In this document: positions 1 to 64,000 of the stretch, one piece after another
Position numbering within the stretch: the stretch's first letter is position 1
Layout: the number at the start of each line of letters is the position of its first letter
Source of the DNA: Hemicentrotus pulcherrimus
Lineage: Eukaryota; Echinodermata; Echinoidea; Camarodonta; Strongylocentrotidae
Length of the DNA stretch: 64,000 nt
NCBI GenBank assembly: GCA_003118195.1
Contig: BEXV01000446.1
Location: 127,313 to 191,312 of the forward strand
Direction: 5' to 3'
Program-made: the position numbers and the translations under genes
Notes under the pieces: generated by a model
Database searches by the model: none
What the model was told of the DNA's origin: nothing
What the model saw: only the letters and a program-made list of their open reading frames with translations

Positions 1-257
1 CCCCCCCCCCCCCTCTCCTCCGCCCGGCCATAATCCCCCCGAAAAAGAAACATGAAAAGCTTCAATGCCTTGTTATTTACCGACTGTTCTTGAGCCAGTA
101 TAAAACTAAATTGTTTGCGTGCTCGGCTATTAATCTTTTTAACGAATTTCAATTTTCACTGCCTAAAATAACTATTTGAAAATTTGGTTACGAACAGAAT
201 ACCAGTGCGATTTGTCAAAATTCTAGAAATATCACAATATATAGGGTATAGCCAGAT

Positions 258-1651
258 CGAAAAGGGGAAAGGGTCGGCCCAAACTTTGCATAGAATTGTT
301 GATGCATTGACAGATTGATCAGGAATGGGCTCAGTTTGTCTACAAATGATAATTTAAACAATAAATATATATTAACATCATTCCCCCTCCCCCTCTTTGG
401 GTCACTAAATGCCCCGATGTACAGAGCCCCACCACGCTCTGTACCGTGATGGTCTACCTTCGGTTAACCGATTATTCCATCTCCGTTAATATGTTCATGA
501 ATTTCAATATTCATGAAAGATCAAGAAATGAAGCTTTGATTTCATTATTCCAAATAAATAAATAGACAGTGTGAATTGATTTAGGTTTTACAATAATTCG
601 CAAATTGCATAGTTTGTTGTAATGTTTTCTTCGAAAAAAACTAGTGCAATAAACTTTTACATTTAGTGGCATAGAATTTTGCCGGCGTAAGCCTAACTCC
701 TTTTGTTGAAGCCCCCTTCGAAATGAATTTGAATGTGCACTCTTTCATGCTTTAATTCGAATACTCATCAATATTCTCATCAGTAACTGTGTCTCCCGAT
801 CCTTAACGAAATATATTGTTTACAAAATAGGATGGATATTTACAAATACTTACCTAGATACTGTGGGCCAATTCGAAGAGATGTCAAACTATTAAATTTC
901 TTGTTGATATTCAAATAGATTAAAATTGCATCAGTTCGATTTCAAAAATATCTGTCTAATCACAATCCACATATAATTTTGATTTTGACGGAGTCGTTAA
1001 AGTTGTCAAAAATTTTACTAATGAAAATGTAGAATCTCAGAAAAACTCATCGCTGAAAGAAAAAAAAATTGAGTAAGTAATAATAATTACGTTTGTTATT
1101 CGATGGCATTGATATGGATTAATATTCATATCGCGTCAGAAAAATAATTCCAACTCTTTATCCCTATATTATCTGATAATATTTTCATATTACTGACGCT
1201 ATTCATTATGATACGGCTTGAGTTTCAAAAACGTCTTTTTTCTAAGTATTTTCAAGTATTCTTAATGAAATAAACCATTTTACGTGTTTTGCATGTATGT
1301 TCATTAATTTTGCTTTCAACACTTTGATCTAGTTATTATTGTTGAAGTAGGCCTATAGCTAGATCATCTCTATAGCCATCTTTGAATATAACTGACATAT
1401 TTTCAGCAATAAAAGATAATCCTGTTTTGAATTCCAATCTTTTTCGATAATGAAATAAAATTAAGAGTTTGACATATTTTCGAGAACAGTATCTGTCTAC
1501 ACCACCCTCTACAGTTCGCCAACGACTTCGTCGACGCCAGGACGATTGACGGAGGAGTTTTGTCGACACAGGCTACCGATGGTTGTGAGAGCGACATTTT
1601 TGGATGCTACTCCCATCATCGTCATTAAACGTCCAAGCTGGAAGACGTCAA
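258..1651. repeat. Left copy of a 1.4 kb tandem duplication
   Basis: It aligns along its whole length with 1728-3133, for example the stretch with GCATAGAATTGTTGATGCAT near 290 and 1760, with scattered substitutions and small indels. It holds the 3' flank and the last part of the kinase gene's final exon. Confidence 0.88.
1509..1651 (-). pseudogene. Truncated copy of the last exon of the kinase-like gene
   Basis: It matches the 3' part of the last kinase exon (from DVFQLGRL to VVGEL) at most positions, with conservative and silent changes. The upstream third of the exon with the acceptor is replaced by unrelated sequence, and the Glu codon after GEL is a TAG. It lies in the left copy of the tandem duplication, so it is a duplicated fragment, probably non-functional unless used as an alternative last exon. 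Confidence 0.75.
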
Positions 1652-1727
1652 TAAAAAGTGTCGATATAAATTTTAAGGGGTGCAGACATTGGTTGATGAT
1701 GGCGTGCATTTAAACACACCCCCCCCN

Positions 1728-3133
1728 CGAAGAGGAGATGGGTTAGCCCAAACTTTGCATAGAATTGTTGATGCATTGACAGATTGATCAGGAATAGGCT
1801 CAGTTTGTCTGCAAATTATAATTTTAACAACAAATATAATATTAACACCATTCCTCCTCCCTCCCTCTTTGGGTCACTTAATGCCCCGATGTACAGAGCC
1901 CCACCCCGCTCTGTACCGTGATGGTCTACCTTCGGTTAACCGATTATTCCATCTCCGTTTATACATGTATGTTCATGAATTTCAATATTCATGAAAGGTT
2001 AAGAAATGAAGCTTTAGTTTCATTATTCCAAATAAATAAATAAACAGTGTGAATTGATTTTGGTTTCAAAATAATTCGCAAATTGCATAGTTTGTTGTAA
2101 TATTTTATTAGAAAAAGCCAGTGTATAGAGTTTTGCCGGCGTAAGCCTAACTCCTTTTGTTGAAGCCCCCTTCGTAATGAATTTGAATGTGCACTCTTTC
2201 ATGCTTTTATTCGAATATTCATCAATATTCTCATCAGTTACTGTGTGTTCCGATCCTTAATGAAATATATTATTTACAAAATAGTATGAATATTTACAAA
2301 TACTTACCTAGATACTGTGGGCTAATTCGAAAAGATGTCAAACTATTTATTTTTCTTATTGATATATTAAAATAGATTAAGTTGCTGCAGTTCGATTTCA
2401 AAGATATCTGTCTAACCACAACCCAAATATAATTTTGATTTTGACGGAGTATTGAAATCGATCTAATTGCTAATCAAAATGTTGATATAGAATCTCAGCG
2501 GAAAAACTCATCGCTGACACTTTTGAGAAAAGATTATAAACATTGAGTAAGTAATAATACTTATGTTTGTTATTCGATGGCAATGATAAGGATTCCTTAT
2601 TTATATCGCTCCGGAAAAATAATTCCGACTCTTTATCACTATATTATCTCATAATAATTTCATATTACTGACGCCATTCATATTGCTTGAGTTCCCATAA
2701 CGTTTTTTTCCCCCTATCATTTCAACAAATATTTTCAAGTACTCTTAATATAATGAACCGTTTTGCGTTTGTTGCTTATATGTTTATTAATTTTGCTTTG
2801 AACACCTTGGTTAAGTTATTATTGTTGACGTAGGCCTAAAGCTAGATTATCTCGACAGTAATCTTTGAATAGAACTGACATTTTTCCAGCAATAAATGAT
2901 ATGTTTTGAATTCCAATCTTTTTAGATAAGGAAATTCAAAAAATAGAGAGTTTGACATATTTTCGAAAACAGTATCTGTCTACATCACCCTCTCCAGCTC
3001 GCCAACGATTTCGTCGACGCTAGGACGATTGATGAAAGAGATTTGACGACACAGATTCCCGATGGCTGTGAGGTCGGCATTGTTAGATGCTACTCCCATC
3101 ATAGTCAACAACCGTCCAAGCTGGAAGACGTCA
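1728..3133. repeat. Right copy of the 1.4 kb tandem duplication
   Basis: Homologous to 258-1651. It contains the intact stop and 3' flank of the kinase-like gene. The homology ends inside exon k10 at the sequence GGAAGACGTCA. A single N sits at about 1727, next to a C run at the junction. Confidence 0.88.
2783..2788 (-). terminator. Candidate polyadenylation signal of the kinase-like gene
   Basis: TTTATT on the plus strand is AATAAA on the minus strand, about 192 bases past the stop. The left duplicate has a changed base here (TTCATT). Motif only; a second one lies at 2345-2350. Confidence 0.3.
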
Positions 3134-3195
3134 CTCGAGATCGAGGTGTTCTGATCATCGAGTGCGCAATCGGGGGCGATGTGGACATAGACCGC
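2980..3195 (-). CDS. k10: kinase C-lobe and stop
   Basis: Acceptor ATCTACAG, stop TAG at 2980-2982, 216 bp. It encodes AVYVHIAPDCALDDQNTSIS, SDVFQLGRLLTMMGVASNNA and RQISFINRPSVDEIVGEL. 'IAPDC' sits where APE is expected. 'SDVFQLG' and 'RPS..EI...L' mark the C-lobe. The 3' part is duplicated at 1509-1651. Confidence 0.88.
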   Translation of the reverse strand, partial: AVYVHIAPDCALDDQNTSISSDVFQLGRLLTMMGVASNNADLTAIGNLCRQISFINRPSVDEIVGELERVM

Positions 3196-6100
3196 CTGTA
3201 GATTTTTTTATAGAATCGAAGATGACTTGTAAATTTTGTTATGTACAAAAAGTCGAACTCTGTTTATCTTAGGGAAATTATTCATTGTCACTGTATTTTG
3301 CTATCGATTATTGATGTCAAGTTTAAGGCCGAGAAGACAACTGACAAAATGTCTAACATTTTGTCTATTTGTTTGTTTGCTTACTTGTTTGTTATTTTTG
3401 TTTCAATTGTTCATCTGTTTGTTTGTTCGTTTGTAGTTGTGTTGTTTTGACTTGAAGAGATTATGTTTAAAAAATAGTAACAACAACAAGAGACTTTCCG
3501 TCAGATTTTCGTGCCCCCAATCGAAGAGCACAATTTGAACAACGAAAATCAGGATAAATCCATAGCACATACCCCATTGCGGTACTTCTCCTTGTCTTCG
3601 TCTGAGAAGCTGAAGGAGAAAGGGGAGGCCCGAGGACAGACGAGACCAAAGTCTACGATGACTGCCTGCCATCGACCAGTCTCGGTCTTCCGCAGCAGGC
3701 AGTTGTCCTCTTTCAAGTCGTTCATGAGAAAGCCCATCTCATGAAGACGACCAAGAGCCTTGGCAGTGTCGAGAGATAGTCGCATACTGAAATGATTCAA
3801 GGGAAAGAAAAGAAAGACGAGTTGTTATAAAAGGAATGTATAGACTTATCTAGGGCTATATAATTATAAACATATATAAATACTTACAAATCATGCTGAC
3901 TAAGGTCTATCTCTCGGATGCCTCGGCTCAGTGTGAAGGACTCCCCCGTGGTGGTATCACCGATAAACTCCATGGCAAGACCGATGGTACTTGAACTAAT
4001 CTCCAGACAACCAAGGAATCCTGGGAAGCATGCATCTCGGCCAAGGATGTCAAGGCAATTAGCTTCCGCCTGGATTTCTTTAACCTGATAGATAAAACCA
4101 TTTAAGACCGATTTAATTGTGTTGTAACCATTCAAATAAAAATTTTGACTAGTATTCTAATTATGTTAATTCTTTCAAAGTCATAAGATATTGAAAACCT
4201 GCAGAAACTATATTTCACTCTCCTGTACTTGATGGTAACTGTTGTTTTTGCTTAGAAAAGAAAACAAATCGACCTACCTTCTTTGTCATTTCCTGAAAGT
4301 TGTCTGGGAGATCGATGGTCTTGACTGCTATGGGCATATCGGTGACCCGATGACGGTACAGATAGACCGTTCCGTTGACCCCACTACCCAAGATGATGTC
4401 TCCACCTCCTGGGTGGAATGACTTGAGGTCGGTCATACCACCCCAGAGGTAGGAGGAAGCTAGGGATACAGCTCTGCTCGAAGTCCTTGTGGATTCACCA
4501 ATGGTACCGCTCACTGATGGAGATCTAAACAGAATGGCAACAAACAATCGGTGTTATTTTTTTCTTATTTTACAGTGTAATTTTCACGATTTTAAGACGA
4601 TATGAAAATGGTTTCAGAGTCTTACCGTGAGGGTTGCAGGTGTGTTGTATCCACAGAAGCTTGAGCAGAAATGGGAACTGTGGGTGTAATTCCGTTGACT
4701 GCTAATCCTAAACCACTAACTCTTGGGCTGGGACTTGGGGTTCTGAAGGAAAAATTGTTTTAAACAAATATTTGTAACTTGATGATATGTGGAAACATAT
4801 AGTATTATGATTTATTGATTGACTTCTAGCAAACATGAATAAAAACAGCTTTAAAATTATTTCTATTTTTAATTTATTTTCGTTGTTTATGTTTTATTTT
4901 TTTCGTTGTTTGTTTATTTATTTTTTCATTTTTCATTATTATTTTGTTCGGTGTTGACTTGTCTTCATTTTCTATAATTTTCAAAAAAGCATTGTTATGA
5001 TGGCCTATGGGAATCGATTTTGTATCAGTATCTCGTTTTGTTACAGTTATATTGTTCTTTTTTTTTTCTCTCTTACACAGGGAGAGAGTCGATGGGTGCA
5101 GTGTCAGGTGTAGTTAGAGGGAAGGGGACTGTTCCTGGTGTTGATGGAACGTATGGTGCTGTCTCTGGTGTAGAAGGGGAGTTAGGTGCTACTCGATTAT
5201 CTATTGGTGCCGTCTCGGGTGTTTCGGGGTCACCCTCGAAGCAACTGGTATGGTAAAAAAAGGAGTTCTGAATCTAATCTTCTTTTCTAATGTCTAATGG
5301 GAGATACTATTTTTATACGACAGAAAATGTAATTTACTGCAGATGATATTATATTTTTTGCAAAGAAAGGCTATCCACCAGTCCTCATTTTTTTCTTCCT
5401 TTCTTTCGTTCCTTTTCTATTTGTATACTTATTTATTCATGTATTCATTCATTTTTATTTATTTTTTTGATTGATTTAAGGGTGGCATGAAGTCATGACA
5501 CGAATTTTTTTCTCCATGAAAAAATTAAAAAATCATTAACAAGTCACCACCTTTTTTTCTTATAGGTTGAAGCCTACATTTCATTCTAATCTTACCAAGA
5601 TATACGAGGAGTCTGTTCAGAGGCAGGTGTACAGATAGAGGGTTGCCAAGTCAGATCCTGAAAAGACACGAAGGGTATTTGAATCCTTGAGCACTTTGAT
5701 TTAAAGTTGATCATTAATTACTTTTTAGGTAAGAAAATCATTTTTACTTTCCAATATTGCATTTATCCTTAAAATGGGAAGAATATGTACCTGGAGACTA
5801 TTGAGAGCAGTGTCTCTCTCACGTCTGGTTTCAGCCAGCTCTAACTCCAGGACCTGGATCTTAATGGTAGAGTCCAGATATTTGTCCTCTATCACCTCAG
5901 CCCTCCTCTCTGCTACTCGCCTTCTCTCCTCCGACTCTGTCACCAGACAGCTGATGTTCTTCATGATATCCCCACAGTCTCCACTAGCCCCAACACCAAG
6001 ATGAGATGCCACGCTCTGTCGATATGTCAAAGACAAAGGAAAACATTAAACAGAGAATATTTTAGAAATTGTTCTATTGGACGTTTAAAATGTTATTACT

Positions 6101-6831
6101 AATAAAAAATGATCTCTCTTTGAATTAAATCCATTCCTTTAACGATTAATTTTCTTACAATGTTGATTATTTTATGAAGTATTTTATCATTCGATAAAAT
6201 GTATATTCTTTGTTATAAAATTAATGTCAAGGACTTTATGCTTTAAGATGTTGGCTTACGACAAGCTGTTGGTGGAGTTGTTCTTTCTCCAATGAGTTCT
6301 GCATGGATTGCAGAAGGAGCTTGCCAGTGAGATGATGGACAGCTGATGGAGGCGAGGAAGAAGATGGGGAGAACATGGTGTCTTTGTAAGACCAGCACAG
6401 CTTCTGTTTACAAGAAGAAACAAGGCCAAGAACTTTTATTTCCAGTGAAGACTTTTAAAAAAAGAAAACGCTTTGTCTTAATTTCAAATATATATGCCCG
6501 TAGCCTTATATGTTTTTTTCTTCTTCCTATAAAAATGTCTTATTAAGCTTTAGGTTATTTTGCATTTGTAGGAACTTTCGCCCCTTCATATTTGTTCGTG
6601 GTTTGAATATACATCAGCTTAAAACATTTGATTTTCATCATTTTTGTAATTTGAATTGCTTAATTATCATTATTTAAGTAATATAGATATAATGTTTGCT
6701 ATTTGTTTGCTTACATCCAGGGAGTTAGCCATCGGTGATTTGATGGCATCGGGAGAAGCTGACCCGGTACAGGGTAAAGGTCTTCCAAGGACATACGGGT
6801 GTGGGGAGCGAATGCGTCCGATACAATACAT
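2980..6831 (-). CDS. Coiled-coil protein-kinase-like protein, ten exons (gene span)
   Basis: Ten exons (k1-k10) join in frame into 568 codons plus TAG at 2980. Order: N-terminal Ser/Pro stretch, a coiled coil rich in Glu/Arg/Leu (about residues 70-160), a Thr/Pro-rich linker with TPETAP repeats (about 183-238), then a kinase domain (about 305-565). Visible kinase motifs: LGSGVNGTVY (324), IAVKTI with Lys 346, helix Glu about 367, catalytic loop MNDLKEDNCLL (447-457), VDFGLV (Asp 471), and a C-lobe ending RPSVDEIVGEL. Lys, Glu, catalytic Asp, Asn and DFG are kept, so it may be active, with Ser/Thr specificity more likely than Tyr. I do not recognise the family. No signal peptide or membrane segment; probably cytosolic. 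Introns are 70-380 bp and hold nothing notable. The start is uncertain between k1 and an internal ATG in k2. Confidence 0.8.
3573..3786 (-). CDS. k9: kinase catalytic loop and DFG
   Basis: Acceptor ATTTCAG, donor GGG/GTATGT, 214 bp. It encodes ALGRLHEMGFLMNDLKEDNC and QAVIVDFGLVCPRASPF. The HRD triplet reads MND, with the catalytic Asp kept; Lys and Asn of the loop are kept. Phase 0 out into k10. Confidence 0.9.
3888..4084 (-). CDS. k8: kinase alpha-C helix and hinge
   Basis: Acceptor ATCTATCAG, donor ATTT/GTAAGT, 197 bp. It begins VKEIQAEANCLDILGRDACF (Glu of the helix) and encodes STIGLAMEFIGDTTTGESF, a hinge. Phase 0 in, two bases out, matching k9. Confidence 0.87.
4278..4524 (-). CDS. 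k7: kinase N-lobe (Gly loop, Lys)
   Basis: Acceptor CTGTTTAG, donor AAG/GTAGGT, 247 bp. After a Ser-rich stretch it encodes GGGDIILGSGVNGTVYLYRH and MPIAVKTIDL. The G-x-G-x-x-G-x-V loop and VAIK-type Lys are intact. Confidence 0.88.
4626..4742 (-). CDS. k6: kinase-like gene exon, Ser/Pro linker
   Basis: Acceptor TCCTTCAG, donor CACG/GTAAGA, 117 bp. It encodes TPSPSPRVSGLGLAVNGITP and TVPISAQASVDTTHLQPSR. Linker between repeats and kinase. Phase fits k5 (Val codon) and k7 (Arg codon). Confidence 0.72.
5077..5244 (-). CDS. k5: kinase-like gene exon with TPETAP repeats
   Basis: Acceptor CATACCAG after a T tract, donor CTGT/GTAAGA, 168 bp. It encodes four imperfect repeats: TPETAPID, TPETAPYV, TPGTVPFP, TPDTAPID. 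Disordered, many potential proline-directed phosphorylation sites. The opposite strand also stays open here (5020-5256) and is a shadow of the repeat. Confidence 0.72.
5596..5657 (-). CDS. k4: short kinase-like gene exon
   Basis: Acceptor TCTTTTCAG, donor CTTG/GTAAGA, 62 bp. It encodes DLTWQPSICTPASEQTPR and leads in phase into k5 (C-C-F-E-G). Supported by two good splice sites and phase on both sides; no domain. Confidence 0.65.
5791..6015 (-). CDS. k3: kinase-like gene exon, coiled coil
   Basis: Acceptor ATCGACAG, donor CAG/GTACAT, 225 bp (75 codons). It encodes SVASHLGVGASGDCGDI and then a charged, heptad-like run: ESEERRRVAERRAEVIEDKY and IKIQVLELELAETRRERD. Strong predicted coiled coil, likely for dimerisation. 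Phase 0 both sides. Confidence 0.8.
6260..6403 (-). CDS. k2: kinase-like gene exon, coiled-coil start
   Basis: Acceptor TGTAAACAG, donor GTC/GTAAGC, 144 bp. It encodes [20 protein letters not shown] and then HLTGKLLLQSMQNSLEKEQ. The ATG at 6376 has the context CACCATGT and is an alternative start. Leu/Gln/Glu periodicity suggests the start of a coiled coil. Confidence 0.7.
6715..6831 (-). CDS. k1: probable first coding exon of the kinase-like gene
   Basis: The minus strand has an ATG at 6831 preceded by an in-frame TAG two codons upstream, then 39 open codons to a donor GAT/GTAAGC. It reads M Y C I G R I R S P H P and ends SPMANSLD, phase 0, matching k2. A second ATG in another frame (MSLEDLYPV) also runs to the donor but does not fit k2's phase. 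This exon could also be 5' UTR if translation starts at the MFSPSS methionine in k2. Confidence 0.5.
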
Positions 6832-8220
6832 CGCCTAAATCTCTTTATTCAGAGCTAGAATATTGAAACTATGATCTAGCAGAAAGAAAGAGGGACAGAA
6901 GACAGATAAAAAGGAGACAATATACATTTATAAAGCTATGGAAGAAAGATACCATTACAATAAGTCATTACAGTACCCATAGAAACACTGGGTATTATTA
7001 GCCCGGGTATATGATTCACGTGTGTTGCAACCGATGCAAACGACATTTTGTTTTTGTGGAAAAGTGACCATTATTTGGTGCCCTAAAAGATTCATTTTTC
7101 TCACATTTTTCGTCAAACTCACTTAAGTCAAGCTATATCATGTACCAATACAATACTAACCTGGATCTTCGAAAAGAAGGCAATATAAAGTCGCAAAATA
7201 GTCGAAAATCGCCAAAAAATTTGACTGAGATATCTCAAAATCGCAAGGTGCAAGAGAAATATGGTTTGTTTACATTATTATTCTAGGGCGTGGTCACTAA
7301 GGTGGAGACGCGCATCTTATTACGCAAGCGCGCATGGATGTGCTCATCCTCTCATGAGGTAAAATCGTTAGCAGAGGAAAAGCTGCTTTTATGTGTTTTC
7401 GAACTTAAAATGAAGTGTATTAAAATGCAATACTTTTCATTTCTTAGTTCATCTTTATATTACCGTTAGACAGGCTGGTGGTCATAAAGTTTAGAGTCTC
7501 TTGCGACCTGTTAACGCTCCAAAGTATATTATAGATTCTTCACCCCTGTTCATATTTTCAGTGGTCCATGCCCTAAAATTGCGCAGAGGAGGACGCACAA
7601 CGTGCGCCCTGAATGTTTCCAATAACATTATCAAGGTCATGACGTCATTAGAATGTCCTTTCAGCTGACCAATCAAATAAGCTTGTACATGTACCATGTA
7701 ATGGACGTCATCTTTTTGTTTTCTAAATTTTGTAGCATGTCTTCAATCCCGTTTTAAGTTACTGCTCTCTCTTAAAGTCATCAAAAATTACACTTGCACA
7801 CAATGATGCAAAAAGTTGTCGACTCTTTCAGAGATAACCCATTGAAAATAACAAGAACCAGCAATGAACATTGTCCAATCACAACGTGACCCTTACGCAT
7901 CGCAGGTAGTTGCTATGGAACTTTCAACCAATCACGTTTTGTTTCTTTGATGACGTATGTCGTCTGAAAGAGCCTGTTGCTGACGGATTAAGGTAAAAAG
8001 AACGGTTCTTGGTTCTTGGTATGGTTGGTTGGTCCTCCAAAATACTAGTCTGAGTTTTAACTGGAGGTGCGGGTAGGGTGTATTAATTTGTAGATGGGTT
8101 TAATTACTGCAGAATATAACTTTATCACCTGTTTATACAAACCAATCAGAGGTTTGCAGCAGTCATTCAAAATTGTAGAATTAAATTTTCATCCCCGATT
8201 AAAAGATGAAATTAACAGAG
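6832..8220. promoter_or_regulatory. Upstream flank of the kinase-like gene with CRE-like and CCAAT motifs
   Basis: No gene seen. A palindromic TGACGTCA is at 7640-7647, a TGACGTA at about 7951, and CCAAT boxes at 7669, 7875 and 7928. These are about 0.8-1.1 kb upstream of the first exon. Such motifs are common by chance, so this is only a candidate regulatory region. Confidence 0.3.
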
Positions 8221-8224
8221 GCGT

Positions 8225-8602
8225 TAAAGGTCCTTGATGTTTCACGCTCTATTTATTTAATAGTCATATGATTCCGTCCATATTAGTGTCATTATGATTA
8301 ATCCCTTTCCAGTCCATTNTCAGTCACTCAATAGTGTCTGACAGTGAAGTCTAGCAAGTAAACGGGTTTCCTTGCATAATTTGAATATGCGGACACTGCA
8401 TGCTAACGTTTAAATTTCACAGATAGGAGTCATATTCATAATTCCTGCAAAGTTCTACAGCATTTGAGGTTGGCTGCAAAAGGGACATAGTACCTTCAAA
8501 GGGCTTTGATGCTTCACGCTCTAATTATTTAATAGTCATTCTCTATATACATTCCGTCCATACTAGTGTAATCATGATTAATATCTTTTCCAGTCCATTT
8601 AC
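8225..8602. repeat. Direct repeat pair of about 95 bp
   Basis: 8225-8319 and 8505-8602 share TTCACGCTCTA, TTTAATAGTCAT, ATTCCGTCCATA and TTTCCAGTCCATT in the same order, about 280 bp apart. No coding potential. One N at about 8319. Confidence 0.7.
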
Positions 8603-8929
8603 GGTATCTTATCCCCAAAGTCTTGATTTAAAGTTATCTTCAACATTTAAGTTTGTTTCTGAAGCATATAATTTTGTAACGAGTGAAAGAGTAGCAAGTG
8701 CTTGCAAGTAGCAAGTGAAATGAACAATGTTTATAAAATATTACGTTAATGAAGTAATCAAGTGAAGTTAAAAATGTAATGTTTCTAGAAGAAATAGATA
8801 AATGGCGGTGAAACCAGAAAGAAGATTTAATTACATTAATTTAAGAAGACCGGTGATGAATAAAACGAGAAGATACAAATTGACTACTTAGTATAAAAAA
8901 GGGCTAATATGCATCACAAACCAGATATT

Positions 8930-9240
8930 CAGAAGAAAAGGAAGGAGGAGAAGCAAAAGAAGAAAAAGGAGAAGTAGGGGAAGGGGAGGCGGAAGAAGAG
9001 AGATGAAAATAATGAAGAAATTAATGATTTTTATCATGAAGATTCTGAATCATTATAAAGAAATATATAGAAATTTTTAAAAAATCGTTAGGAGAAAAGT
9101 AAAGGAAAATTAATTATTGAAAAAGGAGAATCCAACAAAATAAAGAGTAAATAGTCAAGTAAGAATAAAAGAATAATTCTAAAAAGAAAGGAGAGAGATC
9201 ACTCTCAAAGGGATGAAAAAGTGATTTTAATATCGGACAT
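8930..9240. repeat. Purine-rich low-complexity stretch
   Basis: Plus strand is mostly A and G (GAAGGAGGAGAAGC, GAAGAAAAAGGAGAAG and similar). No ORF of note. Intergenic. Confidence 0.6.
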
Positions 9241-9359
9241 CGTCTCATCAAATCTAAGCAAACCCGGACATTATGTTAATAAAAGCAAAATCCACCCCTT
9301 AAGCATGTTCATCCCATCAAAAATGTGTTTTTATTAGTATTCTCAATACCAAGAAGGAT

Positions 9360-10715
9360 GCGCTGTGTTTCTTGACCTGCGTGGAGAGATTTCACCTGAC
9401 AAAAGGCTTCAGTATCCTCCCGCCCCCTAACTTAACCCGCCCCAACATTGTCATGTTGCTAAATCAACCCCCCCCCTCCCCCGCCGCAATAGGTCCATCC
9501 CATCCCAAACTTGTTTTTTTAAGGATTCTAAATTTCTCATACGACGAATTTCTCAATGTATTTCTTGACCTAGTTGATTAGTTCAAGCCGAGAAAGTACC
9601 CTATTCCCCTCCCCACATCATCATGTTAATAAAACGAAATCCATCCTATCAGTCTTGTCCATCCGATCACAGAGTTGCTTTTATTAGGATTCTTGTAAAA
9701 CGATGGGTGCACTTTAAATATCTCTTGACCTGCATGTTGAATATAAAACAGCCGAGAGAAAGTCCCTGCCCCATTCCGACCAGGGATTGTTAGTTTAACT
9801 CTCATATCCCTGTTCCGACCTTGCTTCATCATCCCTTTGCCTCTTTGAGTAAATGAACAATCGAGGATAGAAGACAACTCTATTTCCCTTTCATTACAAC
9901 GTTGCTTCATCATACTGCAAGCTATTTTCTTAGCCTGGTTTATTAGATGGGAACCGAAAAGACGCACCCCCTTCCTTGTCTCTACCCTGCTCTATCTCAG
10001 TGCACCTCGGCTCACGGCCTGCATAATATATTAGAAAGAACATTAACATCACCCCCTCCTCTATATCTAATTTAGACATTCACGTAATATAGCTGGTAGA
10101 TAGCTAAATAGAGGAATAGCCAGCAATGGAGACAACCATCCTAAAAGTATCCCAGAGTGCATCCCATTATCAGAGTGCATCGCATCTCTTTGCCTGATCA
10201 AGTAGAAGAATAGCATCATGATATAGAAAAGACAACCACCCCTTCCCCCGTTCTTTTAAACGTGCATCATTACGATCCAAATATGGCATAATAAGAGTCT
10301 AAGTATCTGTTAGCCTAGCTGGTCGAAAACATTCCTCCTAAATCCTGACTTTTGGTTTACCAGAATGCACATCGCATATTGAAGCTTGATAAAGTAGATG
10401 GATAATTATCTGAGAAAGGAAAACACCACCCCGTCCTCTATTCTCCTGCAGTTTTGCGTTATCAGAATGTATCGCATCTTTTTGCCTGATCAAGTATAAA
10501 GAAGAACACTCAAGAAAAGAACATGTACCCTAAACCATTAAAAGCGTAATGAATAAGATCTACTGTCCTAGCAGGTTAAATAGATGAACAACCGAGAATG
10601 GATAAACAACACACCCCACCCCCTCCCGCGATCCTAACCTTGCATTACCAGAATGTACATCCTAATTCTTCGCATGGTTGAGTAGATGAATAGCCGAATA
10701 AGAACCAAATCTGAC

Positions 10716-10751
<36 letters not shown>

Positions 10752-10880
10752 TGCTCAAACTTCGCCTCCTCTATCCCAACGTACATTATCAAGATTCCAA
10801 GTTATACTAGGGCTGAAGAGTGCATCTTATATGCATCCCTTGGCCTGATTAAGTAGATGAACAGAGCAGGAGGTATATAT
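9360..10880. repeat. Degenerate C-rich tandem repeat, units of about 100-190 bp
   Basis: A core like GCCTGATCAAGTAGATGAAT followed by a C-rich block and 'cattatcagaatg' recurs near 9371, 9563, 9724, 9932, 10089, 10191, 10316, 10382, 10486, 10568, 10672 and 10843. A pure C run occupies 10717-10749. The 113-codon ORF at 9626-9967 is inside this repeat and looks accidental. Confidence 0.7.
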
Positions 10881-11195
10881 AGGATGCCTTATATTACCGA
10901 CAAGTTTTCATGTCATGTTATAGTAAATAGAAAAGACAGTCCCGCGCGCTTCAATTTCATCACACGAACCAATAACCGAATCTGTACACCTCACTAGGCT
11001 ACATAGCGATGCAAGGGGGTAATGGAATAGTCAGGAGGATGGGGGTATAGATGATAAATTTATAGAATTACCGAGCCCGGTACAGCTTCGGGGGACGAGA
11101 TCATTTACTTCGGAACTTCGTGTCGCTGTGACTCGTGGGAAATTTAGGCCTACAGGCACAAGCCGATCCACAGGGCCATATATCCCCATCCCATT

Positions 11196-11196
<1 letters not shown>

Positions 11197-11242
<46 letters not shown>
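11197..11242. repeat. (GA)n microsatellite
   Basis: About 23 dinucleotides of AG. ORFs crossing it on both strands are repeat artefacts. Confidence 0.95.
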
Positions 11243-11247
<5 letters not shown>

Positions 11248-14200
11248 GTCCAGAGGCTCTGTTGGGTTAAAAGCCAAGTATTCAGGGAAAGTATTTTGAT
11301 CCAAGTTTCCAAATTCCGGGAAAAAGCACCGACATCATTATAATTTGCAGAAAAAGATTAGTGCCGGTAAAATGACGCCCGCCCCCTTCCCCAATGATCC
11401 TGGTTTCGCCCTTGTGAAGGTATCGGTTTTCATGTTCTTATAGCGTATGCTGCCGCTTTATTGCAATCTAGCTTAATACTCTCATGACGTGTGCATGACC
11501 GTCTAGATGGGATGGGATGTCATCAAAATCAAACAATTACAATGACAAAAGAAGTGAAAAGCGCAAAAAGATCAGTTCCCCACAAACTAAAACACGGTTA
11601 TGAGCATTTTTTAAAACGTTTTTCATGTCATTATTAAATTAGCAAACATCCCGAGATGTGTTTCAAAATGAATTTAAACATACACTTTATACAGATATCT
11701 CTTTATCTATTAAAAAAAAACGCCAGACAGAAACAAAACAAAACCATTACATGTTTACATGTGCCTTTGAAAACTAAAATTACGTCACATTCTAGTCACG
11801 AAGTCTTACAACTTTAATCCTATCGTATTTTAATTGTACTCACACACACTTGCGAAGAAATTACTTGTCATAATCACGGTATATTTTTTCTACCTCATAA
11901 CTTCATAATTATAATCATCAAACGTGAACGATATTTTGGTCTGGTCAACATTCAGATTTGGTAGTAAATACTAGAAATAAGAGAATGCTGCTTCCTTTTC
12001 AAGCAAAGAAAATATAATTTGACACTGCGTGATTCGCTCAAGTTAATTCGTCTCATGAAATACTGTGTTTTGATTACAACCTTGCATGCGCTATAGTATC
12101 AGCTTGTTAGCAATATGCAAGCAAGGTGAGAACACTTTATCCGATTTATGTAAAGCGACTGACGTCAATAAATCGACGGTCGTTTGGAAAGAGGATAGCG
12201 TTTCTTTCATTAAGATCCGGTTGTTTCTATCTTTGAAAAATGATACTCGGCTGATTTGTTTAGGTGTTATGATTTTTGATTGAGTCGATTTTTAGGTGTG
12301 TACGCTTTGTCGAGAGTGGCATCGCGAAAGTGCAGCTGTTCACAATGCTTGATCATAACTGAACACTGTAATCACTTTGTTTGGTTCATCATAAGTATTC
12401 ATGCCATCGTGGAAAAAACACCTTTAAAATGGAAAGCGTGATATATAATATAAATTAAAAATATTAATATTGACAAGAGAGATTAGAATGACCCATTTGA
12501 AATGAGAGTGTTTGGGAGGAGCTGTACATTATCACTAATATATGATGATGATAACATTCAATTGATTACACGTTTTTTAATTTTTTGTTTTTTTTGTTGT
12601 TGTTAGTAGTTGGGTATTGAAAAACAAACTAACCAATTTTTTACAAACTTTAATTTTTACATATTACCAGAAATGAGTTAACATCCTTCTGGTAATAAGC
12701 AGGTAATAAAGTTAATCTATTTTTACATGCGCTACCATTTTTGCACACATTTCTTGAGAGATTAATTACCATGGCAAGATGAAAATGTAACTTACACCCA
12801 TCTTCAATGTGTGACACCACACAAAACAGTCGCTATTATTTTCACAGAAACAGATTCCAGCAAACAACACTTCAGTATTTTGCCTGCACTCATAGACCAA
12901 ACTTTTGATACTAATGATATTACCACATTGATAAATATATCACACAGTGTCATGTTAATGATACATATGAACAGACAAGGTCATATACTTACCTGAAGTA
13001 GAAATAAATATTTCTAGAGCAGATTCACATACTTGATGCTATTTCAATTAACACACAAACAGGAATAAACACATCTATCAATCATTGGATTTGTGTCCAA
13101 GGTAGTATTCACTACTGCTCATTTATTTCCAAATGTTAAAGGACAAATATATAATGTGAATGTATGGGCTCATAATGCAAGGCACAAATATATGTGATAT
13201 ACGGCATGGAAGATCACAACTGCAGCTATTGCACAAATGTATGCAAAATTGATACAATAATGCATTGGTTGTGCAAACATAAAAGAACAAATTGCACTGA
13301 TGATAAATACGAATTCTGGAATAAAATATTGCACAAAGGAAAAGAATATGTTGCTTTAATGATATACTAACAAAAAATGGGCACATTTTTGCATCGATAA
13401 GAAAGAAAAATATTCATGAAGAGTATTGCACATGTTAGAATGATAGTTATGGAAGATATTGCACTTTTAATATGAACATTAATTGGAATTATTACTCATA
13501 TCAGTAAACCCATATGACTAACCGTTATATGTTGCTCATAAAATCGTACATATATGACACAAATTAGAGCAAAACCTTGTGTACGGCTCCAAGTTGGTTG
13601 AATCTTCCTCTAGTGTTACCTTACTCTGTAGGCTTATACTCCTCACTCTGTACCAGTACAAAATAAATTAACTTAAAAAGACAGACTTCAAACTGACATT
13701 TTCTCCCCACACGGGCGACTTTAGTATTTTGTATCTAAGGGGAGACTGAAAGAGTAAATAAATGCTTAACGATGGGAGAAAGTTATTGTAAATTTTACAG
13801 GGAGAAAGTTATTGTAAATTTTACAGGAAAAATATGCATAAGTTGCAAATATGAATATCCTATTTAATTAACAACTGTCCATACTGCAACAGAATATCAT
13901 GCACACGAATTGGGCCTGGCAGTTACTTATGCTTTTTGCATTTCTTGTAATGTGTAGCCTTCTGTATCATAAATTTAATTACCAAAACAGAATAGTAGAG
14001 TCTTTAAACACTTAACACAATGCAATGGAAACAACAAACCCTGTCAGAAGTCATTCATGTTAAATATATAACATAACACCTGATTAACTTCACAGTGATA
14101 TTGTTGTCCAAGTAGAAGTCCTCTATCCTCAATTAGATTTGTCTTTAATTAAATATTCTTGATTGTAAAATCAGAGACGCCAAGTTTAAAGATCAGCAAT

Positions 14201-15646
14201 GCGTGACATTTGCATGATTTAGCACGCGAGCCTATAACGCACGTATAAGGTATAGCGGTTTTTCGAAATCTAGCGCGCGTGCCGTCCTTGAGAGCATTTC
14301 CAGACCCTCAAAATGCATGACGTCACGCCTAATGCATGACACTTGGTAGCTCTGTAAAATGCATAGCCAATTTCGTGTGCAGGCAAAACTAAATCTGATG
14401 ACCAGGGTTATACTATACCTGTAAAGAGCTTAGAGACATCAACAATGTATGAAGCGCTACTTAATCCCAAAATAGTATAACTGTTATGTTATTTGAAGAA
14501 TAAGCAGGAAAATAATGTACTACAGGAATGTATCATTTACATATACACTTCCTCTTTCCTTCATTTCTGACTTTTCTATCTGCTGAGGCATTAAGTTGAT
14601 ATATCTTCAGGGAACAGCATGTTTCTTTTGGGCTTATGACCATGAGGAACAATGAATTTCCAAAACAAGAAATAACAAACTCATCACTTAAGTTCTCTTT
14701 GATCGGCAGAGATAACTTCCAAATCCTGAGTCTTAAACATATGACGTCAATGGCAGGAGAAGGATCATTGTAATAGTTATTCACCTGCCAGACATATCAC
14801 TAGGGGTACATTTACAAGCTTATAACTCTGTTGGAGATGTCTTACTTTACGGTTAACATTTTTTCTCATATTGCCTGTTTGGAGCTAGAAGGGCATTAAC
14901 CAAAAAACATTAACACAAAATTAACATCCTTTTGTCTCTGAGAAGAAGGTATTTGAAGTGTGTGTCATACAGGGTTACCTCAAGAAAGGTATTCAACAGT
15001 CAAGACAGATTGAAGATAAGTGAAGGCAAAGTGGAATAAGCAATAAGGCCGATCCCAAAGGGTACTCTAAAATGATAAATTTGTCAAAAAGCCAAATATT
15101 GGCAATAAACACAAATAAATTAAACATTTATTGCATCTCATTTCGACAAGGTGGATCTTGCTACATTTCATTCTTCATAATTTGTCTGGGAAATAAGAAA
15201 TTATATCTGTGTCATTCGTGTTAAACAAAATACATATGCTCTTTTTTTGCATGATCAAATTGGCAACATCAAATGATCATAAGAAAAACATATAATTCTC
15301 TTTGAAAATCCTTAATGATAAATTAACTACCCAAACTAGCTTAGACATATGATAAACACCCCTATTATCATCAATCAAATAAATATGTAAATCGATTTAA
15401 ATAAAACAGAATCAAGCAATTCTGATGAGTCCTAAACTATTTACAATATATTCTTAATAGTACTAGGAATGAGTCAATATTGCGCTGAATACATACATCT
15501 TACAGTACAAAGACAAGAGGTCCCAAGTCACTGAATATATATGTACAACAAGGGTTAACATTCTTTAAAAGAATTCTGCTGTATAATGCACCATTTCATG
15601 TAATATACAACAAACATTGAGTTAATTTCAGAATGATTTTACCTAC

Positions 15647-15720
15647 CTGTTAAGGGCCAGAAGGGAATAATGTCTTTGTTTTTAAAGGGCATGAATCAAT
15701 ACCCTTTTCACTCTTAACAG
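15647..15720. repeat. Small palindromic element (GCCAGAAGG family)
   Basis: CTGTTAAGGGCCAGAAGGGA at the left and a matching inverted end, ACCCTTTTCACTCTTAACAG, at the right. Same family as 32011-32100 and 45581-45652; arms more diverged. Confidence 0.55.
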
Positions 15721-16099
15721 ATGATATATTATATGAACTTAGAAGTTACACAGATTTTAGCTCCACATCATATCTTTGTAATCAGATTACTGTTATCACC
15801 AATTTAGACTCAAATTTTAAGTCACAATAGGTTTTTGTTCAGTACAGTAAAGGCACTTGGATACAATTAATAAATGTGGTCTGTAGTTTATACCACTATG
15901 GTTCATATAGTTCATATTTCTTGAAGAACAAGGCAGAATATAAAATTACAAGCCAGAATATATTGCTTAAAATTTAAAAAAAGGACACTGACAGAATATC
16001 ATAATTTCACAAGTGGAGGCGGTGCAGATGATGTTAGGTTGCTTTTAAAAGAACCACAATAATACATTTTTTTAACTTATGCACTGGGAGACCTAGTAA

Positions 16100-17012
16100 T
16101 TAGTTCGAAACAAAGGAGATCATTGTTTCTTCTTCCTTACTATCGTCAAATCCATTCCTTGAAAGAGTCACGTAGAGGGAGTGCTTACTGGATGGCGATT
16201 TACTTCCGGATGACTTACTGCCGAGAGATTTACTCCTCGGTCTCTTGCTCCCTCGACGGCTAGACTGCTGCTGGAGAAGAGGAAGTCCTTCAAATCTTTC
16301 ACTGTCAATACAGCTGAACAGAGACCAAGAGTGCTGCCTGGATTCGGATTCAGAGTAAATATTGTCTTCGGTCGCAGCTTTCTTCAAGAGTTTGGTGAAG
16401 GTACCCCCTGAGGGTAACCTATGCAGGAAGTTGTGTTCTAAGGTAGCAGAGGTCCTAGAGCGCCCTCTATGGATGACCGGTGGCAGATCCTCAACAGCCA
16501 CTACACACGAGTCCTGCGATGTGGATGGGGTGCTGGTGTTAGACATTGACGTTGAAGGGGCACTTGCTGTTGAGCTGATAATCGAGATGCGGTTTCTCTC
16601 TGTCTCTGAGTCGTGTCTCAGTCTGTGCGACCCACTCGGGGCAAGCTCAAAGCTGCAGCGGGAGAAGCTCCTCTTGTTCTTAGATCTGCGTTTGGATGCG
16701 CGGAAAATGTGGCCCACGCTGGCCAGGTGACCGGTGAGGAATTCGTCATCATGGATGCGGTTGAATTCACGTCCCATGTGCATTTCGGTGCTACTGTTAC
16801 TCCTGGTGCTGTGTTTGGGGGCGGGGTGCTTGGGACGGACAGGGGAGAGGGGTAGTCCGGTGCTGTGGATCTCTTCAGGGGGAATGCTGCCTAGAGGGAC
16901 GCCAAGACAGGGTGTGATAAGGTGTGGTCTTTGACAGAGGATGTCTGTTACATCTTTGGCTGTGGGTCGATGCTGTGGTTGGATGGCCCAGCACTGCATC
17001 ATCAATGCTCCT
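16100..17012 (-). CDS. v19: last receptor exon, kinase end and cytoplasmic tail
   Basis: Acceptor TTTCACAG, 913 bp, stop TAA at 16100-16102. The kinase ends with [20 protein letters not shown], then a tail of about 280 residues that is Ser-rich and basic (RRSKNKR), with stretches rich in Ser/Thr and a short repeated pattern of S-K-S/S-G-S-K near the end. Tyr residues occur in NIYSESES and SLYVTL. The latter (residues 1423-1428) fits the ITIM consensus. Strings of long ORFs on the opposite strand here are shadows. Confidence 0.93.
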
Positions 17013-20000
17013 CTGTGAAATAAAAATGTGAAGTACATACTAATCCAATATCTATTACATGAATATAACATGGGACAAAGAAATTACCCTCAAAATACAA
17101 TCTGAAAATCAAAAGATAAGCAGATCAAAGTGAACAAAGCAAAGAGGGTTATGTAGAGGCAAACTGAAATAAACAGATTAACAGGCAGCAAACAAAAACA
17201 AATGATTAAAAAGAAAAATAGAAGCAAATAAATGAGAAGTAGTTTAGAGAAATAAATAAATAGAAATCAAAGAGAATCACATAAAACCATGTGAACAAGT
17301 CATAGATACATGAATTGAATGAATCAAAAATGGTACAAATACTGATTATCTGGTTAGTACCTACATTAATCTTTCCAATGCCATAACACAACTAAACTTC
17401 TTGAATATTCAAACTGCAACATAAAATGTGTATTTGGGAAAAGGGTGTTTGCAAAAATTTAACGAAGGAAAAATATTGTTTGAGAAAAAAATTGCCTTGT
17501 GCAATGTTATTGGTGACGGTCTTTTGTAAAATTGGTGGCACCACATGAGAAGATTTACATGGTTTCAAGAAATGGGAAAGAAAGAAACAAAATCTAATAA
17601 AAAATAATTTGCAATTGTAAGATGAATCTAAAAGCTAACTACTCACAATGCTGGGCTGCATCCTTCAGGGGGTCTCAGAGAGTTCCTATTCCTGATGTAA
17701 TCCAACACCTCTGCATTGGAAAGCTCTTGGTAAGGGAAACTACCAAAGGTCACGACCTCATAGATGACCACGCCTAGCGACCAGACATCACTCATGGTGG
17801 TAAAGATGCCCTCCGTCAAAGACTCTGGAGCCATCCAGCGTACGGGCAGCTTGCCTGCAGAGAGAGGGCGACATACATTTCAGATATGAGTACACAGAGA
17901 GTTTGAGAGTCGCTTCCATTTAAAGAAGCAGTAGGGAAATCGGTGCATATTTTAGGAGTGAACATTTGAGTCTACAAATCATCCGCTCTTAGGCAGAAGA
18001 GTGTCAACACAACTAATTTATCGCATCGTTAGGACCCTTCAGACTATAAAGGAATGCTTAAAGACATCAGATATTTCCTTTGATAACAATCTAATATAAG
18101 CTAGACGGTTTATATATCCAACAAAAAATGTCTAAGCAAATAGCTATTGTAACATGTTCATCTCTATGAAAGATAAACAAAGAACGAAATTCATTTGTGT
18201 AACTTTTCATGGAAAATAATTTACAAAAAGAAGGAAATTGGCATAGAAGATACAATGTACTGACTCATGAGTATATACAATATTGCAAGTATATGCTAAC
18301 TGCATGTAATTCCTGTAGATCTATCATGTGTTGAATTATGAAGCATTTCACAAAAACAAGAACTTGACAAAATGAAAATTATTCTTGACCTCTATGATGG
18401 AAAAAAATTCAGTTGCTAATTTACGATATATATACAGTCAAAGACTTACTTCTTTTGCCAAGCCTATAATAGTCGGAGTCGTAGAGGGCTCTTGTCATAC
18501 CAAAGTCTCCAATCTTCACTGTATAGGATGCATCAACCAAGCAGTTTCTGCATGCTAGGTCCCTGTTATATAATCAAAATGAATATTTATGTAACAACAA
18601 TACAATTGAGTTTTTTTAAAATTAAAATTAGTGCCATGAGCTTATTGACATGGATTCTTTTTCCTCTTATTCTGATTAGGAATTTATAATAATAATGATG
18701 GTGTTGATTTGTGATTTGATATTGCACTAATGGTTCTGTAATCACCAACATCAGAAAACGCTGACACAAGATAGACCTCACCATCTGATTGATATGGTGG
18801 TCATGTTGAAGATACATGTACTGATGATGATCATCATGATAGTGAAGATGATGGAAGGGGTGATGATGATGAAGTTGGTGGTGATTGGTGATGCTGATGG
18901 CGGTGATGATGATGATGGCAGTGATGATAGTGAAAGTGGTGGTGGTGATAATGATGATGGTGATGATGGTGATGATGAAAATGATGATGGTAATGATGTT
19001 GCTGGTAATAATGGTGGTGGTAGTTTTGATGGTAATAATGATGATAAAAATAATAATTCTAATAATTATAGTAAAGAAAAAACAGTATCAATTGGAATGT
19101 TGTAACTTGATCAAAAGGTTAGCCCAGCAGATGAGAACTTTTTTACCCTCATCATTACAATACATCACTATAACCTTCCTTGCAAATTTCATCTCACTTT
19201 CATTTGTCATCGTTTATTCTTCTTCTTCATCTCATCTCCATCACTCACCTATGCACATAGTTGATGCTGGCTAGATAGCTCAGACCTGACGCTATATCTG
19301 ACACCATAGACGTGAGTTGGTCTGGACACATGACATGTTGATTCCTCTCATAGACGCCCTCACCAACCAGATGACGACGTCCAAGGAGGAAGGTTTTTAA
19401 GTCGCCTAAAGGTAATCAAAAACAAGTGTTTTGGGACTTTGTTGCTACACGAAGATGAGTAAGATATTGTAAATTACATAACATATGTCAAACATCATGT
19501 ATGTTCAGTTGATCGGGAACCATGACATGTTGATTCCTCTCATAAACCCCTTCACCTACAATATGATATACTACCAGGAAGGTCTTTAGATCACCAAAAG
19601 AAGAACATAATAACATACGGTACACTTTTTTCTTTTTTAAACCAGAGTATTCATTCAATAGATGCAAATAGTGGTTAAAATATATCATATGAATATCATA
19701 ATGTGATTTGATTTGAACTCGTCAAGGAAGATACATATTTAAAGCGTTAGAATCATAAAATGAAAAGGAACACAAAACATGACAGAATAAGCCATTGGCA
19801 TATTTTAGCTTTCAAAGGTAACTTGTTAAAGTATCTATTCCTTCTATAACTATAGGAGTATGATTAAATACTTTCATATGAATATCATAATGTGATTTGA
19901 TTTGAACTCGTCAAGGAAGATACATATTTAAAGCGTTAGAATCATAAAATGAAAAGGAACACAAAACATGAAAGAATAAGCCATTGGCATATTTTAGCTT

Positions 20001-23000
20001 TCAAAGGTAACTTGTTAAAGTATCTATTCCTTCTATAACTATAGGAGTATGATTAAATACTTTGTATCTGATATGTCACATTTATGTATATATTTTTACC
20101 CCTAATTAAGTTGAATAAAAAAACATCAATCTTGAATAGATATGTGGTGTTCATTATAGTCCAGATATATCTGTTAACATATTTGTGAAAGTTAACAGTT
20201 TCTTTCAGCAGCGATATCAATTTCAGAACCACATTATGATCTTTAAATCTGTTTATCCACACAATCATAAACTTTGTTACTGATTCTATCTTTAAACAGA
20301 ATGACTACTTTATAATTTTCTGGGTCAATGAGAAGCATTTAAACTCCATAAGCTCTTCAGCAACTTGTGCGAATCACTTAATGATATTGCTTTAAATGTG
20401 CTTACCATATAGCATGAATTCCATGACTGCATACATGGGTTCCCCTCTGGTACACACTCCTAGAAGGTTGACGATATTCTTATGGTTGAATCTCTTCATT
20501 ACCTCAGCCTCACTTAGGAAATCAAGCTGAAAAAGAAAAGAAAAAAAGAGAGGAGGAAGTTAGCATTTTTGTTATAGAAAGAATCTAATTACATCTTGAT
20601 CTTGCATCCTGGGCCTCCTTTGATATACTTCAAAGATTCTTCTTGACATCATGATTGGTACATTTAATTAAAATGTAAACTGGTTTCAGAAAAGTCTTCA
20701 ACTTTTCCTCTTATCTTAACCTACTTTGGAACTAAAATACTCACAGTGGTCTTATATCTAAAAGGCAAATTGACAAGTTCTGAGGATAGAATGATAAATT
20801 GTAATAAATATCTGTAATGCATGTTCGTTAACAGATTATGTTTGCTATCAAGACTTCTAGGGAAAAGTTTAGAGACTGTCCCATCAGTTCATAAATACTG
20901 TAAAAATATTTAGCTAATGCTATTTTCATAATATATATTCAGACTAATGCATACTTCACAGCCTAAAGTTCCTCCCAAACATCTCTGCAATGGTCAGAGA
21001 TTTTCTCATCTAGCAAAAACATCAGAAAAGTCTGAATAAAATAACTTATCACAAGTGAATTACACAGTTTATCCGTAAGCATGTGGGGAAGAAAAGTCCA
21101 GATATTTTGAATTTATGAATGGAATTTAGAAATAAATATATGCATTCCTTGTAATGGGTTATCCTGTCTCACCTTCTCCTCCACCGATGCCCCCAGCTTC
21201 AGGGTCTTGACTGCCACGGCGGCCCATTTATTATCATCCAGCAATGCCTCACCGCCATACACCGTACCAAACGCTCCCTCTCCTAGCTTCCTGTTCAGTA
21301 CCACATTCTCTCTGGGCATCTCCCAATCGTCTAGAGTGATTAGGGCTCCCTCGCCCAGCCCCATCAGGGTGAGCTGCTTGATGTGCTGCTCAGTACGCTT
21401 CACCTTCCTGTCGTACCTGGTGCATGGAACAGAAACAACAAGAAGACTTCAATAAAAAGTAATTTTTTTAAACATTTGATGTAATATATCTGATACTTGA
21501 TACTACATGTACAGATCGAAATCGGCCACTTTGGGGGAAAAGTTTTGGCTACACAATACAGAATGTTTTTCATAAATCATCTCAATTTTTCAAGATAATG
21601 AAAGTATGATCACTCTAATTGTTTCCCTTTCCTATTAAAAATCAGTTCTGAGAAAAAGAGGAACAAGAACTAATCCTATAACATGATAGCCAGGGAGAAT
21701 AACCTTAGCATCAGTGTGCAGCATAAATAGAGGCTCATGACTATACACAAATGCACCCTATGGAAATAAAGAAAGTGTGTACATGGATACTAGGCTTGTA
21801 GATTAGGAACTAATAGACTGAATAAATTAACCCCTATTTGAGAGACTTAACGAGGACATCTACTTGGTTTGAACTCAAGACCTTCTGGTTAAAAGACCAC
21901 TGCTAAACCACTAACCCATCATGATAAATGGTACAATAATAATCAAATAATTCTTTCTGTAAAATTAAGAAAATTGACAAAGTTGACACTTTGAAATAAT
22001 GCTCCATAAGTGGATGCTACATTCAACCACTGCTTTCTTGAGGTGTATACCTTCTTTTGATGAAGACAGCCAAGATGATGGTTGAGACGAGTATGACAAG
22101 GAGGAGGATGGTGTTCATGAGAGCAATAGCTGTACGACAATCTGATCCAAGGGCTTGCCTTAATCCTTCTACCATACAGGTGGGTCCTGAAACATGAGAC
22201 AAAAAAAGTACATATAATTTTTTAACTAATTTTGTTAATGGTTATGATCAAATCAATAGTCAGTTGATTCTTTTTAACTTTCATTAAAACTATAAACTAT
22301 GTTTAACTGTTCATTATTCTTTAAATTCAGGCAAATGCATATTAATGGTCAAGAAGTCATAACATAATACTGTCCATGTGATATCTATGATTCAGACTTG
22401 TCACATTGTCAAGTCACATATCTAATACATCAACAAAAGTCATAAAATGAAATTACACAAAACAGAATATGATTTATATGACTTGTATTTTGAAGATTTT
22501 TTTTTTCTCCTTCCACCTAGTAAAGCTTCTTTGGGAGGTTTCCAAATTGGCCTACCATTTGCACCATCCGTTGGCTGGCTACCTGAAGCCCACATAATTC
22601 CTGATGTATTAAGTGATAACGAACCCTGGTCCTTTGTATCCATATCAGGAATGTAGGAACCAATGATCTGCAGTGCAAGAAAACAAAAGTACAAAGCATG
22701 TTTTTTTTAAAAGTGATTAAAGACAAAATAATTGACAAAAGGCAAATGTAAACAACGAATAAAGACAAACAAAGACCGAGTATAGTCAAAGGAAACAAAT
22801 ATTCCATCATAGTTTGATGAATATGCATTATTCACTAGAGAAAATGATGAATTTCCAAAAGATTTGCAGCCTTTTGCATTGGTATCTCAAGCAGACTTTG
22901 TCTCATATTTAGGGTTAAGTGTGACTCAATGGAAAATACAATCAAGTCTCAGTTTTTGAAAGACAGATAGAATTAGCAAGTATCAATGGTCAAAGAAAGA

Positions 23001-26000
23001 TAGAAACAAACCTTAGACAAACATTGTTGTAAAATATGAAATGGGAAAAAGATTAAAATGTGATGGGCAAAGAAAAAAGGATGCAGAGCGAGAAGGTTTA
23101 AGAGAGGGGATGGGGAGAAGGGGAAAGAAAGATAGAGACAGGGAGACAGATAGAAAGAAGACAAAAGGGATAACAGAGAAGAGAGGAGAGAAAAAGCATT
23201 GAGAAACAGAGGAAAATGACTCGGCAAAGACGAAAGCCTAAATATGACACTGTCTAAGAAGAAACAAGTATCAGTCCTGATAACGATCTCTACAACAAAA
23301 TATGGAGCAATAAAAACCTCTTTCATGGTCAAATTCAGGAAGAGCCTGAAATAAGCATACAGGTACTACAGGAAGACCTAGATAAATAGGGTCTGACTGA
23401 GAAATTTCCTCTTAATCATTGACCACCCGCCCCAGACGTTCCTTGTTTTCAGACAACCAAAAGTTTTGAAATCCAATTTCCTCCCATTTCTACCTAAACA
23501 TATAATTGCTCCTGGCAGTCAGCAGGTTATTTGATAGTTGCTAAAATTGCGACAGGAAAAGAAAAGAAAGGAATTTGATCAGATATGGATAACGGAAATG
23601 CACATTTTCTTGTTAAGTGATGAATAAATGTATCATGATGAGATATATTCAGACCATGTGTTTTAAGGTAGGTTCTTAATCAACATTCACAATGAGGTGA
23701 CTCAACAAAAGTCACAACTCACAGTGACAGCTAGCCCAGACAACCCCCAAAATAAAACCTCCAGTGACAAATTTCTCTAAAAAAATAAAAAACTATGACA
23801 CTTTGGTAGTCTTCATTGTTTTCCTTTAATGTAAACATAAGTAGGCAAATAACCACTTAGGTTGGAACATTCCAATATATTTGTAAGAAACAAATTGAAG
23901 AAGAAAAAAAAGATTCATACATGAAGAAATTCCAAAGTGCAAAATATCATGAATAGTTCTTTTGGTCTATTTATATTTACAGTTTTACCCGTCTTTAAAG
24001 GCCACCTATTAAAGCGAAAGAAAGGTGGCTACTGTAGACAAATATCCTTTCTAGACAGGTTTTCAACAACAGATTTCTTCCTAGAGAGACAATCTAGGTG
24101 ACCTTTATAGACAGGTGTCCACTGTGACAGGTATGACTCCTGGTGGGATTTACTGTTTTCATGGAATATGTTGCCGAGCTATATATGTCCTGTTAAAGCT
24201 ACTTGCTTCTTTTACTCTACCTATCCCAACACAGTGAAAACAAACTAAACAATTCCAAGACCAAGACCAAGACCAACAAAGCCATGAAGTTTTTTTTTTT
24301 TTTCTCTCTCTCTCTTTCTCTCTCTTGCTGGCTCATCAACATAATTCACATGAAATACTGCAAATCAAACATGAGGCAATCCTTTGAGAAAAGTTGATTT
24401 TCTTTAAGAAAGAAAGTAATTTTCAAGTGTTAGTATTCTTCATATTTGTCTCTTTGGCTCACTGCAAGAATTCACATGACATACTAGAAATCCACTACAT
24501 TTTAACACAGGTTATATACGTCAAACACGGGAATCCTCTGAGAAACCTGGTTGCATATGACAATGAGAATAGAGCAAAGTTTAGACATAAATGATACTTT
24601 GCCTTTTTGGCTCATCAGCATTGATTCACATGAAATACCACAGATTAAGCACATTTTCATGCAGGCTATGTCGTCTTACGTGACAATCCTGAGAGAAAAT
24701 CTGTTTTTGTGGAATGATAATGGCATGACATTCCACCAGAGGGATTTATGTAGTTGAAACACAACAGATGAGTAATTGTGACTCACCTGTCAATCAAACC
24801 TAATGTTTCTTGGTTGGATTTTCAGGTAATGACAACATCACATGTTCAGGTTAATCAGCATGAAAGCAATATGTAGAGAGTATTCCAACTAAAGATATGG
24901 CTTTATTGGGAGCACAGCATTCAAGGAACTACTTTCTACCAAGTAGCAAAATTTACCACACATGGGTTAAGAGAGAAACTGGAAATGTTACATGTATGTA
25001 TCAATAAATAAGCATCATGTATATTTAAACCGTCAACCTCTTAATTATAAGTGAATAAACCACATACTAAACCATAACACATCCACAAAGTATATGCAAA
25101 AAGTTCGGTATTAATCATTACAGAAAGATGAAAGTGTAACGAAACTACAAATCTCAATTAGTGTTCATTGTGCTTGAATGTGAACCCCAAGCATCAAGCA
25201 AGCTTGAGCGTTACAACAAGACATTGATTAACATGAATATGAACCCCACATATTATTACGCTAAAGCATCAAGTATTGACCTTGATTAGCATTCAATGTA
25301 CATTTAATGTGAACCCACCCCATCAAGCTTGAGTGGCACGCACACATTCTTTGAATTATGTTGTCACTGGCTGCATCCCTATCTTTATATGGAAGGCACT
25401 GGCCCGTAGCTTCCTGCATCCTTCCTCCTTAACCCTCACGAGACGGCAGCTAGCTTTACTGGCAGAGGGGGAGATCGATGTTGGATCTTGACATGGCTGA
25501 ATGTCAGAAGCGATAAGCATCGCTTGGATGGCAGGATGGTGATCGCATCAGATAATGTTGGGCTAGATCATTTTGAGTTAGGTTGGAATGGATTATACTT
25601 GTTTCTCTTGACCTTCATATACCGGTATACTACGACTGATTGACAGAGGAAGAAGTGTGTGGGAAGGCCCTCTAAATAAAGTCTTTCTGTTTCCAACAAA
25701 TACTTGTCAAATTTTGCAGACTCACCAATACTAACTACTAAACTTTAGACCCCCTTAAAGACATTTCTTTGTTATAAATCAAGATACAAATGCTCATTAC
25801 CAGTCAGTTCATGGAAGCACGATGCTTACATAGTTGCAGAGGCATAGTGTGGTTTAATTGTGAAATTTAGGAGGCACTGCTGGATGGGAGGGGTGTGGGA
25901 GGGGCAGGTTATCATCTTCTGTTCATGTTCCCTTCCCCATTATTTGTCTTTTTTCTATAAGTGCCCAAAGATTACTATTTTTCATTTTGATCTCTTCTAG

Positions 26001-29000
26001 TCTTAGTTTCACTATCTGGACAATTTATCCAGATAGCAACCACCATAGATTAATCCATCCTAAGTTTAATACCGGTGCTTTCTTACTTTCAGGGTTCGTC
26101 TTATCTATAACCGACTTCTTGCACACCCAAAAAATGTAATTGGCCATTATCTCAAGTAAACCTATGCTAAAAACTTTTGTACAATGGTAAAACTCCAATA
26201 GTACCAATATCACAAGTTTACAACAAGTTTACATAGCAATTAATCCTCAGATTAATGCATCTCAAGATCAATACAGATGTAGATGCAGACATTTCCTATT
26301 AACCACATTCCACTAATCCCCATCAAATTTCTTGCACCACAAGCCACAAATGGAGTTGACCTCTATCTGTCCATGGTTATGACAGTGACTTCAAACATGA
26401 TGCCCTGCCAACAAAATGGCCTGGTCAGTCATCCCTGATTAACACTAGATAATGTTCTCTTTAATTTCCATTTTCTATCCCATCAGGTAGCTAAAAATCA
26501 TAACAAATTATCCTTTGCTTATAATTTCCTACATTTGATCATGCACCAGGGATACTTGGACAAGTATCTCCTATCTTTTCACCTCAGAGAATCAACCGAT
26601 CACTCTTGAGGAACACACTTTGTCAATATTTCATCAATTTTGAGGGTCATTGTGAAAAATCTGAAGGTTATTGCCCCTGGCTGTTACCAATGTTGAGCTC
26701 TGCCAAGAGCAATAAACCTTCTAAATTTAGTGTTTGTCTTTGATAATGTTCTCTTTAATTTCCACTTTCCATCCATTAGGGTAGATTCATATTAACCCTT
26801 TGAGAGCGAGCCCGCGCACAGCGATTGTTTCCCCTGTGACGGAGGGATTTAGGTTACATCGCCAGTAATGGAAAATTTGGCGGTGCTTTCTACTTTTATT
26901 GCTCATTGCGCCTCATTCAGTAACTTTCGTGATTTTTAGTAAATGTACAAATGAAAGATCAGACTTTTTCCTTTCTAAAAATATAAGTTTTGTTTATCAA
27001 TACGAAAAATAAGGTCTGTTATTTTTAAGAGGAATCGCCGTCTTATTTTGCTGAAGCTTCACGTCTTTCCTTTTCAATACACTCACAATACAAATTGCGT
27101 AAGCACCGCCGCACGTCAGATCGGTCGATACCTCCATTCATTTCCCCATTGTCAATGATTGTCGTCTGCTAAACCCGTGGGGAGAGTAAGGGGTCGTTTT
27201 TCAGAACGTAACATTTAAACATTTCATATGCCCTCTCAAACCAAGACTGGCTTTAGCTTGATCAAGATACTTTACTCAAACCTGCTCTAAATGTACAGGT
27301 ATTAGAGTGGTTGTTTGTATTGTCACGTAAGATTGACCTATTGACCTACGTTTAGGCCCACATTCTCTTCTTTCAAAATGGTAATCTTTCAGAGCAGTTA
27401 CTTCTTTACATTCTTTTGTTCCTCTTAGGGTGGGGGATAAGCCTTTCATAAAAGAGGGCCATAGTACATGAATGATTCGCTAAATTGGTCAAGTTTATAA
27501 AATGAAAAGCGTATTGTCATGTAAATACACTACATCGATAAGGCGTGGATTAGTATATGATGAAAAAATGACACACCGGTAGGGTAGATGAATATAAATA
27601 AGTAATCAGGGTCGAAATCGAACTGATAATACGACCCGTAATACGAATATCTGAAATGCAGAAGGGTGCATGAAACTAATTGGAAGTAGCGTCAAGCAAG
27701 AATATAGAACGGACGCGCGCGTACGCGTCCGTCTCCAGCTGTATGGGTATTTCGGGGCCTCTCTTCGATCCGAACACTTACTTAGAGTAAAGTTGAAATG
27801 ATATCACTTTTTCTCGATTTTTTTCTACGTAACTATATATTTTTTTTGATAGATGAGATGAATGAATATATCTAAATACTACTTCAAAGAACTTTAGCAC
27901 ATAATAGCTAATAATAAGCTGGAAAACTTTGTCAATATATTAGGGATATATCTTGGCTTCTGTAGAAGCCCATCGTCACAGACCTAACAACTCGCTCGGC
28001 TTCTGTAGAAGCCCGTCGTCTCCAAAGTGTTAAAAAGTGTTGTTTTTTACAATATTTCCTTCAATAATCACTAAAAGAGGCTTTGCCTAATGTATCTTCC
28101 AGATTAAAAACATCACCAATTGCTCTAAAATGTTGACTTTTTGTTTGTTTGTAGTTCATTTGCCCTTGGACCAATTTTAAAAACAGACATCAGGGATAAA
28201 TTTTCTCACTTTGATCTTTGATAGTGTTTCGTTTAATTTCCATTATTTCATCCTGGCAGGTAGCTGATATCATAACAAATTATCCTTCAGTATCTCTTTT
28301 CCTTTGGGTAAACAAACACGAGGGATTGTATTGCATTTATCTCCATTATTTTAATCCTAAAGAATCACAGACTGCTCTAAAAATGACATACTAGTAGTAT
28401 ACAAGTACGATCACTTTGGTGTTGAGGGTTACCATGAGGAATTTTGATAATGTTCTCCTTAATTTCCATTTTTTCTCCCAGACAGGTAGCTAATATCCTA
28501 TCAAATTATCCTTCAGTTTAACTTTTCCTATGTGTGAGCACACACAAGGGGGTGTGACATATATCTCCTGTACTTCATATCCAATGTAGTGATCCTTTTA
28601 ATCTACATCAATCTGCTTCCAGACGAGCATCTTGAAGACGTTATATATCAAGGAACTCTGATGAAATTAATTTGATTTGACTTAAAATCATGAAAACAAG
28701 ACAAAGAGTAGTGATGCATACTTTATATATCTAAATTCAAACATAAGAGAAACCAGTTACTGTTTGCTAAAAACTATTCAAAACAGTCATATTTAGTTCT
28801 TCAGATGACTCAATAATCAATATCAATTATAAAAAAGCTAAATATCGTGGATACATTTGGAATAAGTAATAAAGATAATCACTTTTTCCATATTATTGAG
28901 TAATAGTAACAGATATCTAACAGTCCTACATGTAAGTTAAATATCTTCAGAAGATCAGCTCTTAATTAATCTCTATCTTTGTTTGCAATCTTCTTTGGTT

Positions 29001-32000
29001 TTAGATTTTTTAAAAAATATTTATGTTTAAACCTTCTCCTCTTTCTATAAAAAAATAAAATCAATAAATGAATACATCCAAGTTTACATGAATCTAATAG
29101 GAAATTATTCATCAACATTACATATGAAACTAGTAAACGGTCAAATCGTCGTTATATATAAAACCCATTCCTAAAACTTTTATGTGCTACCCTATACCAT
29201 AACAAATAGTAATTTTGCTATGAACTTCTTTAAACGAATTTAATACAAAATACTTTCATTATTCTTATAGGGACCCCACTGACAAAAAGAGATGCAATCT
29301 TATCATGACAAGCTATTCTGGGAAAACTTATACACTTTCTCAAGATTTTCCAAGTTTCTATTCCACAGCAGTTGTCTAGTCATTGTTCCTGAGTATAAAC
29401 TTATCTTACTTTCACTTTTATGCCAGCATATATGGGATGACACTGCACTTTTTAATCAGGCGTCATCATTCTTGATCACAAACAAATGTTCCATCAGGTG
29501 ATGCAGGGTGTTATCTGCATGAGATATCACAGTTAATGCACTTTGCTTGGAAGCGGTTTGGATCATGGATAGGGCGCCCTGAGGTGAGAAGTGTTCAAGC
29601 ATTCCCGGAGCTCCTGGAGCCACCGCGGATGAGGGAATATCAGGATTGTGCGGGCAGAGAAAGTGAGAGCTTGTATAGGGTAGGAGGTTGGGGGATTACC
29701 CAAGCATCGTGCATCGACAACACCTGATATGCGTGGATTATCACACACACTCACACACCCTCAGCTGAGAGTCGTACCTTTCAAAACAAACTTCCCGCCG
29801 CATCTGCGAACATTCTCCAAATCGATCCTGACATGTATCACATCCAATTATGACAAATCAGTTTCCTTGAACACTGACGTGGGGTGACATGTAATCTAGA
29901 GGCACACAATGGAGCCCGCGCTGTGGATTGTTTCCCCTCCTCTGGTGGATGGGTGAGCGAGTCGTTATTAATTCCAGTCGATACCCCAGCACCAAGGGGG
30001 CTGGTTGCACATGGAACGGTTCAAGTTGGGAAAGTGTCAAATAACGTCACGTTCATCAAGATAACCATAAAACCAACTGACATTCAAAGGAAATGTCTTG
30101 AGAAAACAGACATGATTTGCTCTTTTTGACAATGTACATTATATATTGATATCGAGATCATGATTAGAGAAGTAATATATAGATATAATATTGCATATTC
30201 ATCCATTTCCTAAGGGATCCAGGTAATCTACCATACTAAAAATCCTACCCTTTTTGCTTTTAACCCTACATCTATCTACAACAAGTTCAAAAACCACAGC
30301 CATTACCTGGTACACATATTAAAGTAGTCAATATTTCAACATAATTATTGGTCTTTTAAAGTTGCTTGTATCATCAAAAAGAAATATAAGCAATAACAAA
30401 ATTATCAATATACACAAATTCTGCCTACCTTTTCTTTGCTTTCTTCTTCAGAGAGTACACCTTATTTGCAAAGGGTGCAAAGGGACTTTTGATTGCCAAG
30501 TTCCTTTTCCCATTTTCGGTCCCCGATCTGCTTGTGAGCTTTTAATACGTCCACTTGGCTTACAGACAATAGGAAAATGAAGCAACTTTTATGAGGATCA
30601 GGTTTCAAATTGACTGTTCCTTAGTTGTCTGACCCTCTTGGGGGATGCATGGTCTCTAACCTAATTTGGGACTGGGTTTGATTCTGGTCGATACAAACTG
30701 TCTTTATTAGTTTTCAGTCATACCCAGCCAATAAAAACTTTGACAGTGCTTTTTTTTTCCTCCAACAAAACCCAAACAACATTTTCTAGAGTTCTTAGGT
30801 ACCGTAAGTTGTGGTATTGTAAATTCAATTCAATTCAATTCAAAATATATCCATGAATTGATATGTAGAATGATCATGAACATTCATACATTCATCAAAC
30901 TGGAAATGTTACAACAAAATGCATCTTCACCTTTTTTTGACACCCAAGATGTTTGAACGCCAAAGAGCACAACTTTTTCAACAATCAGCATGTTTAGGTC
31001 TTGTGAGCCCTCAGAGTGGTTAAAGGTGCACTGGGATGTATACCTCTCTTTCATAATACTGATTGATTTTTAGTTTGTTTAGTTTTTGTAAGTCATGAAA
31101 AAGATGTGATAAATATATACCACAACCTTCATTTATTAAACAGGATTCATTATCTTTGGTGATGATATGTTTATATCCAAAGGTAATAATGACTACTTCC
31201 AAGTTCAAACTACACTCTTCGAAAGATTTGACCACCTACATGCACATTCACAAACAATAAACATATTTAATCTCTTTGTTTATTTCTCTGGACATATATG
31301 CCAACATCAATCATCTAAATGTAGTTCACTGACACATTTCCTTCAGAATGAAAGAAAGCGGCTAGAAAAATAGGACAGTGCATAGTTTACCAGACTGCTT
31401 GGTTTACCGGGCCTCTTCAGTAATGTTTATGTTTTGTGTCCCCTTGTTGATTGCTCACACAATGAGAGCCAAATCAGAAACATAAACAGAACTTTCAGTT
31501 TCCTTTTCAGCGGCTTCATGGGATTCGGAATTCAACTTTGAACGATCCGTCTCCAAATGACAATTGAAAGTGATGAGGTAAAGAAAGGTGCACATGTATG
31601 AGGACACAGCAGCATTGTTTCTGTGAGGGGAAGTTTTTAAATCCTTTGTCAAGGACCCTGCATTAAGTTCAAGAAAATCAGTCACAACTGCTTAAAATCA
31701 TATTCTTATTCTCATTTTTCATCCCTGTCTCTCTCTTTTCTATAATCTCATGACTGTTTCTGTCTGTGTTGCTTTATATTTTTTCCTCATTGTCTCTCTC
31801 TGTCCCGCCCATTATTATCTCACTACCCCTAATTTTTTCTCTCTTTTTCCACTTGCCTTATTGTTCCTTCTTCCTTCATTCTTAAATAGTTCCCTATTTG
31901 GCTTTATTCCTTTCTCAAGGATCCAGAGCATGCCTCTTCTTTTCACATTTCAGGTTCATTTCCCTATTTCACACACAACCCCCCCCCCTACCATGTAACA

Positions 32001-35000
32001 TAAAAAATGTCATATCTGCTGAGAGCCAGAAGGACATTAAATATGTGATAAATCTCTTTTAAGTGATATGAGATAATGCCCTTCTGGCTCTGGAGATATT
32101 TTACCATCAACTTAATGTAGCTGAGTTAGCTCTAGTTGGTGTACAAAGAGGACATGTGTTGACAAAATTTCTGCATCTGCTTGATTTCCTAGTATCCAGG
32201 ATAGGATTGGCAAGCCATCAACAACAAAAGCCATTCCATTCTTTATTCCCTCTCTTACTATTTCAACGCAAAATGAACAAAAGAATCACAGTATCAACAC
32301 CACAAATAAAAATCTCATCTTAAGCCTAAAATCGATGTCACTCACTCTATCTCTTCTCTGTCTGTATTAAGAGTCAGATCCTAAAGTGTGGGGACATTCA
32401 GGAGATGGCAAGTACCATCAAACCCCACTGCAGCTTCAGAATGACATTGATCTTTTGAGATCCAACATGAACCTAGATATCAAAACCAGGCAGGGTTACC
32501 ATGCATCAAACAGGCCTATATGCCACCGAGAGTCCCTGTCAGTCCATAATCCCCCGCATTCACTTGGGACATCACCGCACTGGAGATTAGAGCCCAAGCA
32601 CGAAGCGCCCTGATCATTCTCACATGGTGCAGGAGTAACGTTGCATCTCTGACATGTCCTGACCATGAACCAAACTGAACCTGACCAGGACCATGTAGCC
32701 TGTTCAGACTAAAGGAAATTTATACAAACCTCAAATGAAAATAAGATTGTATAAGAATCATTGTATGGCAAAAGGAGCAGACAGACTAGAACACAATATC
32801 ATATAAAGGAACGTCAAATAAAGAAACTCGTTTTGAAGAGGTCAATTGACAAGACATTAACTATCCAATCCTCAGTACGCACTCACAATAAGCCCCATCC
32901 AGTTATACGATTTTCAAACGTAACAATGTTTAGACTAAAACAAGACGCTGATTCTTAAATGCGTTTTCATTAGAAACAATGCTGAAACACGCGTTTTGCT
33001 ACATGATGTTTTGTTTACGTTACTTTATAAAAAACGTTCAGACTAGTAACAATTAATAATTAAAAGTAATAACTTATTGAATAAATATACAATGAATTCC
33101 GTAGTCTGAACGCATGCAGGAATAGATCCCACCCATCAGGTTAACTTCTTGGAAGGTGACTCAGCGATTGTCATCACCCTCCCACCCTTTATTCGAAATG
33201 ATCTCTAATCCATGGCCATTTTTTTTTCAATTGTCTGGCTAAGCTTTATGATACGAGAAGAAGCTGTTGGTTTTGTAATTGTTTTATTTTTGCAATTTCC
33301 ACAAATGGCTGCAGGGTTTTTCGAAATTTCACAACACATGAAATGAGCTCCATTAAAACTGAGGTTTCATGTAACTGACTTGCATTTTTGACAGCTAGGT
33401 AAAGGTTGTGTGGAAGATTGAGAATGTCTTCCTCACAAAATAGAGGTCTCCCTTCAATGAGAAGATAGTGCACATACCATATTACCACTTTTGCTATATG
33501 AATTTAATGTTATCATATTAGAACCAAGGTTTAACTAATCTGCACAATCATGTTTTGAACAAGGCCTAGGTAATCCAGACAATCCTGTTTAAAGGGCAAA
33601 AATTTTGCTCTAAAATGGAAACTAGCATTCATTTCCAATTTCCTATACCCTAAAGCTTTTCTCTGTTTCAACTTATCATGACTGACCTTTGGAATGACAA
33701 GGTCTATCAAATCATGTTAGCTATATGTACTTTTTAAAACATAGACAAGGTATGAAAATGGATTTCACTGAAGGCTTGCAATCTTAATCTACAGAGAGTC
33801 CAATATCTCTATACTACAATACACATATCTATTTTTGTATTTATCCCACCGCTGCCATCCAAAATCTTTAAAATTAATTCAACATGTATTTCTGATGAAT
33901 TAAAACTTGATTTCTCCCAGCATATTCTTTCAATGCTTAACGTGTGTAAATAAATTAATAAACATATAATACAGGTATTTCTTTCTCTATTTCTAGATAT
34001 CCTGACATATTTTATTTAGTTTTGATATCATATCCTTACCATTTCTCCTTAGAAAAAAAAAATCACTACAATGCTACAGCTAATGTCAATCATAGTCAAG
34101 AAAGTGATCAGATAATTTAAGGCAACCAAACAAGGGTTTTATGAGAATGGTTAAGCAAGAGAACAGGATCTTCATTCCTCCTCCCCCCCCCCCCATCTCT
34201 TAAACAACACATTCCAATATCATGCCCCATTCAGGACAGCTATCTGTACTTAAGCGTGATGGTTTCTAATGAAGAAGATTTAAAGTCTAGGAGTTGAGAT
34301 CTTACCGTGGTTGTAGGAGGGTGGTGCTGATGGATGCTGATTGGTCCTCTGCGATCTTGATCCATGAACTTGACCTCTCCGGTGACCCCACTGAATGATG
34401 TATTGCTCAGATGCCTCAGGTATGTTCTGTGATACAAGGAAGATGAAAAGTTACACATATGTGATATATGTTTCACTAAAATTCATCAGAGGATTTTCCA
34501 TTAAATAGGGTTTGGTAATATGACCACGTATATTATGAAGGCTGAATCATATTCATAATTGTGAAATTTGTATTAATTAAAATGATCAATCAAGTCCATG
34601 ATATCATGCATTGTCAAATAAAAAAATACAAAGCATTTACATGACTTACTATCATCATACAGGTATTACATTTTAATGGATCATATCATACATACTTTAA
34701 TATAAAACACAATTCCTCAATCTTCATCAACCAAGACTGACATGTATAACAATGAAAAACAAAGTAAAGTGATAAAGACATGGAAAGCTCATGACCAGGG
34801 GGGTGTTTCACAAAGATCCCAAGTCGAACTTAACTCTAAGTTGGACTTAAATATTATGGAGAGCCATTTGTAGCCTTATAATGAAATACATTCAACAGCA
34901 AAATTCAAGTATTTTAGACTTTTCATAAATTCCACATCAAGAACATGAAATCTCCCAAGAAAATAGACAATATGAATGATTTGAATCAACATTTTATGCC

Positions 35001-38000
35001 TTATAAAATAATTTTTACAAAATATTTTCAATGATGCTAATGGCTTTCCATAATTCTATAAGTCCAACTTCGAGATAAGTTCAACTTACGTTCTTTGTGA
35101 AACACTCCCCTGGTCATCCAGGCTTACCTCTTTAATAAAATAGTACAAATTACTCCTTCACCAAGGCACACTGGCTATAATCATTCACACAGCGTCTCAT
35201 CATTGAAAAAAAATATATCATGTAACTTCCACTCTGCTATCAGCTAGGCAACCAGAGGCAAGGTAGGGAGCAACACCAATGACTCGCTAATAGAATACAG
35301 CAGATCTTTGATACAACTGCAGCTTTTATAAACACAGGAAACCCAAGTGAATGCTCAGAACGACGAAGCTGTTGACTGAATGAAGCATATATCATACAAA
35401 TCAGAGTTGGTTTCCCTCGAGCTTGATTTTTCCAACAACCTCCCGTCAATCTACAATCATGCAGAGAACCCTCAGAGACCTTGGGACAATCCTCAAGAAG
35501 GGAATTCAGTGGAGACATTCTCTACCTATGAAACGACATATCACCCAGTCGAACAGAGCATTGCCCGTAGCAACCAATTTCCATGGGAGAATAGATCAGA
35601 GTTAATTGCTCAGAGCTCTCACGTATGTTCAAGGTCAATACAAAATTCAAATCAAAACCCTTAATCATGCATCTAGTAGAGAATGTATTGCAATCAAATG
35701 TGTCAGCTGGCAAAAACAGTTTTACCCTGTAAGTACCTCTTGAAGTTGTACATATAATCTGGTGCAATAGATATCTAATTCTGACTCTACAGAAAAAAAA
35801 AGGTAGATTCGTTTTTTTACTTGAAGATACATTAATATTGTTTGTAGTCCCTTTCAGTAATGCATCAATCATTAAAAACCTAGTCCTTTAAATAGGATGT
35901 AAAATCATATGTCACTTATAGCTTAAAAGGAATCTTTGCCACTCAGGTATATGCAAGGAGTTACTACAGGGAGCTTGCTGTTGTAACTTGTTGGTAATGG
36001 CACAATTCAACACTAAATTCTATAGAACATAAAATTCCAAAACTTATCTCCTGCTTATTCATGAATCTACAAAAGAAGAGGAAGAAGACTGAACATTTAA
36101 ATGACCATTTTTCTTTGTGATGACTTCATCTCATAAACTGAAATCCAAACCGCACAATGATCTTGATCACCCCTCTGTTGCGAACGTCATCATGCTTTTC
36201 TTAATCATATGCACCTTCCTGGACATAATGACCACAGATTTAATCCAACCAGGATGAGGTAAGGTTGTTTCCATGACAACATACAACAATGCCATGTCCA
36301 AGGAGCACTCTGTGGATAAATATAGCATCATGATTCACATTTTGGAATCACCCTAAATGCATGCTGAGGTTATATGGGATTAATACATCAGATCCTATCT
36401 TACGGCAGATATTCTGTTTCTTCTAAATTAGAGAGGTATAAATTTACCTTCAGGTCTTGTTTTCAGAGTAGTTTCTACTTTGGAAAATATGCATAGCATT
36501 GAAAAGGGGAATTTTTACATCATAAGAGACTTTGTTCGACTATGAGACTTAAAACTGCCAATACATCAGAAAGACTAGTAGAGGTACAGGTAAACACAAG
36601 TACGTACAACTTGCTAGGCAGTCTCTTTCCAAAATTATTAATTTATTGAATTGTTTCTAAAAAAGAAAAGAAAAAGAATATAGGGTCTAAAAAGAAAATG
36701 GGCAGAAGGAACGGGGATGGGAGGAGAAAAAATCCTAAAAATAGTCATTTATGACATGAAATTGTACATATGTACAATGTATATATATTTATAAATAATT
36801 CATAAAATAGTGAGTGGCAAAAATAGTCAAATGTGACTGATTGCCAAACAAAATCAAATCAAGAAGAAGAAGAAGGGGCTGAAAGCAGTTTTCCCCCCTC
36901 CCCAATAATAAATTTGAATGTGCATCATTATGCAGTGTGCATTTCAGATTGATAAGTTTAGCCCCATCCTCATCCTGAGGATGGTCTGATGGTTCTGAAT
37001 CTGGGGTTGCCCTTAGTTAGCTTCTTTCTGAGGAAAAGAAATATGTACGCAAGGATCAATAAACGACTACGCCCTTTTCTCTGCCTCTTTGTCAACCCTT
37101 GCGTATTAGAGTTCATCATTTCACAAAGTACATCTTGAAAAATGACTAAACTTCTTTATTCTTTCCTTGCCGAGGTCTAGAGGCAATTGGGAGATAATGG
37201 GAAAGCTTGCCGAGTAGGAGTTCCGAGGCAAAGAAAAGATAATTGGAGAGCGCCTCCTGATACATCATGATGAAAGAGACCTGGCGACATCAGTCACACC
37301 CCCTGGGACCCCCTGGGGGAGGGGATGATAGACACAGCAACGGGTGGGGGTGGGGTGTCTAGCTGCAGCTAGAGGATCTGACTTGGAGATGGATAGCATA
37401 GTCTAGCTTGGTTTAAGATCATGTGATACAGGACAAGAAGTCAAGGTCGTGGCCTGTCGGTCTTCATCCTCTATCAGATAAAAACCTGAGAATTGGGTTA
37501 AACACATGCAGCGGGGGAAGTCTCATATTGCATAATAGATCCTTTCCTCTTGGTTGCCGGGCAGCAGTGAAAGATGTGATCAGACGTTGGTTTCGTTGCA
37601 AGGGGTCGGAGAGGTGTGACAGGAGAACAATCAACCTCAGGTTCCGATCATCAGCACCCCTAGATAAGGTACGCCCACAGGAGCATATGATGGAGACCAA
37701 GAACATGTTCAACCCCAAGATGTCCGGTATTAGTGTTCATCATTAAAGTTAAGCCGGCAACTCTTGAGATGGTTCCATACAAACAAGGATACAATCCTCA
37801 ATTTACTTGGAACCAACACCAGCTACTTGCAATGTATTCTTACAAGCCATTTCTAATGTCTTCAAGAAAGTGTGGCTTAGAAGCAAGCAGTGGTCTCACA
37901 ATCACCAAGTCTATGGTTCAAGACAAAGCCCATGATCAAAGTGCCCTACGATAAGGCATTAATCTTCAGTTACTACCCATTCTTTAAAATCATACTTGAA

Positions 38001-38969
38001 AGATATAGGCACTCTGAATACTTACATGTATCTTAACTATACTTTAGGTTTCACTCCTCAGGTAACATAGGTCAAGCTTGTGCTAAAATAAATAATTAAT
38101 TTTTAAATAATAATTTAAATTGGTGGCACACTACACAAATGATAACATAAGTTCTTTTACATTATAGAGGACAGAGGCTGAATATTTTAAAAACTGCCAT
38201 TTTATATGCAATATTTTTAAAAGTATGATGCAGCAATAATTATGAATACAGAAAGATTTAACAAATGATAATAAAAATCTACAATGCATAATTACCTGAT
38301 GGTTTGCTGAGATGAGAGTGTATCCAGTGCTGCTACATCATTGAATAAGAGTTTATCAAGGGCATAGGCATACGTCCAAACCGTGTCATAGGCATAAGCT
38401 GCATAGGTAGATGGCATCTTACCCTACAAGTAAGAAACAATATCAAAGACGGAAGAGCAGAGACAGGTTAATAAGTGATTAGCCAGATAGAGAGATGGAT
38501 TTAATGCATATTTTCACATGTATCTTGTCTTTTTATCAAATTTTCCACACATAAATCATATGGAAACAAAGCGGTGATAGAACTTATAACCCTTTGCTTC
38601 TGGAACCAGTTGGCCCATGCATCAAGACTATGGCAATGAATGAAGTAGTCAGTAGTCAAAGGGTTAACTGAGTGATGCAGATTATTTCATTCGACTGTCG
38701 AGTTTATTCAGATCTTGTATTTTGTGTCATGAATGACCAACTTTTTCAGAGGACAACCCAAAAGTAATTAATGCAGTCATGGGATCTTTTAATCGTTGAG
38801 GATGAGGAATATAAAAGGAGAGTGTACCCCTTAAACTGATCATTGTGTTTCCTATAAACATTTATTGTTATCTCTCCAGTCCAATAAAACAATTTTATTT
38901 CTCATGACACAGGGCTCTCGTCACGCTATTCCCTGACTTTATCATTTTCTTGAATTCTTGCCAATACTT

Positions 38970-39024
<55 letters not shown>

Positions 39025-42000
39025 AGTAAGTCATGTTGCTTCTCAATATTGTTTCCCACATCCTCTTGCTTCTCCTTGTTCTTTATACAGTACTTCCTGA
39101 TTTATTTATTTTTTCTTCTCATTTCTGTCCTCTCTGAAACATATTTTCTGTTCACCATTGCATCGCATTTCCCCATCATCACTTTCTTTCAACTTAACAA
39201 AATGTAATAATCACAATACAGATATCTATTTCTTTGCAGCGCAGCAATTATACAATAATAGGATTTCCAATGACGTAACATTCAGCTTTTGAATACTAAA
39301 TGACAACTCTGTATAATCATCATTCTATTCTTCTCAATAGCACACAATCAGATCAGATTATGAAGTGTATACATTGGTTATATTGTCTACTTATGCCTAA
39401 TGAAGGGCTTTATACTAACAAGCATCTAGGACTTGTAGGTACCCAAAATCTTATGTCAAGCTTCAGCCCCTTACAAAGAAACAAGAAAATTAGCACTGCC
39501 TAATGGAATACCTATCCTCACATTTATCTATCAAGCTTCATCCAATATCTCACCTCTTTCTCAATGAGTGAATTATACTCATTAATCCATCCTTCTACCG
39601 TCTCATGGCCTGGGACGGGTCTATCCCAGTTGGCGATATAAGCTCTGGAGAGGCTGATGTAGCCCTTGATGGCCTGAATCATCTCGGTAGTGGTACAGCT
39701 GATGTTGAAGGAAGAGGGCGAGGTGGAGAAGATGGAGTAGGAGGGGGAGTTCTTGTTGTGATAATCGGTATCCCACCATGCATCTTGGTACCATTCGGGA
39801 AGGAACCATTGGTAGCCTTTCTCTCCTGTCAATCCCTGAAAGTACAGCAATTATGATTCCACATCATAAAAGTAATTAAATAATGATTCACATCTTATTT
39901 TGCTAAGACTAACAAGTCTGTAGGCTCAAAAGCCATTCCAAACATGACCCTAAACATGCTATAGGCTAGCTACAGGCTTAATCAATTCTATATCTCCCTT
40001 CCTTTTCGATTTTGTTTTGTTTTGTTTTGTTACAACCTCGCTCCACATAAAACTGAATATATTTACATATAAATTGTTAGTTACTAACTGAGTGGTAAGC
40101 CAGTGGTTTCAGAACCAGGAGGTTCCGGGTTTGAAACAAAGTCAATGTTCTAGTGCCCTTTGGTTACAAGGCATATATTATCCTCATTACCAGGTCCCTT
40201 GGAGAGGACTTTAATCCATTGTTCCCCTGTTAACTTACCTACATGCATGTATATATTTCTTCTTTAAAAGCAGTTTGGTTTAAAAAAACAATCAAAGCAA
40301 CTATCAAACTTCATATCAGTCCAACTTCCAAGACTTTCAACCCCCCCCCCCACCCCATTGAACCCTAACTTATTCAAACAGAATTCACAGTAGCCTGAAT
40401 CAAAGCAACTATCAAACTTCATATCACTATCAGTCTGAATCCCGAGACTTTCAACCCCCCCCCCCCCAAATCAGTAACTCTTAGAAGGTAGTAGCCTGAT
40501 GGATGGTTGTCTTAGAATATATTACATTAACACTAAAACCCACCTGCTTATGTGCTTCACAGAGCACGAGCCTGGCAACATTCTCCGGGAAATACCCAAC
40601 GATGATGTGGGCCTTCTTGGACACGATCTCCTCCAGATAGGAGCTCACTGCCGCCTGGTTGACTTCATTGGTCGCCATGTAGATGTCGACCACCATCTCA
40701 ATGCCGCCCTCTATCATCACCTCCTCCATGTTCTTCATGACCTTGTAGGTGATGTCCTCGCTGTCCGACAGCAATGCATAGCGCCCCCAGCCAAAGTTTT
40801 GGAAGAGCTCGATCAGGGCATAGCTGGAGAGTATGGAAGAAACATAAGAACAATATTATGAACAGTTTTGAAAAGAGAGGGGGTGGGAGAATAAATATCA
40901 CATTGATTATACTATATGTATTATGGATATTGAGAATGTAATTTTGCCAAATATAGATTACAATAATAGCTTGTAGATCTGAAGAAATCCAACATGAAGA
41001 GTATTTCATTAAAGTTATTTTCAAGCAAGTTCTTGGTAAATAACAGGTGATATATTTCTTAAATTATAAACGAAAAGGAAACTAATTTGCTTGAGTTGCT
41101 ACAACAGAAATGCCAACTGATATATCTTTATCTAGATCTATATAAAGAATTAAAGAACAAGAGTGTTTGTATGACGAAGACAAAAATAAACACTTATTTA
41201 CAAGTACAAGTGGTTCATTGTTTCTTATATGATTCATTCAGAACCATATCAAAGAATTAAAGAACAAGAGTGTTTGTATGACGAAGACAAAAATAAACAC
41301 TTATTTACAAGTACAAGTGGTTCATTGTTTCTTATATGATTCATTCAGAACCATATCAAAGAATTAAAGAACAAGAGTGTTTGTATGACGAAGACAAAAA
41401 TAAACACTTATTTACAAGTACAAGTGGTTCATTGTTTCTTATATGATTCATTCAGAACCATATCAAAGAATTAAAGAACAAGAGTGTTTGTATGACGAAG
41501 ACAAAAATAAACACTTATTTACAAGTACAAGTGGTTCATTGTTTCTTATATGATTCATTCAGAACCATATCACTGTCGATTGAAGAAATCTCAAAAGTAA
41601 CAACTTGAATTTTTCATTTATTTTACAACCTGGAAACAAACATATGAGACCAAATCTGTGATTAGGATGATACAATTTACATCTCCAGTGAAAGATTGGG
41701 CTTTTCATTATTCACTTTTCTTTAGAATTTAATAAAGCATGATGACTGGAACTTTAAATAGCCCTCTTTTTCCATGCCATCATTTGTTTATAGAGAGATT
41801 TATCAATATCCGGCTACCACTGACGGATGATGTTGATGATTTCTGATATTATATCTCTTGATTCTTTATTTTCAAACAGCAGGTATAACAATAGAGTACA
41901 GAAACTTCTTCAGTTAACAACTGACAGGACATTCTAAACATTAGTCTGTAACTTCAGACTTACTTTGATGAAGCAATTAGCAACCAGGACAAGGGACATG

Positions 42001-45000
42001 AACAGTTATGCCTGTTGAAAAAGAAAAATGGCTAGAAGGCTAATTTCCAGCAATTTTATTCCCCTGACACAATCCTAATATTGAGATATTAACGAATGGT
42101 GCGTCTGATTCTGAAAATTGCAATGAGGCATTAAATGATGACCAAAAGGTGTTTAAAAATGCAAACTAGGTAAGTACAGTGACATAGATCTGCGGTGATT
42201 CAAAAGACAAACAGATCAAATCAGCATGAAACCGCACAAGAGAAGAAAACAAATTTCATCACGTTAACCCACTTATTATCTATGCCAAACGGGTATGGGA
42301 TTTCAGTCCCACAGGTCCGTTGGTGGACCTGGTAAAGGGGATGTGGGAGGGAGAGAGAGACACGATAGGAGAGAACAAGAGATAGGGAGAGACACAGGGA
42401 GAGTGGAAGGAAAGGTGAATCTTAATAACAGGCTAGAGAGAGAGAGAGAGAGCACATTAGATGGAAGAGATGCCTCCCTTAATTACCTCAAAAAAACGGA
42501 GAGAAAAACATGTGACTGAAAGAATGGGAGGTAGATAGAGAGTGAACGGAAAAGTGAATCTACACTAGAAGCTGACAATTAAAGCACACTAAAAGGAAAA
42601 TATCCATCCATCCCTACCAAAATATGAACAAATTTAAAAGAGAGAAAGGATAATTTCTAAATGGAATACAGAAAAGCTGTATATTCTTATATGTACACAA
42701 GGCAGAGGACAAACGAGCTATCAGTGTAACCATTCAACAACAAAAAACATTTTCACATCCCAAACAACATCTTAAAAAATCATCGAAGTTATTTCATACC
42801 AATTTTTTTGTGAGTAGTGCATCAAATCACAAATTACAAAATAATTCAACTGAAAAACTGTTTACCTTATATTGAATGTTTTGGGAATATTTCTTATCTT
42901 ATTTTTATTTAGGAAACTATGAATAAATTTATATGTTCCTTCTAATAAAAAATATATACAAATTTGACAATTGAAAACTAATATTTTCCTATTATCTACC
43001 GTTCATTATTGTTGTCAATTAATATTCTAACAAATTTACAGTCAACTTTGTTATCATGAAAACAGTTTAAAGTATAAAAAACAATGAGCAGGAACTCATA
43101 AAAAGATAAGGAAAGATCACATGATCTAAGATCATTCAGATTAAGGAAAGATAATTTGATTGGCCTATTTTTCATAACTAATGACAATTGTTGAAATCAA
43201 TTATCAAGAGATATAACCAATATGGAGGCAATAGGTTTTGATAAGGAAATGGATATATGCTTCTGGAGCACATGACTGAAGAGTATATACAAAAAGGAAC
43301 ATAAGCTTTAGTAGTAGTTAAACCCCTATAGAACTCCCTAAATACAACTTGTACCGAAGGCTTTATTAAGTCATATTCTCCCGATAATACACATATTGGA
43401 CCATCTCAAGGAATATTCTGATGAAAAATGATAAACATGACAAACTGCCCACAATCTTTGTCTAGACCAATTATACTCCCCCTTTCATCGAAAGAAACCA
43501 CGATTCGAAACTTCTTTAAAGGACAACTCCACAGAGAAATGTCTACTGTTTTTACAAGTATTCTTGAGGAATCTCCTGTGAATTACTCACAATTACTTTC
43601 AATCACCACTTATTTTATATTTGTACTTTTTAAAAATTTTCATTCCAAATCTTTTTCTGGCTAACCACAAATGATGATAATAGTGAGTTCTTATAAAGCC
43701 CTAATGTTCCTCATCTACAAACTCCCAGTGTTCCGGTATGATCAGACTGGCTTTTGTTCATTTGATTTAATTTATTCATTTCATATCCAGAAAACATAAA
43801 ATAAAAATCACAAATAATAATGATTGGGGATTGCCCCAATGAAATATTTAGATTCCTGCATCCTCATTGAGTAGTGTTTTAAGAGGTACAAAATAGCTTC
43901 TTCTCAACAACAAAAAAACTTTAAGATTCACCAAAACTTCAACATTTTACCAAAAGTCTCCAATTTTCAACAATCGAAAAACCATCACTGAATGGTGATA
44001 TTTTTTCCAATGGAGATGTTATATGCTCAATTTTAACAATGGAATGCTAATGGTCAAATTCATATTTCATGCCCAATTTAACCGTTACACGAAACAAACT
44101 AACCCTCTTAATTTGAAACATTTGATTCTATTCTTTAAGGCTCAAAAAGGGTTTTAACGGAATAAAGAACACAAACCGGTTTCCCTCTCATGAGGTAATG
44201 GCGTGTTTTCAAAACCTTGCTGACTTTGCTCTGGTACCAGGACTCGGAGAGGGGAGATGGGAAAGAGTCACTTCCCTTTATCAGCAGAGGAAGGAGGGTA
44301 CGATAAAGTTTCAGCCAGGCCTAGCTGGGCCTGGGGGCGCAACAAGAGGATCCTCTAGCACACAACACAGTCAGGAGACCGTGAAATGACGAGACTTTAT
44401 TTAGACTTCTGCTGCCTGTCCGGTGTCTTTACTCAAGCGTAGTACTCAGGAGGTGTTGCTAGATCAGTTTATCCTCTTACAATGAACTCTCTCTCAACTT
44501 ATTAAGAACCATGTACATGCAATAACATTTGCTCGCTTGAAATCTTTTCAAATCTTGGAGAGAACTAAGAGATTTAATTAATCCATTGCCTACATGAACC
44601 AGCTGGCCTCTGTATAAAGCCTATGGAAATGAAAGAATTCAGTTGTCAGTGGGTTAATTTGGTTTATCCTCTTCCAAAGAAGGGTTTCTAATTCCATGCC
44701 TTATAGATGTATACATTTGTTTTCCACCTTTAACATTTAAATCTGTCTGAAAAGGACTGAGTTATTGCCAAATGATGCAGTTTTGATCCTCTTCCGGTGG
44801 AGGGTTTTCTTTCAGATCAAGATGAAAGTATGTGTTGGCCTTTCCTACCCCGATGTGTAATGGCCATCAATTTGATCATTCGCTGACATGCCACATTTGC
44901 TGATTGGTTCAGAAAATTGGCAAAAAATCAAAAAATCAAAAATAGGATTGCACAATGTATAATATGAAAAGATTTATGTAATAACTTATATCCAGGCTTG

Positions 45001-48000
45001 ATTGAGCATTTAACTTTGTGGTAGGTTCTCTTCCATCATCTGTATGCATGGGAGTAGCATAATTAACATAAAAAGTTCAGACTACTATGAAAGCTGCAGC
45101 AATGGAAGAAAAAAAAACACAAGATAACAAAAGAGATCCACAACAAGTGGTTCATAATGAGTTCAATGCAGTTTAGGGTATTTATGCTTTAAATCGTTAT
45201 GTACCCCCCCCCCCTCCCCACAGGCGATTTATATCAATGGATGAATTATACCTCTGCAGGGATTAACAACCAATATCACTTAAACAGAAACTCATGATCA
45301 ANTGAAAAGACCCAACCCGATGGAATGACCCATATCTTTCTTCTGAGGAAGAGTCTGTACGAAACCATTTAGTACGAAATGAAAACAACAATGCATCTGT
45401 AAAAAGGTAATAAATGTCTAGAGGGAGAGGTTGTCATATCATGAACCCTAATGTCACATCAACATGAATTATTGCTTCAAATTGATAAATGGAAACCACC
45501 TATTGTTATGGGGCTCCTTTCGGTAACTCGCAATCAAATTCGTTAAAGAACAATAACTCACAATAAGGATGAAACTATGTGTGTTGAGAGCCAGAGGGAC
45601 AGTGACTCTGAGTTGAAGGATATGAGCTAATGCCCTTCTGGCCCTCAGCAGACCAAACTCGCTAGATGAATCTCAGATGCCGAAACGAGACATATATCTC
45701 TTCTTTTTAATGGTTCTTGACTGGTTTTGTATGAAAGAGAAAGGATTTCAGATCTTTGCCCTGTGAGATCTGTTATCACCCTCATAATGACATCATCTAA
45801 TCCAGCCAATCATCGTACCATGACGTCTATTCTCTTAGGACTCCCTCTATTGACACTGATCCAAATGTTATCAAGGACGCACCGAACTCCCCTGTCTTCC
45901 TTTGTTCGTTCTATCAAGTGCCCCCTCTAGCTTCTTCTCCCCCTCCCCCTCCCCATTGCCTCTTGCTTTCACGCCGACTCTGAATGGCAAAGAATCGAGC
46001 CATATCTGTTCACACAACCTACTTACAATCCAGTCTGACCTACTCTTGTTACGCATTATTGCGTCTGTAACATGTTCATCTCTTTCCACAAGACCGTGAG
46101 GGTCTGGTGTGGTACAACCACTTCATAACCCAATGCTACATTAGACTGCAGCACACCCTGATAAAGATCATACAAGTGATAGTATAAACTGCTGAAAGGT
46201 ATATGATGGAGATATATTTGTAGAGTCTGAAATATCTCAGATCTTGCCTTTTTGGTTATGAACCAGAGAGAAAGTGTTTGAGAGTCTGGAGCCGTCTCCA
46301 GCTTCAAAGCCAATCTAGCTGATCTGGGATTCCTCTGGAAGAGCATGTCCTAATCAGTGATGGTACAATATACGTTTGCTATCAGCAGAGTAATGCGAGC
46401 ACAATGTATGCCTCCGAGGGGCTGGATGGCTCAGTGGTAGAGCAGTGGTCTCATATCCTGGAGGTCCCAGGTTCAAAACCAAGTCAATGCGCTTGTGCCC
46501 TTTGGTAAGGCATTAATCCTCATTAACAAGTCCCTCAGAGAAGACTTATAGCCATCTGTCCAATTATTTTTTTACTTACAAGCATATACATGTACATGAT
46601 TTCCTAGTAGTGAGGTAAAACAATCATTGATCAAAGTTTCCTCATATTTAATTTTTTAGTTTGCTTATTTTATAGTTTGGGGGAATATAACTTTTTTGTC
46701 ATTAAAAAAAAAGAAGAAGATTTACATGGCTAGTTTTACTTCCATACTTCTTCTTCCAGCTCCGATGACTCTTCTTACTTATTTAGAGAAGCCGGAAATG
46801 AATATCGTCATTCACTCAGCAGAATTTAACACCAGTGTCCCATGACAGGGTATCCATCAAAAAATCCTGGAACAAACGATAATCTGCTTTAGCTTCCATG
46901 ATGGTATGTCAGAAATAACTTGAAATCAGTAGAGAATTAATCTTCATCAAATGTCATACCCAGAAGAGAAAATGTATTGTCATCCCTTCTCCTAAAATAA
47001 GAGGAGTTTTGAAGAGATTGTAGTATAGTGTTAGGATGGAAGGACAATTCAGTACGTTGTTCCAAAAATATTTATAGCCTGTTTCTAAACACAGCAATTG
47101 ATTGTGTCATTAGCTAAATATAGAACTAGATACTTCATGTTTTTTGAGCTAATTCTTTTGAGCTCTTAAAATATCTTGAAATCAGTAGAGAGATTATCTC
47201 ACAATCATCATATTTTGTACCCAGTAGAGAAAATGTGCACTGCATTGTCATCTCTTCCCCCAAAAGACAGCGAAGAGTTCAAAGATATTGCAGAATAGCA
47301 GTATCCAATTATTCAAATGCATTCCTGAACCTTTTATTACCATGACAAAAGGTTAAAAATATCTTGAAATCTGCAGAAAATTACTGTTGCAATCATCACA
47401 TTCTATATCCAGTACAGAAAACGTATTGTCATTCCCCCAAAAAGACAAAGTCGAAAAAGCATCGGATTCATGTCATTTTAGTAGTCTCCTATATCATCCA
47501 TTGAGACTACTTAGCCAGCACAAAGCATTGTCAACTAGTCGTATAATACCGTATTTGCCGGTGATAACGCCGCACTCTTGTATAGGCCGCACCCCCGATT
47601 TTGACCTTTAAAAAAAAAAAAAAAAANNNNNNNNNNNNNNNNNNNNNNNNNNNNNNNNNNNNNNNNNNNNNNNNNNNNNNNNNNNNNNNNNNNNNNNNNN
47701 NNNNNNNNNNNNNNNNNNNNNNNNNNNNNNNNNNTTCGTAGTCCCATATGTGCAAATTTGTGCTGGTTTTGGCTTGATTTTTTTTTTTTTACTCTGTTGC
47801 CGTATATACGCCGCACCCCGACTTTTTGATTTTTTCTCTCCCAAAAATACTGCGGCGTTTACACCGGAAAATACGGTATGTAGCAGAGTGTCTGATCTCT
47901 AAGACTGTTTAGACTGCATCATCATCATCAGTGCAGCATGATCAAGGCCCTGTACTACACAGCCAGAAATATGACAAAGTTAGGCTAATCCCAAGGCTTG

Positions 48001-51000
48001 ATGAAATTGTGTTTCAGTGTCAAATAGGTCTTTGCCTGCAAATGACATTTCTACCTCTACATGTATATCTTCTTGAACAAAAAAACAATTATCAGAAAGA
48101 AGAATATTCCTTGACTACTGGGCCCATCCTGTGAAAATAAAGGCAAATTAATGTAAATCAAACCAAATCATCAATTTGTGACTATCATTAAAAAGCTCAC
48201 CATTGTTCTGTGGTATCTGGGAAGGTCCTGAAGTAGTATGGGTACTGGTCTTTGTTGGAGAGGCTTGGTGAATCAGACTGGTAGCTCACGACGACGGTGT
48301 TGAGGAATCTGGAGACACTACCAACGACCTCAGCTTCTGAGGAACACATGGGTCCAACCAAACCTATCGCAATAAAATGACATACAATTTGTTAATACAA
48401 TGAAGAGCTTGATGTTTATATAATCCCAACCTAGGTTCATGCAGATAAATTCTGGAAAATTACCTACAGGAGATTTGCCTCAATCTCCATAAAACAAAAA
48501 TACATAGGTGTGAAATACAAGTCAAGGGACTGCAAGCCATTTCCACAGGAATCAGTCTTTGAAGAACACATTGAAGCAATACTCCTTTAAAGACCTGTCC
48601 TGTCCTAAAAACTTACCTGCAAGTAACCGCAATCGGTTCAAGTATAAGGACTGCATCCCGTTTCCATGGATACAGTAACTGCAGGGCACATTGAACAGAT
48701 AGGATAGGAGAGTCCCCTTTCCTTTGTTACACTGTTACATGGTCATGACAGGCCACGATCTTCACTTATCTTGAAATTTCAGTGGAGGAACGTCTGAAAG
48801 GTATACCATACAAACCTTGAATGGAATGGAAAATTACCTGCAAGTGATTGGCCACGATCTTTATAAAATTTAAGGTAAGAGAGGAGAGATGTCTCTAGAC
48901 TGCATCTCGTTTCCATGGAAACCAGTCTTTGAAACTACACTGATAACACAAAAGTACCATACAAACCTTGAATGAAATGGAAAATTACCTGCAAGTGACT
49001 GGCCACGATCTTCATAAAACTTGAAGTAGGAGAGGAGAGATGTCTCTGGACTGCATCCTGTTTCCATGGAAGCCAAGGTGAGCTTGTAGCTTGGAAGGAT
49101 GATGGGATCAGCATTGACTGCATCTATGGCCATCCTTGCTCCTGGTTCGATACCAGAGTTTGGTGAGGTGAGGTCGATGAGGGTCTCAAACAGCCCACCA
49201 AGGAGAATGGTTCTCTTGATTCCTGCAGATCCTGTTTTAAAGGGAATTCACAGAGATGATGAATACTGTCTACAATATTGATTTGTAATCAGTTAGAACA
49301 CTTTCATACATTACACTATGTGAATCATTAACATAAATCAAAACAATTATAAATTATGAACTTGAGGATTTTAGGACAGCTATCCAACTACAGGCTAAAT
49401 ATTCCCAGACAATAATCCCTGTTCAATTATTTCTTTGAGCAATCATCCGTTAAATAATTACCCCTGAGGTCAATTATTTCTTCCTGCTCTTGGAAAACTA
49501 CAACCAAAGACAATTACTTCACATACCAAAATCTACTCCTAATAGTAATAATCAAGTATACAGTATAAACATGCTTCTTTGTCTATTAAAGAGCACTTGT
49601 CCTTGAGTCTGATTTAAAGTGTCCATGAGGGAGAGGCGGAGGGGTTGTTTAGTCTTAGAAATGTAATTGTTCTTGAGATGCAGATCTAATTTGTTCAGAT
49701 GGGCGATCGTCTGAAAGGTAGTTGTCTACACAAAGGTCTTGAGATGGACACAAGCCGGGATAGACTTACCACTTGGTATCCATGGCTCCCAAGTCCCGCT
49801 GTTTCTCTGCACCCACTCGCAGGCAAACTCTGCCATGTTGAGCCGACTGAAGTAATAGCTGTACATGATACCCTCCATCTTAGAGCTGGAGAAACTGACA
49901 TCCTTCAAAAGATCATATATGTAAGGGGCCCCCACCACTAGAGGGCGCCAGGCTACCTTGTTGACGTTCTGCCAAGGGAAGTCGCAGCCTCCAGTGACAC
50001 CGTCTACATCTGGTACTACATGGAGACAGAGTGATGCAGTATTATCTCCTGGGATATTGGCAATTTAAGGACATTAGGATTTTTAGTGGTCTGAAATTTT
50101 TGAAAAATTGACTAAAATGGTGTGAAAAATTGACTTATTTTCTCAGCTCTGAGTATAAACATATGAAAATTAAAGTCCTTTCATCTTTTCATTTATGCAA
50201 TCTCCATCCAGCATGTTTAAAACATTTCCATCTCCCTCCATGTGATGATCAAATGTTTAAAGTATTACAATACATATATTGGAATGCTTCTAATTAATGA
50301 TGAGTAATTCTTAACCTATAATCAGCTTTGGGGCAATTAAATGACCTTTTGAGAATCTCCAATGCAAGTGTATGTCATTATTAAAGTGCTAACTTATTGA
50401 TAAGTTTCATACATGTACAGTTAACGACTAAATAATTTATACGCATTGTAAATTTCATGTTTTGGGATGTTTTTCCTAACTCAAAAGTGAAAGGTGGACT
50501 GGTTGAATTAGGGCCTTTGTTGTTTTAATATGGCCCATTATCAAGAAACATAATCAGGACAATTCAATTTTTAACAAACTTTGAAAATTATGAAACTTTG
50601 TAAGGGTATGAATAACTTAGTTATCTGTATTTCCAGTAATACTTAATAGAGCACAATCCATAACAAAGGGATATAGCTCCAGTATAATAGAAGTTCATAG
50701 GTATACACAACAAGAAGTGTCTTATTTTCTTACCTGCCGCATTTTCTTGGCATGATGGGAAGGCGACACGGCTGAATGCACCTGATGAGGTCAGGTCATC
50801 AGGAGTCCAGCCAAAGAACAGGGTGTGCTGGTTCTTCTCTTGTCTCTGCTGGACCGTGGACTTGAGGTTCGGACCGATCCAAGCCACGCCCACCATCAGG
50901 CCTAGGCTCTGGATCTGGTCGGTCAGTTTGTCAAAGTTGGATTCTATTGAAACATGAATAAGAACAGAAACAGCATACAACAGTGATGGCCTTTAACTTC

Positions 51001-52698
51001 TACACCCAGTTTGTCAAAGTTGGATTCTATTGAAACATGAATAAGAACAGAAACAGCAGATAACAGCGATGGCCTGTAACCTTTAAAACCTACAATGTGA
51101 ATTTATTTTACACATGTACAAGGCTTGATCAGTTCTGGCCCTTGCCTACTCTCTATACAAATGTATTTTGCTCAGTAAGTAAAGAGATGCTTCTTGAAAG
51201 AGATAAATTATATCTGAGAACAAGCCAGCAGACAAAGGCCTTTGGGTAATGGACTTGTTCTACATTTACCTTATAGGACTTACTTGTTATCCTTTAAAAG
51301 TTAAAGGATAACAAGTTTGAATCAATGTAGATTCAGAATAAAACCTTAAACCTATATTATTAAAATCTAGGTGTAAAGAATTTATATAATTCAAGCTAAA
51401 GCTGTTTTACTAAACTCAATTCTTTTCAACATCTATCAATACAATTAATGTATAAAATAGGCTAGATAAATTTGTTAACAAATATTTTCTCTTCTCTCTC
51501 TTTTGACTTTTTTCCCTTTTAATTTTTGTTCTTTTAGAAATTTTCTGCTTATATTGATGGATCCCTTTTCCATATAATCCTTTCCTTTACTCCTGATTAA
51601 ATTTCCTTTTCTAGTTTAGCCCCAAGCAAAAATATCAGATACTTCCCATAATTAATCCCACTTTATAAATCTTACAATCGGCAATAAAACAAGCATTGAT
51701 TCACCAATATTCCCAGCAATTTGACTGGATTAGAGATCCGATATTTTAAACTGAACTGCTAAAGATGACTAATATTTCAGTTAATACAATTAAACATATT
51801 AGACATGAAAACAAGGAGACTTGAAATAGCAGAGCACTGGCACATACATCAAGCTAAGGTTTGACTTATGTTCTCCGAGAGGTTAGAGACATGCTTTTTC
51901 TCCCTTTTTTTAACGCAACTATGTCAGATTGGGTGGAAGCAGCAGGCTTGCTGTGGTTCCTTCCACACTCTACGATTGCTTCCTCCTTTCCTAATTTGAT
52001 TTTCCCTTTTCTCTCTCAACCTCCCATCAACAAAAACAATGCTGAGTGAACCGGCCATCTCACTCACTGCTGATTTGGAGTAAGATAGATAGAGTTATAT
52101 CTTCAAATAATCAATACTCAATTATACGAAAGGTACTTCTTGTTGAATTACAATGGAATATCCGTTATATCAAGCAATCGCTGCTGATTTGGGGTAAGAT
52201 AAATAGAGGGTTATCTTCAAATAATCAATACTGCCTGTAAGGGAAAGATCTTTTTGAATTATAATGAATGTGGGTTATAAAATACATGACTCTTAGCTAT
52301 TATATCGATTATATTGAGCAGTCTGTTCTGATTCTGGGTATAAAGATAAAAAGAGATATATCTTCAAATAATCCATAGTGATTTAGCAGGAGGGCAATTT
52401 TGTATTGTTTTAAAATGAAATGTAGGTGTGAAGTAAAAGATATAAGCACAGCTATTTCTCTATCATATCAAGTAGTTGGTGCTGATTCCAGATAAGCTAG
52501 ACAAGAGATATATCTTCAAATAATCAATAGTGCCTTAGAGGGAAGGTATTTTTTGATAAATTACAATGAAATATAGGCTATATAAGGTATACTTCATAGC
52601 TATATCTTCATTTTATCAAGCAGTCACAGCTGATTGCAACTACCTTGGAGAGAAGGTTGTTGAATTACTATGAAACAGAGGTTATGTAATTCATACCT

Positions 52699-52739
<41 letters not shown>

Positions 52740-55700
52740 NCCTTCTCTCTCCACTTAGTTGTAATATATGTCATCTTTAAGTTGTTTTCCCTGTGTATTT
52801 ATATTCAATGCGGTGTCTTTATGATTTTGTTTATGTTTTTAACACGGACTTGCTGAAAAGCAGTCTGTTTAGGCTGATGTGAGTTTTCTGTGATGAAATA
52901 AATGAAATCAATCAACCTATATATATATTCATTATATCAAGTGAACCAACCTTTTAGTTATATGGTGTTAGGAATGATAGATAGAGGTATATTCTTGAAC
53001 CTATAGGGATCCTATGACCCTTTTGATTGAACATCTTGATAATTAGAAGTGCATCACCATTCTATTCAATGGAATACATACATGTATGCATACATTACTT
53101 ATGGTCAAATGATAATGAAATTCTTCTAGCATGCAGTCTTAGAACATTTAAGAGCAAAGTCCAAATTTACTTTCTTCATAATGCAATAATTAGATTTTGA
53201 CCCCTTTTTGGCACACTGACAAATGGAATAGATTACACATTAAGTGATTTTCAGCGAAATGGAGCACATAGAAATCATTATACCATTACCAGGCACCTGT
53301 TTCATGACGTACTTAAGCCTGCAGAATACTACCTACTTAGTAATTAATCATAATTGATTGAAAAAGCCAGGCTTTCCTAATACATGGTCCAGGGTAATTG
53401 AAGTCAGTGCTTTAACTTCTTAGGATAAGAAGTAGAAAAGAACCAATAGAGGATATTGAATTACAGGCAAAGCTGGTTTGTGTTTGCATAAATTCCTTCC
53501 TGATTTTCCTTTCTCCCATCCATCCCTGATGTCAATTAAGCTGCTGCAAAGAACTGAAGGTTATTTTGAAAATGTGGAATGAGGCAGAGAAGTTTTGAGA
53601 CATTATTTGGAAGCCAAGAGACGCAGGAGGAATGAATCAAGATAAAACTCACATGCATGCTTAGGAATACCAAACTAACAAAGGAGACCGATAACAATTA
53701 ATTTTTCACATAATGCTACGAACAGGGTTGACTGCATGGCTATAGATATGGGCAACATTATTAGAATCACTCTTTTACAAATTTCAAAATATACTTTCAA
53801 GGATACTTCTTTTTTGAAAGACATTTTCTCTACAGGTATACCTAACATTGAATCACATAGCTCCCTATTCCACAATGTACAGAATACCTGTTCTTTTCAT
53901 CAGAAGATCTGAATGTTATCGTAAATCTACATCCTAGTTCAGATCCTGCACTACCCCTCCCTCCTTCCTACAATTATCTACTAGACAATATTATCCATCT
54001 ATGATTTTTTTTAAAAATCCACCTAAACCACTACTGCCTTAGTGATGATCAACTAGTACCTGATATAGCTTGCATACCTACCCCATGACTAAACCTCTCT
54101 GGAACCTCTGACTACAAAACTCTTAAATACCATCTGAATAACTTTTACCTGGATAATTAACCCCTAGGAAAATGAACATCAAGTATGGTGATGATTATTA
54201 TGAATTTGTGATTATCTGGGGAGGGGCATATGTCTGGATGTAAGTTACATGGCGGAATGTAATCTGTACCACTGATTTTTATTTTTCCAAGGGAGATTAT
54301 CATCTGTGAAGTAGCAGTCTCTGAGGTAGTTGTAGGAATACTAGGATCTAAAGAACACAATAGTACTAGACTAGTGATCATACTGTACCCGGATAATCAG
54401 CCAACAGAATGACACACTGTGAGTTATCCTGTGTGCACCATGGCGGATAGTAGACACCGTTGGTGCACTCCGGCCTGTCACAGTACCTCTGACCCTTGAA
54501 CATGGCTGTAGCCGCAGACTCGGTGGTCAGCGTCTCGATCTCGTTGGTGGAGATGGTCAGGTAGGCGGTCATCTGTGAGTTCTGCAGGACCCTCCAGTGG
54601 TCAACGATCAAGCCGTCCACACTGTAGAGGTTTGTCACCAGAGCAGTAGAGACATACCAACCAAACCTAGACAGGAGAGATGATTAAGTTGAGGAATCAA
54701 TTGCTTACATGATTAGAGAGACTACTCAAGAAAATAAGAAAGGTCCTCTTTCTAAATGGATGAGATTTATTCTGTAAACAGGGAGCATTTATAAAGGGGC
54801 CTTCATTACGAGAGTATTGGTTGGCTTTTAGTTTGTGCTCTCATAGGTGATGCTATGGGGTATCCATCAGAGTAATTTTATTACAGGCATTAAATGAGAA
54901 TAAAAAAATAATATTTGTTTAAATTCAAAAATCTGAATGGAGATAACTAGGCTCTTAAAGAACACAATAATAATAGCTTGGGTATAAGAGTCTAATATCT
55001 CCTTTGCTACTATCAAGGTTGTATAATCAAGGCTAAGTGACGAGGTGATAAACTGTTTTAAGAAACAACGTAAGCATAAAGTATTTAACATTTCTTTTTC
55101 AAACTTTCCAAAATAGTAGATGATTACTCCTCTGTAACAAGCAAACTAATTCCTCACCTGGCTTGAATCCCGATAGGACCAAGATCAACAATCTCCTGTG
55201 TTTCCATCCAGGGTTGTAGACTTAGAGGATCATCCAGCCACACTTCTGCATCAATTGATGGTGACCAAATCGTTTGAGTGCTCTTTTCTTCACACCTGCA
55301 GAGATAAATATGGGGAAAAGATGATTAGAAATGTAAAAGCTCCATAAACCCTCTTATCAGCATTCATCTTTTAATAACTCCAAAGGCAGTTTAAATTACA
55401 ACCTAATATGTCTACGGAGTTAGATGGGGTAAAAAAGAAACATAGAGTACTCTTCTGGACAAGCTCTTCATAGATATCTTTGACAAATATTCACAATATC
55501 AATAATTCTTAAAAGCAAAAAGACCATTCTTTTGTGAGATTTAAGATGCAAGAGGAAATTGATTTGTTGAACATATACAGTATGCTGCATGTTATAGCTG
55601 CAGGGGGTCCACTTGTTGTAGTTAATAAAGGCTTTCTTCTCCCTTTTCCATAGTTTCTATGCATGAATAAAGATGTCAAGAAAGGCGGATGAGGGAGGGG

Positions 55701-58700
55701 CTGACGACCTCAGGATGTCAAAACTGTGACTTGATTAATCTTCAGGGGCATGGGGATTTCCCACCATATTGATTAGACGAAACCTCTCAATCATTATTGT
55801 CTCAACCAACTTATCTAGGCCAAATATGACGAGTATGGTTCCGAACTCGCAAACCATGTTCACACTGGACAGAACCCTCAAACAAATGATTTCCTCTAAT
55901 AACAGCTCTGTTCAATTCTAAAGTAGCAATTTTCCTTTACATATAGTTCTTGAGAAAGGAAATGAATCTATAATGGACAGAAAAGATAACAAATGAAGGA
56001 GATTTCAGAAAAGCAAGAGTAAAACGATCAGTCATCAACACAATAAGAAAGAGACAAATGCAATTTGTTGGTCATGTTATATACAGAAAGAATCTAAAAA
56101 AAAAACATTAACAGGGAAGAGAAGCAAGGGAATGCAATAACCTCACATGTTTGCAAAGCCTGAACAAATTGTCAACAAAAAATGAAATCAGCAATAGCAG
56201 CTTTTAAGATGATGATATATTAGGGGAGTAGTTGGAGGGCTTCATGTATGGTAACTCCTCAAGGAAATCTTCTTATTCTTCAGTCTTCATTGAGCACTGA
56301 CTGAACCACAGGGTGATAGATGATCAATCAAGGGATCCAGGGCCAAACTCTACTTTATATCAAGTAACCTTTCAATTTTGAATGGTTTATGCAAAGTGCT
56401 ATCAAATAAATAAGCTTATAGGTAAAGTCCAGTATTGGAAACGCCCAAATTTCAAAAAATGAAATGGAAGCTCTCATTACCAATCATGTGAAATAATATG
56501 TTTTGATTAATACATGATGATACAAAAATTGTCGGGAAACCACCTACTAATTCATATATTTGGTAAATTTGTTTCTCTCATGGTCTGTGGGAGATATAGG
56601 GTAGTTCCATATACATCTTTCTGTGTATAGTGCTTGTATCTTTACGAAGAATGGGTCAAATTTCTTATCATTTTGATGATTCCAGAACCATGCAGATGCT
56701 AGATGCTAGATGATCAACCTTTTCTGATCGATTCCACAACGTTTCTTTCACAATGCAATCGCATGACCATAACTGGCCTTTACCTTCAGAGACCATGCAA
56801 TCAAAGCTTCAATAAACTAAGTCATGTACCATGAAGTGCTCTTTCAAAGGCCAGAAGATGGATTTGACTGGTTGCCCAGTCCCTTGGGTTCGTCCTGTAC
56901 AGACACAAACATACTGGACAAATTTAGTCCCTGCCTTCAGAGCCGACCTCGCAAGCAAAACTAGGATCTTCGATCAAGTGTGAATGCTGCATTAAACCAG
57001 AAAGACTGACTTAATTGGTCCTGAGAGACAAAGATACTTCCGCAGCCATATGGGATGACAGGCCCAACTTCTGACTATCTTTGCTCAGTTCCTTGTTAAG
57101 AACATGGAGGTAATTATAGGGATGAGGTATACATGGGTCATTGACATGGGGGTAAATGAACCACAGAGATGATTTCATTTATATTGCTGACAGTTATCGG
57201 AGTAGTAAAATATCACAGGCTGAGACATTTGAGGTCCAGATTGAGGGTTCAGACATCATTTTGAGAGAAATTTAATCTCAAGCAGATTATGAGAGAAGAG
57301 GGTAAAATTATACTGTATGTAAGATGGACAATGTGGCAAGATAGGGAGGGGAGAAAGAAAATTAGAAAGAGAAAAAGATGAAGGAGAGATGTCAAGGTAT
57401 AGAAATACAAAACAAGAGGGAAAGGGGAAAGAGAGGGAGAAAAGGGAGAGGGTGCAATAGGTATTTCACCAGACTAAAGTGATTATTTGACTTCCTCGGA
57501 AAGATGACCCTGCCTTCTCATATATCACCATCAATTCATCTAAGGTAAAAACTTTAAAAATTACAAGCCTAATCATGACATATATTTATACCTGACAGAG
57601 TTTGAAAACATATAAAAAATTGAGTAAAATACTCTTGCCTCATAGATATAAAAAAATATCAAAGGCTGTTGTTGATCTAACAATACCATTAAGCCATTTC
57701 TTTTTAACATTAGTACATGAGAAAATGACTTCTGCTTTGCAAGGCTTTCCTGGAGGGTCCAGTCTCTTTTCCAGAAGAAAATATTTCTGTTGGATTTGTC
57801 CCAAAATTGGCAACAGTCCCACTTTATTGGCCGGGTAGTGATTATGTGGGTTCCACTATACAGGTATGTATGGGTATGAACTTGACACCATGGTTGTTCA
57901 TGCCTGTCTAACATGCAAACTACGTGTTGATATTCTAGGCTACGCGTTACAGGTCACCGACCTTCCTAAGGCACTACTCCCTCGCTCAAGCTTCCTCGGT
58001 ACATCACTTCTACCATAACCGCAAACATGTACGTCACTGGGAACCCTAGCTGGCTCAACTATAGTATTAGTGAATTCTATGCTTGGTATTTATGGTGAAG
58101 CACTCCATCAAATGGTGACTGAACTTTATTTAGAAGATGATTTTATGGTGTTAAAAAGAAATTGACAGCAGTGTCTCCAGGGTTTACAATTTTTTTTTTT
58201 TTTTCAAAGACAGTTTTTAATAAAAAAATTATATGTCTGAACAAGGAGGATCATGTTTTCTTCCACTCTTAAATTTGAACTCGCTGCTTGCAACAGCCTG
58301 GAATCAAAACATAGAAGGAAAGAAGGGAAGAGCCTACATAACTGTCACAATTTTCATGAGAACAGGAATTAAAATATGAACACCCATATCCAGTTACAAA
58401 GTTTCATTCATATTCTATTAAAATAACTTGTTGCTAGGGTCAGAATTAATGTCAGTCTAGACTTATAATGAGATATTGAGGTGAGGTCCAGATCAGGTGC
58501 AGATTTAGAGCACACAAGCAATATGAAGCATGGACAAATTCTAAGACTAGAAGCATGTAGGAAACCACTGATTTTACATAATTTTAACTCCCATATCCAA
58601 ATAAAAAGTTTCATGAATACATTATGAAAGTAACTAAAGGGTTAACAATTATCATTACTCTAGTCTTACAACCTCATTGCACGAGGTCCAGATCAGCTGA

Positions 58701-61700
58701 AGATTGAATTATTGAACTGTTTAAGACTAGGAGCTTGGAGGATGCAACTGATTTGAGAATATTTTAACTCGCATATCCAAATAAAACATTTTAATATTAT
58801 ATCATGAAAGTAAGTAACGGTTCATCAGCATGACAGTCTTACAACCACATTGCACCAGGTCCAGGTCCAGGGCCCTGTTTAATAAAAACTTGTTATCAAT
58901 AACAAGTTACAATAACTATTATGAGCTACTGAAATTGTGGCATCTCATTGGCTGAAAGCAAATTTGTTATAGAAACGAAACTTGTCATTGATACCAAGTT
59001 ATATGAAACAGGGCCGAGATCAGCTGAAGATTGCTTACAAACAACTGGCATTCCATAGAACTATTTTAGACTAGGAGCTTGTAGGAAGCAACTGATTTGA
59101 AACACTTGACTTCTAGCTAGCTACCTGAAAGGAGAGCAATCAGTCTGAGGAACTACCCTCTAGTAGACTTCAATGAGTCAGAAGGAACATCTTCCATCGA
59201 ATCCACCTACGTCACTAGACCATTTCACCGTGAAAGAGGAAACACACAGCTGAAGGAGCTCCTCTCACCTACCACAAGTCCCCTCTTCTTTCTCAGAAGG
59301 TACTGCTGAATGAGGCTTACTCCTCAGGCCTACCCCTAAGGCCTAACATTTGATTAATTAGTACCTGCTCTACTACTCGACCACAAAAGGCAAGGCAATC
59401 AATAAATGATCATTATCAAGCCAGATTAGATGGATATAAACAGGTGAAGGAATGACTTACTGATGAGGATCGAGGATCAGAGTAAAAGCGATCAGGTATC
59501 ATGCCTCCAAACTTCTTCAAACATGAATGGGAAGTGACTCATTAGACTGAGAGTAGCTCGCTAATTTCTCCTTCTTCCTCTTCTTCGTTGGTGGTGTAAG
59601 AATTGGGATTATTGCTGAGCAAGAGGTATTGCAAGATCGACCTTGTATCCAACAAAATTGCAATGCAATTTCACATCAAACTACATGCTCAATTTGAGAA
59701 AGAAATAATGTGTGGGCAAGTGTGCGAGAGAATTTATGAATGTAAACATTTGAGAATGTTAAAATTTGAAGTAGTGCCAAAATCTATAAATACAACAAAG
59801 CCATGTTGCCCTACAAATAGGATGCCATCAAAGTCGCTACTTTGTGGCACAGTTTTTAAACATTCTTGGGACGTCTTGAAAAAGTACCTTTTTTACAGAG
59901 ACTTGAATGTGTTTCCTTTGTTAGTCTGACTGAACAATTCAAAAAGCATGATACATCTCTTCTTCTTCTTTCAAATTTTAGCTTTTCAGAAGCATCAAGG
60001 GAGAATGCAGAGAATGTTATATTTTTACAACTGCAATAAGATGCACCATCAATGCAGCTTTCAAGAGGAAAACATCTCACTTAAACTTCAAGAGGACTTC
60101 TCACAGACTCTTGTGACTCACAAGTCTGAACAGCATGAGGAGTTGTCCGATGCAGAATTTGGGCTCTTTTTAATTGCTGCTGTCACAGGGGAAACACAGA
60201 AAATGTTATATATAGACAAGTGAATATAGGTGAGATGATAATACTGCTTCTGAAAGGTGGTGTCTTTTCTCCATGACTCAAGCTACATAACAGCAGGAGG
60301 AGTTCTGTGGTTCACAATTCAAACTCTTTTCTTTAATTATACCAGCACAATGGAAAGGCAAAACAAGAATTTTAATATAGCCAACTGCATTTATTGCAAC
60401 AATTGATACTACTTTTCAGGAAACATCACACTACAGTCACTAGAATTTCAGGATTTGTCAAAGACCCTGACTCATGTATCTTCAAAGAATGAGGAGTTCT
60501 CTAAAACTGCCTTTTATATCAGGATAGCTGATGGGCTTCTCACTTTAACTTTAGGAAAAAAATTATGTGACTGAAGTGTCTCAATAGTATGATCAATTCA
60601 GACTGCTCAGAGTTCCAAGTTTTTTAAAAATAAATTGCCTCTATTATAGAGAAACACATAATGTTAAAAGGGAGACTCCTGCAATAAGCCACAATCATAA
60701 TACTGCTTTTTATGGGGTTCTCACTTTAACTTTGAGCTGTATTTCTGTAAGACTCAAGTATCTTAACAGCACAAGGAGTTCAGACGGCTGAAAATTTGGG
60801 CTTATTTATTGCCACTGTCATAGGGGAAACACAAAAATGTTACAATAGACAACTGCAATAACAGGTGATGCTAATACTTTTGATGAGCTGCACACATTAA
60901 CTTTTGGAATCCTTTTTATGTGAATCATGCATCTAAACAGCATGAGCAGTTCAGACAGCACAGAATTTGAGTTCCTTTTTAATTGCCATATACTGCACAG
61001 GCAAAATACAAAAATATTAAATATAGATGACTGCAATTAGAAGCGATAATAACAATTTCAATGTGCTTCTCACTTTTGCTTTAGGAGGTCTTTTGGTGTG
61101 ACTCAAACATATAATGAGCATGAGGAGTTCGGACGGCTCAGAGGAAGAGGTGGAAATCAAGTGTCATGTTCTTCACAATCACACAAGAGAGGGAAAGGAA
61201 AGCTACTCGTGCAGAGAGAGGACAAACTCCAGCAGCTTCAGTCTGTAGCATCAAGTCCAAGCAAGCGGAAATCAACGAATTGGATTCTAGATAAATACCA
61301 ACATACCCAAAGGACTAGTAAGGTATTTCTCATAGGAGCAGGATGAATTCTGGTAACATTTGCAAAGCATTCACAATACTTTACTTAAAATGTATGAAAT
61401 AATGAATTGGATTCTGAATAAATGCCGACAACCCATTGTTTAGAAGGGAATAACACTTAAAGGCCTATTGTCATCAGCTCTAGTTTGCCAAATAGCCTGC
61501 TATTTCTGATTCTGGAAATTAGCCCGATCACGAAATAGCAAGCTATTTGGCAGGTGAAGATGTAAATAGCAGGCTATTTGTTTGGGAAATCTTCCCAAGG
61601 TATCTTGGGCTAGTTTGCAAAATACATGTGTAGCCTGCTATTTGTTCTGTCCGTCTTCACAAACCTGAAGACTTGCACTATGAGTGAACACTGAGCAAAA

Positions 61701-62759
61701 TATCTTGAACTAATATTTGGAGCTCAAGTTTAGAGCTGGTGAAAACATTATTTGTACCTTGGGGGCTATTTTCCCCGGATAAAAAATAGCGGGTTATTTG
61801 GCAAACTCAAGCTGATGAAGACAGGACTAGAGAAGTTCATGCAAGCAATAAAAATTTAAGTAAGGTGCTATAAATTCCCTTGTATGAGTGACAAATATGG
61901 TTAATAAAACCTTTGAAAATATAGAGCATGTTTCTGGAGGCGGTGAGAAAGAGACCAGCTGGGACCTTGGAATCCACAACATCATGATAACATGAGTAGG
62001 AGTACATGCTGTAATTAATCATTATGGAAGCATTATAAGGTGCTGGTTTAACATATTCATGTTGACACAAGTAGTCATTCACGAGAGCAAACATTTCACC
62101 TGTCTTTCATCCAATTCATACTTGAGTAGTGTAAACTGCCCCGATCTAAAAGTGATCTACAGTATGTTTCAACTAAAGAAGAATGTTTAACTATTGTCTT
62201 AAAATTCAAAATATCAGTTCCTGAAGTTAAATACCGTAGTTTTTACCATGGCACAGTGATTCTATCAGCAAAACAACAACAAGAAGCAGATAGCCATGAA
62301 AATTTCAAAAATAAATATGGTGAAAACACTAATGAATATAATGTAATAGATGATGCAGAAAGAACTCATGCAAACAAAAAGGTAATTTTACATGATTGAT
62401 GCAAAATGAAGTAATGAACAATAAAGAGGAAAACATAGAGAAAATGAATCTTGAGTATCAAAAGACTTGGGGCAAGATATAAAAGAGAATTATGGAGTAC
62501 AGGTTTTCAAGATATTTTTTATTAACAACTTACATGGCATTGGTGCAGCCAGTGATCTGTGAGACTGACTGGGATGTTGAGATGACTTTTGTATCATCCA
62601 TTGCTATGGTAACATTGCTGTAGCCCATAACTTCTTGGAGTAGTATCTTCAGCACCTGATTGGTGAATGCCTGGGATGGACGCCATGATGATGTACTGCC
62701 CCCTAACACCACAGGATAAACAGCCCCATCAACCACAAAATGCTGTTTAGACTCAAAAT
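16100..62759 (-). CDS. VKR: Receptor tyrosine kinase of the Venus kinase receptor type with an extra N-terminal OpuAC-like module (gene span, 19 exons seen, 5' end missing)
   Basis: Hand-spliced gene. Nineteen exons (listed separately as v1-v19) join in frame at every GT/AG junction into 1448 codons plus stop. Order seen: OpuAC-like class II binding-protein region (about residues 1-365), class I Venus-flytrap domain (366-800), single transmembrane helix (838-861), tyrosine kinase (about 900-1165), Ser-rich tail to 1448. The predicted product is a single-pass plasma-membrane receptor whose outer part binds a small ligand and whose inner part phosphorylates tyrosines. From family knowledge, Venus kinase receptors have a flytrap, one helix and an insulin-receptor-like kinase, and some respond to amino acids. 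The N-terminal module is additional. No convincing signal-peptide exon was found, so the start lies upstream or beyond the window. The donor of v12 is uncertain. Function is inferred. Confidence 0.85.
17013..18449. other. Receptor introns around v18; nothing notable
   Basis: Apart from exon v18 (17647-17854), the two introns (17013-17646 and 17855-18449) are AT-rich and show no repeats or ORFs worth noting. Confidence 0.6.
17647..17854 (-). CDS. v18: receptor exon, kinase C-lobe (PVRWMAPES)
   Basis: Acceptor CTCTGCAG, donor CATT/GTGAGT, 208 bp. It encodes [39 protein letters not shown] and [27 protein letters not shown] identifies a tyrosine-specific substrate loop and is close to insulin-receptor kinases. 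Joins v19 through a Leu codon. Confidence 0.95.
18450..18562 (-). CDS. v17: receptor exon, catalytic loop, DFG and activation loop
   Basis: Acceptor TATAACAG, donor AGAA/GTAAGT, 113 bp. With v16 it gives [11 protein letters not shown] (catalytic Asp at residue 1039, Asn 1044) and [17 protein letters not shown]. The activation loop has the Y...YY arrangement of insulin-receptor-type kinases (Tyr 1065, 1069, 1070). The usual HRDLAARN reads HRDLACRN, a Cys at residue 1042. All catalytic residues are present. Confidence 0.95.
18794..19075. repeat. GAT/GGT trinucleotide low-complexity tract
   Basis: GATGATGATGG-type triplets over 280 bp in the intron between v16 and v17. The resulting plus-strand ORFs (Asp/Gly-rich or Met/Val-rich) are composition artefacts. 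Confidence 0.9.
19249..19405 (-). CDS. v16: receptor exon, kinase C-lobe up to HRD
   Basis: Acceptor CCTTTAG, donor CATAG/GTGAGT, 157 bp. It begins [10 protein letters not shown], continues through a VYERN insert-like stretch, and ends [17 protein letters not shown], the helix that leads into the catalytic loop. A decayed copy of its first half lies at 19503-19605 in the upstream intron. Confidence 0.93.
19503..19605 (-). pseudogene. Decayed copy of the first half of exon v16
   Basis: Minus strand reads [20 protein letters not shown], then [10 protein letters not shown], closely matching v16 ([20 protein letters not shown]). The acceptor AG of v16 (TTTAG) is changed to TTTTG here and the copy stops before SDIASGL. 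It lies about 100 bp upstream of v16 in transcript order. A non-functional exon fragment. Confidence 0.8.
19686..20063. repeat. Two nearly identical 189-bp tandem copies
   Basis: 19686-19874 and 19875-20063 differ at only about one base (ACATGACAGAAT against ACATGAAAGAAT). Intronic, very recent duplication or assembly artefact. Confidence 0.92.
20406..20526 (-). CDS. v15: receptor exon, kinase alpha-C helix and hinge
   Basis: Acceptor TTTTTCAG, donor ATG/GTAAGG-like, 121 bp. It encodes [25 protein letters not shown], and [16 protein letters not shown] at the hinge. The Glu of SEA (residue 951) matches the Glu that salt-bridges the catalytic Lys. Highly similar to RTK N-lobes ('fl.EA.vMk.f.H.niv.LlGvc'). 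Confidence 0.93.
20527..21172. other. Receptor intron v14-v15; nothing notable
   Basis: 646 bp, AT-rich, no repeat or ORF recognised. Confidence 0.6.
21173..21416 (-). CDS. v14: receptor exon, juxtamembrane and kinase N-lobe (Gly loop, catalytic Lys)
   Basis: Acceptor CACCAG, donor AAG/GTGAGA, 244 bp. After a basic juxtamembrane stretch comes a 'W E M P R E N V' entry like insulin-receptor-type kinases, then [12 protein letters not shown] (residues 908-919) and VAVKTL with the catalytic Lys at 934. No Tyr is found between the helix and the kinase other than the first juxtamembrane residue (YDRK). Confidence 0.93.
21834..21925 (-). mobile_element. tRNA-derived SINE fragment (minus strand)
   Basis: Minus strand: GGGTTAGTGGTTTAGCAGTGG followed by GAGTTCAAACC (B box at 21866-21876), a degenerate tRNA-like head as in the copy at 46417. 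In the intron between v13 and v14. Confidence 0.55.
22051..22186 (-). CDS. v13: receptor exon, transmembrane helix
   Basis: Acceptor TGTTTCAG, donor AAG/GTATAC, 136 bp. It encodes [17 protein letters not shown] and then a hydrophobic run from AIALMN through [13 protein letters not shown], stopped by KRR. This is one helix of about 24 residues with a positive inside flank, placing the kinase in the cytosol. The two Cys before the helix may pair. Phase matches v14 (shared Arg codon). Confidence 0.9.
22517..22667 (-). CDS. v12: receptor exon, flytrap end and membrane-proximal stalk (donor uncertain)
   Basis: Acceptor CACTGCAG, then [20 protein letters not shown] and [19 protein letters not shown]. 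Three in-phase GT donors fit, each adding a G to complete the Gly codon of v13: after position 22517 (used here, ending PPKEALLG), 22556 (ending DGANG), and one further upstream in the exon (ending MWASG). Protein length differs by 13 or more residues and frame is preserved. The short stalk links the flytrap to the helix. Acceptor and core are confident; the 3' limit is not. Confidence 0.75.
24329..24720. repeat. Degenerate tandem repeat, three copies of about 130-155 bp
   Basis: The motif GGCTCATCAACATAATTCAC at 24329, with related copies at about 24451 and 24606, each followed by 'tgaaatac...' and 'caatcct.tgagaaa'. Overlapping small ORFs are artefacts. Confidence 0.65.
26449..28540. repeat. 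Dispersed direct repeat, four copies
   Basis: Copies start near 26449, 26742, 28218 and 28447 with GTTCTCTTTAATTTCCATTT, then 'caggtagctaa..tcataacaaattatcctt'. The second copy breaks off where the piggyBac-like element begins, suggesting that element landed in this repeat array. Confidence 0.65.
26796..28029. mobile_element. Non-autonomous piggyBac-like DNA transposon, 1234 bp
   Basis: Flanked on both sides by TTAA (26792-26795 and 28030-28033). Left end CCCTTTGAGAGCGAGCCCG; right end, read inward, CACTTTGGAGACGACGGGC: imperfect inverted termini. TTAA target duplication and a C(C/A)CTTTG start are typical of piggyBac. Base composition differs from the flanks (more GC, including a GGACGCGCGCGTACGCGTCC palindrome near 27713). 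No transposase ORF is present. Confidence 0.75.
32011..32100. repeat. Small palindromic element (GCCAGAAGG family)
   Basis: Left arm GAGAGCCAGAAGGACATTA, right arm TAATGCCCTTCTGGCTCT, able to form a hairpin. Related copies at 45581-45652, 15647-15720 and a fragment near 14880. Confidence 0.75.
34306..34426 (-). CDS. v11: receptor exon, flytrap FxGVTGxVxF motif
   Basis: Acceptor ATCACAG, donor ACG/GTAAGA, 121 bp. It encodes [20 protein letters not shown] and then [11 protein letters not shown]. 'sF.GvtG.vkF...gdR....' is the closing motif of flytrap domains just before the C-terminal strand. Phase 0 at its end leads into IIGSYIPD of v12 across an 11.6 kb intron. Confidence 0.9.
34427..38295. 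other. Receptor intron v10-v11; no gene recognised
   Basis: Holds the 327-bp inverted-repeat element and a decayed SINE at about 37870-37985 (CAGTGGTCTCACAATC ... GTGCCCTACGATAAGGCATT). A C/G-rich patch lies at 37290-37360. ORFs at 35240-35870 and 37423-37954 have no recognisable domains or exon logic. Confidence 0.6.
34791..35117. mobile_element. Inverted-repeat element (MITE-like), 327 bp
   Basis: Both ends read ATGACCAGGGG.GTGTTTCACA inward, and homology of the arms continues for about 80 bp (34791-34870 against 35040-35117 reversed). No coding content. In the intron between v10 and v11. Confidence 0.85.
38296..38423 (-). CDS. v10: receptor exon, flytrap helix [15 protein letters not shown]
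   Basis: Acceptor CTTGTAG, donor CAG/GTAATG, 128 bp. It encodes [20 protein letters not shown] and ends SSQQTIR with v11. 'a.YDavwa.A.ALd' is a hallmark helix of class I flytrap (ANF-receptor) domains. Phase matches v9 (0) and v11 (two bases carried). Confidence 0.9.
38588..38671. mobile_element. Short inverted-repeat element, about 84 bp
   Basis: It starts AACCCTTTGCTTCTGGAACC and ends GTAGTCAAAGGGTTAAC. A relative at 44579-44657 begins TTAATCCATTGCCTACATGA and ends TTGTCAGTGGGTTAA. Ends resemble piggyBac-type TTAA elements, but the copies are too short to be sure. Confidence 0.5.
38969..39023. repeat. (CT)n microsatellite
   Basis: About 26 CT units with one interruption, in the intron between v9 and v10. 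ORFs across it are artefacts. Confidence 0.95.
39554..39835 (-). CDS. v9: receptor exon, flytrap lobe 2
   Basis: Acceptor CTTTCAG, donor GAG/GTGAGA, 282 bp, exactly 94 codons. It starts [20 protein letters not shown], like 'glyG..yvWfl.gwy' in GABA-B receptors. It then encodes an Asn-containing, less conserved stretch, [20 protein letters not shown] and a [12 protein letters not shown] end. Phase 0 on both sides. Confidence 0.9.
40081..40265 (+). mobile_element. tRNA-derived SINE copy
   Basis: TGAGTGGTAAGCCAGTGG (A-box region), GGGTTTGAAAC (B box near 40127), then GTGCCCTTTGGTTACAAGGC and AGGTCCCTTGGAGAGGACTT, a tail shared with the copy at 46417. Confidence 0.7.
40289..40467. repeat. Direct repeat pair with C runs
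   Basis: ATCAAAGCAACTATCAAACT occurs at about 40291 and 40399, each followed by 'catatca.', 'gactttcaa' and a poly-C run. Two copies about 108 bp apart. Confidence 0.8.
40544..40823 (-). CDS. v8: receptor exon, flytrap lobe 2
   Basis: Acceptor CTCTCCAG, donor CAG/GTGGGT, 280 bp. It encodes [20 protein letters not shown], a helix with [16 protein letters not shown], and [20 protein letters not shown]. 'l...FgW...ails' followed by an 'i.ivg....va..lcea.k' strand-helix matches flytrap lobe 2. Phase 0 at its end matches v9, which starts [10 protein letters not shown]. It is separated from v7 by a 7.4 kb intron. Confidence 0.9.
41144..41571. repeat. Four identical 107-bp tandem copies
   Basis: AAAGAATTAAAGAACAAGAG recurs at 41144, 41251, 41358 and 41465. 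The four units appear identical over their length, each ending TTCATTCAGAACCATATC or similar. Perfect identity implies very recent amplification or an assembly artefact. Confidence 0.95.
44579..44657. mobile_element. Second copy of the short TTAA-ended element
   Basis: Shares CCAGYTGGCCY, ATGGAAATGAA-like and the inverted CAGTGGGTTAA end with 38588-38671. In the intron between v7 and v8. Confidence 0.5.
45581..45652. repeat. Small palindromic element (GCCAGAAGG family)
   Basis: Left arm TTGAGAGCCAGAGGGACAGT, right arm ATGCCCTTCTGGCCCTCAGC. Same family as 32011-32100. Confidence 0.7.
46417..46625 (+). mobile_element. tRNA-derived SINE, best copy in the window
   Basis: A box TGGCTCAGTGG (46427-46437) and B box GGTTCAAAACC (46470-46480), then a body containing GTGCCCTTTGGTAAGGCATT and CAAGTCCCTCAGAGAAGACT. 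The head looks like a tRNA gene with a broken acceptor stem, so it is a SINE and not a tRNA gene. Confidence 0.8.
46910..47440. repeat. Degenerate tandem repeat, three copies
   Basis: CTTGAAATCAGTAGAGA-type motif near 46919, 47172 and 47355, each followed by a 'cccag.agagaaaatgt' block and 'tgtcat.cc'. Unit about 185-250 bp. Confidence 0.7.
47546..47879. mobile_element. Inverted-repeat element with ATACCGTATTT ends, interrupted by a gap
   Basis: Left end ATACCGTATTTGCCGGTG, right end read inward ATACCGTATTTTCCGGTGT; inner parts with ACGCCGCA also mirror each other. The centre (47627-47734) is 108 N between an A run and a T-rich run, as expected when a hairpin breaks assembly. Confidence 0.8.
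47627..47734. other. Assembly gap (108 N)
   Basis: Run of N inside the inverted-repeat element. ORFs translated through it as X are meaningless. Confidence 1.
48201..48363 (-). CDS. v7: receptor exon, flytrap ligand-pocket motif
   Basis: Acceptor GCGATAG, donor AATG/GTGAGC, 163 bp. It encodes [14 protein letters not shown] and then [20 protein letters not shown], ending [10 protein letters not shown]. The pair 'GPmCSSea' and 'vSY.s.SpsLs....YpyfFRT.P' is the classic lobe 1 ligand-binding signature of GABA-B-like flytraps, where the Ser after the Cys contacts the amino-acid part of the ligand. The last codon becomes Cys with the first base of v8. Confidence 0.9.
48460..48925 (-). pseudogene. 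Three decayed tandem copies of the 3' half of exon v6 with its donor
   Basis: Next to v6 (donor side ATTACCTGCAAGTGACTGGC on the plus strand), similar sequences start at about 48464, 48614 and 48836. The 48836 copy is closest: minus strand reads [15 protein letters not shown] and then [12 protein letters not shown] with the same GCAG/GTAATT donor, but the first half of the exon is missing. The older copies keep only CTTACCTGCAAGTAAC or similar and the GTTTCCATGGA block. Confidence 0.75.
48989..49222 (-). CDS. v6: receptor exon, start of the Venus-flytrap domain
   Basis: Acceptor ATCTGCAG, donor GCAG/GTAATT, 234 bp. It encodes [10 protein letters not shown], then a helix [19 protein letters not shown] and [20 protein letters not shown]. 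'LGGLF', the AIDAVN helix and the following strand with a Cys-containing turn are the start of class I flytrap (ANF/GABA-B type) domains. Three decayed copies of its second half lie downstream in the next intron (48460-48925). Phase fits v5 and v7. Confidence 0.88.
49223..50733. other. Receptor introns around v5; nothing notable
   Basis: Introns 49223-49769 and 50016-50733 show no repeats or ORFs beyond shadows of exon v5. Confidence 0.6.
49770..50015 (-). CDS. v5: receptor exon, end of the OpuAC-like domain
   Basis: Acceptor ATGTAG, donor AGTG/GTAAGT, 246 bp. It encodes [15 protein letters not shown], a predicted helix [15 protein letters not shown], and [21 protein letters not shown] final 'a..Wv..n...W.pWi' is typical of the C-terminal helix of OpuAC-type domains, so this exon probably closes the first binding module. 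It joins v6 through a shared Gly codon, IPSG followed by IKRTILLGG, which is the module boundary. Confidence 0.82.
50734..50943 (-). CDS. v4: receptor exon, OpuAC-like second lobe
   Basis: Acceptor TTTCAATAG, donor GCAG/GTAAGA, 210 bp. It encodes [20 protein letters not shown] and then [12 protein letters not shown], which resembles the 'vfyWWTPd.lf' strand of bacterial glycine-betaine binding proteins that closes the cleft. A 70-bp copy of the first part of this exon with its acceptor lies just upstream (51003-51073). Phase with v3 and v5 is correct. Confidence 0.82.
51003..51073 (-). pseudogene. Duplicated acceptor and first bases of exon v4
   Basis: CAGTTTGTCAAAGTTGGATT and the acceptor region TTCTATTGAAACATGAATAA recur 77 bp from their place at the 5' edge of v4, almost unchanged. 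The copy lacks the rest of the exon. Confidence 0.85.
52046..52640. repeat. Degenerate tandem repeat with TATCTTCAAATAATCAATA core
   Basis: Core at about 52098, 52211, 52361 and 52517, with flanking 'gctgatt.gg.taagata.atag' before and 'ttgaatta.aatga' after. Unit about 115-155 bp. It ends in the (AT)n run. Confidence 0.7.
52702..52739. repeat. (AT)n microsatellite
   Basis: About 19 AT units, ending at an N, so the true length is unknown. Confidence 0.95.
54389..54666 (-). CDS. v3: receptor exon, OpuAC-like region with a cysteine-rich loop
   Basis: Acceptor TGTCTAG, donor CCGG/GTACAG, 278 bp. It begins [18 protein letters not shown], continues VDHWRVLQ, then has a cysteine cluster around [17 protein letters not shown] before [10 protein letters not shown]. 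The cysteines suit a disulphide-bonded extracellular loop. GC content is clearly higher than in the flanking introns. Adjoining codons with v2 (Arg) and v4 (Glu) are completed correctly. Confidence 0.82.
54667..55157. other. Receptor intron v2-v3; nothing notable
   Basis: 491 bp, AT-rich. The 74-codon minus ORF here has no exon logic. Confidence 0.6.
55158..55295 (-). CDS. v2: receptor exon, OpuAC-like region
   Basis: Acceptor CTGCAG, donor AG/GTGAGG, 138 bp. It encodes [18 protein letters not shown] and ends [11 protein letters not shown], continuing into FGWYV of v3. The pattern 'aevW ... dlG.iG..r.GWyv' is what I know from OpuAC-like binding domains. Phase matches both neighbours: it receives two bases from v1 and gives two to v3. 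The peptide has no stop, and the fit on both sides supports the exon. Confidence 0.8.
58378..59110. repeat. Tandem repeat of about 190-210 bp, three copies
   Basis: CATATCCAAATAAAA-type motif at about 58386, 58591 and 58772, followed by 'gtcttacaacc.cattgca', GAGGTCCAGATCAGCTGAAG and 'aagactaggagctt'. The third copy is split by the hairpin element 58871-59015. Confidence 0.8.
58871..59015. mobile_element. Hairpin element (MITE-like), 145 bp
   Basis: Left end GGCCCTGTTTAATAAAAACT, right end read inward GGCCCTGTTTCATATAACTT, with TTGTTATCAATAACAAG inside. The flanking tandem repeat resumes on the other side with GAGATCAGCTGAAGATTG, showing insertion. Confidence 0.85.
59980..61150. repeat. Degenerate tandem repeat of about 150-200 bp, seven copies
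   Basis: Core 'gtgactcaa..at.taacagcatgaggagttc' near 60108, 60265, 60471, 60568, 60748, 60920 and 61097, then 'gctc.gaatttgggctc.ttttaattgc' and GGGGAAACACA. Intronic. Confidence 0.75.
61470..61826. mobile_element. Inverted-repeat element with AAATAGC..GCTATTT palindromes
   Basis: Left end TCATCAGCTCTAGTTTGCCA, right end read inward TCATCAGCTTGAGTTTGCCA, both followed by AAATA.CC.GCTATTT. Similar AAATAGCAGGCTATTT palindromes recur inside (61500, 61540, 61573, 61630). No ORF. Confidence 0.78.
62534..62759 (-). CDS. v1: first visible receptor exon, OpuAC-like lobe start
   Basis: The acceptor follows a long pyrimidine tract and reads TTACAG; the donor is AT/GTAAGT. The exon starts with two bases completing a codon from an unseen exon and encodes 74 full residues. 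VVLGG followed by [10 protein letters not shown] and [14 protein letters not shown] resembles the start of lobe 1 of glycine-betaine-type binding proteins, where a beta strand and a helix carrying QEVMGY precede the ligand pocket. The last codon is completed by v2 to give TNAMCEE. It is separated from v2 by 7.2 kb. The family assignment rests on motif resemblance. Confidence 0.75.
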
Positions 62760-64000
62760 CTGTAAGAACAATGACAGAGAGAGAGAGAGGATTTTTGTAA
62801 ATATGCCATCTTCCAAAATGAATATAATATGTTAAGTTATGTTCTGAAACACTTGATATAGAGAAACAAAAATGGAAGGGGCTCAATAACAAGCACATGT
62901 ATCAAGGTAAGTCGAAATTACTTGTGCAATACATTACATACCACATCTCAGATTTCAGTATATCTCATCAAACCAAATATGAAGTGAAATGACAACTTTG
63001 ATGTCAATTTATGACATCAGATACTTAGTGACATAAAGGACACCAATAGACACTCAGGTATATAATACTGATCTTGTGTAGATAGCACTGATCTCGAGTA
63101 GATAGCACTGATCTCGAGTAGATAGCACTGATCTCGAGTAGATAGCACTGATTTCGGGCAGATAGCACTGATCTTGTGTAGATAACACTGATCTCGAGTA
63201 GATGGCACTGATCTCGAGTAGATAGCACTGATCTTGAGTAGATAGTATTGATCTTTGGTAGATAGAACTGATCTCGAGTAGATAGCTATGATCTTGAGTA
63301 GATAGCATTGATCTCGAGTGGTTAGCACTGATCTCGAGTAGATGCACTGATCTGGAGTAGTTAGCACTGATCTCTAGTAGATAGCACTGACCTTGAGTAG
63401 ATGATATAGTTCTTTAATAATGAGATAGCAATCATAATATTTATTTTATATGGACAGTGTACAGACGATTTTCTGAGTATTAATCTCTAAATGAAAGTAC
63501 TGAACTGAACAGGTTTAATTGATGATCCCTTGCTTTCCGAGACACTCTGAAAACATTTCTCATTGAGATATCTAACTGGGACTTGTGTCTCAATCTCAAT
63601 ATGCACATTACCAGAGTTAAACTTTATTTATGGGCAAACTGTCAAACATAGTCAGAGAAGGAGGTAAAACTATACTGATCTTTGTACATAAACATGAGTG
63701 ATCTTGACCATGACCAAAAATGCACAAATGTATAGATAAGCCCTGAGAATTATAATCCTACACCGAGTCCCACTCTCCTGTTTCACTTTTGGTACAACAA
63801 TTTAAAAACTTTCATCACCTCTCTTCCGCTACATGTATCTCTTTCCAAATCCCCAGTCCATTCAGTCACATGAAACACCACAGTGAGAGAAAAAAACCTG
63901 ATTTTTGTGTGAATCTTGTCGAGGTGTAATCTGTGGACTTCCTGAGGTTGATGACAGATAAAGGGAGCTCCATTGGAAGGATCAGGTATCATTTGTCACA
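62760..64000. other. Unassigned sequence upstream of the first visible receptor exon
   Basis: Apart from the minisatellite no gene is seen. The exon carrying the receptor's start codon and signal peptide should be here or beyond the window; I found no ATG with a hydrophobic leader and an in-phase donor (one base carried). Confidence 0.5.
63062..63402. repeat. Minisatellite, about 17 copies of a 20-bp unit
   Basis: Unit GATAGCACTGATCTCGAGTA with small changes. Because 20 is not a multiple of 3, all three minus frames stay open and give similar repeated peptides (SRSVLSTRDQCYLLEISAIY in permutation). These ORFs are artefacts. Confidence 0.95.

Follow-up and report, generated by a model that had tools for sequence, protein, structure and literature searches.

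Venus kinase receptors (VKRs) have been presented in the papers, in the passages cited here, as receptors with one ligand-binding module. They have a role in reproduction in Schistosoma, serve as receptor of OEH in Aedes and are treated as drug targets; silencing of the VKR of Anopheles coluzzii is reported to be without effect on fecundity (PMC6401105). Amino acids, chiefly L-Arg, act through the Venus flytrap of these receptors, which dimerise (PMC4026697), and SmVKR2 responds to calcium (PMC4038586). A serine residue of the flytrap lies at position 66 of the flytrap alignment (PMC3703292), and it is Ser466 in SmVKR1, Ser410 in SmVKR2 (PMC4038586) and Ser505 in AgVKR, where we read the mutagenic primer as LGPACAETVEP (PMC6401105). 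The sea-urchin gene, SpVKR, has been reported to cover 60 kb and to contain 21 exons, the flytrap starting at exon 9 (PMC3703292). In the literature passages on VKRs no domain is named for the part preceding the flytrap, and a search of the open-access literature for VKRs together with OpuAC or betaine returned no paper naming such a module in VKRs. Both the gene described below and its family are already known: what is new is the identity of the module preceding the flytrap and its spread among VKRs.

The window (the whole stretch of 64,000 nucleotides of Hemicentrotus pulcherrimus DNA that was analyzed) contains a gene of 19 exons on the minus strand, running from 62759 to 16100 and spanning 46.7 kb; all exons given below lie on that strand. 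Exons were chosen by scoring splice sites and phases, and the resulting model was then compared with a database protein found by protein search, the predicted Strongylocentrotus purpuratus protein XP_011677253.1 (P0001). All 18 introns were bounded by GT...AG, the phases were consistent, and the joined frame of 1449 residues (after the correction of exon 5 described below) showed no inner stop and one terminal stop. Within the aligned region, 1421 of 1449 residues were identical to those of P0001 (98.1%), with two gaps of one and five residues. The earlier note on this DNA, which had proposed 19 in-phase exons as one gene model, was borne out in this respect by the introns, the phases and the match to P0001, and all eight motifs quoted in it (8/8) were located in open frames of the minus strand. 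P0001 carries 34 additional N-terminal residues (MREYIF...) that resemble a signal peptide; five short motifs from this N-terminus were looked for in the window as marks of a signal-peptide exon, and none was found. Frames near 46349 and 32719 were considered as further exons and rejected: the phases of the neighboring exons join across them, P0001 does not contain them, and they matched no Pfam family at E<=1.

The part of the model that follows the first module carries what is expected of a VKR. The class I Venus flytrap starts in exon 6 (48989..49231) and continues through exon 7 (48201..48363, containing the GPMCSS and YFRTFP motifs), exon 8 (40544..40823), exon 9 (39554..39835), exon 10 (38296..38423, with YDTVW) and exon 11 (34306..34426, recognized by a ten-residue motif) to its end in exon 12 (22556..22667). 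All seven were placed by the splice and phase model, supported by motifs in exons 7, 10 and 11 and by the comparison with P0001 in exons 6 and 9. At the exon 9 junction P0001 has five more residues (VRLDE, aligned as EVRLD), which are absent from a short S. purpuratus model (P0003). The Pfam scan, run on the model before the exon 5 correction, gave 200.9 bits for ANF_receptor (PF01094), and the best PDB match of the P0001 flytrap, taken without the five-residue insert at the exon junction, was GABA-B subunit 1 (4mqe, 2.3e-41). Ser465 in GPMCSS (codon 48341..48343, minus strand; Ser500 in P0001) corresponds to Ser66 of the flytrap alignment in the literature (PMC3703292), and Arg503 in YFRTFP to the conserved arginine of VKR flytraps, an equivalence judged by eye. 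Exon 13 (22051..22186) encodes the only hydrophobic run between flytrap and kinase, 20 residues at 22059-22118, recognized by inspection.

The kinase was assigned to exon 14 (21173..21416; juxtamembrane part and a 15-residue stretch with the glycine loop, also seen by Pfam), exon 15 (20406..20526), exon 16 (19249..19405, up to the VH of VHRDLA), exon 17 (18450..18562, found by a splice and phase search and containing the catalytic loop DLACRN, DFG and SDYY), exon 18 (17647..17854, PVRWMAPE) and exon 19 (16100..17012), an open frame with the kinase end, the cytoplasmic tail and the stop codon; exons 14 to 16, 18 and 19 follow the splice and phase model. The translation contains all the kinase motifs (GxGxxG, VAVK, HRDxAxRN, DFG, YY and PVRWMxPE), and PF07714 scored 296 bits, again on the model before the exon 5 correction. 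On these motifs and this Pfam match the predicted kinase is assigned to the insulin-receptor-like type. Since the kinase motifs, the single helix, the ANF_receptor match, the GABA-B-like flytrap and the conserved flytrap serine all point the same way, the predicted product is identified as a sea-urchin VKR.

Other kinase-related sequences were noticed in the window. Just upstream of exon 16, minus-strand positions 19491-19721 hold an apparent decayed copy of that exon (GDLKTFL and a further stretch of 13 residues). At 2983-4553, also on the minus strand, lies a second kinase-like gene whose exon-like frames include a glycine loop, NDLKEDNCLL and DFGL; one of these frames scored 17.2 bits for Pkinase (cut-off 31.7). 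Frames at 1339-1709 of the same strand resemble the last exon-like frame of that gene, which suggests a partial copy of it.

The part preceding the flytrap is encoded by exons 1 to 5, all of which match P0001. Exon 1 (62534..62759) starts in mid-codon (phase 2), has a CAG acceptor and a GTAAGT donor, and encodes the start of lobe I. Between exons 1 and 3, only exon 2 (55158..55295), with the EVW motif, was in phase and scored above the limit; a candidate at 62106 with weak splice sites was dropped in its favor, as exon 2 fitted both the phase and P0001. Exon 3 (54389..54666) contains GWY, HWR and a four-cysteine insert, and its donor, GTACAG, is weak but in phase and in agreement with P0001. 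Exon 4 (50734..50943), placed by the splice and phase model, belongs to lobe II and carries the FFGWTPD motif. At 50924-51080 lies an 83-base tandem duplication (1.9 copies, 94%) by which the acceptor of exon 4 and the beginning of this exon seem to be present twice, leaving two possible acceptors. Exon 5 (49770..50048) closes the module with a stretch of 19 residues. Comparison with P0001 moved its acceptor from 50015 to 50048, 33 bases upstream in the same phase, which adds 11 residues. Accordingly, the module that the earlier note had placed at residues 1-365 was present, with an end that had to be corrected: it comprises residues 1-377.

This first module proved to be related to bacterial substrate-binding proteins of the OpuAC type. 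The OpuAC family (PF04069) scored 22.3 bits with the module alone and 16.7 bits in the whole protein, in the model before the exon 5 correction, with the Pfam cut-off at 21.2; at E<=10 an OpuAC match was seen in only 8 of 13 modules (12 from VKRs and one from Capsaspora), and it is precomputed in the database entries P0002 and P0005. A single-sequence search of PDB gave as best solved relative 4xz6 (TmoX, 0.0007). With a profile of 12 VKR modules, without Capsaspora, the match to this TMAO-binding protein reached 1.4e-12, and adding the Capsaspora module brought the best PDB value to 6.3e-14. The 12-module profile retrieved eight PDB rows in all at E<=10: after 4xz6 came 3l6g, 7yle, 7ahc, 2b4l and 2reg (0.00019 to 0.011), and the remaining two were antibody fragments (0.36 and 1.2). 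By their names or papers, 3l6g, 7yle, 2b4l and 2reg bind betaine, choline or DMSP; for 7ahc the only name given is ABC transporter permease subunit, and in the alignment with the profile that includes Capsaspora its aligned stretch is identical to that of 3l6g. Against PDB chains most of the score, and its significance, comes from the C-terminal half; the stretch toward the N-terminus that holds the EVW and GW motifs contributes 5.7 bits against 4xz6.

Both lobes were covered when the VKR modules were aligned with six bacterial relatives. These six proteins came from five of the eight records obtained in a search of plasmid records with the Capsaspora module; the module of Owenia gave one weak match in the same records (E 0.04, limit 1). 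The best match to the Capsaspora module in this collection, and the sole one to the Owenia module, was the first of two adjacent substrate-binding protein genes in record L001 (Nonomuraea gerenzanensis). On the VKR side, the family consisted of 12 related modules, including that of P0001, a near-identical homologue of the window module; 22 columns were invariant in all 12 (12/12). Hhalign gave a probability of 99.0 over 270 columns spanning the module. The score was 132.5, well outside what chance would give: none of 100 column-shuffled controls exceeded 22.5, reversing the alignment gave 15.8, and the flytraps of 13 VKRs scored 13.9. A reading of the first module as another class I flytrap found no support, the module profile having an hhalign probability of 0.14 against those 13 flytraps. 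Bacterial contamination or late transfer was likewise rejected, because the module is split by introns and present in distant animals. From sequence comparison, the first module is a real class II substrate-binding domain of the OpuAC/TmoX type, predicted to occupy the membrane-distal residues 1-377, and we hold the anatomy of the gene together with this kinship to be nearly certain. Pfam, PDB, hhalign and motifs thereby agree with the order proposed in the earlier note: an OpuAC-like class II module, a class I flytrap, one helix and an insulin-receptor-like kinase.

The same order was found in other animals. Fourteen VKR-like sequences were retrieved: two echinoid sequences plus the short S. 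purpuratus model, one annelid, two bivalve and two crustacean sequences, a wasp, a beetle and four others. The module was present in 13 of them, covering echinoids, the annelid, bivalves, crustaceans and insects, and in these 13 it was followed by flytrap and kinase, although the kinase core is missing from the beetle model (P0019), which the trees do not include. As a rate this proportion is biased toward sequences with the module, which was part of the queries, and a match depends on shared words of five residues: VKRs without the module would be missed, and cnidarian, cestode and fly VKRs lie outside the sample. A search with an alignment of four sequences yielded three VKR entries from echinoids along with five other kinases, and failed to recover two of the four sequences in the query; little can therefore be concluded when a sequence is absent from these word-based searches. 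The module alignments omit P0006-P0010, in which there is no such module, P0003, whose sequence starts within exon 6, and P0015, which is nearly identical to P0014; P0015 was kept in the 13-row pocket counts. In trees built from 12 sequences each for the module, the flytrap and the kinase, echinoids, bivalves and crustaceans formed a group of their own every time, and three of the four unassigned VKR sequences fell into these groups; the deeper branches were long and differed, and the position of the annelid was unstable. Database entries for VKRs carry other names (guanylate cyclase gcy-8 for P0003, atrial natriuretic peptide receptor 2-like for P0015 and insulin-like peptide receptor for P0016), and by these names the family is hidden.

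The sole exception, P0003, bears on whether exons 1-5 might be a separate gene wrongly joined to the VKR exons. This NCBI/UniRef model starts within exon 6 and dispenses with exons 1-5, which speaks for such a joining; however, it begins inside the flytrap with no visible signal peptide, and we take it for these reasons as a truncated model, though it has been counted against the module. The phase fits at the exon 5-6 junction, module and receptor share the same order in 13 of 14 sequences from distant animals, and the residue numbers or lengths of the cloned insect cDNAs AmVKR, SgVKR and AgVKR, as given in the passages cited, leave room for the module, so that a wrong joining seems hardly credible. 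SgVKR, a cloned cDNA, has 1277 residues, and the DFG of the honeybee receptor AmVKR is at 1031 (PMC2680970), a motif we counted near 1056 in the wasp sequence P0004. Roughly 340-440 residues, signal peptide included, would precede the flytrap in the schistosome and mosquito VKRs, and the published numbers show room for the module, which is room and not sequence, in SmVKR1, SmVKR2, AgVKR and AmVKR. Published tables in which exon 1 or 2 of some VKR genes already holds the flytrap (PMC3703292) were counted against ubiquity of the module. A fusion confined to sea urchins was rejected, as annelid, bivalve, crustacean and insect VKRs also have the module. The 13 VKRs and the published residue numbers together argue for a neglected part of a known family and not for a new sea-urchin fusion; the premise of the earlier note that known VKRs have only the second module outside did not hold, with the first module in 13 of the 14 sequences retrieved with module-containing queries.

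Next to kinship, the pocket bears on whether the module may still bind a ligand. TmoX binds TMAO through Trp55, Trp102, Trp177, Trp222, Phe106, Phe220 and Glu131 (PMC8918994), and in PF04069 proteins the cage for a quaternary amine consists of three to four aromatic residues (PMC8918994, PMC10030565), according to the passages cited. The positions of Trp102, Glu131, Phe220 and Trp222 were counted along the profile-4xz6 alignments; Trp55 and Trp177 lie outside them and were placed by spacing through the bacterial relatives, where the spacings of 47 residues (Trp55-Trp102) and 45 residues (Trp177-Trp222) agreed with the numbers of the paper in four of six proteins, the two Nonomuraea proteins having a spacing of 48 and no YPADW. 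Residues were then counted in one alignment that combined 13 VKR modules with the Capsaspora module and the six bacterial proteins. At the Trp102 position all 13 VKR modules have tryptophan (Trp94 in the window, 55238..55240; P0001 Trp128), and at the Trp222 position 12 do, the other having tyrosine (Trp259, 50807..50809; P0001 Trp293). The tryptophan of GWY (Trp124, 54657..54659; P0001 Trp158) is shared by 13/13 VKR and 6/6 bacterial rows, and the Phe220 position holds Phe or Tyr in 11 of 13 VKR modules. At the position equivalent by spacing to Trp55, arginine is found in 13/13 VKR modules (Arg26, 62680..62682; P0001 Arg60) and tryptophan in the six bacterial proteins and Capsaspora. The Trp177 position is never tryptophan in VKRs (0/13; Asn, Asp, Phe, Tyr or a gap); four of six bacterial proteins and Capsaspora do have tryptophan there. 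At the Glu131 position, VKRs carry Phe, Ile or Leu. A full aromatic cage was thus absent from the 13 VKR modules: two cage tryptophans are kept, one is arginine and one is never tryptophan. These counts describe a predicted pocket that is conserved within VKRs, yet not as a standard betaine cage. An osmolyte or betaine-like compound as ligand of the module, offered as an example in the earlier note, is a conjecture.

The incomplete cage, together with the loss in VKRs of the PHW motif seen in five of six bacterial relatives, would also fit a structural relic, in which the class II fold has lost its ligand binding and is kept as a spacer, as a dimer contact or to help the flytrap fold. Two further facts lean the same way and were counted against a sensor role. 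The module changes faster than the flytrap and the kinase, with identities between window and P0001 of 363/377 (96.3%) for the first module, 456/463 (98.5%) for the flytrap and 285/286 (99.7%) for the kinase (55/56 for the membrane and juxtamembrane part, and 262/267 for the tail). Moreover, L-Arg activation of VKRs needs the flytrap serine, mutation of which strongly weakens or ends it in the passages cited (PMC4038586, PMC6401105). However, the positions of the TmoX cleft are among the most conserved of the module, as the arginine, Trp102 and Trp222 equivalents show, and such conservation is not expected of a pure spacer; a relic is therefore disfavored, and we find it rather doubtful.

The four-cysteine insert of exon 3 (Cys183, Cys188, Cys198 and Cys205; 54414..54482) is not common to the six bacterial relatives, and it might instead mark the module as a docking site for a protein hormone of the neuroparsin/OEH family. 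OEH of Aedes both binds the mosquito VKR and activates it, and a 2015 review points to the puzzle of so large a molecule being bound by a flytrap (PMC4522560). Against such docking, neuroparsins are, according to that review, known only from arthropods (PMC4522560), while the module is also found in echinoids, the annelid and bivalves, and the literature passages map no binding site; this alternative appears distinctly improbable.

The reading that we prefer, with a probability of roughly 0.55, is that of two stacked modules with the distal class II module as a second sensor. The proximal, GABA-B-like class I flytrap would bind an amino acid (L-Arg in other VKRs, according to the papers) and drive a rearrangement of the dimer and activation of the kinase; the distal class II module would act as a second regulatory sensor, closing on a small ligand and, once closed, shifting or tuning the flytrap dimer. 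Taken by itself, the proposal that the first module has a ligand-binding regulatory role falls slightly short of even odds, and the most likely role for it, as far as sequence can tell, is that of a second sensor or allosteric module. Our best guess for the predicted ligand is a small amine or zwitterion that carries an acid group: the invariant arginine suggests the acid group, and the two kept tryptophans suggest a methylated or cationic group. A wider scenario, which we consider quite unlikely, is that VKRs as a family, at least across protostomes and deuterostomes, are dual-sensor receptors in which a re-tooled ancient TmoX/OpuAC module would sense a zwitterion or methylated amine, with its acid group on the invariant arginine, and gate the amino-acid-driven flytrap kinase; in gonads and larvae, the supply of amino acids would thereby be tied to osmolyte or one-carbon status. 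If the outermost module is a second binding protein, VKRs would be animal receptor kinases that carry a class II and a class I binding module one after the other, and the module must be included in ligand screens, in models of dimer activation and in any account of the way in which a neuropeptide such as OEH is bound by a flytrap receptor. By their residue numbers, the recombinant VKRs used so far probably already contain the module.

Compared with known systems, the gene shares with SpVKR and the VKR family a GABA-B-like flytrap, a single helix, an insulin-receptor-like kinase (HRDLACRN, DFG, YY and PVRWMAPE) and a long multi-exon structure, and it differs in that a class II substrate-binding module is predicted where the cited passages of the SpVKR and VKR papers (PMC3703292, PMC4026697) assign no domain. 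With TmoX of Ruegeria pomeroyi (4xz6) and the other betaine, choline and DMSP binders of PF04069, the first module has in common the profile match, the Trp102 and Trp222 equivalents, the GW tryptophan and a C-terminal pattern ending in tryptophans before the module end, whereas in VKRs it is fused to a receptor kinase, Trp55 is replaced by arginine, Trp177 and Glu131 are lost and a four-cysteine insert is present. Modules of this type also occur on other eukaryotic receptors. Capsaspora CAOG_08459 (P0020), found by protein search, combines an OpuAC module with a class C seven-helix domain, and OpuAC domains have been reported on fungal class C receptors, e.g. of Allomyces (PMC3251606), so the use of such modules by receptors of eukaryotes is ancient and has in part been described. 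The Capsaspora module matched the VKR profile with an hhalign probability of 98.7; its pocket has tryptophan at the Trp55, Trp177 and Trp222 positions and asparagine at Trp102. Its output is by seven helices and not by a kinase, and no class I flytrap is listed for it (Pfam PF00003 and PF04069 only). As in the VKR described here, class I and class II modules are stacked in one receptor in ionotropic glutamate receptors, in the opposite order, with class I distal and class II at the membrane, and with a channel as output.
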